This document shows, one piece after another, positions 1 to 64,000 of a stretch of 64,000 bases of DNA. The stretch's first letter is position 1; each line of letters opens with the position of its first letter. Location of the stretch: the NCBI GenBank assembly GCA_964036045.1, contig OZ038384.1:41265704-41329703 (forward strand), written 5' to 3'. Position numbers and translations under genes: made by a program. Source of the DNA: Eutreptiella sp. 'Long Island Sound 2002' (taxonomy: Eukaryota > Euglenozoa > Euglenophyceae > Eutreptiales > Eutreptiaceae). The notes under the pieces are model-generated. The model saw only the letters and a list, made by a program, of their open reading frames with translations. It searched no databases and was not told the DNA's origin.

Positions 1-1640
1 CAGCAGGAAACCCTACACCAGCAGCAAGCAGCAGGAGGGGCACAACAAACACACAGTGTTGAAATCACTATAAAACTTTCTCAAAAGAATACACGGGTTT
101 TGGGACATCACCTTTTTTTTGCTGGTGCTCGTCGGGCGAGCACGTTCCACAACGAGACACTTTGGTGGTGCTTGCATGGGGAAAGTGGCGGGCACCGGGC
201 TTTAAGGCCTCTGGACTAAGGGGCACTTCGTGCATCTCCCTTGCGGCGCTCATGAAAGCATGGTAGCGGGGAAACACGTGCCCGTGTGCGGCTCCTGACT
301 TGGATCTACATGTATAAATATCGACAAGTATGTTTGTGTACGGAAGGGCATGTTAACCTAATGCGGGAGTCTGAAAGGCGATCTATCAGCACCCCAAGCA
401 GAATAGAGGGGTCAGATGAGACAGGCTCAACAGCGGGAGGAATGCAGTAGCGCAGGCTGCAAGCATCGGCGCGCCCGGCTAACCAAGTTGGGCGCCTCCC
501 TGCCATTCTAAGCTACGGTCGTCAGTGACAAAAATGGTTACCCGCAGACCTTCAACTGCCCGGACTATGCCCTCTGCGCAGTGGTGACCGCCGGCCAACC
601 TGCGGAAAGGGCGTGTTACCTGCACGCAGGTAAGGTCAGGGGCAAAGGGTGAGGAAAGTCTGCCGGAACGCCAGGGTAAGATGCGACCGTTGCGCTTTTT
701 TCGTGAAAGGGCATTTTTATGAAGATGCAAAGGGATGCAAGTCCCGGGCCACATGTGCATACATAGGATTTGTTCCTTTCATGTGTTTGCCACACTGTCA
801 CTGTTATTGCGACACAAAACAGAAGTTGGGTATCATCAGATTATCAAACTTGATTGAAGGAGTGATGCCCGTGTCTTCAGCATGTCGGCGGTGTTCGGCA
901 GGATTATGGTTTTGTTTTTTAGAAAGGAATCTTTTGTGAGAGACGTGAAATAGCAAGGTTTTCAATCAAACGGCATTCCCCACCAAAGGAACGCAAGGTA
1001 CTATGACCGATAAGGTTTAAGGGGGTCGAACCAAGGCTCCAACAGACGATCCGTTGGAAAATGGGGCTTCCCTATGTAACCTCACTGGTGACTTTGGCAT
1101 ACCCGGCCAATAGGACACCTAATTGCCATATCCCTCTTTGCATATGGTCCATCTCCATCTCTTGCCTATCCACCCAAATTAATGTCATCCCTATGAATGA
1201 TACATTGGTGCTTACAAAAACATTTGATAGAATCGTGTACAAGGGGCCATCAAATAGTGTTTCTTGCTGTGGGTATTTGGTTCCTAGCTGCATCTGATTC
1301 TTCGTGCAGATCCAACATACGAGGTATACAGTTCCGAGACGGGTCGGAGTACGCTGCCCTGCCCCTTATCCTTGGCAATACAGCTGCAACAACATGTGTT
1401 TCGAAGTATTTGTTCACGGCTAGTCCGAGTGTGTGTGCAGTGAAATGGCTTCTTGGCAGCCCTCTTTTTTTGAGACATGGCGGTTTCCCGCCCAAAACAT
1501 CATCACAAAACTGCTCACAATGCGAGGTTCCTCGAAGGACAGCCGCGGGAATGGAACCCGTACAAAAAGATCATGCCACTGTAAATTTCCCTGGGTGCAA
1601 AGCACTGCCAAGTGAGGCACCAAAAGCCTAGGGAGAGTGA
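1..1640. other. anonymous DNA, no gene recognised
   Basis: Only short open frames occur on both strands, none with a recognisable motif. A tRNA-like T-arm string near 1024-1036 (minus) was examined and does not fold into a tRNA. I see no repeats shared with the rest of the window here. Confidence 0.5.
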
Positions 1641-1643
1641 CAA

Positions 1644-2508
1644 ATGGCAATCGAATGTTGCTGGGCTACCAACAGGAGAGGAAGCAGTTTGAAAGGCGTG
1701 ATGGAACTAAAAGAGATAAGGCATGACCAGAGTCCTGTTGGAGTAACACTTCTGGATCGTCAGAAAAATGCAGTGGTCTGTAAGACTGAAAAAGAACCTG
1801 AGCTCTGTGACAGATGGATCATCCCAGGGAGACAGAGTCCACAGATCAGCAGACATATAAACAGGGTACAAGGGCTTGAAGCTGGGAAATAGGGTCATCT
1901 GCAGAAAGACAAAAAAATAGAAAATAAATGAATCAGTGCCTGGGTATGCAGGTTCCAGTGAAAATGGGGTGCCTGTTTGTCTGGATCGCGAACTCTTCAA
2001 CAACACATGGCCACTACCCTTCCGCCACACCGTAACAAACTGGATCCCCACTGCTCCAAGGGGAGAAGTCCGCAATTATTTCAAAACCCTTGTCCCAAAC
2101 TCTCTCAGCAACCTTCGCCGAACCCCACACAGAAACACCACTTATGCTCACAATTTAAACTCACTCACCAAAGCCCTCCAACATCGTCGCAAAGCCCTCT
2201 CCAAAGCCTTGGAGTCTATCAAAGACTGGTTCATTACAAACCCTCTGAACCTTGATCACCTCAGGCCTCACGCCCCTGACAACCCCTGGTTTACACCAAT
2301 GTCTGACCTAAGCACCTCCTCTCTTAGCCCACGCAAACTGCACCCCCTTTTGGAAGAGAAGGACCTAAAAAATGACCGCCCAAATAACTATTTTTTTTGG
2401 ACATTTGCAACACACATGGCCCAGATGCCACCGAAAAAATACAATTTTACCCAATTTGCTGCTTTTTTCCACTTTTTGCTTATCAAAATAAACTATTATT
2501 TTGTCTGA
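1644..2508 (+). pseudogene. decayed coding remnant of an unidentified protein family (left copy)
   Basis: Two open stretches (1644-1892 and 1936-2508) are separated by stops. The first contains TEKEPELCDRWII followed by SRHIN. The second begins with ENGVPVCLDR and runs 190 codons into a K/R/H-rich stretch. The same two peptide signatures occur on the opposite strand at about 9740-9600 (TEKEPQLCDKWII, ENGVPVCLDR), with roughly 90% nucleotide identity over some 80 bases and an exact 29-base match (1960-1988 against 9700-9728). Most differences keep the protein sequence similar, so the fragments derive from a real coding family. I do not recognise that family. The copies lie in inverted orientation on either side of the left two-gene unit, so they could also be arms of a larger element. 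Confidence 0.45.
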
Positions 2509-2638
2509 TTTGAGGGGTGTGTTTTACCAATCTTGTCGTTTTTGTATTTCAAAAGCCAACTGGTGCGTGCCTGTTCGGGAGCTCATTTTCAAAATATGAC
2601 ATTCTGCGGGTCTCCAGTTGCACCTATGTTTGTCCTGC

Positions 2639-2660
2639 GAAATAAATTGCTTTTTTGTGT
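2639..2660. repeat. candidate subterminal inverted repeat, left arm
   Basis: GAAATAAATTGCTTTTTT followed by GTGT here matches the reverse complement of 9041-9065, where one extra C precedes the GTGT. It sits directly outside the outermost left palindrome. It contains AATAAA, but on the strand opposite to gene A, so it is not that gene's poly(A) signal. It could mark the left end of the two-gene element. No target-site duplication was identified. Confidence 0.45.
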
Positions 2661-2666
2661 ACCTGA

Positions 2667-2686
2667 GTGCGCGAGGCCTCGCGCAC
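2667..2686. repeat. left-family 20-bp palindrome, copy 1
   Basis: Perfect GTGCGCGAGGCCTCGCGCAC. The symmetry extends to 26 bp (2664-2689). It lies in the region downstream of the gene A stop codon. Confidence 0.95.
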
Positions 2687-2825
2687 TCAAGGTCATGGAA
2701 ACAATTGTGTACAGAGGGCAACAAAAACAGGACACGAAGTGCACAACGTACAAACACTGAGATAAAAGCTTGGCAAAAATGTACAACCCTTTAAGGGCAT
2801 ATAATTGCATTCGCGTCGAAGGCGA

Positions 2826-2845
2826 GTGCGCGAGCCCTCGCGCAC
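2826..2845. repeat. left-family palindrome, copy 2 (centre variant)
   Basis: GTGCGCGAGCCCTCGCGCAC. One centre base differs (GCCC instead of GGCC). Flanking bases extend the arms to 24 bp. It lies about 45 bp downstream of the gene A stop codon. Confidence 0.93.
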
Positions 2846-2888
2846 TCATGACTGCAAAAAGAGGCGTAACACTTGGGTTAATGGTGAC

Positions 2889-5844
2889 TTACTTCTTCTT
2901 CGGTCCAGCAACCTTAGCCAACCTGGAACCCAGGCTTCTTGCTGTTGTACTTGTCCCACTTGGAGAGGCAACGGTACCTCGAGACGGCAGGGTACCAGAA
3001 CGCGAGGGCGGCTTGAACTCTGCAGTAGCACTGGCAGCAGTCTTCGCTTTCTTCTTGGACTGTTCCTTACCAGAGTCGGGGCTGCTTGCATCGAAGTGAG
3101 AGGCGGATGCCCGCTTGCGCTTCTGCTGGGTCTCCAGTACTTGCTCCAGATCGTCTTCTTCTGACTCCTCGTCAGTATCGTCGTCGTCTGATTCCGCGGG
3201 CTTGTCCGATTCCTTCTCTTTCCCTTTTGCTTGCTTCTTGGTACTCGAGGGTGTTCCTTTTCCGGCTGCAGTACCCTGAGTTGGTACAACTTTGGCAGTC
3301 TTCTTCATCTTGGCTTGCATTGGCAAGGTAGGTGCAGGCGCACCAGGCTCAGTGTCTTCAGCGGGGGCCTCAGTCACGACATCTTGCTGGACGGCTTCTG
3401 CAGCATGCACCTGCTGGTGCCCTTCATGCCCTCGTTTGCTGTCCAAAACCCACAGTGGAATGCCACGCTGGAGCCACTCTTCTTGAGTATCCCAAGTTGC
3501 AGCTGTTGCTCCCTGCTCCGTCTGATCGGCCTCCAGCATGTACCGCATCACGATTGCATGCTGCAGAGCACCTCCAACGGCATTCCCTAGGTCCTTTTGC
3601 TTGATCGTTGACACAGCCAGAAACGCCACTTTAGTTTTGAGGTCAGACATCGCAATCTTTGCGGCCATGGCAGGCGTGTCGTCCACAACAACCACTGCAT
3701 CAGGAAGCCCACTGCACAAAACGTATCTGTCCAGGTACCACAGCACGTGAATCAGAGGCATGAAACCGCCGAGGTTCTTCTCTTGCATCTCTTCGAAATG
3801 TCCAGCGGAATACGACACATAGTTCGGCAACTGTAAATATGATGAATATAGACGAATAACGGAGGCAGCAGTGCGCGAGGCCTCGCGCACACAACGGCAT
3901 CGTAACAATCGAAAGAAGCAGATATACCTGCTTATCCCAGCGACTCGTTGTTCCGATCCACATACAGTGCTCGTCGAACTGATACGTACTGCTGGTCACG
4001 GGACCCGATAACCAAGAGTACACCGGCAACCGAACATGGTAGAATGGCACTGTGGTTGGATCCTTGTCCTTCTCCATACGCCAGAGCCTCTGCATTTCGC
4101 GGCCAATACGGTGCACAACATCAGCCTCGCCATAGAAAATGACGTCTTTCCCCAGCATCATCACATCGAACAGCCACTTCGGAACAAATCCTGGAGAGTC
4201 GTATTCAATGAAAAGGTCAGCGTTGATGATCCACAACGGGTACTGCAGATCCCGGAAACGGCCTGGCGGTGTCTCTTCAATATTCTCAATACGGCAGGCT
4301 GTCAAAGCGTATTTGATCCCTTGCTCGTCCGACTTGGAGACATTGATCACATCGCCATTACTGAGCTGTGTCTGTGAAGGTGCCGATGATGGTGCCTCAA
4401 CCTTCCTTTGCAGTTGTTTCCGCACGGCCAACGTCTGTGGTAATGGAGGTGCGCCCTTGTCCCCAGTGCGCCACAGAGGTGCAGTGAGCAACGTCTTCCA
4501 TTTTGGCCAGGGCGACCGAAACTTCGTACTTTTTGCGTCCACCCAATAACCCCAATTTCCAAGCCCAATTTTCAATTGCGGCGTGCCCAGTGCTGCGACT
4601 TCTGCTCGGATCTTCGCATCGGCAGCTGTACGGATGTGACAAACGTGGTGAAGTGCGCGAGCCCTCGCGCACTGCAGCTGCGACACTGACGCATACCTGC
4701 GGTCTGGTTGACATGCTGCGTATTGTCCGGATGGTCAAGATGGAAAATAACCCATTGTTCCGTAATCTGCGCGTCAATGTAGTTCTGGGTGGTCTTCAAG
4801 GTCGAGTCCTTCAGGTTCATGTGCGCACAGACTTTCTGCAATAGGCTCGGTAGATGCAGCCCCTCCAGCCTCTTGAAGGCATTCCTTGTAACGTCCTCTT
4901 TCTTGCTCTTACTCTCGAGGTTCCTCATACCAGTAACCGCCTCACGGCCGCAGTAATACGCCAGGGAGAAGATGTCCCTCCAATTCTTGAATGTCGAGTC
5001 CTGCGGGGGGAGACAGTGTCATGGAGTGCGCGAGGCCTCGCGCACTGTAACCGTGCGATACACGAATACATACTGTATGTCCTGCTTCCTCCAAAGCCTC
5101 GGGTGCAAGAAACGCAGAGTTGACGGCAGCTTGGACAACAGCAATCTTGAACCTCTCGAAATCTTGTGGCTCTTTTTCCCGCTTCTGATCCTCAATGTAC
5201 AACAACATGTTGTCCAGCGCCTCGGACAGCGGAATCCACGTCACAGACTGGCTGCCAGCTTGTTGCAATCCTGCAACCTTGGCACGGATCCTCCAAGGCG
5301 TTTCGTACTTCAGAATGTCAACGTAGCAAAACTCCTGCCAATCCTCCAATTCTTTGCCTTCTTCGAGACGCTGTTGCTGAATCTTTCTGCATGTTTCTGT
5401 GCCATGTTGACCATTCAGAACGTAAAGGGAGCCATCTGCAAAGCAAATCATGTACCGAAGCAAAAAGAAGAACCGTCTTCGATCGAAAGCGAAGCGAGTC
5501 ATACCACCATCCTCCCACGCCGTTATGCGCAACGGTCCAGCTGGTGGCAGTGCTTGGTATCCTGCCACTTTTCTGGCAACGTCGTCATAGTTGATGGATC
5601 GGATCTGTCCGCGCTCCTTGGTCTTGTCAATTTTCAAATCAGCAATCTTTACCTTCACGGCTTTACCATTCTCCTGCCGCAGCCACTGTGCCACTTCGAC
5701 TGTGAGCTTCATCTCCGGTATTGCTTTCTTCTCACCCTTCTTCTTGCGTCCTTTCTTCGGCGTGTCCCCGTGGTCGGTCCCTGGTGACGACTCCATGGCC
5801 TCTGCGTCTGTTACTGGACGTTCTGGCGACCCTGGTTCACTCAT
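2889..5844 (-). CDS. Gene A: ParB/DGQHR-like domain protein of a two-gene mobile unit (4 coding exons)
   Basis: Exons 5844-5074, 5000-4697, 4625-3928 and 3830-2889 join in frame to 904 codons plus TAA. Residues 30-40 are Lys-rich. Residues ~63-160 follow a ParB-N-like plan: a strand-rich block (VKVKIADLKID), an R/N-containing helix, PAGPLRI, then YVLNGQHG with the GQH at 145-147, recalling the DGQHR/GEHR motif of ParB-type and DndB-type proteins. Residues ~258-700 are unassigned but conserved in the diverged copy at 61.6-59.0 kb, e.g. the SPWPKW and HVLWYLDRY regions. The tail (~700-904) has a long acidic Asp/Glu run, basic clusters (KRKR, KKKAK) that could be nuclear localisation signals, and Ser/Thr-rich sequence. 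The start is the first ATG after a CTTTTCAG acceptor. Donors are GTATGT, GTATGC and GTATAT. It lies 248 bp downstream of gene B on the same strand. A DNA-binding role is inferred. Confidence 0.8.
3831..3927 (-). other. gene A intron 3 (97 nt)
   Basis: The donor is CAG|GTATAT and the acceptor TTTACAG, phase 0. Removing it joins RWDKQ to LPNYVSY, which aligns with LPRYLSY in the right-hand copy. It contains one palindrome. Confidence 0.85.
3871..3890. repeat. left-family palindrome, copy 3 (in intron 3)
   Basis: Perfect GTGCGCGAGGCCTCGCGCAC with no further symmetrical flank. It is wholly inside gene A intron 3. Confidence 0.95.
4626..4696 (-). other. gene A intron 2 (71 nt)
   Basis: The donor is GCAG|GTATGC and the acceptor CGTACAG, phase 1. 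The right-hand copy has an intron at the equivalent position with the same phase and the same GTATGC donor (60464-60303). Confidence 0.88.
4653..4672. repeat. left-family palindrome, copy 4 (in intron 2)
   Basis: GTGCGCGAGCCCTCGCGCAC, the same centre variant as copy 2, inside gene A intron 2. Confidence 0.95.
5001..5073 (-). other. gene A intron 1 (73 nt)
   Basis: The donor is ACA|GTATGT and the acceptor CCCCCCGCAG, phase 0. Reading through it would add a cysteine/arginine-rich translation of the palindrome, so splicing is the simpler reading. Confidence 0.85.
5026..5045. repeat. left-family palindrome, copy 5 (in intron 1)
   Basis: Perfect 20-bp palindrome, 22 bp with flanking A/T, inside gene A intron 1. 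Confidence 0.95.
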
Positions 5845-5859
5845 GATGCCAAACAATAC

Positions 5860-6042
5860 CTGAAAAGGGCAAATGGCATGACATGAAACACGGTCATTTG
5901 AACTCTGAAATCAGTCGAAACGGTATTTTGCAGGTCGTTTTCGGAAATCTGTTCCACAAACGTCTTTGTTGTGACTTAATCCACGGCACTTAGCGAAGTA
6001 CTCAGTGCGCGAGGCCTCGCGCACTCACATCGCATTACATAC
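5860..6042 (-). other. candidate 5'-UTR intron of gene A
   Basis: A CAG|GTATGT donor at 6042 and a CCCTTTTCAG acceptor at 5860 enclose one palindrome. The acceptor lies 15 nt before the gene A ATG. The right-hand copy has the same arrangement (GTATGA at 61840, CTTTCAG at 61623, one palindrome between), which supports the call. Transcript data are needed to prove it. Confidence 0.55.
6005..6024. repeat. left-family palindrome, copy 6
   Basis: Perfect GTGCGCGAGGCCTCGCGCAC (22 bp with flanks). It lies in the gene B-gene A interval, inside the candidate 5'-UTR intron. Confidence 0.95.
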
Positions 6043-6060
6043 CTGTTTTCATAACGTTTA

Positions 6061-6080
6061 GTGCGCGAGGCCTCGCGCAC
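6061..6080. repeat. left-family palindrome, copy 7
   Basis: Perfect 20-bp palindrome 12 bp beyond the gene B stop codon. The 36-bp spacing to copy 6 makes these two the closest pair. Confidence 0.95.
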
Positions 6081-6092
6081 TGCGGGTGTCAG

Positions 6093-8090
6093 TTACCGCA
6101 AGCGTTGCCGCACGTTGCGTGTTGCTGCTTCCTGTCTGTCGGCATCCATATCTGTTCTCTGTCCCACAACAGCATCCAGTTTCCGTTTCAGTTGGTTGGT
6201 GGGATTTGTTTTCTGGTCAATGAGGGCATCTAGTACGCTGTGACCAAGTAGCCGGTAGTGGTCGTAACCGAGGGGTTGTGTAGGTGAGGGCGGAAATCTC
6301 GGTAACCTCCGCGGCCAAGAAGGTGCAACCGTGCTTACTCTGTCCGACTCCCATTCCACATAGGCCATGCATATCCGGTCTGTCGCCAAAAATCTGGTCA
6401 GTCGTTGTCGCATGCTGTGTACCAGGTTCTTGGCAACGTTTTGCACCCCCACGCGTTTTCCACCAGGACCAACCTTTAGCAACAAGTAATGGTTTTCCAC
6501 CTCCTGAACAGTAACAGAACCCGTGTTTCTCGCCTTGTCCCGCACCAGCTTGCTCAACATCCCTTCTCCAAACTCCTCTGAGTGTGCCTGACCGGGCAGG
6601 TCCTGGTGCCACTTGCTGTTGTACAACAATGTGCACATGATTGTGCGCTCGTACTTCAGTATGGTGTCACACGGTCCTCGACGCAGCCTCCGCAACAGAC
6701 ACAAACTCAACTGCAACACCTCCTGAGCTCGTGTCCCTGTAGCGTTGTTTTCCCCCGACCAATTGCACTCCCGTACCAGGTGACCCAAGTACAACAACAA
6801 CGGGCACCAATCCGACAACAAATGCAAGACTGCGTTTGCCACTGCTGCCCTGTTGGCATGCGTAGTGTCACGACCACTGATCGCGGTTGCAGCTTGTGCC
6901 TTGCGCCGATACGGGCGTAGTATTCGGGGTGTGGCAAGCATCAGCGCAGCAATAGTTTTTTCCATAACTATCAGTTTGGGGTATGATAGTATGGTGGAAC
7001 CAGGTCGTAGCAGACCTTTCCGTAGGTAGGTTAGAATAGGCCAGAACACCCGAAAAGTATGAGTAACAACGAACTTGTAGGCATGCCAGACACCGTAAAC
7101 TACAGGCACGTAACGCAGGTATGCACGCATGTTCCATCGTTGGTTCTTGGCACCGTACAACAACTTTAGTACCCTGTAGTGTATGTTTTCGTCAACCAAC
7201 AGCGGTAGAACTCTGTTTGTCTGTTGTGCTACGTCCCTTGCAAAGTGTAACAAGTTTAACAGACCAACACCACAAGTTACCTTCTCTTTGGACAGGGCAA
7301 ACGGGCGCCACACCGGTGCCTGTACAGTCCTTGCATCCCTCCTCACATCCGACGGCGCTCTCACGTTTCCAGCGTCTGGTGTACACCCATCTGCATACCC
7401 CATGTCACGCAATGTCTGGTGGATTCTCCGTTCACGCTGTTGCAGAGCCCTTGCGACTGTCGTTATCCGTGCTGCCAGTTCCTCAATGGCTGGATGTCCT
7501 GCCCAATACGTGGGCCTCTGTTTCAGTTGAAGTACTGCCATTGCAGTACAGTTTTGCGACCGGTCACTTTCGTCTGGGTGTGTCGTGTATTGTGCCCGGT
7601 ACCAGTTGTCTATCCACAGCACGCAACACGACGAAAGCACCAGTGACCAAGTTGCTTTAAGTGCTGCTGCTGCCTGTTCGTCCACTGTGTCTGCGGCAGC
7701 GTCTGCTTGCCCGAGTCGTACTTTTGTTCGTCTTTCTGTTTGCGTCAGGTACCCTGTTGTGTTTCCCGGTTTTTTCCTGTTTGGTACTGCCCGTTGACGC
7801 ATCAACAGGTACAGGTTCCAGCCCTCCTGTTGCAAAATGCGCACCCAGCGCTTGTCCTCCTGTCGTTTAGCTGCTGGTAAACTGTGGCGCGTTCTTTTGT
7901 TGAACCTGAGTCGCTGTGCAAATGTTAACACCAGTTGCGCCGCCAGGTCGTTCCGTTTCAGTCCTTTCCATAGGTCACCTGCTGTTTGGTATGCTGGTTC
8001 TGCCGCGCATGCCTCTCGTAGTGCTGCTGCTCCTTTGCTTACTTCTGCAATCATGCGTTGCTCTACGGATTTTCTGGCTCGAAGTGGCAT
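6093..8090 (-). CDS. Gene B: candidate RNase H-fold (DDE-like) recombinase of the two-gene unit
   Basis: Single open frame of 665 codons, ATG to TAA, with no intron. Much of it aligns with the open frame at 64000-62224: WIDNWYR/WFDKYRR, then an NCTA/NVTA-centred block, YWAGHP/YHGLP, LLVDENIHY/FLIDIKIFY, VYGVWHAYK/LYGVCHPYQ, MEKTI, LVRECNWSG/LVRQCSWNG and SEEFGEGMLSKL/SEEYGEAMLSRL. Asp161 and Asp300 each end a hydrophobic strand-like segment, and Glu505/506/509 lie in the last block. This order would fit the D, D, E residues of RNase H-fold transposases, but that is inference from pattern, not a family match. The C-terminus (~630-665) is basic and variable. It is upstream of and co-oriented with gene A, separated by two palindromes, and three more palindromes lie upstream. 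Other possibilities are a structural or replication protein of a viral-like element. Confidence 0.72.
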   Translation of the reverse strand: MPLRARKSVEQRMIAEVSKGAAALREACAAEPAYQTAGDLWKGLKRNDLAAQLVLTFAQRLRFNKRTRHSLPAAKRQEDKRWVRILQQEGWNLYLLMRQRAVPNRKKPGNTTGYLTQTERRTKVRLGQADAAADTVDEQAAAALKATWSLVLSSCCVLWIDNWYRAQYTTHPDESDRSQNCTAMAVLQLKQRPTYWAGHPAIEELAARITTVARALQQRERRIHQTLRDMGYADGCTPDAGNVRAPSDVRRDARTVQAPVWRPFALSKEKVTCGVGLLNLLHFARDVAQQTNRVLPLLVDENIHYRVLKLLYGAKNQRWNMRAYLRYVPVVYGVWHAYKFVVTHTFRVFWPILTYLRKGLLRPGSTILSYPKLIVMEKTIAALMLATPRILRPYRRKAQAATAISGRDTTHANRAAVANAVLHLLSDWCPLLLYLGHLVRECNWSGENNATGTRAQEVLQLSLCLLRRLRRGPCDTILKYERTIMCTLLYNSKWHQDLPGQAHSEEFGEGMLSKLVRDKARNTGSVTVQEVENHYLLLKVGPGGKRVGVQNVAKNLVHSMRQRLTRFLATDRICMAYVEWESDRVSTVAPSWPRRLPRFPPSPTQPLGYDHYRLLGHSVLDALIDQKTNPTNQLKRKLDAVVGQRTDMDADRQEAATRNVRQRLR

Positions 8091-8554
8091 TTTGCGTCTT
8101 TCTCTGTGGAATTATATTTGCGCACATATGTTGGTTATCGTTTCGCACAGCGACCTTTAAAAAAAATGTATTAGAAAACATCTGGCCTTTTCCTGTCGTC
8201 ATTCTGGTGCGTGTGCTGTCGCCGCAAATTGGATTTGGTGTCTGCGTGCGCTCCGTTCCCAGTAACCGCAAACTGTTTTCGCAACCACAATTTCCTGTTC
8301 TGCGTCCGTCTTTAAACCCAGTTGGAAAAAAAAACCATGTCTATCGGTCAACGAAGGCTACGCCGCTATTAAAACCGGACACGTCTACCATCGAGTGGCT
8401 GTTGGAAAAAAGCAAATCATTCCCCTGATCCCCTGAAAAATATGACGAAGGTTACCGATGTATAATCGACTGTCACAGGTGGTAGACGTGAAGGGGAATG
8501 TAAATACCGGCGTAGCCTAGCTTGATCGCTTTTTCATTTTCTTCTGTCATTTAA

Positions 8555-8574
8555 GTGCGCGAGGCCTCGCGCAC
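8555..8574. repeat. left-family palindrome, copy 8
   Basis: Perfect GTGCGCGAGGCCTCGCGCAC about 465 bp upstream of the gene B start. Confidence 0.95.
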
Positions 8575-8734
8575 TGATTGTTTCCGGGGAAACAATGTTC
8601 TATACCGTGTTGAATCTGATCAACATGGTGTCTACACACATATACACCGGAAAAATCAAACGTGTTTGTCCGTCTCGTACTGTACCTGCAATTGTACGCG
8701 TCACATCCAGTCTGAAAATTCAATACATAACGTG

Positions 8735-8766
8735 ACCTGAGTGCGCGAGGCCTCGCGCACTCAGGT
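8735..8766. repeat. left-family palindrome, copy 9, extended to 32 bp
   Basis: The 20-bp core occupies 8741-8760. The arms continue perfectly as ACCTGA and TCAGGT, giving a 32-bp perfect palindrome, the longest in the set. Confidence 0.95.
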
Positions 8767-8965
8767 TGCTTAAATTTGTATTTTATTTTCACTTTACAGT
8801 ACATGTGTTTCCCCTAACATGGGAAGTCCGACAGCCATACACTTCCAATGCTCCCTGGTCAACACAATCCTAATTTTAATACCGTGTGGGAGCTGCGTAT
8901 TTCCGCAAAAGCCAGTCCTTACGGGTTGTTACGTTTCGTGATAAACTCTGCTTTCGCTATCTTGA

Positions 8966-8985
8966 GTGCGCGAGGCCTCGCGCAC
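8966..8985. repeat. left-family palindrome, copy 10
   Basis: Perfect core, 26 bp with flanks (8963-8988). It is the outermost copy on the gene B side. Confidence 0.95.
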
Positions 8986-9040
8986 TCAGAACGCCAGAGA
9001 AATGTAAAAAACGTCACATTGAGGAACACGGAGTTGCACA

Positions 9041-9065
9041 ACACGAAAAAAGCAATTTATTTCAC
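9041..9065. repeat. candidate subterminal inverted repeat, right arm
   Basis: This is the reverse complement of the left arm at 2639-2660 over 18 exact bases plus GTGT, with one extra base. It lies about 55 bp outside palindrome copy 10. Confidence 0.45.
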
Positions 9066-9134
9066 TACGTCTAAAATCACGTTCATGAAACATCCAAAAA
9101 AATAGTTTTTTTGCCCTGTTGCGAACCGGTCCTT

Positions 9135-9157
9135 TTTTGCGCGTTCGGCGCGCAAAA
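9135..9157. repeat. GC-core hairpin near the right edge of the left unit
   Basis: TTTTGCGCG and CGCGCAAAA are perfect 9-bp arms around a TTCGG loop. A wider CCCTGTT (9114-9120) pairs with AACAGGG (about 9156-9162). It does not match the 20-bp palindrome family. Confidence 0.7.
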
Positions 9158-9438
9158 CAGGGTGCAGTTTGCGTGGGCTAAGCCTCTAGCGCTCCAACAA
9201 AACTTACTTATCCAAAGAAACAACCACACAACAAACCCACCAACAAACACCCCTACCAAATTCGCTCCTCTCACACAACAAAACCTTCATCAAAATTCCA
9301 CCACTTGAACCTCACACCCCACAACTTCCCCAACACAACATCTTCTCCCTCAACTTCATCTCCACATTCCAATTGCACCACTTCTCGCCACCACCTTCCA
9401 AAACTTCTCGACTCTGCTCCTAAAAGACGCAGGCTGAA

Positions 9439-9540
9439 CCCCCCCCCCCCTCAGCAAGATGCATGTAAGCCCCCCCCCCCCCCCCTAAACCATAGATCCC
9501 ACCTGCCCCCCATTTTCCCATAACCACAGCCCCCCCCCCC
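9439..9540. repeat. three poly-C tracts
   Basis: Runs of 12, 16 and 11 C at 9439-9450, 9470-9485 and 9530-9540, separated by short mixed sequence. The surrounding 9.2-9.5 kb is low-complexity C/A-rich DNA without a gene. Confidence 0.9.
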
Positions 9541-9599
9541 TCATATCACGCTCGCCAATTCATTTCTGTTTCCTTTCGTGGTGCCAGCATACCCAGGTT

Positions 9600-10582
9600 T
9601 ATATGTCTGCTTATCTGTGCACTCTGTCTTCCTTGGATGATCCATTTGTCACAGAGCTGAGGTTCTTTTTCAGTCCTACAGACCACTGGATCTTTCAGAC
9701 GATCCAGACAAACAGGCACCCCATTTTCTTGGCAGCCCTCTTGCCACCATGATCGGATACTTTGGCAGAAATGTCATCAAAAATCCTACCCATGTAGTCA
9801 CGGTGAGCCACAATGTGTTTGCAAATAGCTTCCACTGTTTGACCTTCTGTTGTGAAACCGGTGGCACCGATGACCATGTGTTGGAGTGCAGTCCGATTAC
9901 CATCAGTATAGTTCAACATTATGCCCTTGAGACAAACGAATGTATCGCTCCGGATATCACCGTCTATGTTCCCTTTCAAGCGGGGGCTCTTAAGCAAAAA
10001 ATGTCTTGTTTGTTGCGGTGGTTGCCGGCCTCCACAATTTCTAGAATTATACTTCTGAATCTTTTTGTCTGAATCACAGTGTAATGTTGAACGTGAAATC
10101 TCCAAACAAAAGTAGTAGAACTCCTCATTTCTAGCAAGGTTTTAGGTCTCCTTTTGCGAGAAATCTAATAAGCCAATTTTGTACACACTTTGTGCCTCTT
10201 TGTGCTTCAAGACTTCGGAACGGTCGTTGATTGTACATCGCCCGTTTCGTTGACGGACAGATCTTCGTGAAGTCCAGTGTACTACTCTATCTCTTTCGTG
10301 TACCATGCCATATTTTTGGACAGCAATTGCATGCGCACGATTCTAGTTCGGCAGTTCTTCTTCGTGACAGTTTTGTAGATTGTTCCATCCATTGTTTTCC
10401 ATATACATTTCGCATAACCCAGCTTCACCAGAGGATCGTAAGACAATGCAAGGCAAAACTTCAAAGTCCGGCACGCGGTGGTGGATGGACCATCGCATTC
10501 CAAAGAAGCTACTTGGGTTATTGGCTCCAATGCCTATCCACTTAGTGTTTCTGCTTCTTGTGCAATAATTCTCTGTTTTCAT
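9600..10582 (-). pseudogene. decayed coding remnant of an unidentified protein family (right copy)
   Basis: Read on minus, frames at about 10530-10282 and 10105-9695 and a shifted frame down to 9600 look like pieces of one protein. The first carries TTACRTLKFCLALSYDPLV. The second has LKGIMLNYTDGNRTAL and then a long amphipathic stretch. A frameshift near 9728 is needed to reach ENGVPVCLDR and TEKEPQLCDKWII. The last part is shared, inverted, with 1745-1988. I do not recognise the family. Intron boundaries are unclear and the frames are broken, so this is treated as a relic. Confidence 0.4.
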
Positions 10583-12760
10583 CGCTTCTACCCATTTTCT
10601 TCTGCTTTGCGGCCCTCTCTTCGGTCAAGAGTGCACTCACCTGCTCCTAACCACTGAAGCATTTACCTGGGTCCCCATTTTTGGGAACAATAGGGTACCC
10701 TTTGGAATGCACCAGCCACTTTTTTTTGCACTCACTTGCTTTTGTGTTTTTTGCCATCGGTTCGGCAATCATATCCTCAACAGTATTTGTAGATGACTGC
10801 AAGGCAGCAGCCAAATGGTATGGTGGGTGCTGAGGTGTTTCATGTTGTGCCTTTGTTCGCAATGTTGCGCGGCAAAAGTTTTGAATGCGGTTTGTGGTCC
10901 ACGTTTGCCCATTTTGTAAGATCTAAAACGGAGTGAGACAATTAAACAGGTTGTCGTGTTACATGCAAAAGCTTGGATGAGTGTCTAAAAAGTCGTTCCA
11001 TGCCTTCCTTGTTGGCGTGCTACCAGTACATTAGGCTGGCAAGCCAACGCGACTGGAAGGCAACATGGTTGTGACAGTGTGGCCCACAAGCTGCGTTCTG
11101 TGTTACTACGCTAGAAGGGTGGTATAATGATGGCACCATTGATGATAGCGTCCCCAATGGGGCACGGTGACATCATCAATGAGATGACACACAACGTCAT
11201 GAGCCGTGAACTTTTGAAAAGCAATAGTCCAAAAAAATTAGACGGCAACGGGAAAAAACTCAAAAGCTTAGAAAAAGTGTCTCAAAGATGCTGGGGTCAA
11301 AAAAAGGAAAAAATGCAAAGAACAGACGAAAAGCAAATGTCGAACAAAAAAGTGTTCGAAATGTACTCAAGATCCATTGATTGGAAATAAACGCTGAATC
11401 CAAAATAACCGATTAATTCGTGTTGTTTGAACAAATAAGCGCGTTGAACCGGTTATTTTAAAAAAGATAATTGTGTCAACCGGGTATTTTTGAAAACACA
11501 ATCGGGAAAACCCGGTAAGGTTCAACACTGCCAAGTTCCAAACCCTATTGGAAGAAGTACGGAAACTGATGTCGTGTAGGCATTGCACAGCAAGCCGTTT
11601 TTGTTGCCGCATCAGCAGGCATCAAAAATGCTAGATATTTGAATCAAGACCAATGGCCCAATCTTCATGCAGAGCGGGGTGGTGCACCGAATTTTCAGAA
11701 TGTGGGCAAACAATCAATGTGGCACTATTGTTCTGTATTGTACGAAAGAGCATGGCCAAGTCTACGTGCTCAAATTTGGGTTTAGGAATTTTTGGAAGAG
11801 TCTGCCCGAGCGGCGACCCATTGCGGGATGTAGGCAATTGGATGTGCACAAGAAGCACTGTGAAGCGGCCTAGTGCTGTTCCTAAGCGCGTCGATGTGAA
11901 AGCTAAGCACCCTTTGCAGCCCCTCACAAATGTCGTGTGGCCGAGCCAACTAGTGGCCAACGGTTATCCCGGGGGGGCTAGGCACCACAACACCCAGGTC
12001 TCGAGCTAAGCAACACATGTGTGAATGTCGTAACGATGCGTTGCATCCAACAATGCGAATGCCCCTTGTGTCGTGAACCCTATTTTGTTTGATTCCAATG
12101 TCATTCAAATGTGTTTCGGAGAACAACCTTGACTAAAAGTTCAAGCAGGCTTGAAATGGATTTGAAATCTTACGATTAGATCTTAAAAAGCTGTGCTAAA
12201 CAAATATAGCCGAGACCCGAAGACTTCTGTTTGCATACCGTTTGTTTGTTACTTTCCTTCTTCTTTTCCTTCGCGGTCATTACACAGCGACGCCATTCTC
12301 TACTGAAATGCAACTACCGAAGGAACCACGACACACTACAGCCGGCGCAGAAGTCAATGGAGCAGATTTTTTTTAATTACCTTCCCTATCTCTTTCTCTT
12401 TCTTCATTGTATCCCGCACTGAGCATGTGAAGAACACCCCATTGAGGATGCAGGCAGTTGCGCTGAGTGGTTTTTTGCTTCTTCCAAAGCGGGTTCTTCG
12501 AAAACAGAAATTGCACTAGGCTAAGAGGAATGGGTAGGTATAGGCGAGCATCCCCGCTTTCGAAAAGACCCCATAACCCAAAGTGTGATCTCAGCGTACC
12601 CCGAAGTGTGATGTCAAGGGCAAACCGATCATGGCACACGTGGGTCGGTGGGGCCGAAGCAGTCGTCATCGGAGATCGGCGCTGTGCTTAGAACACTGAA
12701 GTCCGGCGGGATGCCTTACGAGTACCCAGCTGAACAACTTGCATGGGACGGCGCACTTCC
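10583..12760. other. anonymous DNA, no gene recognised
   Basis: Only small open frames occur, the longest about 119 codons at 11653-12009 (plus), none with a known motif. The composition is AT-rich around 11.2-11.6 kb. No repeat shared with other parts of the window was seen. Confidence 0.45.
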
Positions 12761-12769
12761 TATCTATTT

Positions 12770-13590
12770 GTCAGTGACTCTGGAGACGGAAATTATGTGG
12801 CCGTTCCACTTACTTGTGGGCCAGCGGTGAGTTCGTCTTCCCCTGTGTGACGTTGGAGACCCCCTATACAGCAAATATGTAGCTAATCCACCGACTTGTG
12901 GGCGAATGATGATTATGTGTCCTGCTTTGACGCGGTGGGGAGCCCCTAGCCGGCACGGGCTGTGTAACCGATCCGCCGGCCATTGCTAATTTTAGCCACT
13001 GTTTGGAGGAGTTGGGGACGCCCCATACACCAAAAAAAACGTTGCTCATCCGCCCACTTGTGGGCCACTAATGATCTCGTTGTCCCATTTGTGGCGTTGG
13101 GGGGTCCCCAAACCTTTAGAGTGGGTGACAAAATCATTAGTGGCCCATAAATGGGCGCATTCGCGATACGACATGTGCCATATGCGGCTCCCCAACTCCT
13201 GAAAGCAGGGGACAAAATCAGTAATTGCCCACAAAAAGGCGGTTTGGCTATGCAACTATCTAAGCCTGGCCATTTGGGGGGTCCCCAACGCTTCAAAGGG
13301 GGGGTGAAGTCAGAAATAGCCCACAAATGGGGGCATTGGCTACATTCCCCCTACCTTTTGGGGGATCCCCAACAGTTCCCACCGGGGGGGGATAATGTTG
13401 ACAGTGGACCACAAATGGACGGACTGTCTGCACAACCCATGCCATATGGGGGGTCCCCAAAGCGTGAGAGCGGGGGGCAAAATTCAGCATGGCCCACAAA
13501 TGGGCGCATGGGCTAAATAACCGCTACCGTCTACCGGGTCCCCAACGTTTTGGAGCGGGGGACAGATTCAGCACTGGCCCACGGAGGGGC
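12770..13590. repeat. diverged ~88-bp repeats in a head-to-head inverted array
   Basis: A GCCCACAAATGGGCGCAT-like block recurs at about 13142, 13227, 13319, 13408, 13493 and 13577, each followed by a GGGTCCCCAA-like block. Left of about 13101 the same motifs appear reverse-complemented, e.g. CCGCCCACTTGTGGGCCACTAATGAT near 13050 in two halves. The inversion centre is the GGGGGGTCCCC segment near 13101. Units are well diverged. Confidence 0.7.
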
Positions 13591-13679
13591 AGATTGACGA
13601 GATAAACCCTGCTGTCTGCGGGTTCCAACACCTCAGACTGAAAGACACAATCAACAGTGGTAATCACAAGTGGAAAATA

Positions 13680-13830
13680 CTTGTTTTTTGTAAGTTTTTT
13701 ACTCAGTAAAATAACCAGTTGTTTGTCTACTAAGTAAATGACTTACTAAAACAATATTTTTTACTGAGTAATTTACACAGAAGGAAAAAAATTTTCTTGC
13801 CAAGTAAAGTACTTAGTAAAAGACCCGCCC
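13680..13830. repeat. AT-rich cluster of TTTACTnAGTAAA-type palindromes
   Basis: TTTTACTCAGTAAAA, TACTAAGTA, TTTTTTACTGAGTAA and AAGTACTTAGTAAAA-like strings occur within about 150 bp. Single ACTAGG/ACTGG variants follow to 13920. The cluster could be a protein-binding site group or an AT-rich element end. No gene is seen. Confidence 0.55.
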
Positions 13831-13929
13831 GCAGAGGAAAAGCTTAGGTTCTAAATGTTTTTTTACTGGATTTTGAAACTTAATAAAAAGAATTGTGAAA
13901 AGAATTTTACTAGGTTTTACCATGGACCC

Positions 13930-16452
13930 CAGAAACAGGGCTTCCGCCAATGAACAAGAAAGCAGATCCTGCCCCATTGCTTTGGCGGTAAACCATCGCA
14001 GTTGCGTGGTTTCCACTCAGAAGGAAAGGCCCGTCAGGGCGGACTGGAAAGCAGTGAACAATTTTGGGCAGAACAGAGGGCCGGACTTGTCTTCGATCAG
14101 ATGGCTTAGTTTTGTGGTTGGAGGGTCCGGAAAAGCCACTGGCAGTTCACTGCCAACCGCTGGCAGCTAACTGCGAGCCGGGTTGCCACACCAGCGTCAC
14201 TTGCTCCACACACGACCCACACATGCACAGGTACACACAGGTACTATCAGACCAGCATCAGATCATGGTCAGACATTGGAAAGGCTGGAAGAGCAGGTGC
14301 AGCAAATAGTGGCAGGGGAAATAGTGGGGGTTTGAGATGAACTTTTGAACACTGGAATATTGGCAGCCACACCATCATACATCGACGCCCTTATGTTGAT
14401 CTGTGATATACACGGATCAAAGTGTACCGTCAGGTTGCTGCTGCTTTTGCACTCAGAAGCAGCATCATGGAGCACCCAGCAGTAGCATATGCTGCACCAT
14501 GCGTGAAAGGCGTGGCCAGCTCACCAAACAACCAGCCACTGTGGCCCGCACAGCAGGTCCATAACACCAACATATCCCTGGGATGGTTGGTGTGTAACAA
14601 ACCCTGCATGCACATGCGCACGCAAGTGAAGCGCACACCCAGGAAATGAATTGGCGACAATTGGCAACATCAGTGGTGTTGCCCCGCGACTTTTCCAAAT
14701 GGAAAAAGAAAAGATTGTGCCTATCCAAAACTGGTACCCAAAGAGCCTGAAAGAAAAATTATTGTCCAAAGCAGCGCAGGTGTATACACCCCCTCAACCC
14801 CTCATGTACGCGACGGTCACACCAGCCCTCAAGGGGACACTTGCTGAGTGACAGTACGTTATGAATAACAACATTGGACAAGCACGCACCCGGTGCAGGT
14901 ACACACACAGACGCACTCAGACACACCTTTGGCTCATCGATCGAAGGACACCACAGTAGAGTGTGCATGTGGGTTTAGCAGAGGGAGAACTCATGCTGTA
15001 GCTTCAGGGTGCAGGCACCGACGCAGACAGGCAGGGCAGAAACAATGAGATCAGACAAATGCACAGTGTGGCAAAACTAATGCACTACGTGTGCACAGCA
15101 TGGGCACTACATATTTGTTGCTGGAACCCACATTGTATGCCATCAACACCACGACCTCCTGAGAACATGCAGCTGACGGGCAACAAAGAGCGTCCGCAAG
15201 GAGCCGTGGGGGACACTGGCAGGCCACACGCGAGCAGACCTAACAGTCGGAGTAGGGGAGCCCGTGTCATACAGGCATAGTGTCCGCCCAGCAACCATTA
15301 TGGCAGCTGTTTAAAAGATGTCTGGATGGCAGGGTAGCGTACTGAACCCATGGACTAGGCTCCTAAATATGATATCCTTCCTCCTGAGAGGATCAAAACC
15401 GCACCGAAACACAGTCCTTCATCATTGCCATCATCTTCTCTAGAGGCATCCTCCTCTGCCCATAATCCATGACACTGGTATATGCCCAGGGCAGAGTTAG
15501 GCTTAAATGGGGTCTCAGTACTTCCAGTAATACTACAACTTTGCAATGTGTGCAGAGGTGTCGCCTGCGAATTGAACCTCCAGCCTCGCCTGTTTACCAA
15601 AGCCATCCACTGGGACTTGCAGGAGTCGGTTCAGCTGGAGCATTTAAATGCAATACAAACACATCTGTCTGCCATCATGCCACCGTCATGGACTTGTGCC
15701 GTGGTGCTGCCAGCTATGGACGTCATGGGTATGGTAACTCAGCAACGGAGGCAGCGGGCACACCACATAAAAACAGACAGGAACACCACGGAGGCAGCAA
15801 GCACCAGCACACAGCAGTGCTTAGGTGCAGTTGGAAGAAGCCAGTGAATAGCAAGCACTCTGCCAGTGCGGGTGCAACAGAACCCTTAGTGGGCAGCCAG
15901 AAGCTTGGCACATGGCAGAAGAAGGCATGGCATCACTTGGAGACAGATAGACAGAGGGGGCACTGGCTGTAACCCACCACCACTGGCCTTACACAGTGGG
16001 TAGAGAAGTTTTCTTGGAGAACGTAAAGCAGATGAGCACTCTTGTTGGCCTGCTACTATCCCACGGCGGACAACAGGGGAAGGAGGGGAGGAGTGACAAG
16101 GCTTGTCTGAGAGGTTTATGTAGGATTGGCAGAAGTGCGGGTCACCTCAGGGTCGTGGAAGGGTTGTGCAGGGCCCCCAAGCATCGATTCATGCTCGCTT
16201 TATCTGCAAATGTTACTCCTTCCCCATGCTTAGGCTTGCCCCCTTCTCCGCATGCTCGATAGGCTCAGCTTGAAGGAGTGAGGACCCCCTTGGCAGTAAG
16301 ATGTCCACTTTGCGGGCTGGAGGGTGGGTGCCTTTGTGGGGGGCCCCTACTACGGGCCTCAAGTCCAAGCCCCACCCCTCCTATTGTTCGTCTGCTTCCC
16401 GAGGTAGGCCCCATGGCTCATGGGACCTACGAATCATTGGCTAATCCCCTCT
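13930..16452. other. anonymous DNA left of the satellite array
   Basis: No open frame longer than about 167 codons and no recognised domain. A small CTGGCAGT/ACTGCCA inverted motif near 14140-14170 is the only structure noted. Confidence 0.45.
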
Positions 16453-19400
16453 TCCGGTTGCGGAAGAGCTGGCCTAGAAAGGGCAGTCAAGTGAGAGATA
16501 CAATGAGAGGTACAGTGAAAGGTTGATTGGGAAGTAAAGTGGCAGGTAGAGTGGGAGGTCGCGTGGGAGGTAGAACACAACAACTGAGAGCATTGAAATG
16601 TGGGTTCTGAACCCAAAGGTGGGGGCACATGGCTGTATACCCAGTCTTTTCATGCCACGCATCCGAAACTATACACCTACTCCCAGCTAACACAATAGTT
16701 TTGCGTGCCAGCAAAACCTACCAAAAGCCCAAAAGACTGGCATTTGCACAGTGTTCGCAATGTGCGATGAGGAGAGACGTGGAGCCAGGGCCCAAGGGTG
16801 ATGGGACCTATGAATGCAGTCAAGCCAGAGGTTTGAGCTTGAACTACACGGGGTACTCGCAACAGCTAATCGCCATTTGCACTCGAGAGCCTGTGTGGCG
16901 GTGTTATGGCCATTCTACCAGACTTTGCTCTGCCTATGTTCTACTCTATGTTGCTTATTTCCTCACAAGCAGTACAGCAAATGTTTGGACCATCTTAATT
17001 TGGGACCTAAGTGTCTCTTGGACAAGGAGTATGGCTGCTCTATCCAATGACTGGGTTCCCACGAGTTGGGAGTTTGATGCTCAGCGTGCCTCCCCCACTC
17101 CTCCGCCTTGCCAAAGCACCCATGGCCGGCCTCTAGGCCCGCGGCTCTTTCGTCTTTGGTACCCCCTCTACCCTATACCCCCGCATGCAGTTTTGCCTCT
17201 TTTCTTTTGCGCAATGCCTCAACGCCTGTCCAAGCACGCAGTGTGCTGCGAAACCATCGTCGCCCACTCCCATCACCCCCGATCAGCGCGGCTACTAGGG
17301 ATACTGCTTCTCCGGTGGTGGTACGGCCAAGCCGAGCGGGTCTACCCTGTGCCTGCCCGTCGGGCCCAGTGGGCCGCCTCTTTTTGTGCTCTGGCCCCTT
17401 TGGATGGCCTGTGCCCCGGCATCATCCGCATGCACGACTTCCTCTTGGGGGCTTGGAATGGATGGAGCCAGAGTGGCCGCCGCTCCCGGGGGGGGCAGGG
17501 TCTGGCCGCATGCTATTCCGGGCCTCTCCAGGTATGACGTGGGCGCCAAGGGCGCCACATTGCATGAGGCCCTTGTCTGACGCTATCCCGGCGCCTCTTT
17601 CGCCCGCGACACACCCTCTAGCCCCGGCACCGCGTGCCTCCCCTGGACTTGGCACATGTACTTTGCGCCGGTTTGGTGGGATGAGACCTGTGCCCCCTTG
17701 TGGCGCTACCGCGGGCAGCGATGGGATCCTCGCTCCGACGCGTGGCTGCTCCACCCGTGGCGCCAGCTTGTCTACTTGCAGGACCGGCAATGGGAGGGAC
17801 CGCGTGGTTGGGGCGGACTGCTGGGGGCGGGTGTGGGAAAACGACCTCTACCCCCCCCCCCTCCCGCCTTTGACAACCATTGGTCAGAAGTTGCTGGGGA
17901 CGGTGCTCGCCTCCTCCCCAGCAGTGTCACCAATGTTTGGTGGGGAATGGTCCGCGAGCCCGGCCAGGTCGTGGAGACAGCTACCGGTCCCGACGTCCTG
18001 GGGAGGGGATGCCACCCCTACACCCCCCCCCCACACACACACAACACCGCCCCTCCCAAAGCAGCCGGGTCCCCAGGGGGCTCTCACTAGGTGTCTCTCT
18101 GCCCTCTACCCGGGGAGGTGCGGACTGCCCTTGGGGGACTCCGGTTGCGGAAGAGCTGGCCTAGAAAGGGCAGTCAAGTGAGAGATACAATGAGAGGTAC
18201 AGTGAAAGGTTGATTGGGAAGTAAAGTGGCAGGTAGAGTGGGAGGTCGCGTGGGAGGTAGAACACAACAACTCAGAGCATTGAAATGTGGGTTCTGAACC
18301 CAAAGGTGGGGGCACATGGCTGTACACCCAGTCTTTTCATGCCACGCATCCGAAACTATACACCTACTCCCAGCTAACACAATAGTTTTGCGTGCCAGCA
18401 AAACCTACCAAAAGCCCAAAAGACTGGCATTTGCACAGTGTTCGCAATGTGCGATGAGGAGAGACATGGAGCCAGGGCCCAAGGGTGATGGGACCTATGA
18501 ATGCAGTCAAGCCAGAGGTTTGAGCTTGAACTACACGGGGTACTCGCAACAGCTAATCGCCATTTGCACTCGAGAGCCTGTGTGGCGGTGTTATGGCCAT
18601 TCTACCAGACTTTGCTCTGCCTATGTTCTACTCTATGTTGCTTATTTCCTCACAAGCAGTACAGCAAATGTTTGGACCATCTTAATTTGGGACCTAAGTG
18701 TCTCTTGGACAAGGAGTATGGCTGCTCTATCCAATGACTGGGTTCCCACGAGTTGGGAGTTTGATGCTCAGCGTGCCTCCCCCACTCCTCCGCCTTGCCA
18801 AAGCACCCATGGCCGGCCTCTAGGCCCGCGGCTCTTTCGTCTTTGGTACCCCCTCTACCCTATACCCCCGCATGCAGTTTTGCCTCTTTTCTTTTGCGCA
18901 ATGCCTCAACGCCTGTCCAAGCACGCAGTGTGCTGCGAAACCATCGTCGCCCACTCCCATCACCCCCGATCAGCGCGGCTACTAGGGATACTGCTTCTCC
19001 GGTGGTGGTACGGCCAAGCCGAGCGGGTCTACCCTGTGCCTGCCCGTCGGGCCCAGTGGGCCGCCTCTTTTTGTGCTCTGGCCCCTTTGGATGGCCTGTG
19101 CCCCGGCATCATCCGCATGCACGACTTCCTCTTGGGGGCTTGGAATGGATGGAGCCAGAGTGGCCGCCGCTCCCGGGGGGGGCAGGGTCTGGCCGCATGC
19201 TGTTCCGGGCCTCTCCAGGTATGACGTGGGCGCCAAGGGCGCCACATTGCATGAGGCCCTTGTCTGACGCTATCCCGGCGCCTCTTTCGCCCGCGACACA
19301 CCCTCTAGCCCCCGCACCGCGTGCCTCCCCTGGACTTGGCACATGTACTTTGCGCCGGTTTGGTGGGATGAGACCTGTGCCCCCTTGTGGCGCTACCGCG

Positions 19401-22400
19401 GGCAGCGATGGGATCCTCGCTCCGACGCGTGGCTGCTCCACCCGTGGCGCCAGCTTGTCTACTTGCAGGACCGGCAATGGGAGGGACCGCGTGGTTGGGG
19501 CGGACTGCTGGGGGCGGGTGTGGGAAAACGACCTCTACCCCCCCCCCTCCCGCCTTTGACAACCATTGGTCAGAAGTTGCTGGGGACGGTGCTCGCCTCC
19601 TCCCCAGCAGTGTCACCAATGTTTGGTGGGGAATGGTCCGCGAGCCCGGCCAGGTCGTGGAGACAGCTACCGGTCCCGACGTCCTGGGGAGGGGATGCCA
19701 CCCCTACACCCCCCACCCACACACACACAACACCGCCCCTCCCAAAGCAGCCGGGTCCCCAGGGGGCTCTCACTAGGTGTCTCTCTGCCCTCTACCCGGG
19801 GAGGTGCGGACTGCCCTTGGGGGACTCCGGTTGCGGAAGAGCTGGCCTAGAAAGGGCAGTCAAGTGAGAGATACAATGAGAGGTACAGTGAAAGGTTGAT
19901 TGGGAAGTAAAGTGGCAGGTAGAGTGGGAGGTCGCGTGGGAGGTAGAACACAACAACTGAGAGCATTGAAATGTGGGTTCTGAACCCAAAGGTGGGGGCA
20001 CATGGCTGTACACCCAGTCTTTTCATGCCACGCATCCGAAACTATACACCTACTCCCAGCTAACACAATAGTTTTGCGTGCCAGCAAAACCTACCAAAAG
20101 CCCAAAAGACTGGCATTTGCACAGTGTTCGCAATGTGCGATGAGGAGAGACATGGAGCCAGGGCCCAAGGGTGATGGGACCTATGAATGCAGTCAAGCCA
20201 GAGGTTTGAGCTTGAACTACACGGGGTACTCGCAACAGCTAATCGCCATTTGCACTCGAGAGCCTGTGTGGCGGTGTTATGGCCATTCTACCAGACTTTG
20301 CTCTGCCTATGTTCTACTCTATGTTGCTTATTTCCTCACAAGCAGTACAGCAAATGTTTGGACCGTCTTAAGTTGGGACCTAAGTGTCTCTTGGACAAGG
20401 AGTATGGCTGTTCTATCCAATGACTGGGTTCCCACGAGTTGGGAGTTTGATGCTCAGCGTGCCTCCCCCACTCCTCCGCCTTGCCAAAGCACCCATGGCC
20501 GGCCTCTAGGCCCGCGGCTCTTTCGTCTTTGGTACCCCCTCTACCCTATACCCCCGCATGCAGTTTTGTCTCTTTTCTTTTGCGCAATGCCTCAACGCCT
20601 GTCCAAGCACGCAATGTGCTGCGAAACCATCGCCGCCCACTCCCCTCACCCCCGATCAGCGCGGCTACTAGGGATACTGCTTCTCCGGTGGTGGTGCGGC
20701 CAAGCCGAGCGGGTCTACCCTGTGCCTGCCCGTCGGGCCCAGTGGGCCGCCTCTTTTTGTGCTCTGGCCCCTTTGGATGGCCTGTATCCCGGCATCATCC
20801 GCATGCACGACTTCCTCTTGGGGGCTTGGAATGGATGGAGCCAGAGTGGCCGCCGCTCCCGGGGGGGGCAGGGTCTGGCCGCATGCTGTTCCGGGCCTCT
20901 CCAGGTATGACGTGGGCGCCAAGGGCGCCACATTGCATGAGGCCCTTGTCCGACGCTATCCCTCTTTCGCCCGCGACACACCCTCTAGCCCCCACACCGC
21001 GTGCCTCCCCTGGACTTGGCACATGTACTTTGCGCCGGTTTGGTGGGATGAGACCTGTGCCCCCTTGTGGCGCTACCGCGGGCAGCGATGGGATCCTCGC
21101 TCCGACGCGTGGCTGCTCCACCCGTGGCGCCGGCTTGTCTACTTGCAGGACCGGCAATGGGAGGGACCGCGTGGTTGGGGCGGACTGCTGGGGGCGGGTG
21201 TGGGAAAACGACCTCTACCCCCCCCCCCTCCCGCCTTTGACAACCATTGGTCAGAAGTTGCTGGGGACGGTGCTCGCCTCCTCCCCAGCAGTGTCACCAA
21301 TGTTTGGTGGGGAATGGTCCGCGAGCCCGGCCAGGTCGTGGAGACAGCTACCGGTCCCGACGTCCTGGGGAGGGGATGCCACCCCTACACCCCCCCCCCC
21401 CCCCCACACACAACACCGCCCCTCCCAAAGCAGCCGGGTCCCCAGGGGGCTCTCACTAGGTGTCTCTCTGCCCTCTACCCGGGGAGGTGCGGGCTGCCCT
21501 TGGGGGACTCCGGTTGCGGAAGAGCTGGCCTAGAAAGGGCAGTCAAGTGAGAGATACAATGAGAGGTACAGTGAAAGGTTGATTGGGAAGTAAAGTGGCA
21601 GGTAGAGTGGGAGGTCGCGTGGGAGGTAGAACACAACTGAGAGCATTGAAATGTGGGTTCTGAACCCAAAGGTGGGGGCACATGGCTGTATACCCAGTCT
21701 TTTCATGCCACGCATCCGAAACTATACACCTACTCCCAGCTAACACAATAGTTTTGCGTGCCAGCAAAACCTACCAAAAGCCCAAAAGACTGGCATTTGC
21801 ACAGTGTTCGCAATGTGCGATGAGGAGAGACATGGAGCCAGGGCCCAAGGGTGATGGGACCTATGAATGCAGTCAAGCCAGAGGTTTGAGCTTGAACTAC
21901 ACGGGGTACTCGCAACAGCTAATCGCCATTTGCACTCGAGAGCCTGTGTGGCGGTGTTATGGCCATTCTACCAGACTTTGCTCTGCCTATGTTCTACTCT
22001 ATGTTGCTTATTTCCTCACAAGCAGTACAGCAAATGTTTGGACCGTCTTAAGTTGGGACCTAAGTGTCTCTTGGACAAGGAGTATGGTTGTTCTATCCAA
22101 TGACTGGGTTCCCACGAGTTGGGAGTTTGATGCTCAACGTGCCTCCCCCACTCCTCCGCCTTGCCAAAGCACCCATGGCCGGCCTCTAGGCCCGCGGCTC
22201 TTTCGTCTTTGGTACCCCCTCTACCCTATAACCCGGCATGCAGTTTTGCCTCTTTTCTTTTGCGCAATGCCTCAACGCCTGTCCAAGCACGCAGTGTGCT
22301 GCGAAACCATCGCCGCCCACTCCCCTCACCCCCGATCAGCGCGGCTACTAGGGATACTGCTTCTCCGGTGGTGGTACGGCCAAGCCGAGCGGGTCTACCC

Positions 22401-25400
22401 TGTGCCTGCCCGTCGGGCCCAGTGGGCCGCCTCTTTTTGTGCTCTGGCCCCTTTGGATGGCCTGTGCCCCGGCATCATCCGCATGCACGGCTTCCTCTTG
22501 GGGGCGTGGAATGGATGGAGCCAGAGTGGCCGCCGCTCCCGGGGGGGGCAGGGTCTGGCCGCATGCTGTTCCGGGCCTCTCCAGGTATGACGTGGGCGCC
22601 AAGGGCGCCACATTGCATGAGGCCCTTGTCCGACGCTATCCCGGCGCCTCTTTCGCCCGCGACACACCCTCTAGCCCCCACACCGCGTGCCTCCCCTGGA
22701 CTTGGCACATGTACTTTGCGCCGGTTTGGTGGGATGAGACCTGTGCCCCCTTGTGGCGCTACCGCGGGCAGCGATGGGATCCTCGCTCCGACGCGTGGCT
22801 GCTCCACCCGTAGCGCCGGCTTGTCTACTTGCAGGACCGGCAATGGGAGGGACCGCGTGGTTGGGGCGGACTGCTGGGGGCGGGTGTGGGAAAACGACCT
22901 CTACCCCCCCCCCTCCCGCCTTTGACAACCATTGGTCAGAAGTTGCTGGGGACGGTGCTCGCCTCCTCCCCGGCAGTGTCACCAATGTTTGGTGGGGAAT
23001 GGTCCGCGAGCCCGGCCAGGTCGTGGAGACAGCTACCGGTCCCGACGTCCTGGGGAGGGGATGCCACCACTACACCCCCCCCGGACACACACAACACCGC
23101 CCCTCCCAAAGCAGCCGGGTCCCCGGGGGGCTCTCACTAGGTGTCTCTCTGCCCTCTACCCGGGGAGGTGCGGGCTGCCCTTGGGGGACTCCGGTTGCGG
23201 AAGAGTTGGCCTAGAAAGGGCAGTCAAGTGAGAGATACAATGAGAGGTACAGTGAAAGGTTGATTGGGAAGTAAAGTGGCAGGTAGAGTGGGAGGTCGCG
23301 TGGGAGGTAGAACACAACTGAGAGCATTGAAATGTGGGTTCTGAACCCAAAGGTGGGGGCACATGGCTGTATACCCAGTCTTTTCATGCCACGCATCCGA
23401 AACTATACACCTACTCCCAGCTAACACAATAGTTTTGCGTGCCAGCAAAACCTACCAAAAGCCCAAAAGACTGGCATTTGCACAGTGTTCGCAATGTGCG
23501 ATGAGGAGAGACATGGAGCCGGGGCCCAAGGGTGATGGGACCTATGAATGCAGTCAAGCCAGAGGTTTGAGCTTGAACTACACGGGGTACTCGCAACAGC
23601 TAATCGCCATTTGCACTCGAGAGCCTGTGTGGCGGTGTTATGGCCATTCTACCAGACTTTGCTCTGCCAATGTTCTACTCTATGTTGCTTATTTCCTCAC
23701 AAGCAGTACAGCAAATGTTTGGACCATCTTAATTTGGGACCTAAGTGTCTCTTGGACAAGGAGTATGGCTGCTCTATCCAATGACTGGGTTCCCACGAGT
23801 TGGGAGTTTGATGCTCAGCGTGCCTCCCCCACTCCTGCGCCTTGCCAAAGCACCCATGGCCGGCCTCTAGGCCCGCGGCTCTTTCGTCTTTGGTACCCCC
23901 TCTACCCTATAACCCGGCATGCAGTTTTGCCTCTTTTCTTTTGCGCAATGCCTCAACGCCTGTCCAAGCACGCTGTGTGCTGCGAAACCATCGCCGCCCA
24001 CTCCCCTCACCCCCAATCAGCGCGGCTACTAGGGATACTGCTTCTCCGGTGGTGGTACGGCCAAGCCGAGCGGGTCTACCCTGTGCCTGCCCGTCGGGCC
24101 CAGTGGGCCGCCTCTTTTTGTGCTCTGGCCCCTTTGGATGGCCTGTGCCCCGGCATCATCCGCATGCACGGCTTCCTCTTGGGGGCTTGGAATGGATGGA
24201 GCCAGAGTGGCCGCCGCTCCCGGGGGGGGCAGGGTCTGGCCGCATGCTGTTCCGGGCCTCTCCAGGTATGACGTGGGCGCCAAGGGCGCCACATTGCATG
24301 AGGCCCTTGTCCGACGCTATCCCGGCGCCTCTTTCGCCCGCGACACACCCTCTAGCCCCCACACCGCGTGCCTCCCCTGGACTTGGCACATGTACTTTGC
24401 GCCGGTTTGGTGGGATGAGACCTGTGCCCCCTTGTGGCGCTACCGCGAGCAGCGATGGGATCCTCGCTCCGACGCGTGGCTGCTCCACCCGTGGCGCCGG
24501 CTTGTCTACTTGCAGGACCGGCAATGGGAGGGACCGCGTGGTTGGGGCGGACTGCTGGGGGCGGGTGTGGGAAAACGACCTCTACCCCCCCCCCTCCCGC
24601 CTTTGACAACCATTGGTCAGAAGTTGCTGGGGACGGTGCTCGCCTCCTCCCCAGCAGTGTCACCAATGTTTGGTGGGGAATGGTCCGCGAGCCCGGCCAG
24701 GTCGTGGAGACAGCTACCGGTCCCGACGTCCTGGGGAGGGGATGCCACCACTACACCCCCCCCCGGACACACACAACACCGCCCCTCCCAAAGCAGCCGG
24801 GTCCCCAGGGGGCTCTCACTAGGTGCCTCTCTGCCCTCTACCCGGGGAGGTGCGGGCTGCCCTTGGGGGACTCCGGTTGCGGAAGAGCTGGCCTAGAAAG
24901 GGCAGTCAAGTGAGAGATACAATGAGAGGTACAGTGAAAGGTTGATTGGGAAGTAAAGTGGCAGGTAGAGTGGGAGGTCGCGTGGGAGGTAGAACACAAC
25001 TGAGAGCATTGAAATGTGGGTTCTGAACCCAAAGGTGGGGGCACATGGCTGTATACCCAGTCTTTTCATGCCACGCATCCGAAACTATACACCTACTCCC
25101 AGCTAACACAATAGTTTTACGTGCCAGCAAAACCTACCAAAAGCCCAAAAGACTGGCATTTGCACAGTGTTCGCAATGTGCGATGAGGAGAGACATGGAG
25201 CCAGGGCCCAAGGGTGATGGGACCTATGAATGCAGTCAAGCCAGAGGTTTGAGCTTGAACTACACGGGGTACTCGCAACAGCTAATCGCCGTTTGCACTC
25301 GAGAGCCTGTGTGGCGGTGTTATGGCCATTCTACCAGACTTTGCTCTGCCTATGTTCTACTCTATGTTGCTTATTTCCTCACAAGCAGTACAGCAAATGT

Positions 25401-28400
25401 TTGGACCATCTTAATTTGGGACCTAAGTGTCTCTTGGACAAGGAGTATGGCTGCTCTATCCAATGACTGGGTTCCCACGAGTTGGGAGTTTGATGCTCAG
25501 CGTGCCTCCCCCACTCCTCCGCCTTGCCAAAGCACCCATGGCCGGCCTCTAGGCCCGCGGCTCTTTCGTCTTTGGTACCCCCTCTACCCTATAACCCGGC
25601 ATGCAGTTTTGCCTCTTTTCTTTTGCGCAATGCCTCAACGCCTGTCCAAGCACGCAATGTGCTGCGAAACCATCGCCGCCCACTCCCCTCACCCCCGATC
25701 AGCGCGGCTACTAGGGATACTGCTTCTCCGGTGGTGGTGCGGCCAAGCCGAGCGGGTCTACCCTGTGCCTGCCCGTCGGGCCCAGTGGGCCGCCTCTTTT
25801 TGTGCTCTGGCCCCTTTGGATGGCCTGTGCCCCGGCATCATCCGCATGCACGGCTTCCTCTTGGGGGCTTGGAATGGATGGAGCCAGAGTGGCCGCCGCT
25901 CCCGGGGGGGGGGGGGGGGCAGGGTCTGGCCGCATGCTGTTCCGGGCCTCTCCAGGTATGACGTGGGCGCCAAGGGCGCCACATTGCATGAGGCCCTTGT
26001 CCGACGCTATCCCGGCGCCTCTTTCGCCCGCGACACACCCTCTAGCCCCCACACCGCGTGCCTCCCCTGGACTTGGCACATGTACTTTGCGCCGGTTTGG
26101 TGGGATGAGAGCTGTGCCCCCTTGTGGCGCTACCGCGGGCAGCGATGGGATCCTCGCTCCGACACGTGGCTGCTCCACCCGTGGCGCCGGCTTGTCTACT
26201 TGCAGGACCGGCAATGGGAGGGACCGCGTGGTTGGGGCGGACTGCTGGGGGCGGGTGTGGGAAAACGACCTCTACCCCCCCCCTCCCGCCTTTGACAACC
26301 ATTGGTCAGAAGTTGCTGGGGACGGTGCGCGCCTCCTCCCCAGCAGTGTCACCAATGTTTGGTGGGGAATGGTCCGCGAGCCCGGCCAGGTCGTGGAGAC
26401 AGCTACCGGTCCCGACGTCCTGGGGAGGGGATGCCACCACTACACCCCCCCCTGACACACACAACACCGCCCCTCCCAAAGCAGCCGGGTCCCCAGGGGG
26501 CTCTCACTAGGTGTCTCTCTGCCCTCTACCCGGGGAGGTGCGGGCTGCCCTTGGGGGACTCCGGTTGCGGAAGAGCTGGCCTAGGAAGGGCAGTCAAGTG
26601 AGAGATACAATGAGAGGTACAGTGAAAGGTTGATTGGGAAGTAAAGTGGCAGGTAGAGTGGGAGGTCGCGTGGGAGGTAGAACACAACTGAGAGCATTGA
26701 AATGTGGGTTCTGAACCCAAAGGTGGGGGCACATGGCTGTATACCCAGTCTTTTCATGCCACGCATCCGAAACTATACACCTACTCCCAGCTAACACAAT
26801 AGTTTTGCGTGCCAGCAAAACCTACCAAAAGCCCAAAAGACTGGCATTTGCACAGTGTTCGCAATGTGCGATGAGGAGAGACATGGAGCCAGGGCCCAAG
26901 GGTGATGGGACCTATGAATGCAGTCAAGCCAGAGGTTTGAGCTTGAACTACACGGGGTACTCGCAACAGCTAATCGCCATTTGCACTCGAGAGCCTGTGT
27001 GGCGGTGTTATGGCCATTCTACCAGACTTTGCTCTGCCTATGTTCTACTCTATGTTGCTTATTTCCTCACAAGCAGTACAGCAAATGTTTGGACCATCTT
27101 AATTTGGGACCTAAGTGTCTCTTGGACAAGGAGTATGGCTGCTCTATCCAATGACTGGGTTCCCACGAGTTGGGACTTTGATGCTCAGCGTGCCTCCCCC
27201 ACTCCGCCTTGCCAAAGCACCCATGGCCGGCCTCTAGGCCCGCGGCTCTTTCGTCTTTGGTACCCCCTCTACCCTATAACCCGGCATGCAGTTTTGCCTC
27301 TTTTCTTTTGCGCAATGCCTCAACGCCTGTCCAAGCACGCAGTGTGCTGCGAAACCATCGCCGCCCACTCCCCTCACCCCCGATCAGCGCGGCTACTAGG
27401 GATACTGCTTCTCCGGTGGGGGTACGGCCAAGCCGAGCGGGTCTACCCTGTGCCTGCCCGTCGGGCCCAGTGGGCTGCCTCTTTTTGTGCTCTGGCCCCT
27501 TTGGATGGCCTGTGCCCCGGCATCATCCGCATGCACGGCTTCCTCTTGGGGGCGTGGAATGGATGGAGCCAGAGTGGCCGCCGCTCCCGGGGGGGGCAGG
27601 GTCTGGCCGCATGCTGTTCCGGGCCTCTCCAGGTATGACGTGGGCGCCAAGGGCGCCACATTGCATGAGGCCCTTGTCCGACGCTATCCCGGCGCCTCTT
27701 TCGCCCGCGACACACCCTCTAGCCCCCACACCGCGTGCCTCCCCTGGACTTGGCACATGTACTTTGCGCCGGTTTGGTGGGATGAGACCTGTGCCCCCTT
27801 GTGGCGCTACCGCGGGCAGCGATGGGATCCTCGCTCCGACGCGTGGCTGCTCCACCCGTGGCGCCGGCTTGTCTACTTGCAGGACCGGCAATGGGAGGGA
27901 CCGCGTGGTTGGGGCGGACTGCTGGGGGCGGGTGTGGGAAAACGACCTCTACCCCCCCCCCCTCCCGCCTTTGACAACCATTGGTCAGAAGTTGCTGGGG
28001 ACGGTGCTCGCCTCCTCCCCAGCAGTGTCACCAATGTTTGGTGGGGAATGGTCCGCGAGCCCGGCCAGGTCGTGGAGACAGCTACCGGTCCCGACGTCCT
28101 GGGGAGGGGATGCCACCACTACACCCCCCCCGGACACACACAACACCGCCCCTCCCAAAGCAGCCGGGTCCCCAGGGGGCTCTCACTAGGTGTCTCTCTG
28201 CCCTCTACCCGGGGAGGTGCGGGCTGCCCTTGGGGGACTCCGGTTGCGGAAGAGCTGGCCTAGAAAGGGCAGTCAAGTGAGAGATACAATGAGAGGTACA
28301 GTGAAAGGTTGATTGGGAAGTAAAGTGGCAGGTAGAGTGGGAGGTCGCGTGGGAGGTAGAACACAACTGAGAGCATTGAAATGTGGGTTCTGAACCCAAA

Positions 28401-31400
28401 GGTGGGGGCACATGGCTGTATACCCAGTCTTTTCATGCCACGCATCCGAAACTATACACCTACTCCCAGCTAACACAATAGTTTTGCGTGCCAGCGAAAC
28501 CTACCAAAAGCCCAAAAGACTGGCATTTGCACAGTGATCGCAATGTGCGATGAGGAGAGACATGGAGCGAGGGCCCAAGGGTGATGGGACCTATGAATGC
28601 AGTCAAGCCAGAGGTTTGAGCTTGAACTACACGGGGTACTCGCAACAGCTAATCGCCATTTGCACTCGAGAGCCTGTGTGGCGGTGTTATGGCCATTCTA
28701 CCAGACTTTGCTCTGCCTATGTTCTACTCTATGTTGCTTATTTCCTCACAAGCAGTACAGCAAATGTTTGGACCGTCTTAAGTTGGGACCTAAGTGTCTC
28801 TTGGACAAGGAGTATGACTGCTCTATCCAATGACTGGGTTCCCACGAGTTGGGAGTTTGATGCTCAGCGTGCCTCCCCCACTCCTCCGCCTTGCCAAAGC
28901 ACCCATGGCCGGCCTCTAGGCCCGGGGCTCTTTCGTCTTTGGTACCCCCTCTACCATGTAACCCGGCATGCAGTTTTGCCTCTTTTCTTTTGCGCAATGC
29001 CTCAACGCCTGTCCAAGCACGCAGTGTGCTGCGAAACCATCGCCGCCCACTCCCCTCGGGCCCCGATCAGCGCGGCTACTAGGGATACTGCTTCTCCGGT
29101 GGTGGTACGGCCAAGCCGAGCGGGTCTACCCTGTGCCTGCCCGTCGGGCCCAGTGGGCCGCCTCTTTTTGTGCTCTGGCCCCTTTGGATGGCCTGTGCCC
29201 CGGCATCATCCGCATGCACGGCTTCCTCTTGGCGGCTTGGAATGGATGGAGCCAGAGTGGCCGCCGCTCCCGGGGGGGGGTGGGGGTCTGGCCGCATGCT
29301 GTTCCGGGCCTCTCCAGGTATGACGTGGGCGCCAAGGGCGCCACATTGCATGAGGCCCTTGTCCGACGCTATCCCGGCGCCTCTTTCGCCCGCGACACAC
29401 CCTCTAGCCCCCACACCGCGTGCCTCCCCTGGACTTGGCACATGTACTTTGCGCCGGTTTGGTGGGATGAGACCTGTGCCCCCTTGTGGCGCTACCGCGG
29501 GCAGCGATGGGATCCTCGCTCCGACGCGTGGCTGCTCCACCCGTGGCGCCGGCTTGTCTACTTGCAGGACCGGCAATGGGAGGGACCGCGTGGTTGGGGC
29601 GGACTGCTGGGGGCGGGTGTGGGAAAACGACCTCCACACCCCCCCCCCTCCCGCCTTTGACAACCATTGGTCAGAAGTTGCTGGGGACGGTGCTCGCCTC
29701 CTCCCCAGCAGTGTCACCAATGTTTGGTGGGGAATGGTCCGCGAGCCCGGCCAGGTCGTGGAGACAGCTACCGGTCCCGACGTCCTGGGGAGGGGATGCC
29801 ACCACTACACCCCCCCCCCACACACACACAACACCGCCCCTCCCAAAGCAGCCGGGTCCCTACGGGGCTCTCACTAGGTGTCTCTCTGCCCTCTACCCGG
29901 GGAGGTGCGGGCTGCCCTTGGGGGACTCCGGTTGCGGAAGAGCTGGCCTAGAAAGGGCAGTCAAGTGAGAGATACGATGAGAGGTACAGTGAAAGGTTGA
30001 TTGGGAAGTAAAGTGGCAGGTAGAGTGGGAGGTCGCGTGGGAGGTAGAACACAACTGAGAGCATTGAAATGTGGGTTCTGAACCCAAAGGTGGGGGCACA
30101 TGGCTGTATACCCAGTCTTTTCATGCCACGCATCCGAAACTATACACCTACTCCCAGCTAACACAATAGTTTTGCGTGCCAGCAAAACCTACCAAAAGCC
30201 CAAAAGACTGGCATTTGCACAGTGTTCGCAATGCGCGATGAGGAGAGACAAGGAGCCAGGGCCCAAGGGTGATGGGACCTATGAATGCAGTCAAGCCAGA
30301 GGTTTGAGCTTGAACTACACGGGGTACTCAGAACAGCTAATCGCCATTTGCACTCGAGAGCCTGTGTGGCGGTGTTATGGCCATTCTATCAGACTTTGCT
30401 CTGCCTATGTTCTACTCTATGTTGCTTATTTCCTCACAAGCAGTACAGCAAATGTTTGGACCATCTTAATTTGGGACCTAAGTGTCTCTTGGACAAGGAG
30501 TATGGCTGCTCTATCCAATGACTGGGTTCCCACGAGTTGGGAGTTTGATGCTCAGCGTGCCTCCCCCACTCCTCCGCCTTGCCAAAGCACCCATGGCCGG
30601 CCTCTAGGCCCGCGGCTCTTTCGTCTTTGGTACCCCCTCTACCCTATAACCCGGCATGCAGTTTTGCCACTTTTCTTTTGTGCAATGCCTCAACGCCTGT
30701 CCAAGCACGCAGTGTGCTGCGAAACCATCGCCGCCCACTCCCCTCACCCCCGATCAGCGCGGGTACTAGGGATACTGCTTCTCCGGTGGTGGTACGGCCA
30801 AGCCGAGCGGGTCTACCCTGTGCCTGCCCGTCGGGCCCAGTGGGCCGCCTCTTTTTGTGCTCTGGCCCCTTTGGATGGCCTGTGCCCCGGCATCATCCGC
30901 ATGCACGGCTTCCTCTTGGGGGCTTGGAATGGATGGAGCCAGAGTGGCCGCCGCTCCCGGGGGGGGCAGGGTCTGGCCGCATGCTGTTCCGGGCCTCCAG
31001 GTATGACGTGGGCGCCAAGGGCGCCACATTGCATGAGGCCCTTGTCCGACGCTATCCCGGCGCCTCTTTCGCCCGCGACACACCCTCTAGCCCCCACACC
31101 GCGTGCCTCCCCTGGACTTGGCACATGTACTGTGCGCCGGTTTGGTAGGATGAGACCTGTGCCCCCTTGTGGCGCTACCGCGGGCAGCGATGGGATCCTC
31201 GCTCCGACGCGTGGCTGCTCCACCCGTGGCGCCAGCTTGTCTACTTGCAGGACCGGCAATGGGAGGGACCGCGTGGTTGGGGCGGACTGCTGGGGGCGGG
31301 TGTGGGAAAACGACCTCTATCCCCCCCCCCTCCCGCCTTTGACAACCATTGGTCAGAAGTTGCTGGGGACGGTGCTCGCCTCCTCCCCAGCAGTGTCACC

Positions 31401-34400
31401 AATGTTTGGTGGGGAATGGTCCGCGAGCCCGGCCAGGTCGTGGAGACAGCTACCGGTCCCAACGTCCTGGGGAGGGGATGCCACCACTACACCCCCCCCC
31501 ACACACACACAACACCGCCCCTCCCAAAGCAACCGGGTCCCCAGGGGGCTCTCACTAGGTGTCTCTCTGCCCTCTACCCGGGGAGGTGCGGGCTGCCCTT
31601 GGGGGACTCCGGTTGCGGAAGAGCTGGCCTAGAAAGGGCAGTCAAGTGAGAGATACAATGAGAGGTACAGTGAAAGGTTGATTGGGAAGTAAAGTGGCAG
31701 GTAGAGTGGGAGGTCGCGTGGGAGGTAGAACACAACTGAGAGCATTGAAATGTGGGTTCTGAACCCAAAGGTGGGGGCACATGGCTGTATACCCAGTCTT
31801 TTCATGCCACGCATCCGAAACTATACACCTACTCCCAGCTAACACAATAGTTTTGCGTGCCAGCAAAACCTACCAAAAGCCCAAAAGACTGGCATTTGCA
31901 CAGTGTTCGCAATGCGCGATGAGGAGAGACAAGGAGCCAGGGCCCAAGGGTGATGGGACCTATGAATGCAGTCAAGCCAGAGGTTTGAGCTTGAACTACA
32001 CGGAGTACTCGCAACAGCTAATCGCCATTTGCACTCGAGAGCCTGTGTGGCGGTGTTATGGCCATTCTACTAGACTTTGCTCTGCCTATGTTCTACTCTA
32101 TGTTGCTTATTTCCTCACAAGCAGTACAGCAAATGTTTGGACCATCTTAATTTGGGACCTAAGTGTCTCTTGGACAAGGAGTATGGCTGCTCTATCCAAT
32201 GACTAGGTTCCCACGAGTTGGGAGTTTGATGCTCAGCGTGCCTCCCCCACTCCTCCGCCTTGCCAAAGCACCCATGGCCCGCCTCTAGGCCCGCGGCTCT
32301 TTCGTCTTTGGTACCCCCTCTACCCTATAACCCGGCATGCAGTTTTGCCTGTTTTCTTTTGCGCAATGCCTCAACGCCTGTCCAAGCACGCAGTGTGCTG
32401 CGAAACCATCGCCGCCCACTCCCCTCACCCCCGATCAGCGCGGCTACTAGGGATACTGCTTCTCCGGTGGTGGTACGGCCAAGCCGAGCGGGTCTACCCT
32501 GTGCCTGCCCGTCGGGCCCAGTGGGCCGCCTCTTTTTGTGCTCTGGCCCCTTTGGATACCCTGTGCCCCGGCATCATCCGCATGCACGGCTTCCTCTTGG
32601 GGGCTTGGAATGGATGGAGCCAGAGTGGCCGCCGCTCCCGGGGGGGGCAGGGTCTGGCCGCATGCTGTTCCGGGCCTCTCCAGGTATGACGTGGGCGCCA
32701 AGGGCGCCACATTGCATGAGGCCCTTGTCCGACGCTATCCCGGCGCCTCTTTCGCCCGCGACACACCCTCTAGCCCCCACACCGCGTGCCTCCCCTGGAC
32801 TTGGCACATGTACTTTGCGCCGGTTTGGTGGGATGAGACCTGTGCCCCCTTGTGGCGCTACCGCGGGCAGCGATGGGATCCTCGCTCCGACGCGTGGCTG
32901 CTCCACCCGTGGCGCCGGCTTGTCTACTTGCAGGACCGGCAATGGGAGGGACCGCGTGGTTGGGGCGGACTGCTGGGGGCGGGTGTGGGAAAACGACCTC
33001 TACCCCCCCCCCTCCCGCCTTTGACAACCATTGGTCAGAAGTTGCTGGGGACGGTGCTCGCCTCCTCCCCAGCAGTGTCACAAATGTTTGGTGGGGAATG
33101 GTCCGCGAGCCCGGCCAGGTCGTGGAGACAGCTACCGGTCCCGACGTCCTGGGGAGGGGATGCCACCCCTACACCCCCCCCACACACACACAACACCGCC
33201 CCTCCCAAAGCAGCCGTGTCCCTAGGGGGCTCTCACTAGGTGTCTCTCTGCCCTCTACCCGGGGAGGTGCGGGCTGCCCTTGGGGGACTCCGGTTGCGGA
33301 AGAGCTGGCCTAGAAAGGGCAGTCAAGTGAGAGATACAATGAGAGGTACAGTGAAAGGTTGATTGGGAAGTAAAGTGGCAGGTAGAGTGGGAGGTCGCGT
33401 GGGAGGTAGAACACAACTGAGAGCATTGAAATGTGGGTTCTGAACCCAAAGGTGGGGGCACATGGCTGTATACCCAGTCTTTTCATGCCACGCATCCGAA
33501 ACTATACACCTACTCCCAGCTAACACAATAGTTTTGCGTGCCAGCAAAACCTACCAAAAGCCCAAAAGACTGGCATTTGCACAGTGTTCGCAATGCGCGA
33601 TGAGGAGAGACAAGGAGCCAGGGCCCAAGGGTGATGGGACCTATGAATGCAGTCAAGCCAGAGGTTTGAGCTTGAACTACACGGGGTACTCGCAACAGCT
33701 AATCGCCATTTGCACTCGAGAGCCTGTGTGGCGGTGTTATGGCCATTCTACCAGACTTTGCTCTGCCTATGTTCTAATCTATGTTGCTTATTTCCTCACA
33801 AGCACTACAGCAAATGTTTGGACCATCTTAATTTGGGACCTGAGTGTCTCTTGGACAAGGAGTATGGCTGCTCTATCCAATGACTGGGTTCCCACGAGTT
33901 GGGAGTTTGATGCTCAGCGTGCCTCCCCCACTCCTCCGCCTTGCCAAAGCACCCATGGCCGGCCTCTAGGCCCGCGGCTCTTTCGTCTTTGGTACCCCCT
34001 CTACCCTATAACCCGGCATGCAGTTTTGCCACTTTTCTTTTGCGCAATGCCTCAACGCCTGTCCAAGCACGCAGTGTGCTGTGAAACCATCGCCGCCCAC
34101 TCCCCTCACCCCCGATCAGCGCGGCTACTAGGGATACTGCTTCTCCGGTGGTGGTACGGCCAAGCCGAGCGGGTCTACCCTGTGCCTGCCCGTCGGGCCC
34201 AGTGGGCCGCCTCTTTTTGTGCTCTGGCCCCTTTGGATGGCCTGTGCCCCGGCATCATCCGCATGCACGGCTTCCTCTTGGGGGCTTGGAATGGATGGAG
34301 CCAGAGTGGCCGCCGCTCCCGGGGGGGGCAGGGTCTGGCCGCATGCTGTTCCGGGCCTCTCCAAGTATGACGTGGGCGCCAAGGGCGCCACATTGCATGA

Positions 34401-37400
34401 GGCCCTTGTCCGACGCTATCCTGGCGCCTCTTTCGCCCGCGACACACCCTCTAGCCCCCACACCGCGTGCCTCCCCTGGACTTGGCACATGTAATTTGCG
34501 CCGGTTTGGTGGGATGAGACCTGTGCCCCCTTGTGGCGCTACCGCGGGCAGCGATGGGATCCTCGCTCCGACACGTGGCTGCTCCACCCGTGGCGCCGGC
34601 TTGTCTACTTGCAGGACCGGCAATGGGAGGGACCGCGTGGTTGAGGCAGACTGCTGGGGGCGGGTGTGGGAAAACGACCTCTACCCCCCCCCCCTCCCGC
34701 CTTTGACAACCATTGGTCAGAAGTTGCTGGGGACGGTGCTCGCCTCCTCCCCAGCAGTGTCACCAATGTTTGGTGGGGAATGGTCCGCGAGCCCGGCCAG
34801 GTCGTGGAGACAGCTACCGGTCCCGACGTCCTGGGGAGGGGATGCCACCACTACACCCCTCCACACACACACACAACACCGCCCCTCCCAAAGCAGCCGG
34901 GTCCCCAGGGGGCTCTCACTAGGTGTCTCTCTGCCCTCTACCCGGGGAGGTGCAGGCTGCCCTTGGGGGACTCCGGTTGCGGAAGAGCTGGCCTAGAAAG
35001 GGCAGTCAAGTGAGAGATACAATGAGAGGTACAGTGAAAGGTTGATTGGGAAGTAAAGTGGCAGGTAGAGTGGGAGGTCGCGTGGGAGGTAGAACACAAC
35101 TGAGAGCATTGAAATGTGGGTTCTGAACCCAAAGGTGGGGGCACATGGCTGAATACCCAGTCTTTTCATGCCACGCATCCGAAACTATACACCTACTCCC
35201 AGCTAACACAATAGTTTTGCGTGCCAGCAAAACCTACCAAAAGCCCAAAAGACTGGCATTTGCACAGTGTTCGCAATGCGCGATGAGGAGAGACAAGGAG
35301 CCAGGGCCCAAGGGTGATGGGACCTATGAATGCAGTCAAGCCAGAGGTTTGAGCTTGAACTACACGGGGTACTCGCAACAGCTAATCGCCATTTGCACTC
35401 GAGAGCCTGTGTGGCGGTGTTATGGCCATTCTACCAGACTTTGCTCTGCCTATGTTCTACTCTATGTTGCTTATTTACTCACAAGCAGTACAGCAAATGT
35501 TTGGACCATCTTAATTTGGGACCTAAGTGTCTCTTGGACAAGGAGTATGGCTGCTCTATCCAATGACTGGGTTCCCACGAGTTGGGAGTTTGATGCTCAG
35601 CGTGCCTCCCCCACTCCTCCGCCTTGCCAAAGCACCCATGGCCGGCCTCTAGGCCCGCGGCTCTTTCGTCTTTGGTACCCCCTCTACCCTATAACCCGGC
35701 ATGCAGTTTTGCCTCTTTTCTTTTGCGCAATGCCTCAACGCCTGTCCAAGCACGCAGTGTGCTGCGAAACCATCGCCGCCCACTCCCCTCACCCCCGATC
35801 AGCGCGGCTACTAGGGATACTGCTTCTCCGGTGGTGGTACGGCCAAGCCGAGCGGGTCTACCCTGTGCCTGCCCGTCGGGCCCAGTGGGCCGCCTCTTTT
35901 TGTGCTCTGGCCCCTTTGGATGGCCTGTGCCCCGGCATCATCCGCATGCACGGCTTCCTCTTGGGGGCTTGGAATGGATGGAGCCAGAGTGGCCGCCGCT
36001 CCCGGGGGGGGCAGGGTCTGGCCGCATGCTGTTCCGGGCCTCTCCAGGTATGACGTGGGCGCCAAGGGCGCCACATTGCATGAGGCCCTTGTCTGACGCT
36101 ATCCCGGCGCCTCTTTCGCCCGCGACACACCCTCTAGCCCCCACACCGCGTGCCTCCCCTGGACTTGGCACATGTACTTTGCGCCGGTTTGGTGGGATGA
36201 GACCTGTGCCCCCTTGTGGCGCTACCGCGGGCAGCGATGGGATCCTCGCTCCGACACGTGGCTGCTCCACCCGTGGCGCCGGCTTGTCTACTTGCAGGAC
36301 CGGCAATGGGAGGGACCGCGTGGTTGGGGCGGACTGCTGGGGGCGGGTGTGGGAAAACGACCTCTACCCCCCCCCCCCCCTCCCGCCTTTGACAACCATT
36401 GGTCAGAAGTTGCTTGGGACGGTGCTCGCCTCCTCCCCAGCAGTGTCACCAATGTTTGGTGGGGAATGGTCCGCGAGCCCGGCCAGGTCGTGGAGACAGC
36501 TACCGGTCCCGACGTCCTGGGGAGGGGATGCCACCACTACACCCCTCCACACACACACACAACACCGCCCCTCCCAAAGCAGCCGGGTCCCCAGGGGGCT
36601 CTCACTAGGTGTCTCTCTGCCCTCTACCCGGGGAGGTGCGGGCTGCCCTTGGGGGACTCCGGTTGCGGAAGAGCTGGCCTAGAAAGGGCAGTCAAGTGAG
36701 AGATACAATGAGAGGTACAGTGAAAGGTTGATTGGGAAGTAAAGTGGCAGGTAGAGTGGGAGGTCGCGTGGGAGGTAGAACACAACTGAGAGCATTGAAA
36801 TGTGGCATCTGAACCCAAAGGTGGGGGCACATGGCTGTATACCCAGTCTTTTCATGCCACGCATCCGAAACTATACACCTACTCCCAGCTAACACAATAG
36901 TTTTGCGTGCCAGCAAAACCTACCAAAAGCCCAAAAGACTGGCATTTGCACAGTGTTCGCAATGCGCGATGAGGAGAGACAAGGAGCCAGGGCCCAAGGG
37001 TGATGGGACCTATGAATGCAGTCAAGCCAGAGGTTTGAGCTTGAACTACACGGGGTACTCGCAACAGCTAATCGCCATTTGCACTCGAGAGCCTGTGTGG
37101 CGGTGTTATGGCCATTCTACCAGACTTTGCTCTGCCTATGTTCTACTCTATGTTGCTTATTTACTCACAAGCAGTACAGCAAATGTTTGGACCATCTTAA
37201 TTTGGGACCTAAGTGTCTCTTGGACAAGGAGTATGGCTGCTCTATCCAATGATTGGGTTCCCACGAGTTGGGAGTTTGATGCTCAGCGTGCCTCCCCCAC
37301 TCCTCCGCCTTGCCAAAGCACCCATGGCCGGCCTCTAGGCCCGCGGCTCTTTCGTCTTTGGTACCCCCTCTACCCTATAACCCGGCATGCAGTTTTGCCT

Positions 37401-40400
37401 CTTTTCTTTTGCGCAATGCCTCAACGCCTGTCCAAGCACGCAGTGTGCTGCGAAACCATCGCCGCCCACTCCCCTCACCCCCGATCAGCGCGGCTACTAG
37501 GGATACTGCTTCTCCGGTGGTGGTACGGCCAAGCCGAGCGGGTCTACCCTGTGCCTGCCCGTTGGGCCCAGTGGGCCGCCTCTTTTTGTGCTCTGGCCCC
37601 TTTGGATGGCCTGTGCCCCGGCATCATCCGCATGCACGGCTTCCTCTTGGGGGCTTGGAATGGATGGAGCCAGAGTGGCCGCCGCTCCCGGGGGGGGCAG
37701 GGTCTGGCCGCATGCTGTTCCGGGCCTCTCCAGGTATGACGTGGGCGCCAAGGGCGCCACATTGCATGAGGCCCTTGTCCGACGCTATCCCGGCGCCTCT
37801 TTCGCCCGCGACACACCCTCTAGCCCCCACACCGCGTGCCTCCCCTGGACTTGGCACATGTACTTTGCGCCGGTTTGGTGGGATGAGACCTGTGCCCCCT
37901 TGTGGCGCTACCGCGGGCAGCGATGGGATCCTCGCTCCGACACGTGGCTGCTCCACCCGTGGCGCCGGCTTGTCTACTTGCAGGACCGGCAATGGGAGGG
38001 ACCGCGTGGTTGGGGCGGACTGCTGGGGGCGGGTGTGGGAAAACGACCTCTACCCCCCCCCCCCCCTCCCGCCTTTGACAACCATTGGTCAGAAGTTGCT
38101 TGGGACGGTGCTCGCCTCCTCCCCAGCAGTGTCACCAATGTTTGGTGGGGAATGGTCCGCGAGCCCGGCCAGGTCGTGGAGACAGCTACCGGTCCCGACG
38201 TCCTGGGGAGGGGATGCCACCACTACACCCCTCCACACACACACACAACACCGCCCCTCCCAAAGCAGCCGGGTCCCCAGGGGGCTCTCACTAGGTGTCT
38301 CTCTGCCCTCTACCCGGGGAGGTGCGGGCTGCCCTTGGGGGACTCCGGTTGCGGAAGAGCTGGCCTAGAAAGGGCAGTCAAGTGAGAGATACAATGAGAG
38401 GTACAGTGAAAGGTTGATTGGGAAGTAAAGTGGCAGGTAGAGTGGGAGGTCGCGTGGGAGGTAGAACACAACTGAGAGCATTGAAATGTGGCATCTGAAC
38501 CCAAAGGTGGGGGCACATGGCTGTATACCCAGTCTTTTCATGCCACGCATCCGAAACTATACACCTACTCCCAGCTAACACAATAGTTTTGCGTGCCAGC
38601 AAAACCTACCAAAAGCCCAAAAGACTGGCATTTGCACAGTGTTCGCAATGCGCGATGAGGAGAGACAAGGAGCCAGGGCCCAAGGGTGATGGGACCTATG
38701 AATGCAGTCAAGCCAGAGGTTTGAGCTTGAACTACACGGGGTACTCGCAACAGCTAATCGCCATTTGCACTCGAGAGCCTGTGTGGCGGTGTTATGGCCA
38801 TTCTACCGGACTTTGCTCTGCCTATGTTCTACTCTATGTTGCTTATTTACTCACAAGCAGTACAGCAAATGTTTGGACCATCTTAATTTGGGACCTAAGT
38901 GTCTCTTGGACAAGGAGTATGGCTGCTCTATCCAATGACTGGGTTCCCACGAGTTGGGAGTTTGATGCTCAGCGTGCCTCCCCCACTCCTCCGCCTTGCC
39001 AAAGCACCCATGGCCGGCCTCTAGGCCCGCGGCTCTTTCGTCTTTGGTACCCCCTCTACCCTATAACCCGGCATGCAGTTTTGCCTCTTTTCTTTTGCGC
39101 AATGCCTCAACGCCTGTCCAAGCACGCAGTGTGCTGCGAAACCATCGCCGCCCACTCCCCTCACCCCCGATCAGCGCGGCTACTAGGGATACTGCTTCTC
39201 CGGTGGTGGTACGGCCAAGCCGAGCGGGTCTACCCTGTGCCTGCCCGTCGGGCCCAGTGGGCCGCCTCTTTTTGTGCTCTGGCCCCTTTGGATGGCCTGT
39301 GCCCCGGCATCATCCGCATGCACGGCTTCCTCTTGGGGGCTTGGAATGGATGGAGCCAGAGTGGCCGCCGCTCCCGGGGGGGGCAGGGTCTGGCCGCATG
39401 TTGTTCCGGGCCTCTCCAGGTATGACGTGGGCGCCAAGGGCGCCACATTGCATGAGGCCCTTGTCCGACGCTATCCCGGCGCCTCTTTCGCCCGCGACAC
39501 ACCCTCTAGCCCCCACACCGCGTGCCTCCCCTGGACTTGGCACATGTACTTTGCGCCGGTTTGGTGGGATGAGACCTGTGCCCCCTTGTGGCGCTACCGC
39601 GGGCAGCGATGGGATCCTCGCTCCGACGCGTGGCTGCTCCACCCGTGGCGCCGGCTTGTCTACTTGCAGGACCGGCAATGGGAGGGACCGCGTGGTTGGG
39701 GCGGACTGCTGGGGCGGGTGTGGGAAAACGACCTCGACCCCCCCCCTCCCGCCTTTGACAACCATTGGTCAGAAGTTGCTAGGGACGGTGCTCGCCTCCT
39801 CCCCAGCAGTGTCACCAATGTTTGGTGGGGAATGGTCCGCGAGCCCGGCCAGGTCGTGGAGACAGCTACCGGTCCCGACGTCCTGGGGAGGGGATGCCAC
39901 CACTACACCCCCCCACACACACACACAACACCGCCCCTCCCAAAGCAGCCGGGTCCCCAGGGGGCTCTCACTAGGTGTCTCTCTGCCCTCTACCCGGGGA
40001 GGTGCGGGCTGCCCTTGGGGGACTCCGGTTGCGGAAGAGCTGGCCTAGAAAGGGCAGTCAAGTGAGAGATACAATGAGAGGTACAGTGAAAGGTTGATTG
40101 GGAAGTAAAGTGGCAGGTAGAGTGGGAGGTCGCGTGGGAGGTAGAACACAACTGAGAGCATTGAAATGTGGGTTCTGAACCCAAAGGTGGGGGCACATGG
40201 CTGTATACCCAGTCTTTTCATGCCACGCATCCGAAACTATACACCTACTCCCACCTAATACAATAGTTTTGCGTGCCAGCAAAACCTACCAAAAGCCCAA
40301 AAGACTGGCATTTGCACAGTGTTCGCAATGCGCGATGAGGAGAGACAAGGAGCCAGGGCCCAAGGGTGATGGGACCTATGAATGCAGCCAAGCCAGAGGT

Positions 40401-43400
40401 TTGAGCTTGAACTACACGGGGTACTCGCAACAGCTAATCGCCATTTGCACTCGAGAGCCTGTGTGGCGGTGTTATGGCCATTCTACCAGACTTTGCTCTG
40501 CCTATGTTCTACTCTATGTTGCTTATTTCCTCACAAGCAGTACAGCAAATGTTTGGACCATCTTAATTTGGGACCTAAGTGTCTCTTGGACAAGGAGTAT
40601 GGCTGCTCTATCCAATGACTGGGTTCCCACGAGTTGGGAGTTTGATGCTCAGCGTGCCTCCCCCACTCCTCCGCCTTGCCAAAGCACCCATGGCCGGCCT
40701 CTAGGCCCGCGGCTCTTTCGTCTTTGGTACCCCCTCTACCCTATAACCCGGCATGCAGTTTTGCCTCTTTTCTTTTGCGCAATGCCTCAACGCCTGTCCA
40801 AGCACGCAGTGTGCTGCGAAACCATCGTCGCCCACTCCCCTCATCCCCGATCAGCGCGGCTACTAGGGATACTGCTTCTCCGGTGGTGGTACGGCCAAGC
40901 CGAGCGGGTCTACCCTGTGCCTGCCCGTCGGGCCCAGTGGGCCGCCTCTTTTTGTGCTCTGGCCCCTTTGGATGGCCTGTGCCCCGGCATCATCCGCATG
41001 CACGACTTCCTCTTGGGGGCTTGGAATGGATGGAGCCAGAGTGGCCGCCGCTCCCGGGGGGGGCAGGGTCTGGCCGCATGCTGTTCCGGGCCTCTCCAGG
41101 TATGACGTGGGCGCCAAGGGCGCCACATTGCATGAGGCCCTTGTCCGACGCTATCCCAGCGCCTCTTTCGCCCGCGACACACCCTCTAGCCCCCACACCG
41201 CGTGCCTCCCCTGGACTTGGCACATGTACTTTGCGCCGGTTTGGTGGGATGAGACCTGTGCCCCCATGTGGCGCTACCGCGGGCAGCGATGGGATCCTCC
41301 CTCCGACGCGTGGCTGCTCCACCCGTGGCGCCGGCTTGTCTACTTGCAGGACCGGCAATGGGAGGGACCGCGTGGTTGGGGCGGACTGCTGGGGGCGGGT
41401 GTGGGAAAACGACCTCTGCCCCCCCCCTCCCGCCTTTGACAACCATTGGTCAGAAGTTGCTGGGGACGGTGCTCGCCTCCTCCCCAGCAGTGTCACCAAT
41501 GTTTGGTGGGGAATGGTCCGCGAGCCCGGCCAGGTCGTGGAGACAGCTACCGGTCCCGACGTCCTGGGGAGGGGATGCCACCCCTACACCCCCCCCCCAC
41601 ACACACAACACCACCCCTCCCAAAGCAGCCGGGTCCCCAGGGGGCTCTCACTAGGTGTCTCTCTGCCCTCTACCCGGGGAGGTGCGGGCTGCCCTTGGGG
41701 GACTCCGGTTGCGGAAGAGGTGGCCTAGAAAGGGCAGTCAAGTGAGAGATACAATGAGAGGTACAGTGAAAGGTTGATTGGGAAGTAAAGTGGCAGGTAG
41801 AGTGGGAGGTCGCGTGGGAGGTAGAACACAACTGAGAGCATTGAAATGTGGGTTCTGAACCCAAAGGTGGGGGCACATGGCTGTATACCCAGTCTTTTCA
41901 TGCCACGCATCCGAAACTATACACCTACTCCCACCTAATACAATAGTTTTGCGTGCCAGCAAAACCTACCAAAACCCCAAAAGACTAGCATTTGCACAGT
42001 GTTCGCAGTGCGCGATGAGGAGAGACAAGGAGCCAGGGCCCAAGGGTGATGGGACCTATGAATGCAGTCAAGCCAGAGGTTTGAGCTTGAACTACACGGG
42101 GTACTCGCAACAGCTAATCGCCATTTGCACTCGAGAGCCTGTGTGGCGGTGTTATGGCCATTCTACCAGACTTTGCTCTGCCTATGTTCTACTCTATGTT
42201 GCTTATTTCCTCACAAGCAGTACAGCAAATGTTTGGACCATCTTAATTTGGGACCTAAGTGTCTCTTGGACAAGGAGTATGGCTGCTCTATCCAATGACT
42301 GGGTTCCCACGAGTTGGGAGTTTGATGCTCAGCGTGCCTCCCCCACTCCTCCGCCTTGCCAAAGCACCCATGGCCGGCCTCTAGGCCCGCGGCTCTTTCG
42401 TCTTTGGTACCCCCTCTACCCTATAACCCGGCATGCAGTTTTGCCTCTTTTCTTTTGCGCAATGCCTCAACGCCTGTCCAAGCACGCAGTGTGCTGCGAA
42501 ACCATCGTCGCCCACTCCCCTCACCCCCGATCAGCGCGGCTACTAGGGATACTGCTTCTCGAGTGGCGGTACGGCCAAGCCGAGCGGGTCTACCCTGTGC
42601 CTGCCCGTCGGGCCCGTTGGGCCGCCTCTTTTTGTGCTCTGGCCCCTTTGGATGGCCTGTGCCCCGGCATCATCCGCATGCACGACTTCCCCTTGGGGGC
42701 TTGGAATGGATGGAGCCACAGTGGCCGCCGCTCCCGGGGGGGGCAGGGTCTGGCCGCATGCTGTTCCGGGCCTCTCCAGGTATGACGTGGGCGCCAAGGG
42801 CGCCACATTGCATGAGGCCCTTGTCCGACGCTATCCCGGCGCCTCTTTCGCCCGCGACACACCCTCTAGCCCCCACACCGCGTGCCTCCCCTGGACTTGG
42901 CACATGTACTTTGCGCCGGTTTGGTGGGATGAGACCTGTGCCCCCTTGTGGCGCTACCGCGGGCAGCGATGGGATCCTCGCTCCGACGCGTGGCTGCTCC
43001 ACCCGTGGCGCCGGCTTGTCTACTTGCAGGACCGGCAATGGGAGGGACCGCGTGGTTGGGGCGGACTGCTGGGGGCGGGTGTGGGAAAACGACCTCTACC
43101 CCCCCCCTTCCCGCCTTTGACAACCATTGGTCAGAAGTTGCTGGGGACGGTGCTCGCCTCCTCCCCAGCAGTGTCACCAATGTTTGGTGGGGAATGGTCC
43201 GCGAGCCCGGCCAGGTCGTGGAGACAGCTACCGGTCCCGACGTCCTGGGGAGGGGATGCCACCCCTACACCCCCCCCACACACACACAACACCACCCCTC
43301 CCAAAGCAGCCGGGTCCCCAGGGGGCTCTCACTAGGTGTCTCTCTGCCCTCTACCCGGGGAGGTGCGGGCTGCCCTTGGGGGACTCCGGTTGCGGAAGAG

Positions 43401-46400
43401 GTGGCCTAGAAAGGGCAGTCAAGTGAGAGATACAATGAGAGGTACAGTGAAAGGTTGATTGGGAAGTAAAGTGGCAGGTAGAGTGGGAGGTCGCGTGGGA
43501 GGTAGAACACAACTGAGAGCATTGAAATGTGGGTTCTGAACCCAAAGGTGGGGGCACATGGCTGTATACCCAGTCTTTTCATGCCACGCATCCGAAACTA
43601 TACACCTACTCCCACCTAACACAATAGTTTTGCGTGCCAGCAAAACCTACCAAAAGCCCAAAAGACTAGCATTTGCACAGTGTTCGCAATGTGCGATGAG
43701 GAGAGACAAGGAGCCAGGGCCCAAGGGTGATGGGACCTATGAATGCAGTCAAGCCAGAGGTTTGAGCTTGAACTACACGGGGTACTCGCAACAGCTAATC
43801 GCCATTTGCACTCGAGAGCCTGTGTGGCGGTGTTATGGCCATTCTACCAGACTTTGCTCTGCCTATGTTCTACTCTATGTTGCTTATTTCCTCACAAGCA
43901 GTACAGCAAATGTTTGGACCATCTTAATTTGGGACCTAAGTGTCTCTTGGACAAGGAGTATGGCTGCTCTATCCAATGACTGGGTTCCCACGAGTTGGGA
44001 GTTTGATGCTCAGCGTGCCTCCCCCACTCCTCCGCCTTGCCAAAGCACCCATGGCCGGCCTCTAGGCCCGCGGCTCTTTCGTCTTTGGTACCCCCTCTAC
44101 CCTATAACCCGGCATGCAGTTTTGCCTCTTTTCTTTTGCGCAATGCCTCAACGCCTGTCCAAGCACGCAGTGTGTTGCGAAACCATCGTCGCCCACTCCC
44201 CTCACCCCCGATCAGCGCGGCTACTAGGGATACTGCTTCTCGAGTGGCGGTACGGCCAAGCCGAGCGGGTCTACCCTGTGCCTGCCCGTCGGGCCCGTTG
44301 GGCCGCCTCTTTTTGTGCTCTGGCCCCTTTGGATGGCCTGTGCCCCGGCATCATCCGCATGCACGACTTCCCCTTGGGGGCTTGGAATGGATGGAGCCAG
44401 AGTGGCCGCCGCTCCCGGGGGGGGCAGGGTCTGGCCGCATGCTGTTCCGGGCCTCTCCAGGTATGACGTGGGCGCCAAGGGCGCCACATTGCATGAGGCC
44501 CTTGTCCGACGCTATCCCGGCGCCTCTTTCGCCCGCGACACACCCTCTAGCCCCCACACCGCGTGCCTCCGCTGGACTTGGCACATGTACTTTGCGCCGG
44601 TTTGGTGGGATGAGACCTGTGCCCCCTTGTGGCGCTACCGCGGGCAGCGATGGGATCCTCGCTCCGACGCGTGGCTGCTCCACCCGTGGCGCCGGCTTGT
44701 CTACTTGCAGGACCGGCAATGGGAGGGACCGCGTGGTTGGGGCGGACTGCTGGGGGCGGGTGTGGGAAAACGACCTCTACCCCCCCCCTTCCCGCCTTTG
44801 ACAACCATTGGTCAGAAGTTGCTGGGGACGGTGCTCGCCTCCTCCCCAGCAGTGTCACCAATGTTTGGTGGGGAATGGTCCGCGAGCCCGGCCAGGTCGT
44901 GGAGACAGCTACCGGTCCCGACGTCCTGGGGAGGGGATGCCACCCCTACACCCCCCCCCACACACACACAACACCACCCCTCCCAAAGCAGCCGGGTCCC
45001 CAGGGGGCTCTCACTAGGTGTCTCTCTGCCCTCTACCCGGGGAGGTGCGGGCTGCCCTTGGGGGACTCCGGTTGCGGAAGAGCTGGCCTAGAAAGGGCAG
45101 TCAAGTGAGAGATACAATGAGAGGTACAGTGAAAGGTTGATTGGGAAGTAAAGTGGCAGGTAGAGTGGGAGGTCGCGTGGGAGGTAGAACACAACTGAGA
45201 GCATTGAAATGTGGGTTCTGAACCCAAAGGTGGGGGCACATGGCTGTATACCCAGTCTTTTCATGCCACGCATCCGAAACTATACACCTACTCCCACCTA
45301 ACACAATAGTTTTGCGTGCCAGCAAAACCTACCAAAAGCCCAAAAGACTAGCATTTGCACAGTGTTCGCAATGCGCGATGAGGAGAGACAAGGAGCCAGG
45401 GCCCAAGGGTGATGGGACCTATGAATGCAGTCAAGCCAGAGGTTTGAGCTTGAACTACACGGGGTACTCGCAACAGCTAATCGCCATTTGCACTCGAGAG
45501 CCTGTGTGGCGGTGTTATGGCCATTCTACCAGACTTTGCTCTGCCTATGTTCTACTCTATGTTGCTTATTTCCTCACAAGCAGTACAGCAAATGTTTGGA
45601 CCATCTTAATTTGGGACCTAAGTGTCTCTTGGACAAGGAGTATGGCTGCTCTATCCAATGACTGGGTTCCCACGAGTTGGGAGTTTGATGCTCAGCGTGC
45701 CTCCCCCACTCCTCCTCCTTGCCAAAGCACCCATGGCCGGCCTCTAGGCCCGCGGCTCTTTCGTCTTTGGTACCCCCTCTACCCTATAACCCGGCATGCA
45801 GTTTTGCCTCTTTTCTTTTGCGCAATGCCTCAACGCCTGTCCAAGCACGCAGTGTGCTGCGAAACCATCGCCGCCCACTCCCCTCACCCCCGATCAGCGC
45901 GGCTACTAGGGATACTGCTTCTCCAGTGGCGGTACGGCCAAGCCGAGCGGGTCTACCCTGTGCCTGCCCGTCGGGCCCAGTGGGCCGCCTCTTTTTGTGC
46001 TCTGGCCCCTTTGGATGGCCTGTGCCCCGGCATCATCCGCATGCACGGCTTCCTCTTGGGGGCTTGGAATGGATGGAGCCAGAGTGGCCGCCGCTCCCGG
46101 GGGGGGCAGGGTCTGGCCGCATGCTGTTCCGGGCCTCTCCAGGTATGACGTGGGCGCCAAGGGCGCCACATTGCATGAGGCCCTTGTCCGACGCTATCCC
46201 GGCGCCTCTTTCGCCCGCGACACACCCTCTAGCCCCCACACCGCGTGCCTCCCCTGGACTTGGCACATGTACTTTGCGCCGGTTTGGTGGGATGAGACCT
46301 GTGCCCCCTTGTGGCGCTACCGCGGGCAGCGATGGGATCCTCGCTCCGACGCGTGGCTGCTCCACCCGTGGCGCCGGCTTGTCTACTTGCAGGACCGGCA

Positions 46401-49400
46401 ATGGGAGGGACCGCGTGGTTGGGGCGGACTGCTGGGGGCGGGTGTGGGAAAACGACCTCTACCCCCCCCCTCCCGCCTTTGACAACCATTGGTCAGAAGT
46501 TGCTGGGGACGGTGCTCGCCTCCTCCCCAGCAGTGTCACCAATGTTTGGTGGGGAATGGTCCGCGAGCCCGGCCAGGTCGTGGAGACAGCTACCGGTCCC
46601 GACGTCCTGGGGAGGGGATGCCACCCCTACACCCCCCCCCACACACACAACACCGCCCCTCCCAAAGCAGCCGGGTCCCCAGGGGGCTCTCACTAGGTGT
46701 CTCTCTGCCCTCTACCCGGGGAGGTGCGGGCTGCCCTTGGGGGACTCCGGTTGCGGAAGAGCTGGCCTAGAAAGGGCAGTCAAGTGAGAGATACAATGAG
46801 AGGTACAGTGAAAGGTTGATTGGGAAGTAAAGTGGCGGGTAGAGTGGGAGGTCGCGTGGGGGGTAGAACACAACTGAGAGCATTGAAATGTGGGTTCTGA
46901 ACCCAAAGGTGGGGGCACATGGCTGTATACCCAGTCTTGTCATGCCACGCATCCGAAACTATACACCTACTCCCAGCTAACACAATAGTTTTGCGTGCCA
47001 GCAAAACCTACCAAAAGCCCAAAAGACTGGCATTTGCACAGTGTTCGCAATGTGCGATGAGGAGAGACATGGAGCCAGGGCCCAAGGGTGATGGGACCTA
47101 TGAATGCAGTCAAGCCAGAGGTTTGAGCTTGAACTACACGGGGTACTCGCAACAGCTAATCGCCATTTGCACTCGAGAGCCTGTGTGGCGGTGTTATGGC
47201 CATTCTACCAGACTTTGCTCTGCCTATGTTCTACTCTATGTTGCTTATTTCCTCACAAGCAGTACAGCAAATGTTTGGACCATCTTAATTTGGGACCTAA
47301 GTGTCTCTTGGACAAGGAGTATGGCTGCTCTATCCAATGACTGGGTTCCCACGAGTTGGGAGTTTGATGCTCAGCGTGCCTCCCCCACTCCTCCGCCTTG
47401 CCAAAGCACCCATGGCCGGCCTCTAGGCCCGCGGCTCTTTCGTCTTTGGTACCCCCTCTACCCTATAACCCGGCATGCAGTTTTGCCTCTTTTCTTTTGC
47501 GCAATGCCTCAACGCCTGTCCAAGCACGCAGTGTGCTGCGAAACCATCGCCGCCCACTCCCCTCACCCCCGATCAGCGCGGCTACTAGGGATACTGCTTC
47601 TCCAGTGGCGGTACGGCCAAGCCGAGCGGGTCTACCCTGTGCCTGCCCGTCGGGCCCAGTGGGCCGCCTCTTTTTGTGCTCTGGCCCCTTTGGATGGCCT
47701 GTGCCCCGGCATCATCCGCATGCACGACTTCCTCTTGGGGGCTTGGAATGGATGGAGCCAGAGTGGCCGCCGCTCCCGGGGGGGGCAGGGTCTCGCCGCA
47801 TGCTGTTCCGGGCCTCTCCAGGTATGACGTGGGCGCCAAGGGCGCCACATTGCATGAGGCCCTTGTCCGACGCTATCCCGGCGCCTCTTTCGCCCGCGAC
47901 ACACCCTCTAGCCCCCACACCGCGTGCCTCCCCTGGACTTGGCACATGTACTTTGCGCCGGTTTGGTTGGATGAGACCTGTGCCCCCTTGTGGCGCTACC
48001 GCGGGCAGCGATGGGATCCTCGCTCCGACGCGTGGCTGCTCCACCCGTGGCGCCGGCTTGTCTACTTGCAGGACCGGCAATGGGAGGGACCGCGTGGTTG
48101 GGGCGGACTGCTGGGGGCGGGTGTGGGAAAACGACCTCTACCCCCCTCCTCCCGCCTTTGACAACCATTGGTCAGAAGTTGCTGGGGACGGTGCTCGCCT
48201 CCTCCCCAGCAGTGTCACCAATGTTTGGTGGGGAATGGTCCGCGAGCCCGGCCAGGTCGTGGAGACAGCTACCGGTCCCGACGTCCTGGGGAGGGGATGC
48301 CACCCCTACACCCCCCCCACACACACACAACACCGCCCCTCCCAAAGCCGCCGGGTCCCCAGGGGGCTCTCACTAGGTGTCTCTCTGCCCTCTACCCGGG
48401 GAGGTGCGGGCTGCCCTTGGGGGACTCCGGTTGCGGAAGAGCTGGCCTAGAAAGGGCAGTCAAGTGAGAGATACAATGAGAGGTACAATGAAAGGTTGAT
48501 TGGGAAGTAAAGTGGCAGGTAGAGTGGGAGGTCGCGTGGGAGGTAGAACACAACTGAGAGCATTGAAATGTGGGTTCTGAACCCAAAGGTGGGGGCACAT
48601 GGCTGTATACCCAGTCTTTTCATGCCACGCATCCGAAACTATACACCTACTCCCAGCTAACACAATAGTTTTGCGTGCCAGCAAAACCTACCAAAAGCCC
48701 AAAAGACTGGCATTTGCACAGTGTTCGCAATGTGCGATGAGGAGAGACATGGAGCCAGGGCCCAAGGGTGATGGGACCTATGAATGCAGTCAAGCCAGAG
48801 GTTTGAGCTTGAACTACACGGGGTACTCGCAACAGCTAATCGCCATTTGCACTCGAGAGCCTGTGTGGCGGTGTTATGGCCATTCTACCAGACTTTGCTC
48901 TGCCTATGTTCTACTCTATGTTGCTTATTTCCTCACAAGCAGTACAGCAAATGTTTGGACCATCTTAATTTGGGACCTAAGTGTCTCTTGGACAAGGAGT
49001 ATGGCTGCTCTATCCAGTGACTGGGTTCCCACGAGTTGGGAGTTTGATGCTCAGCGTGCCTCCCCCACTCCTCCGCCTTGCCAAAGCACCCATGGCCGGC
49101 CTCTAGGCCCGCGGCTCTTTCGTCTTTGGTACCCCCTCTACCCTATAACCCCGCATGCAGTTTTGCCTCTTTTCTTTTGCGCAATGCCTCAACGCCTGTC
49201 CAAGCACGCAGTGTGCTGCGAAACCATCGCCGCCCACTCCCCTCACCCCCGATCAGCGCGGCTACTAGGGATACTGCTTCTCCAGTGGCGGTACGGCCAA
49301 GCCGAGCGGGTCTACCCTGTGCCTGCCCGTCGGGCCCAGTGGGCCGCCTCTTTTTGTGCTCTGGCCCCTTTGGATGGCCTGTGCCCCGGCATCATCCGCA

Positions 49401-50115
49401 TGCACGACTTCATCTTGGGGGCTTGGAATGGATGGAGCCAGAGTGGCCGCCGCTCCCGGTGGGGGCAGGGTCTGGCCGCATGCTGTTCCGGGCCTCTCCA
49501 GGTATGACGTGGGCGCCAAGGGCGCCACATTGCATGACGTCCTTGTCCGACGCTATCCCGGCGCCTCTTTCGCCCGCGACACACCCTCTAGCCCCCACAC
49601 CGCGTGCCTCCCCTGGACTTGGCACATGTACTTTGCGCCGGTTTGGTAGGATGAGACCTGTGCCCCCTTGTGGCGCTACCGCGGGCAGCGATGGGATCCT
49701 CGCTCCGACGCGTGGCTGCTCCACCCGTGGCGCCGGCTTGTCTACTTGCAGGACCGGCAATGGGAGGGACCGCGTGGTTGGGGCGGACTGCTGGGGGCGG
49801 GTGTGGGAAAACGACCTCTACCCCCCCCCCTCCCGCCTTTGACAACCATTGGTCAGAAGTTGCTGGGGACGGTGCTCGCCTCCTCCCCAGCAGTGTCACC
49901 AATGTTTGGTGGGGAATGGTCCGCGAGCCCGGCCAGGTCGTGGAGACAGCTACCGGTCCCGACGTCCTGGGGAGGGGATGCCACCCCTACACCCCCCCCC
50001 CACACACACAACACCGCCCCTCCCAAAGCAGCCGGGTCCCCAGGGGGCTCTCACTAGGTGTCTCTCTGCCCTCTACCCGGGGAGGTGCAGACTGCCCTTG
50101 GGGGACTCCGGTTGC
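16453..50115 (+). repeat. satellite array of exactly 20 head-to-tail ~1.68-kb units
   Basis: Units begin at TCCGGTTGC: 16453, 18140, 19826, 21509, 23190, 24872, 26560, 28239, 29927, 31608, 33289, 34972, 36658, 38344, 40024, 41704, 43385, 45067, 46746 and 48426. The last unit ends at 50106, followed by one more TCCGGTTGC (50107-50115). Unit lengths are 1679-1688 bp. Differences are few substitutions plus length changes in a poly-C run, a CA run and a poly-G run. Each unit has the same internal order: an AG-rich start, a mixed segment, a C-rich GC segment with poly-G, then the poly-C and CA tracts. Shared variants group neighbouring units, as expected from unequal exchange or gene conversion. 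No RNA gene or known protein was recognised in the unit. Confidence 0.97.
16629..17537 (+). other. recurrent 302-codon open frame in the satellite unit (not called a gene)
   Basis: An ATG-started frame at the same place in each unit is open for about 301-302 codons, or longer by fusion, in 18 of the 20 units. It is cut by a TGA in unit 8 (near 28537) and by a TAG near 32204 in unit 10. The translation is Trp/Cys/Pro-rich without a known motif, and other frames are also open in this GC-rich DNA. It ends at a CTCCAGGTATGA string that resembles a splice donor, and a CTACTTGCAG acceptor-like string lies downstream in the unit. Transcription is not shown. Confidence 0.25.
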
Positions 50116-50790
50116 CACCGGTCGCAGGCACGGCTGCCCATGTTTTGGGGAGCAACCTATCAATGTCCCTGCCCCCGTGGGAACCCCCCCCTCCTCACTC
50201 ACCACCCCCCTACCCTCGTGGGCAGGCACGGTGCATGCGAGTTACGCGGCATGCCAGCGAAGCACCTTGGCCCGGTGGGGCGATGTGCACCCGCACCTGG
50301 GGCCGCTGCGCGTAGCAGCGGCCAACGTGACCTCGACACGGTCCTCGCTATGGAGGCGGAAGTACCACTCCTGCCGGAGACCCATCTCACGGCGACCAGG
50401 GATCGGTTTGTGGCCACCAAGCGCGCGAGGCGGGATGGCAGGCCTTTTTTGGGGGGCGCCCCTGGAGTGGCTGGAGTGGCGTGGCGGCAGCATCTGGGAC
50501 TGCCCCCCAGAGGGGTGGGCGTTCTGGTCTGCCAGGGGCTCCCGGCTCGGCAAGTGAATCCCCGAGCAAATGCCCCGGAGGGTGACACGGGGACAGAGCT
50601 GTGGCCCTCTACACGGTGGTGCCACATGCTGGTCGGCCTCGGCACGGGAGCAGACACCCTCCATTCGCAGGCTGTGCATGGGGTACCTTCCCAGCTGGCA
50701 CTCAATAGAGCGCTGTGGGAGCGTGTGCTCGAGTATGGCACAACACAGGGCGGCTCGTCAAGTGCCCCCCTTCCACCTTCCTCCTTCTAC
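50116..50790 (+). pseudogene. LINE-type endonuclease domain fragment (APE-like)
   Basis: An open frame continuing out of the array carries VPLLPETHLT (about 50363-50392), a degenerate form of the QETHL motif of non-LTR retrotransposon endonucleases. After spacing typical of that domain come RGVGVLV, TRWCHMLVGLGTG, AVHGVP and LNRALWERVLEYG. These resemble later blocks of the same domain in algal and protist LINEs. The GDFN and SDH blocks are not seen, so the fragment is truncated near 50790. It abuts the satellite array directly. Confidence 0.55.
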
Positions 50791-52501
50791 ACTCTTATCT
50801 CCTCCTCTGTCACCAGCGACATTATGACTCTGCATAAATTGGGGGGTCAACCCAGAGGCGTTTGTAGCAAAATACCAGTAGAATGAGAGCTGCAAGCAGT
50901 TACAGACCCAAACAAACGAGGACAGGCAGTTCAATTTCACCAACTTCAATGCATTTTCCAGCCACCAGCTAGCGAACAGGGGGAGATAAGAGGGAGGGGC
51001 GGCAGTCAAAACCACAGGTGCGGCACCACCCCTGTTCGCAAGGCATGCAGGCAGGCAATATCTGTCGCCCCTTGCCTGCCTTCTCTCTCTCCACGTCTAC
51101 ACATAACCCTCCCCTCACTCCCTCCCAGCCTCCCTTGTTGAGTTGCCTGCTCCGATAGACATTCTTCTCTGCCTCCCTGCCTGCAACTCCTTCTTCTGCA
51201 TTTGTGCATGCGCCAACTCTCCATTCACAGCCCCCTTCTCAGCCGGCACCCCGCCAATTCTCCATTGATACACACGCAACAACATTAAGATCATCAGAAG
51301 ACTGAGAATGTGCTCCAGCCATTGCCTGGGTTGACGTCAGGCGCATACTGGATCTCAGGCGCATACTGCACACAAGGGGAATGCAAGTAGAGCCCAGGTT
51401 GGGGCCTGCAGGAAGCATTGGGCATATGTACCCACAAATGAGATCTTGTGAGAAAGAAGTTTGCAGGCGTCCAGGTGGGCGGAGGGGTGCAGCAACTAGG
51501 TTTTGCATACCTTGCCTCTGGGGCGGCTCGTCTACTAGGCATCCCCCCCCCCCACCCGCACGCTGTTCGTGTAGTTGGCCCACCTGACCACTCTATAACC
51601 CTTCAGCCGGTAGACAATGGATGCGCGCCTTCGCGTCCTTTAGGCGCCATTCAGGGACCTTCAGCACGTTTTACGGGACTAGGCATGCCTCCAGTGCCGC
51701 ACGGGTGGAGGGGCAGGGCGGTCCACAGGCAACAAGATGAGTTCTATACCCAACAATCGGGGGGTTTCTAATTAGTCAACTGATTTGCTGGGCTTTCGGG
51801 GGTTGTTACCAGGCATAAACACAGGGGGGAAGGTGGGCGGGGGGCGGGGCAAGCACTTGGTCTGAGACGCGACTGCCCCTCAAGGAGAAATGGGCCAAAT
51901 ATGCCCCTTGAAGGCCATGACATGAGCTATCAAAAAACCAGCATGACTCTCACCTCAAGCCAGACTTGACCAGTTCCGCAGCATTGTGTCCATTTGCACT
52001 GCAAATACTGCAGATCTGCACCAGTACTTGCCCATTGGGAAAGGGGGGGGTTTATCATGCAATGTGAAGTGGGTTTGCCAGTTGGTACTTCTGGTGTTGC
52101 GCACTTGGGTGTGTTTCATGAGGGTGCCTCCGGCCTGTATGTGATTCTGGGCCAGTGTGTATGTGTATTCAGGCAGGGGAGGGGGGAAAATTCAACTGCC
52201 TACAGCAGATCCGGGTCCCTGCCCCGGTCCCCTCACCTTTGTGAGAACCTCCTTTGGACTGGGACCCGGTGCCACCTGCACTTTGTGGGGAGGTCCAAAC
52301 ATTTGGACATCCAAATGATCGCCATACTGTGCTGATCATTCTTCAGGTAAATATGTTGGGGCGAAAAATGGGGTCGGGGGGGACAAACATAGAACGAAAA
52401 TTTCCTTCCAGAACCTTTGGCGCCAAAGGTCAAGGTAGCTACCTTGAGCAACTGAGGGTGGCCGCAGGCCAGGGAAGGGCAGGGGAGAGGGGGTCGCCAC
52501 C
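50791..52501. other. anonymous DNA, no gene recognised
   Basis: Short open frames only. It contains a small poly-C run near 51544 and a G-rich stretch near 51826-51850. I see no domain or repeat family. Confidence 0.45.
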
Positions 52502-53100
52502 CTAGCCCCGGACACCCCGGGGCTAACCCCGGACACCCCGGGGGTAGCCCCGGACACCCTGGGGGTAGCCCCGGACACCCCGGGGCTAACGCCGGACAAC
52601 CCGGGGCCAGCCCCGGAGCCTCCGGGGCCAGCCCCGGACACCCCCGGGCTAACCCCAGACACCCCGGGGGTAGCCCCGGACACCCCGGGGGTAGCCTCGG
52701 ACTCCCCGGGAATATCCCTGGACACCGCGGGGCTAACCCCGGACACCCCGGGGGTAGCCTCGGAACCCCCGGGGCTAGCCCCGGATGCCCTGGGGTAGCC
52801 TCGGGACTCCCTGGGGCTAGTCCCGGACACCCCGGGGTTAACCCCGGACACCCCGGAGGTAGCTACGGACTCCCCGGGGGCTAGCGCCGGACACCCTGGG
52901 GGTAGCCCGAGACTCCCCAGGGCTAACTCCGGACACCCCGGGGTTAGCCCCGGACACCCCGGGGCTAACTCCGGACACCCCGAGGATAGCCCCGGACTCC
53001 CCAAGGATAGCCCCGGACTCCCCGAGGATAGCCCCGGACACCTTGGGGCTAACCCCGGACAGCCCGGGGGTAGCCTCGGAACCCCCAGGGCGAGCCCCGA
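52502..53100. repeat. GC-rich 21-bp minisatellite (~28 imperfect copies)
   Basis: The unit is approximately TAGCCCCGGACACCCCGGGG plus one G, with TAG/TAA variants. Because 21 is a multiple of three, the minus strand stays open and would encode a 7-residue Gly/Ser/Pro/Val repeat within a 343-codon frame (53367-52336). I regard that frame as a by-product of the repeat. Confidence 0.9.
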
Positions 53101-54375
53101 GGCCCAAAAATTCCCTGCGCAAACTGCCAACACAACCGCCGTCATTGCTGTGGGCCTGGGCTGCCAACCCAGCGCATCCGCCGGTAGGTGTACCACATGC
53201 CGACTGACCCACGCATTGATGACCACTCCTTCCACCACCACTCGCAGCACCCGGATGTTAGGCGTGTGCAGCTTGGCCCGCGCTTGCACTCTCCAGCTCA
53301 GGCGACACATCAGTGCTAACTCTTCTCGTCCATTGCCACCCATGGCACGGTGCACAGGGATAACCATCTACCACCCACCATGACCCTCTGCAGTCCTCTA
53401 CATCTGTGTGAAACTTTCTAAAATATTCTGCATTCCTCTGGCCATATGCAACACCAATCAGCCCAAAAAAACGCCCCCCAACCCATTGTACCTCCCCACA
53501 CCCTCCAAGGCAATGAATAGCCCTCACCGAACTCAGAGACTTACACATGGTTGTCGAGGATTATACAGGGTTGCAGAGAGCTTGGTTGTTGAGTTGGAGA
53601 CTTGTTGCCGTGTTGTAGACGACTGTCAAGGGTGCTACAGGCTTTGGGGGATCATTCAGGTTGTAGAGGGAATGAATGAATGAAGGGGAATGAACGAACA
53701 AAGGTAGCGGTAAACTGTTGACGTAAAATTGGGTTCATTGAGGGGCCATGAAATGCACAGCATTGGACATGGTTGTTGAGGTTGGTGGGCTTGTAGAAGG
53801 CTTTTGAGGTTGTTGTTGTTGTGGGGGAGAGGGGGGTTGAGGGCTGCTGGTGGCGTGAGGTTTTAGAGGGTTGTCTAGCACTGTGGAAAATCCTACTTTT
53901 TGCGATGGCCCAAAAATGCAAATTCCCTTTGGCAGGGCACCGTGAAGAGGGCCCCTAGAGCTTTCAAGGGAATCCCAAAATTCATAGAAGTGTTTTGGGG
54001 GTGGCATGGCCTGGGTAGTCGCTTGTGAGTCCTGAACTGGTGCTCTAGTACTGTCCGCATGACAGAATGGCACCCCATGAGATAATCCATACTCCCACTG
54101 TCACCAAATGATAACCCAAGCTTGGCCCAAATGTGCCTGGGTTTGATGCTCAAAAACCAATAATTTTCAATCAACCCATGCCGGCCTGAAAACGTGTAAG
54201 TCCTCACACGTGGGGCCCTATAGGGGGGGCTGGTTGGAACTCCCCGGAGAGAGCAGAGGAACCCGCCATTGTTTCGGGGGTCCATGGGGGGTATTGGCGC
54301 CGCGCGCTACTCTTACAGCAAGTTTACGCGGAGTGGGTTGGTTTTTTACCCCATCATAAAATGCCCTGCACATGC

Positions 54376-54390
54376 GGGGGGGGGGGGGGG
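54376..54390. repeat. poly-G tract (15 nt)
   Basis: Uninterrupted run of G. Confidence 0.95.
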
Positions 54391-54506
54391 TCTGGAACAA
54401 GTTCATTTTCAGGTCACTGCTAGCCTGCAGACAGACCGGCACGTTGCCCCCCACTCGTTGATTGTGAGCTGCTTCTCGTCGAGTTTGTTGGCTGCTGGCA
54501 GTGAGT

Positions 54507-54538
54507 GCGCGCGTGTGTGTGTGTGTGTGCGTGTGTGT
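54507..54538. repeat. GT microsatellite
   Basis: GC/GT alternating repeat of about 32 bp with one internal GC interruption. Confidence 0.9.
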
Positions 54539-54768
54539 CAGCTTCTCAGCCTTGCCCGTTACGTTTGTGTACTTGCAGTTGCCTACTACATCCCATGTAA
54601 TGTAGTACGTTTGTTTTCCGGGCGACAGGATTTTTTGGTCGCACTACTGTTTTGGTCATCACTGAGGATGCATGACTGCACACAACAATCAGCAACACAC
54701 ACACACACACATTATCGTATCCAGGCCTTCCCGGACTGCACTTCTCACTTGGGGGGGATCATTGGGGC

Positions 54769-54785
54769 GGGGGGGGGGGGGGGGG
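54769..54785. repeat. poly-G tract (17 nt)
   Basis: Uninterrupted run of G following ATTGGGGC. Confidence 0.95.
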
Positions 54786-55040
54786 TAGCATGGCCATCCC
54801 TGGGGTTAGCACAGAATGTTTAGCGTTGTGAGGTTGGTGTGCAGCTGCTTGTATTGAGATCCTCCCCTGTAGGGGCAGGCCAAATGCCATGCCTAATGCC
54901 TCAAAGTGGATGCTCATGCATCTCAACCCCCCCGGGGAGGTATTGGAAGGGGGGAGGCATTTGCCTTTTCAAGTCCTGGACGCTAATGCGATTGAGGGGA
55001 TCAGGGGGCTAGCGGGTGAGAGCTCATCTATATACAGCTA

Positions 55041-56280
55041 TATACGGATATATAAGGCCCTTACCCTCCCTGCCCCCCAGCGTATCGCGGCGCGACGAAA
55101 GGACCCGGGCCTCCATCCTATGTGGGATCCTCCGAGGAGCGACCCTACCCAGATCCTGGGCTGTGCACTCCCCCATCCGCGCCCGCCAGTGCAAGTGCAG
55201 GTGCGGCTGTGGAGGGTTGGGCGCCCCCCCCTCCCGAAGACGGCACTTGCCGAGTGAAGCCCAGGCTCAAGAGCCCCCCCCCCGCGGGTCGGCAGACGGG
55301 CTGCTGCACCCCTGTGCTGCGAGGGGCGCCGCTGACGGTCTGCCCCACACGCTGCCCTACGCCCCCCCCCCCCCCCCCCCCCGTGTTGCATTGCCGCGCT
55401 CCTGTGCCTGTCTTGCCCGCCCACGGAGGGAGGGGGGTGGGGGGCTGCGCCGCGCCGGGGGGAGAGGGGAACCACCCTGTCCCTGACCCTGGCCTTGTCC
55501 CTGGCACCCGTGACCCAGAGTAGCACCCTCTGGCTGCCCCTGTGCCTGCAACACAACATGCCCTGCAGCACTCTGCTGTCCCTGCTCGCTAAGGAATGGG
55601 GGGGCACCTGGGCCCTGCCCAGCCCGAAGCCGCCCTGCAGCCCCCTGCTGCTCGCGTTTCCGGGGTGGAGGTAGGCCACCTTGTGTCCCAACCGCCAGCG
55701 CCGCTGCACTAAGCGCGGCCGAGATGAAGCCAAAAACGTACGCCAGGCTCGCGCGCCCCCGTCCTTGCCCCCTGCCCCTGCCGCGAGACGTGCCCTTGGT
55801 AGCCGGTGGTATCGTGGCCGACTGCGCAGCCAGCGGGGGTGCCCGCAGCCACTGCCCCCCAGGAGACATGAGGCCAGAGCCATTGAGGCTATTCGCCCGT
55901 GGTTGGGACTGTGACTGACCCACCCCCCTGCCGCCCTCCCCCCCCCCATATCCCTGTGGGTGGTGGGGGCTGCAACCCCGGGAAGAGTGGGAAAAGGATG
56001 ACCCAGCCCTAGAAGGGGGCCTCCCGCGCGGTGGCTCATCGTCGTCGGAGTAAGAGCCGACTCGTGGCGGCCGATGCATCCGCCCGAACACTGCTGGGGG
56101 CAACACGCGCTTCCGCGCCTGCAGCAGCTCATCCTCTAATGAGCCCCGCGGCGACTCCCGCCCTCGGGAGCCCAGCAGCGTGCCTGGGGGGTGGGGGGGC
56201 GCAAGCCGTTGCACCTGCTGGGGCGCTTGAAGCCACGCACGCAGTGCCCTGGCTCCTGCGCGTTGCGCTGCCGGCGCCCC
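55041..56280. other. GC-rich low-complexity DNA with a 21-nt poly-C tract
   Basis: Poly-C at 55362-55382. The minus strand has a 285-codon frame (56214-55357) rich in Gly, Arg, Gln, Ser and Pro, with an acidic SDDDE patch and an RGRGRGQGRGR stretch. It lies downstream of the LINE reverse transcriptase fragment and could be a remnant of a nucleic-acid-binding protein. With no conserved domain and very high GC, I do not call it a gene. Confidence 0.35.
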
Positions 56281-57236
56281 TCATGGCCCAAGGAGCAGCA
56301 GTATTAAATGCCTTGACCGGTCGCCGCGCACGCCGCGCACGTCGCCGCGCCGTGTGCAGGGCACAATACGCACACGGTGCCCAAACCGTGTCCTAGCGCC
56401 CGTGGAGCTCCAGCCGGGCGCGCCGGCGGCGGTGGCTGCGCAAGTGGGCAGCACGGCCGCTGCGATCGCATCCGCTTGAAGGGGCGCAGCTGCGCCTGAC
56501 CACCCAGGGAGCGAGGCAAGTAGTCGTTCAGGAAAGCTTCCCGGCGCCCCCTGCCAGGCCTTGTCAGCCGCCGCGCCCATAGGGCCCTGCAGTGCACCTC
56601 CATGCCGCGCATGTGCTCGTGCATGGCTTGGCGGCACGCGAACACGAGCCTCTCTGTGCGACCCATGCACTTGTAGCCCCCAAACAGGACCGCCGCGTTG
56701 CATAGCGGGCGCAGCTAGCCCCCAAGAAGCTCACCAGCTCACAGAAATTGCCGCGCTTTGTCGAGCGCCAAGTTGAGCTCGTGCGCTCGTTCACGAAGCG
56801 GCGGGACATGCGAGCTTGTGCCCCGGAGCCGCTGGGTGGGCTCGGCCCGCATGCTCTTCGAGATCTTGGGCCAATTCCACGTACGTGAATTGGCCCTGGC
56901 CCGGAAGCCACAACAATGCCCCTTCTCACCGCAGCACGGCGTGCAGACCCGTCGCCTCCCAGGGCCAATGCGGCGGCGACCCCTCTGGTGCATCCAGCGA
57001 GGGTCGGGCCGGGGGCATGTGCAGTGGGCCCGCCCCAAGTTGGTGCCGTGGATAGGCGGTGCACGTGTCCGGCGCCCCGCCCCGCGCCGGGCCGGCGACT
57101 GTCGAACGTTGGTCCCCCCTTTGCTGGGCGGCGTCTTATGCCGTCTTGCGAGCCGCAAGCACGGCTAGGAACATTCCGTACAGGCGGTACACAAGTCCCT
57201 TTGCCAGCTGCAGCTCATCGTGGTTGGGCACCAGGG
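56281..57236 (-). other. GC-rich region downstream of the LINE RT remnant
   Basis: Overlapping minus-strand frames (57158-56739, 57064-56564 and 56666-56304) are open but carry no recognised motif. They may be the decayed 3' part of the LINE next to it. Confidence 0.3.
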
Positions 57237-58331
57237 CTAGCGGGAGCAGCCCGGCCGAACGCAGGCAAGCCGGCCACGCGGACGGTACAGCCAGCGTGGG
57301 GAGAGGGCGCCATGCCACAAGCGGGCGCCATGCCGCCTGTACCAGCTAGCGGGGGGGCGGGCCCAGAGCATGTGTTCGTCCGTTTCGGTGGGGGCCCCAC
57401 AGCGAGGACAACGCGGGTCCGTGCGGATGCCGTGCTCGTGGGCTCGCGCCGCAGTCCACGTGGCCCCAGCTAGCTGCGGGGGCAACACCAGCTCCAGTTC
57501 GTTCCACGCTACGGCGAGCGCATGACGCACCGCGTCACGCTGCAGGGCGCCCCCGAGGCGCCCGTACGTCCGCGGGCGTCGGCACTCCAAGGCCTGCAGT
57601 GCGAAGAACCGCTGCCTTTGCCGTACGCGGTGGCACACCTTGCCCCAATCGTCCACAGCCAGGTGCAACGTCCAGAGCCAGGTGCAACGGTGTTGCTTGC
57701 CTAGGCAGCCACCACTTCCACCAGCCCTCAAGGGCTACCTAGCCGAGCCTCCGGTTGTCGTGCAACACTCGCCCCACCAGCCCCGTCAATGGCGGCTTGG
57801 ATGGCTCCTCCAGCACTGCCTGCACCAGCACCTGCACTCTGCCGGGAGTAGCGGTTGCTTGCGCCAGCCACAACAGCCGTTGGTATTGTGCCCGCCACGA
57901 GGGCCGAACGCGGTGTCCAAGCGTGAGCACCGACCACAAAAAACTCCCGGTTCCAAGAAACGCGCGTAGGGCCCCATAGCGCAATTGTAGTGAGGGAGTC
58001 TAGTGCCCGCATGTCAGCCTCCCAGACTTCGGCCAACTCTGAACCCCATAGAGCCTTGGCGAGCGCCAAGGTCCCCAGGTCTCCATCTTCCACACTGTGG
58101 TCAGGAGATTGATGAGGATTACGCTCAAGGGGCATCCTTGCAGGATGCCGTTCGTGGCACGCCACCAATCCCGAGGCATCCGGAGACCTTGAAGGCTCGC
58201 CGCAGCTAGCGGTACATGCCCGTCAAGGCCCGCAGGATGCCCGGCTCCATGCCGAGCGCCGGCCTTACCCTCCGGACGACATTTTGGGGGATCAAGTCGA
58301 AACACTTGACATAGTCAAGCTTGAACCCAAA
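57237..58331 (-). pseudogene. LINE (non-LTR retrotransposon) reverse transcriptase remnant
   Basis: On minus, LDYVKCFDLIP (about 58322-58290) is RT motif A. After a frameshift, NGILQGCPLSVILINLL (about 58155-58105) is the motif B region. Further on, GHRVRPSWRAQYQRLLWLA is typical of the segment after the RT palm in algal/protist LINEs. CPRCGAPTETDEHMLWA (about 57395-57340) is the CxxC...H zinc-binding motif found after RT in these elements. In-frame stops and at least two frame changes show it is inactive. Sequence upstream of motif A is lost near 58331, consistent with 5' truncation during insertion. No YxDD motif was seen. Confidence 0.82.
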
Positions 58332-58763
58332 TACTTAGGCCACCCTAACTGCCCACCCCCCTACCCACAGGCTGGGCTCCGCGGGGCCATACTGTACCCC
58401 CCCCAAAAAAAACAAGGTATGAATTCTGCACCTAGGGGACCCCTTGCACCTGGTAGGAAAAAAAAAGTATCTCTATTTACCTAAAATGCTATTCTCATGT
58501 AACCACACCCCAGTTGTCAAAACACAATAAGCATGCATGCATACTAGAAAAGCAGAGGAAGAAAGAAGGTTTTTGGAATACAACAAACCTTTCCACTGTT
58601 ACCAACAATTGTATCATCCACCGAGGCGATGCAGTGCAAGAAGTAGGGTAGCACACACTTGGCAAAGGTTGATGTACCCTGTGTGTGCCCAAAAACTGTC
58701 AATTGACAGTCACTCAAATTCATGCATCACAATCGAGGTCTCTATTTGCCATTAATGAGACCT
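58332..58763. other. spacer between the LINE remnant and the right two-gene unit
   Basis: No gene is recognised. It contains short A-runs. The left end of the right-hand element should lie here or just after it. Confidence 0.45.
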
Positions 58764-58783
58764 CTGGGCAAAATTTCTTCCGG
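58764..58783. repeat. right-family palindrome, degenerate copy 1
   Basis: CTGGGCAAAATTTCTTCCGG. The left arm is intact but one base and the right arm is degenerate. It is followed by GCTTTA, like copy 2, so the pair forms a direct repeat of about 28 bp. Confidence 0.65.
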
Positions 58784-58832
58784 CTTTACAAAAATGTAAA
58801 AACGAACCGTGTATTCCGGGAAATACCTGGAC

Positions 58833-58852
58833 CTGGGCGAAATTTCTTCCGG
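58833..58852. repeat. right-family palindrome, degenerate copy 2
   Basis: CTGGGCGAAATTTCTTCCGG. The left arm and centre are intact and the right arm is altered. It lies downstream of the A' end, as copies 1 and 2 of the left family lie downstream of gene A. Confidence 0.7.
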
Positions 58853-60302
58853 CTTTAGTAAAACACAAAAAAAAACAGTGCGCAAAACGTCAATAGTATC
58901 TGCAGAGAAAGCGCAGAACGACATTCTGACGTGTAACAGGGAAAATATACAACACAGCAGTCAGAGCACACACCATTGTCACTCTATCGCCGCTTCCTAA
59001 GGCCAGGTGCCTTTGGTTTGGCACCCTTAGCAGTAAACTGCCCACCATTTGCTTGTGGTGCCTGGTCACCAGGCATCTCACTGTTAGCACCACCAGTGGC
59101 ACCACGTCCATTCTATGTCTGCTGGGACGGTGTGAAATGCTCTGCAAACGTGCCTAGCGCCTTCTTGGGTGGAGGCTTTGATCCACGCTTGGGGCTCTGC
59201 TGTGAGGGGCTTGCTCCAGCCTTTGATTTTTTGGCCTTGGCGGGTGTGCCGTCCCCCTGCTTGCCGGTTGAGGGGAGGGGGGGGGGGTTCTGGGACTCAC
59301 CGTCCTCTTCCTCTGTTTGGGTGGCCTCCTGTTCTTGATCTACATACCTCCTTCCCGTGCAATCTACTGGAAACCCATCTGCAAGGTCTTCACACACTTG
59401 GTCCCACCGGATTGGTGCCAGGCTGTCGCAGTTCGACACAGCAGCCCTCAAATCAGTAACAAATGACTCAGGAATGGACTTCACCTCAGACAAGTATGCA
59501 ACTGCCATGTTCACAGGAAACATGCTTTGAATGGACAGTGCTCCAGAAAAATCTGGCTGCTGTGTGCGGACCATTACCCATGTACTATTCTGCTGAATCA
59601 AATCCAATGCATATAGCAAATAACAGAACACTTCAACAGGAATGGCAGCCGTCAGGGGGCCCTAAATATAAGAAAGATATCGGGGCAGGCGTGCAGAAAA
59701 CTGGTGCAAACTACATAGTGCAAGAGCAGTCTGTCCCATGCTGTACAGTGCTGATGGCCTGGACAGGTTGTCCACACATACATCGGTATAGAAAAATTCC
59801 TCGGCACAGGCAGCTTTCAGGTTGCCAACACAGGCCCGAACATCAGCAGTCTCACCAGTGATTGCCACCAAAATACCATTCAATACAAATTGTGCCACAA
59901 TATTGTGCCGGGCCAACGTCCACATGCGTGGGAATTCCATCAGGATGCAGACAAATGGCAGCACACTAATAAAGCTGGGAACAGGGCAGCCTGCCCACAA
60001 AGGGAGTAGCTCAACTGTACCCTCCTCCTTCACTTTCCCTGTGTCTGTCTCAATGATGGTATCACGCAACTTAAGACTCAGATGCCCACAGTTAGCCTGT
60101 TCAATACTTGGTGTCACACGGGGCTTGTGAAGCCTGTCACGTAACCCTTGGTAAAGGTCGGAGGTCCAAAAGACTGCCTTGAGAACAGAACCCCATGGTG
60201 GCCAAGGTGACTCGGGACTCCACATCCAGCTGCCATACAGGACCCGGATATGGGCCATAATACGACATTGTTTTTTGCAAATGGTCACAGTACACAGATT
60301 TC

Positions 60303-60464
60303 CTGCAGAAGGTATACACAGGACACATATGAGGCAGTTAAAAAATGGTATGCTTATGAACGAAAATCGAGAGACCTTGGCGACATTTCGCCCAGCTCAT
60401 CGTCAGCAACGAAATAAAAACTACGAAATCACTACCACTCAGAGTGCAGAATAATGCGGCATAC
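60303..60464 (-). other. A' intron equivalent to gene A intron 2 (162 nt)
   Basis: The donor is G|GTATGC and the acceptor CTTCTGCAG, phase 1, matching gene A intron 2 in position, phase and donor. It contains a right-family palindrome. Confidence 0.72.
60376..60395. repeat. right-family palindrome copy 3 (in A' intron)
   Basis: CTTGGCGACATTTCGCCCAG, two mismatches to the consensus CTGGGCGAAATTTCGCCCAG. It is in the same relative place as left copy 4. Confidence 0.8.
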
Positions 60465-61622
60465 CCCTGGACTCGTGCACAAACCCCTCAGTGACTGCAT
60501 CCGGATGGAGCACATGCCAACCCCACAACTGCTCAACTCTGGCCAACTTTATTTCACGTTTGATTCCCAATACTGTGCCTGTAGTACGCGACATGTAGAG
60601 GACAATGCTTGCTAGTCTGTCTACCATTAATCCTTCGCACTCTTTGAATACCCCAAGCGCCGGTTCAACATCTCACTTCTCCATCCCATAGACTGCGTCA
60701 GTAGCTGGATGCCCAATGAATTTGAGAAGCTTGCCCAACCCTGCCCAACGCTTGGCTACAACAACCTTAAGACAGCAAGAGACAGGTTAAAAAAAAGGCT
60801 TATGGTAATGTGTAACGCATAGAGTCGAAACGTTGAACACAGCACATTGCCTTCATCAGCTGTAATAGCAATTTCAGGCAACATGTTCCGAGTATGGGTG
60901 AGCAGGGGGGCGATCCTCCGCAGTATGCTCCAGTAGGAGTGCCATCCGTTCACTAGTTGTTGACACACTACTGCTTGCGGTCTGCACTTGATGAAGCCCT
61001 GCTAGCTTTCATCGAATGGGCAAAGGAGTGTCTCTTCTAACATGAAAGCCTTCAAACTCTCGTGTCCATGTAGGCGGGGGGTGATTTTTGGATTCCTTGT
61101 CCTTGCGATGTTGCATAGCAGCCGTGTAGATGTGCTGACCCCTAATGGCATACCAAGACCCAGCTGTACATGAGGTAACAGGCAGTACAGAGTAAAATCA
61201 AATGGCACTGAAGATCGAGTACAATCGAAACAGGACAGGTCAGAACATACGCACACCAGGTACCAGCAGTAAGTTGTCAATACAATCAGGTGGCGTTGCC
61301 CTTAATAAATCGTCATAGCGGGTTTGGACTCGGTCGGGGTTCAGCCCACGAACCTGGCCTTCACAGCGATCTCTATCAATCAGGATCTGATCCCGTCGCA
61401 CACGAATGCGTTTTGTGGAGGTGAGGTAATCTGCCAGATTGACTTCTGCTTTTCCTTTGCGTTTTGGCTTTGGCTTCGGTTTGGCGGCTGGTTTGGGTTG
61501 TGGTTCTGCTGCGGGGGCGTCAACAGCAGCAGTTCCCTCACTTCCGGTGAGATGCTCTTCATCATTGGCCAGGTTTCGGGCGGTGTACCAGCATTTTGAG
61601 AGACTTCCATAGAAGACATTGC

Positions 61623-61840
61623 CTGAAAGGTAAGAAAACATCCGATGCAGAGTGCAGACATGAGGATATTCACGTGCTCAGACAGAGATATTAGCCAAAT
61701 TAGATGATATTCGGAGAACCCAGGTTCAGAAACTGAAGCTGCCGTACAACAAGGATGACACAGAACTGAAGGCTATGAAATGCACGTTGCCTGGAAAGCT
61801 AGGCGAAATTTCGCCCAGGTCTGGCAGTTTCAAATCATAC
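61623..61840 (-). other. candidate 5'-UTR intron of A'
   Basis: A GTATGA donor at 61840 and a CTTTCAG acceptor at 61623 just before an ATG enclose one palindrome, copying the arrangement in front of gene A. Confidence 0.45.
61799..61818. repeat. right-family palindrome copy 4
   Basis: CTAGGCGAAATTTCGCCCAG, one mismatch to the consensus and an almost perfect palindrome. It lies in the B'-A' interval, inside the candidate 5' intron. Confidence 0.88.
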
Positions 61841-61868
61841 CAGGCTCAAAATCATGAAAGTCGGGCGC

Positions 61869-61888
61869 CTGGGCGAAATTTCCCCCAT
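61869..61888. repeat. right-family palindrome copy 5
   Basis: CTGGGCGAAATTTCCCCCAT, two mismatches in the right arm. It is placed just before the 5' donor, like left copy 7. Confidence 0.8.
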
Positions 61889-62223
61889 CTGGAAGCACAA
61901 TAGCATATAACACGGCCAGACCAGTCCCAACCCGCTGTACTCCGTCCCAACTCCTCTTCCTCATCAAGCATTTCCAAGGACGAGCCACTACGCACCTCTT
62001 CTGGACCCTCACTGGCACCGTTAACATAATTAAAATCATCTACCACCGGTACAGCAGCAGGCATGGGGTATAGGGCAGGGGGTTTTGGGGGGGGGTCTCG
62101 GGGGAGGGGGGGGGTGCTGGGGGGACTACTACCGGCACACCGCGCGCTGGGGGTTTGGCGGCCGGTTTTGAAGCGTTATCACCGGCTGTGTTGATACTCT
62201 GGTAGTGTGCACTGCGCTCCCTC

Positions 62224-64000
62224 TTATCGAACATTGGAGCGTTTCTGACTGTATGCATTCAGAAAATCCTCCACACCTTTGAGTATTTTAGTCTTGGCAA
62301 TCAGACACCGCAGGCTATGCCAAACAAGGCTCAAAAATTGCTGCTCTGTGACCCTTGTACGCGACAACACTCCCGGAAAGTGCATGCGGGGGGCTTCATC
62401 GAGACGTTTGACCACATACTTATCCTCTTCCACAACAGCAATGGGGAACCAGGCATGCGATATGTTCTGAATGAACGAGCGCACGTGCTTTGCGTACTTG
62501 TCCACAGACTTCTGCATCAAGACACCCTAGCATTTTTTCTCTCCTGGAAGTGTGGGGGGGAAGAGTTAAAAAAATATCGGTTGTCTACTGCACTGACTGG
62601 GCATTACCAACCTCCTTCGACCTCATGAGTAGGCGACTAAGCATTGCTTCGCCGTACTCTTCAGAAAACAGGCAACCAAGTACTCGGGTGTGCGAGTCGG
62701 ACCAAAAAAGCAGCGCTACAGCCTTGGTACGCAGGTATTCTGTGCTCAGCCACTTTTTAGAAGGTATGATATTCATCATCAAGACAGTACTCATCCCAAT
62801 GCATTCTTTTGCAGCAGCAGCGGAATGCAGAGAGCGACCATTCCAGCTACATTGACGCACAAGAACCCCTAGTGCCAAAAGTGCTCGGCAGTACAAGTAT
62901 AGCAGGGCCTTCACGGCTAACAGGCATCTCAGACCCACTCTTTGAGCATGAGAAAACTCAACAAGATTACTCATAAGGACCTGGGTGGTACTATCAAGCC
63001 GTGCTTTGTTAGCAGCTGTAGCCAAGAACAAACCAACAATGGTTTTTTCCATGTGACGCAGTTCGACTTTCATGGGCACCGAAGCTTCTACCTTCACGTC
63101 CCAACCCTGCTCAAAAAATTTAATGATAGGGGCAAATGCCTTATAGGTTATTTCCACAGAATACTGATATGGGTGGCAAACACCGTAAAGCAACGGGTGT
63201 CCCAACAGAAACTGGTCTACGTGCGAGGGAGCATAGCTTGCTCCGAACGACATTTTGAGGCGTGCGTAAAAGATCTTGATGTCAATCAAAAATGGCACAG
63301 TCCGTCTCGTCTTCACCTGCAAGCATTCTAGCCCCCTGACAAACTCCAATAACTCAACATGACTTCCACATTTCAGGTGTGATGACAGAAAGGGACGCCA
63401 ATTGAGGGATTCCACAGCATTGCGAGCATAGTCCAGAAGTGCACGAACCGAGGTCCGCACAATAGGCCCATTTGGGACTGTACTTCTTTGCAACAGCAAC
63501 CCACCACAGCGAACAAGGTAGCCAACAACCCCGGGTATACGTTGTGCAACAACATCCAAACCGGGCAGACCGTGGTACTGGGGCAGCTCAGTAGTGTGCA
63601 ACACACCGACAGCAGTCACATTCAAAGTCTTATCAGGGCTATGGGGGTCCACCCCATTGATGTAGCGACGGTACTTGTCGAACCACAATGTAATTTGCTG
63701 TCTCTCAAATGAATCCCATAGGCATGAAGCTTGAATACTGGCGTGGGCTGAAATAGTAGTAGCATTGATAGTGCATTCCCCTGCCATTGCTAGCTTACGG
63801 CGGATGGACTGGGTCATTGTACCGCGATATGAGGCTCCAGTGGCTCTCTCGGCACGAGGATATGTCAGCAGTCGCACAATGTTATACAGTGAGAACACTT
63901 GCTTCTGCAGGACCAACAACCATCTTGGTGGACGACTAGATCCGCAGGCAGCCCGCACATGCCCAACGTTACGTCTAGTCTTTCTATTGTGACGCAAATC
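62224..64000 (-). CDS. Gene B': partial homologue of gene B, running off the window end
   Basis: The frame is open from the window edge (64000) to about 62612, about 463 codons, then an intron (62611-62527, GTTGGT...GCTAG, phase 0), then 62526-62224 ending in TAA. The alignment with gene B begins at about its residue 60 (RHNRKTRR/RFNKRTRH), so only the N-terminal part lies outside the window. Conserved blocks include WFDKYRR, FLIDIKIFY, LYGVCHPYQ, MEKTI, LVRQCSWNG and SEEYGEAMLSRL. Asp, Asp and Glu at the candidate catalytic positions are kept. No stops or frameshifts are seen, in contrast to A'. Beyond the stop, other frames (62258-62043 and 62064-61855) encode a Pro/Ala-rich then acidic stretch that may be a former C-terminal tail. 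The intron boundaries are the least certain part. Confidence 0.68.

Follow-up and report, generated by a model that had tools for sequence, protein, structure and literature searches.

Two-gene terminal-inverted-repeat transposons of a eukaryotic genome carry family-specific palindromes that are candidate recognition sites for an element-encoded protein

Here we describe a large group of two-gene DNA transposons with terminal inverted repeats (TIRs), which have the termini CTTAG...CTAAG, are flanked by 5-bp target site duplications and carry, family by family, a palindrome of 20-22 bp of their own, present ten times per element in the two families that were read whole. The distribution of these palindromes supports a role as DNA-level recognition sites for a protein encoded by the element, and we consider it somewhat probable that an element protein acting as a symmetric dimer, likely the second protein (A), binds them for self-recognition. 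An earlier note on this DNA had proposed co-evolving recognition sites for an element-encoded protein. What this implied for the sites themselves holds, namely their membership of the elements, confinement, conservation and family-specific divergence, whereas the protein that reads them is still a matter of probability; the identification of the units as TIR transposons goes beyond that note.

Results

The DNA analysed, hereafter the window, is a 64-kb stretch from an assembly of 2.28 Gb in 2205 contigs, which also served as the genome for all genome-wide counts; size and introns identify the source as a eukaryote. The window holds two units, each with a gene B followed by a gene A. The left unit is a TIR DNA transposon at 2323-9182 (6860 bp), with inverted ends of 30 nt that start with CTTAG and match at 93%. 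The end lying 3' of the genes is at 2323-2352 (plus strand, CTTAGCCCACGC...) and the 5' end at 9153-9182 (minus strand), and directly outside them stands the 5-bp target site duplication CCTCT (2318-2322 and 9183-9187). Both genes are on the minus strand, first B (6093-8090, 665 aa), a putative DDE-type transposase for which D161, D300 and E377 are the proposed acidic residues, and then A (881 aa). The five exons of A are predicted at 5505-5844, 5074-5435 (with a GQH motif inside), 4697-5000, 3928-4625 and 2889-3830 (a Lys/Glu-rich tail and the stop), exon 1 having a homologous exon in a third family, P36; the introns measure 69, 73, 71 and 97 nt. The observed/expected CpG ratio of the left element is 0.92 (1.15 in its non-coding part minus the palindromes) against 0.59 in the right unit and values of 0.60-0.75 for four stretches elsewhere in the window, and the element therefore looks young or protected. 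Outside its duplications the transposon is flanked by inverted copies of another repeat (1751-1862/9597-9708 and 1960-1988/9700-9728).

The left palindrome, GTGCGCGAGGCCTCGCGCAC, occurs ten times in this element and always in non-coding DNA, an outcome with a chance of 7e-6 if the sites were placed independently. Three copies lie 5' of B, at 8966-8985 (197 bp inside the terminus), 8741-8760 (the centre of a 32-bp perfect palindrome) and 8555-8574, and two lie between B and A, at 6061-6080 and 6005-6024. Three more are in introns of A: at 5026-5045 in intron 2, kept in most other read-through copies; at 4653-4672 in intron 3, present in other copies such as P0123, P0153 and P0161; and at 3871-3890 in intron 4, kept in P0066 and altered in P0165. 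The last two are 3' of A, at 2826-2845 and 2667-2686, the latter 344 bp from the terminus. The copies at 2826 and 4653 carry a single central mismatch and the other eight are exact. The conserved core extends to 22 bp (AGTGCGCGAGG/CCTCGCGCACT); its edge is sharp, and symmetry beyond it is weak. A motif scan of all 64 kb thus bears out the ten copies, two of them centre variants, that had been reported within 2.7-9.0 kb; it gave no further left-type site with up to 4 mismatches and a single one, at 57432, with 5.

The right unit is a decayed relative of the left one. Its B (62561-63997, minus strand) is 29% identical to left B over 488 columns, has one in-frame stop within the match and runs off the window. 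On the same strand, blocks homologous to left A exons 1 (61288-61569), 2 (60895-61161), 3 (60499-60753) and 4 (60079-60210) are colinear and contain stops. The five copies of or near the right palindrome, CTGGGCGAAATTTCGCCCAG, that were claimed at 58.7-61.9 kb are all there within 4 mismatches, none of them exact, and the window has no others at that threshold: two between B and A (61869-61888, 2 mismatches; 61799-61818, 1 mismatch), one in an intron of A (60376-60395, 2 mismatches) and two 3' of A (58833-58852, 3 mismatches; 58764-58783, 4 mismatches). The last two are not independent, because both lie in a 69-bp direct repeat; a 69-70 spacing of sites is usual in the right-type family. In 4 kb of the right unit the largest family of near-palindromes had 4 members, against a maximum of 2 in 200 first-order resamplings, and of three control stretches two gave 1 and one, which holds a 21-bp tandem repeat, gave 26.

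The claim that copies occupy equivalent places in the two units stands for the B-A interval and the region after A and fails for intron 2: the right site at 60376 is flanked by the blocks homologous to exons 3 and 4 and is therefore in intron 3, the equivalent of left 4653. The left element has its intron sites in introns 2, 3 and 4 of A and none in intron 1. Likewise, the reported agreement of the two palindromes at 12 of 20 bases is correct as a count, but because the sequences are palindromic only 6 of 10 positions are independent, with a chance of about 0.02 (0.008 counting a run of 4). We therefore rejected the 12/20 agreement as strong evidence, and from the window alone a common architecture of the left and right sites is only suggestive; the case stands because of the genome-wide data.

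Elsewhere in the window, a 1.686-kb unit is repeated head to tail about 20 times at 16453-50115, its copies being 97.8-100% identical; no gene was identified in this unit, and an Rfam scan of the window, array included, found no match. There are also 28 copies of a 21-bp G+C-rich tandem repeat at 52502-53099. A fragment at 57237-57734 on the minus strand matches zf-RVT weakly (E 0.0012, short of the Pfam cut-off) and may derive from the end of a non-LTR retrotransposon.

The third family was reached through P0036, a B protein (P36 B) that is 45% identical to left B and has at least 67 matches in the window's genome, 96-100% identical among those listed (67 of 8590 candidates scored). P36 A has 832 aa, is 35% identical to left A and follows the same five-exon plan; the left and P36 families are close relatives. 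Two P36 copies, taken as 9.9-kb stretches, are 99.4% identical over 6394 bp and cease to match, to within 1 bp, at their 30-bp inverted ends; the 5-bp duplications TCACA and ACGTA stand directly outside CTTAG...CTAAG. Together with the CCTCT of the left element, TIRs with 5-bp duplications were found in 3/3 elements with both ends read. The P36 palindrome, TTGCGCGAGGCCTCGCGCAA, has ten sites per element.

Both palindromes are abundant in the genome, with 3608 exact copies of the left and 3979 of the P36 sequence and none of either reversed control. The earlier note had expected palindromes to gather around B-A pairs and not to be spread evenly. We examined the first 50 listed places per pattern, all on contig C1: in this part of the genome 46 of the 50 left-type sites were clustered with gaps of up to 7 kb (3.4% expected at random), as were 39 of the 50 P36 sites (3.0% expected at random). 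With 4 mismatches allowed, sites of the matching family are present in every one of the 20 P36 and 30 right-type loci, so that the note's other refuting condition, pairs that lack such sites, did not apply in the part of the genome covered. The left-type loci examined were L002-L005, of which all but L005 match the left element. Right-type B has at least 92 listed matches in the genome (91 of 7148 candidates scored), and one of the 30 right-type loci, L006, is the window itself and was excluded from the consensus, placement and first-site distance sets, leaving 29.

Perfect palindromes of 14 bp or more were sought de novo in the 30 right-type and 20 P36 loci, and one recurrent core per family was recovered. 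In the right-type loci this was GGCGAAATTTCGCC, found 33 times and perfect in 22/30 loci, so that further family members yield the very palindrome that had been read from the right unit; in the P36 loci it was CGCGAGGCCTCGCG, found 106 times and in 20/20 loci. The remaining cores occurred once each, except for a run of N in one locus. With up to 4 mismatches allowed, the 30 right-type loci contained no site of the left type and the 20 P36 loci none of the right type. The left and P36 palindromes differ only in their outermost bases and cross-match within 4 mismatches, and exact copies in the 20 P36 loci are 50 of the P36 type and 1 of the left type. Half-sites of the three family consensus sequences agree at 9 of 10 positions between left and P36 and at 6 and 6 in the other two pairs; a joint probability over the three was set aside because left and P36 are close relatives. 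The proposed linkage of the sites to B-A elements, and their divergence along with A and B at the level of whole families, is thus borne out across three families, and the comparisons support palindromes that diversify with the element family, in step with B and A.

These data bear on the possibility that the palindromes are bound by a transcription or chromatin factor of the host, as part of a promoter, insulator or replication element that the transposons exploit. A promoter link would be in keeping with the three sites ahead of B and the two between B and A, and CpG-bearing palindromes would suit a host factor. Set against this, the palindrome varies between families of one genome and tracks the element families, and most of the first listed sites of both types are clustered, not single. 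We regard a host factor as improbable.

The layout of the sites is alike in the left and P36 elements: three are ahead of B, two in the B-A interval, three in introns of A and two past A. The P36 sites are also non-coding (10/10), save that one extends into the B stop codon by a single base, the last. The introns concerned are 2, 3 and 4 in the left element and 1, 2 and 4 in P36; the sets differ at equal number, which indicates that sites move between introns while their number stays. Distances from the ends are kept as well: counted inwards from the 5' terminus, the first site comes at 197 bp in the left element and at 196 bp in P36, and the last one lies 344 and 348 bp, respectively, short of the 3' end. 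In the right-type family only the 5' end was read, since the right unit runs off the window and the loci L057 and L058 align only at 1315-3922 of L057, plus a 20-bp match. Its sequence, CTTAGGCCACG, is present with at most 1 mismatch in 27/29 loci, and in these 27 the first-site distance is 206 in 16, within 196-212 in 22 and from 120 to 272 in the other 5, so that a first site some 200 bp in from the 5' end is common to all three families. The 29 right-type copies have 2-4 sites before B and, in 20/29, two after it, and 139/140 of their sites lie outside a stretch around the B match (locus 1330-3200).

Three of the four A introns carry a site in each of the two families, as might be expected if the palindromes were RNA hairpins serving the splicing of A or transcript stability. 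However, left intron 1 (69 nt) and P36 intron 3 (74 nt) are similar in length to the others and have no site, seven of the ten sites are outside introns in both families, and both halves of the palindrome are kept uninterrupted with no loop; we consider this reading very improbable.

The sites are conserved where the DNA around them is not. A blastn comparison of the left and P36 elements (word 7, E up to 1) gave 101 matches, of which 94 were palindromes, mostly cross-pairs of the 10 x 10 sites, and 7 were coding; it detected no non-coding similarity outside the palindromes, and the ends, which agree at 14/23 bases, are below its reach. A further comparison used database copies of A that read through intron 2, where the palindrome encodes seven residues. 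Enough of the intron was aligned in 66 of 98 copies (the query-identical P0067 was left out), and in these the palindrome-encoded residues matched the consensus at 0.88 against 0.72 in the intron flanks, with near-equal codon degeneracy (0.286 vs 0.275); the same copies gave 0.75 for the site-free intron 1 and 0.84 for exon 2. Copy by copy, 50 favoured the palindrome, 11 did not and 5 tied, a result whose P value is only indicative, since the copies share ancestry, four counted among the 66 are rearranged (P0137, P0151, P0162, P0165) and some have lost the site (e.g. P0136). The diverged copies P0163 and P0158 keep the palindrome where about a quarter of the flanking residues match. The sites first noticed in the window are therefore kept while the surrounding DNA diverges and, in the elements read, are confined to non-coding DNA.

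Could such repeats be functionless, small mobile or mutational repeats that spread within an element? Copies within one element are near-identical while their flanks differ, and the outer base pairs vary gradually, as this would require; yet 20/20 sites in two elements are non-coding, bar one base, layout and end distance are conserved, and the sites have been retained over large divergence. Inert repeats are accordingly a slim prospect, little better than RNA hairpins.

Two further loci, L060 and L061 (G000 C1:2186650-2188250 and C1:22107150-22108750), have a P36 terminus and P36 palindromes around an unrelated interior. The outermost palindrome is 205 and 207 bp from the terminus, respectively. 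At E 1e-10 neither locus matches P36 in nucleotide sequence, and protein comparison with A and B gave nothing convincing (best E 0.011). This form with an end and sites seems to have multiplied, because six site pairs spaced 814-816 bp are found among the first 50 P36 sites listed. An end and palindromes may thus be what is needed in cis, as judged from one kind of element with one end read. One site of L061 lies within a longer near-perfect palindrome.

The same elements bring up the transposase itself as the reader of the palindromes, which would then be subterminal and internal binding sites of B for the transposition complex, with another role for A. The multiplication of elements with a P36 terminus and sites would fit this, as would an outermost 5' site about 200 bp from the end in three families and the closely matching 3' distances in two. 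Other sites, however, lie mid-element and in the introns of A, thousands of bases from the ends, where they have no obvious use in end pairing. We judge binding by B to be unlikely, though deserving of consideration, and favour A as the reader of the palindromes, because the sites extend over the whole element and B should be engaged at its ends.

B has 65 database matches, 30 to 100% identical, which lack Pfam domains and are nameless but for one 'hypothetical protein'. Pfam scans (E up to 5) of 12 members, namely B itself and 11 relatives, gave nothing above chance, and a sequence search of the PDB with B found no match. With a low-confidence structural model of B, the top Foldseek match in the PDB was the Hermes transposase (E 0.24), and in a VIA comparison of the model unrelated chains ranked above Hermes. 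B is nevertheless most likely a transposase, given its conserved acidic blocks (DNW/DNF, DENIHYR and ME), the surrounding TIR element and the weak best Foldseek match. Some relatives of B at 30-42% identity (P0049, P0057 and P0063-P0065) are on short contigs, in part from other sources (lgn, jgi), and the B family may reach beyond this genome. Searches of viral and genome contig collections confirmed no relatives, and a phage collection searched with A gave one chance match (E 10). Of 37 distinct contigs with B matches of at least 75% identity, 15 also had an A match, against 2/17 for distant B matches, contigs being told apart by their length.

Pfam includes a KDZ model, and the 12 B members matched no curated KDZ profile in it. 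Target site duplications are usually 8 bp in hAT elements, 7 bp in Kyakuja and 8 bp in Zisupton, with 5 bp in some hAT families, according to the available text of one report (PMC12730594). The 5 bp in 3/3 elements here departs from the 7-8 bp of KDZ elements; with hAT elements such as Hermes, B can be compared through its acidic blocks and the weak structural match, with no match in sequence.

Database searches gave 99 matches when the read-through N-terminal part of A was the query and one when the spliced protein was used whole. Its GQH motif (LNGQHG in the left family, VSGQHS in P36) recalls ParB/DGQHR by eye. Searches of Pfam, NCBIfam and PDB sequences gave no convincing ParB or methyltransferase match for A, exons 4-5 of left or P36 A had no Pfam match to N4C/N6A methyltransferases, and the quality of the structure model of A was unusable; the ParB-like motif remains a faint, unconfirmed lead. 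Nor did A or B have a convincing Pfam match to a VANC-related protein or a MULE transposase, and it is on such profiles that A is set apart from VANC.

Discussion

Our preferred explanation, to which we give somewhat better than even credence, is that the B-A units are two-gene TIR transposons whose palindromes are bound by a protein of the element for self-recognition. A dimer of A would bind the palindrome of its family and so distinguish the DNA of its own element from all other genomic DNA. Coating of the spread sites would keep the element expressed and accessible, whether by anti-silencing or by activation, as VANC does on VANDAL elements, and B may in addition use the outermost sites in locating or pairing the ends.

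To our knowledge, few transposons have a sequence-specific self-recognition code. In En/Spm elements a second protein, TnpA, binds repeated CG-containing motifs near the ends, which non-autonomous derivatives keep. These motifs are only subterminal and include no long palindromes, and En/Spm has CACTA ends and 3-bp duplications, in contrast to the CTTAG ends and 5-bp duplications found here.

The best documented case that we found is that of VANC and the VANDAL elements, which are Mutator-like elements of Arabidopsis. Short motifs, which vary from family to family, direct VANC to the non-coding DNA of its own VANDAL family, in introns, between genes and at the termini (PMC5735166), and co-evolution of VANDAL and VANC has been proposed (PMC10398659, PMC5735166). 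The present elements are similar in that a protein other than the transposase, in an element with several genes, is the probable reader of a family-differing motif, and in that this element-specific motif is enriched in introns, intergenic and terminal non-coding DNA. VANC motifs are 8-9 bp long, non-palindromic and arranged in dense arrays of one orientation, in contrast to palindromes of 20-22 bp, ten per element and mostly dispersed. Anti-silencing has been demonstrated for VANC, whereas here it is proposed from sequence. No known family was found to be related to A or B.

A more specific form of the mechanism, which we hold to be doubtful at present, is that A is a ParB-like dimer that would load on parS-like palindromes, spread, mark the DNA as 'self' against silencing and present it to the transposase. 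The elements would then form a new group of eukaryotic transposons, with partition-like marking built in and with site and protein diversifying jointly. Bacterial ParB binds palindromic parS, and the elements described here do carry several palindromic sites on the cognate element. An accessory protein of the Ectocarpus transposon Sola1-1 has ParB-like and N4C/N6A methyltransferase domains and has been suggested to bind and modify its own element (PMC12477816). Like A, it is encoded by a second gene of a eukaryotic DNA transposon, and the portion of that paper available to us names no binding sites. Full-text searches of a library of open-licence papers, judged by titles and the starts of abstracts, brought up no palindromic family-specific sites in a two-gene transposon.

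Self-marking transposons are a type already known, and the transposase group described here is one with no match in the libraries searched. The elements provide an apparently independent case of such marking, in which the sites are long palindromes and three or more families of a single genome carry them. Thousands of sites are involved, and therefore the code can be read by computation. If A proves to be of the ParB-methyltransferase class, the palindromes would be candidate binding sites for that class.
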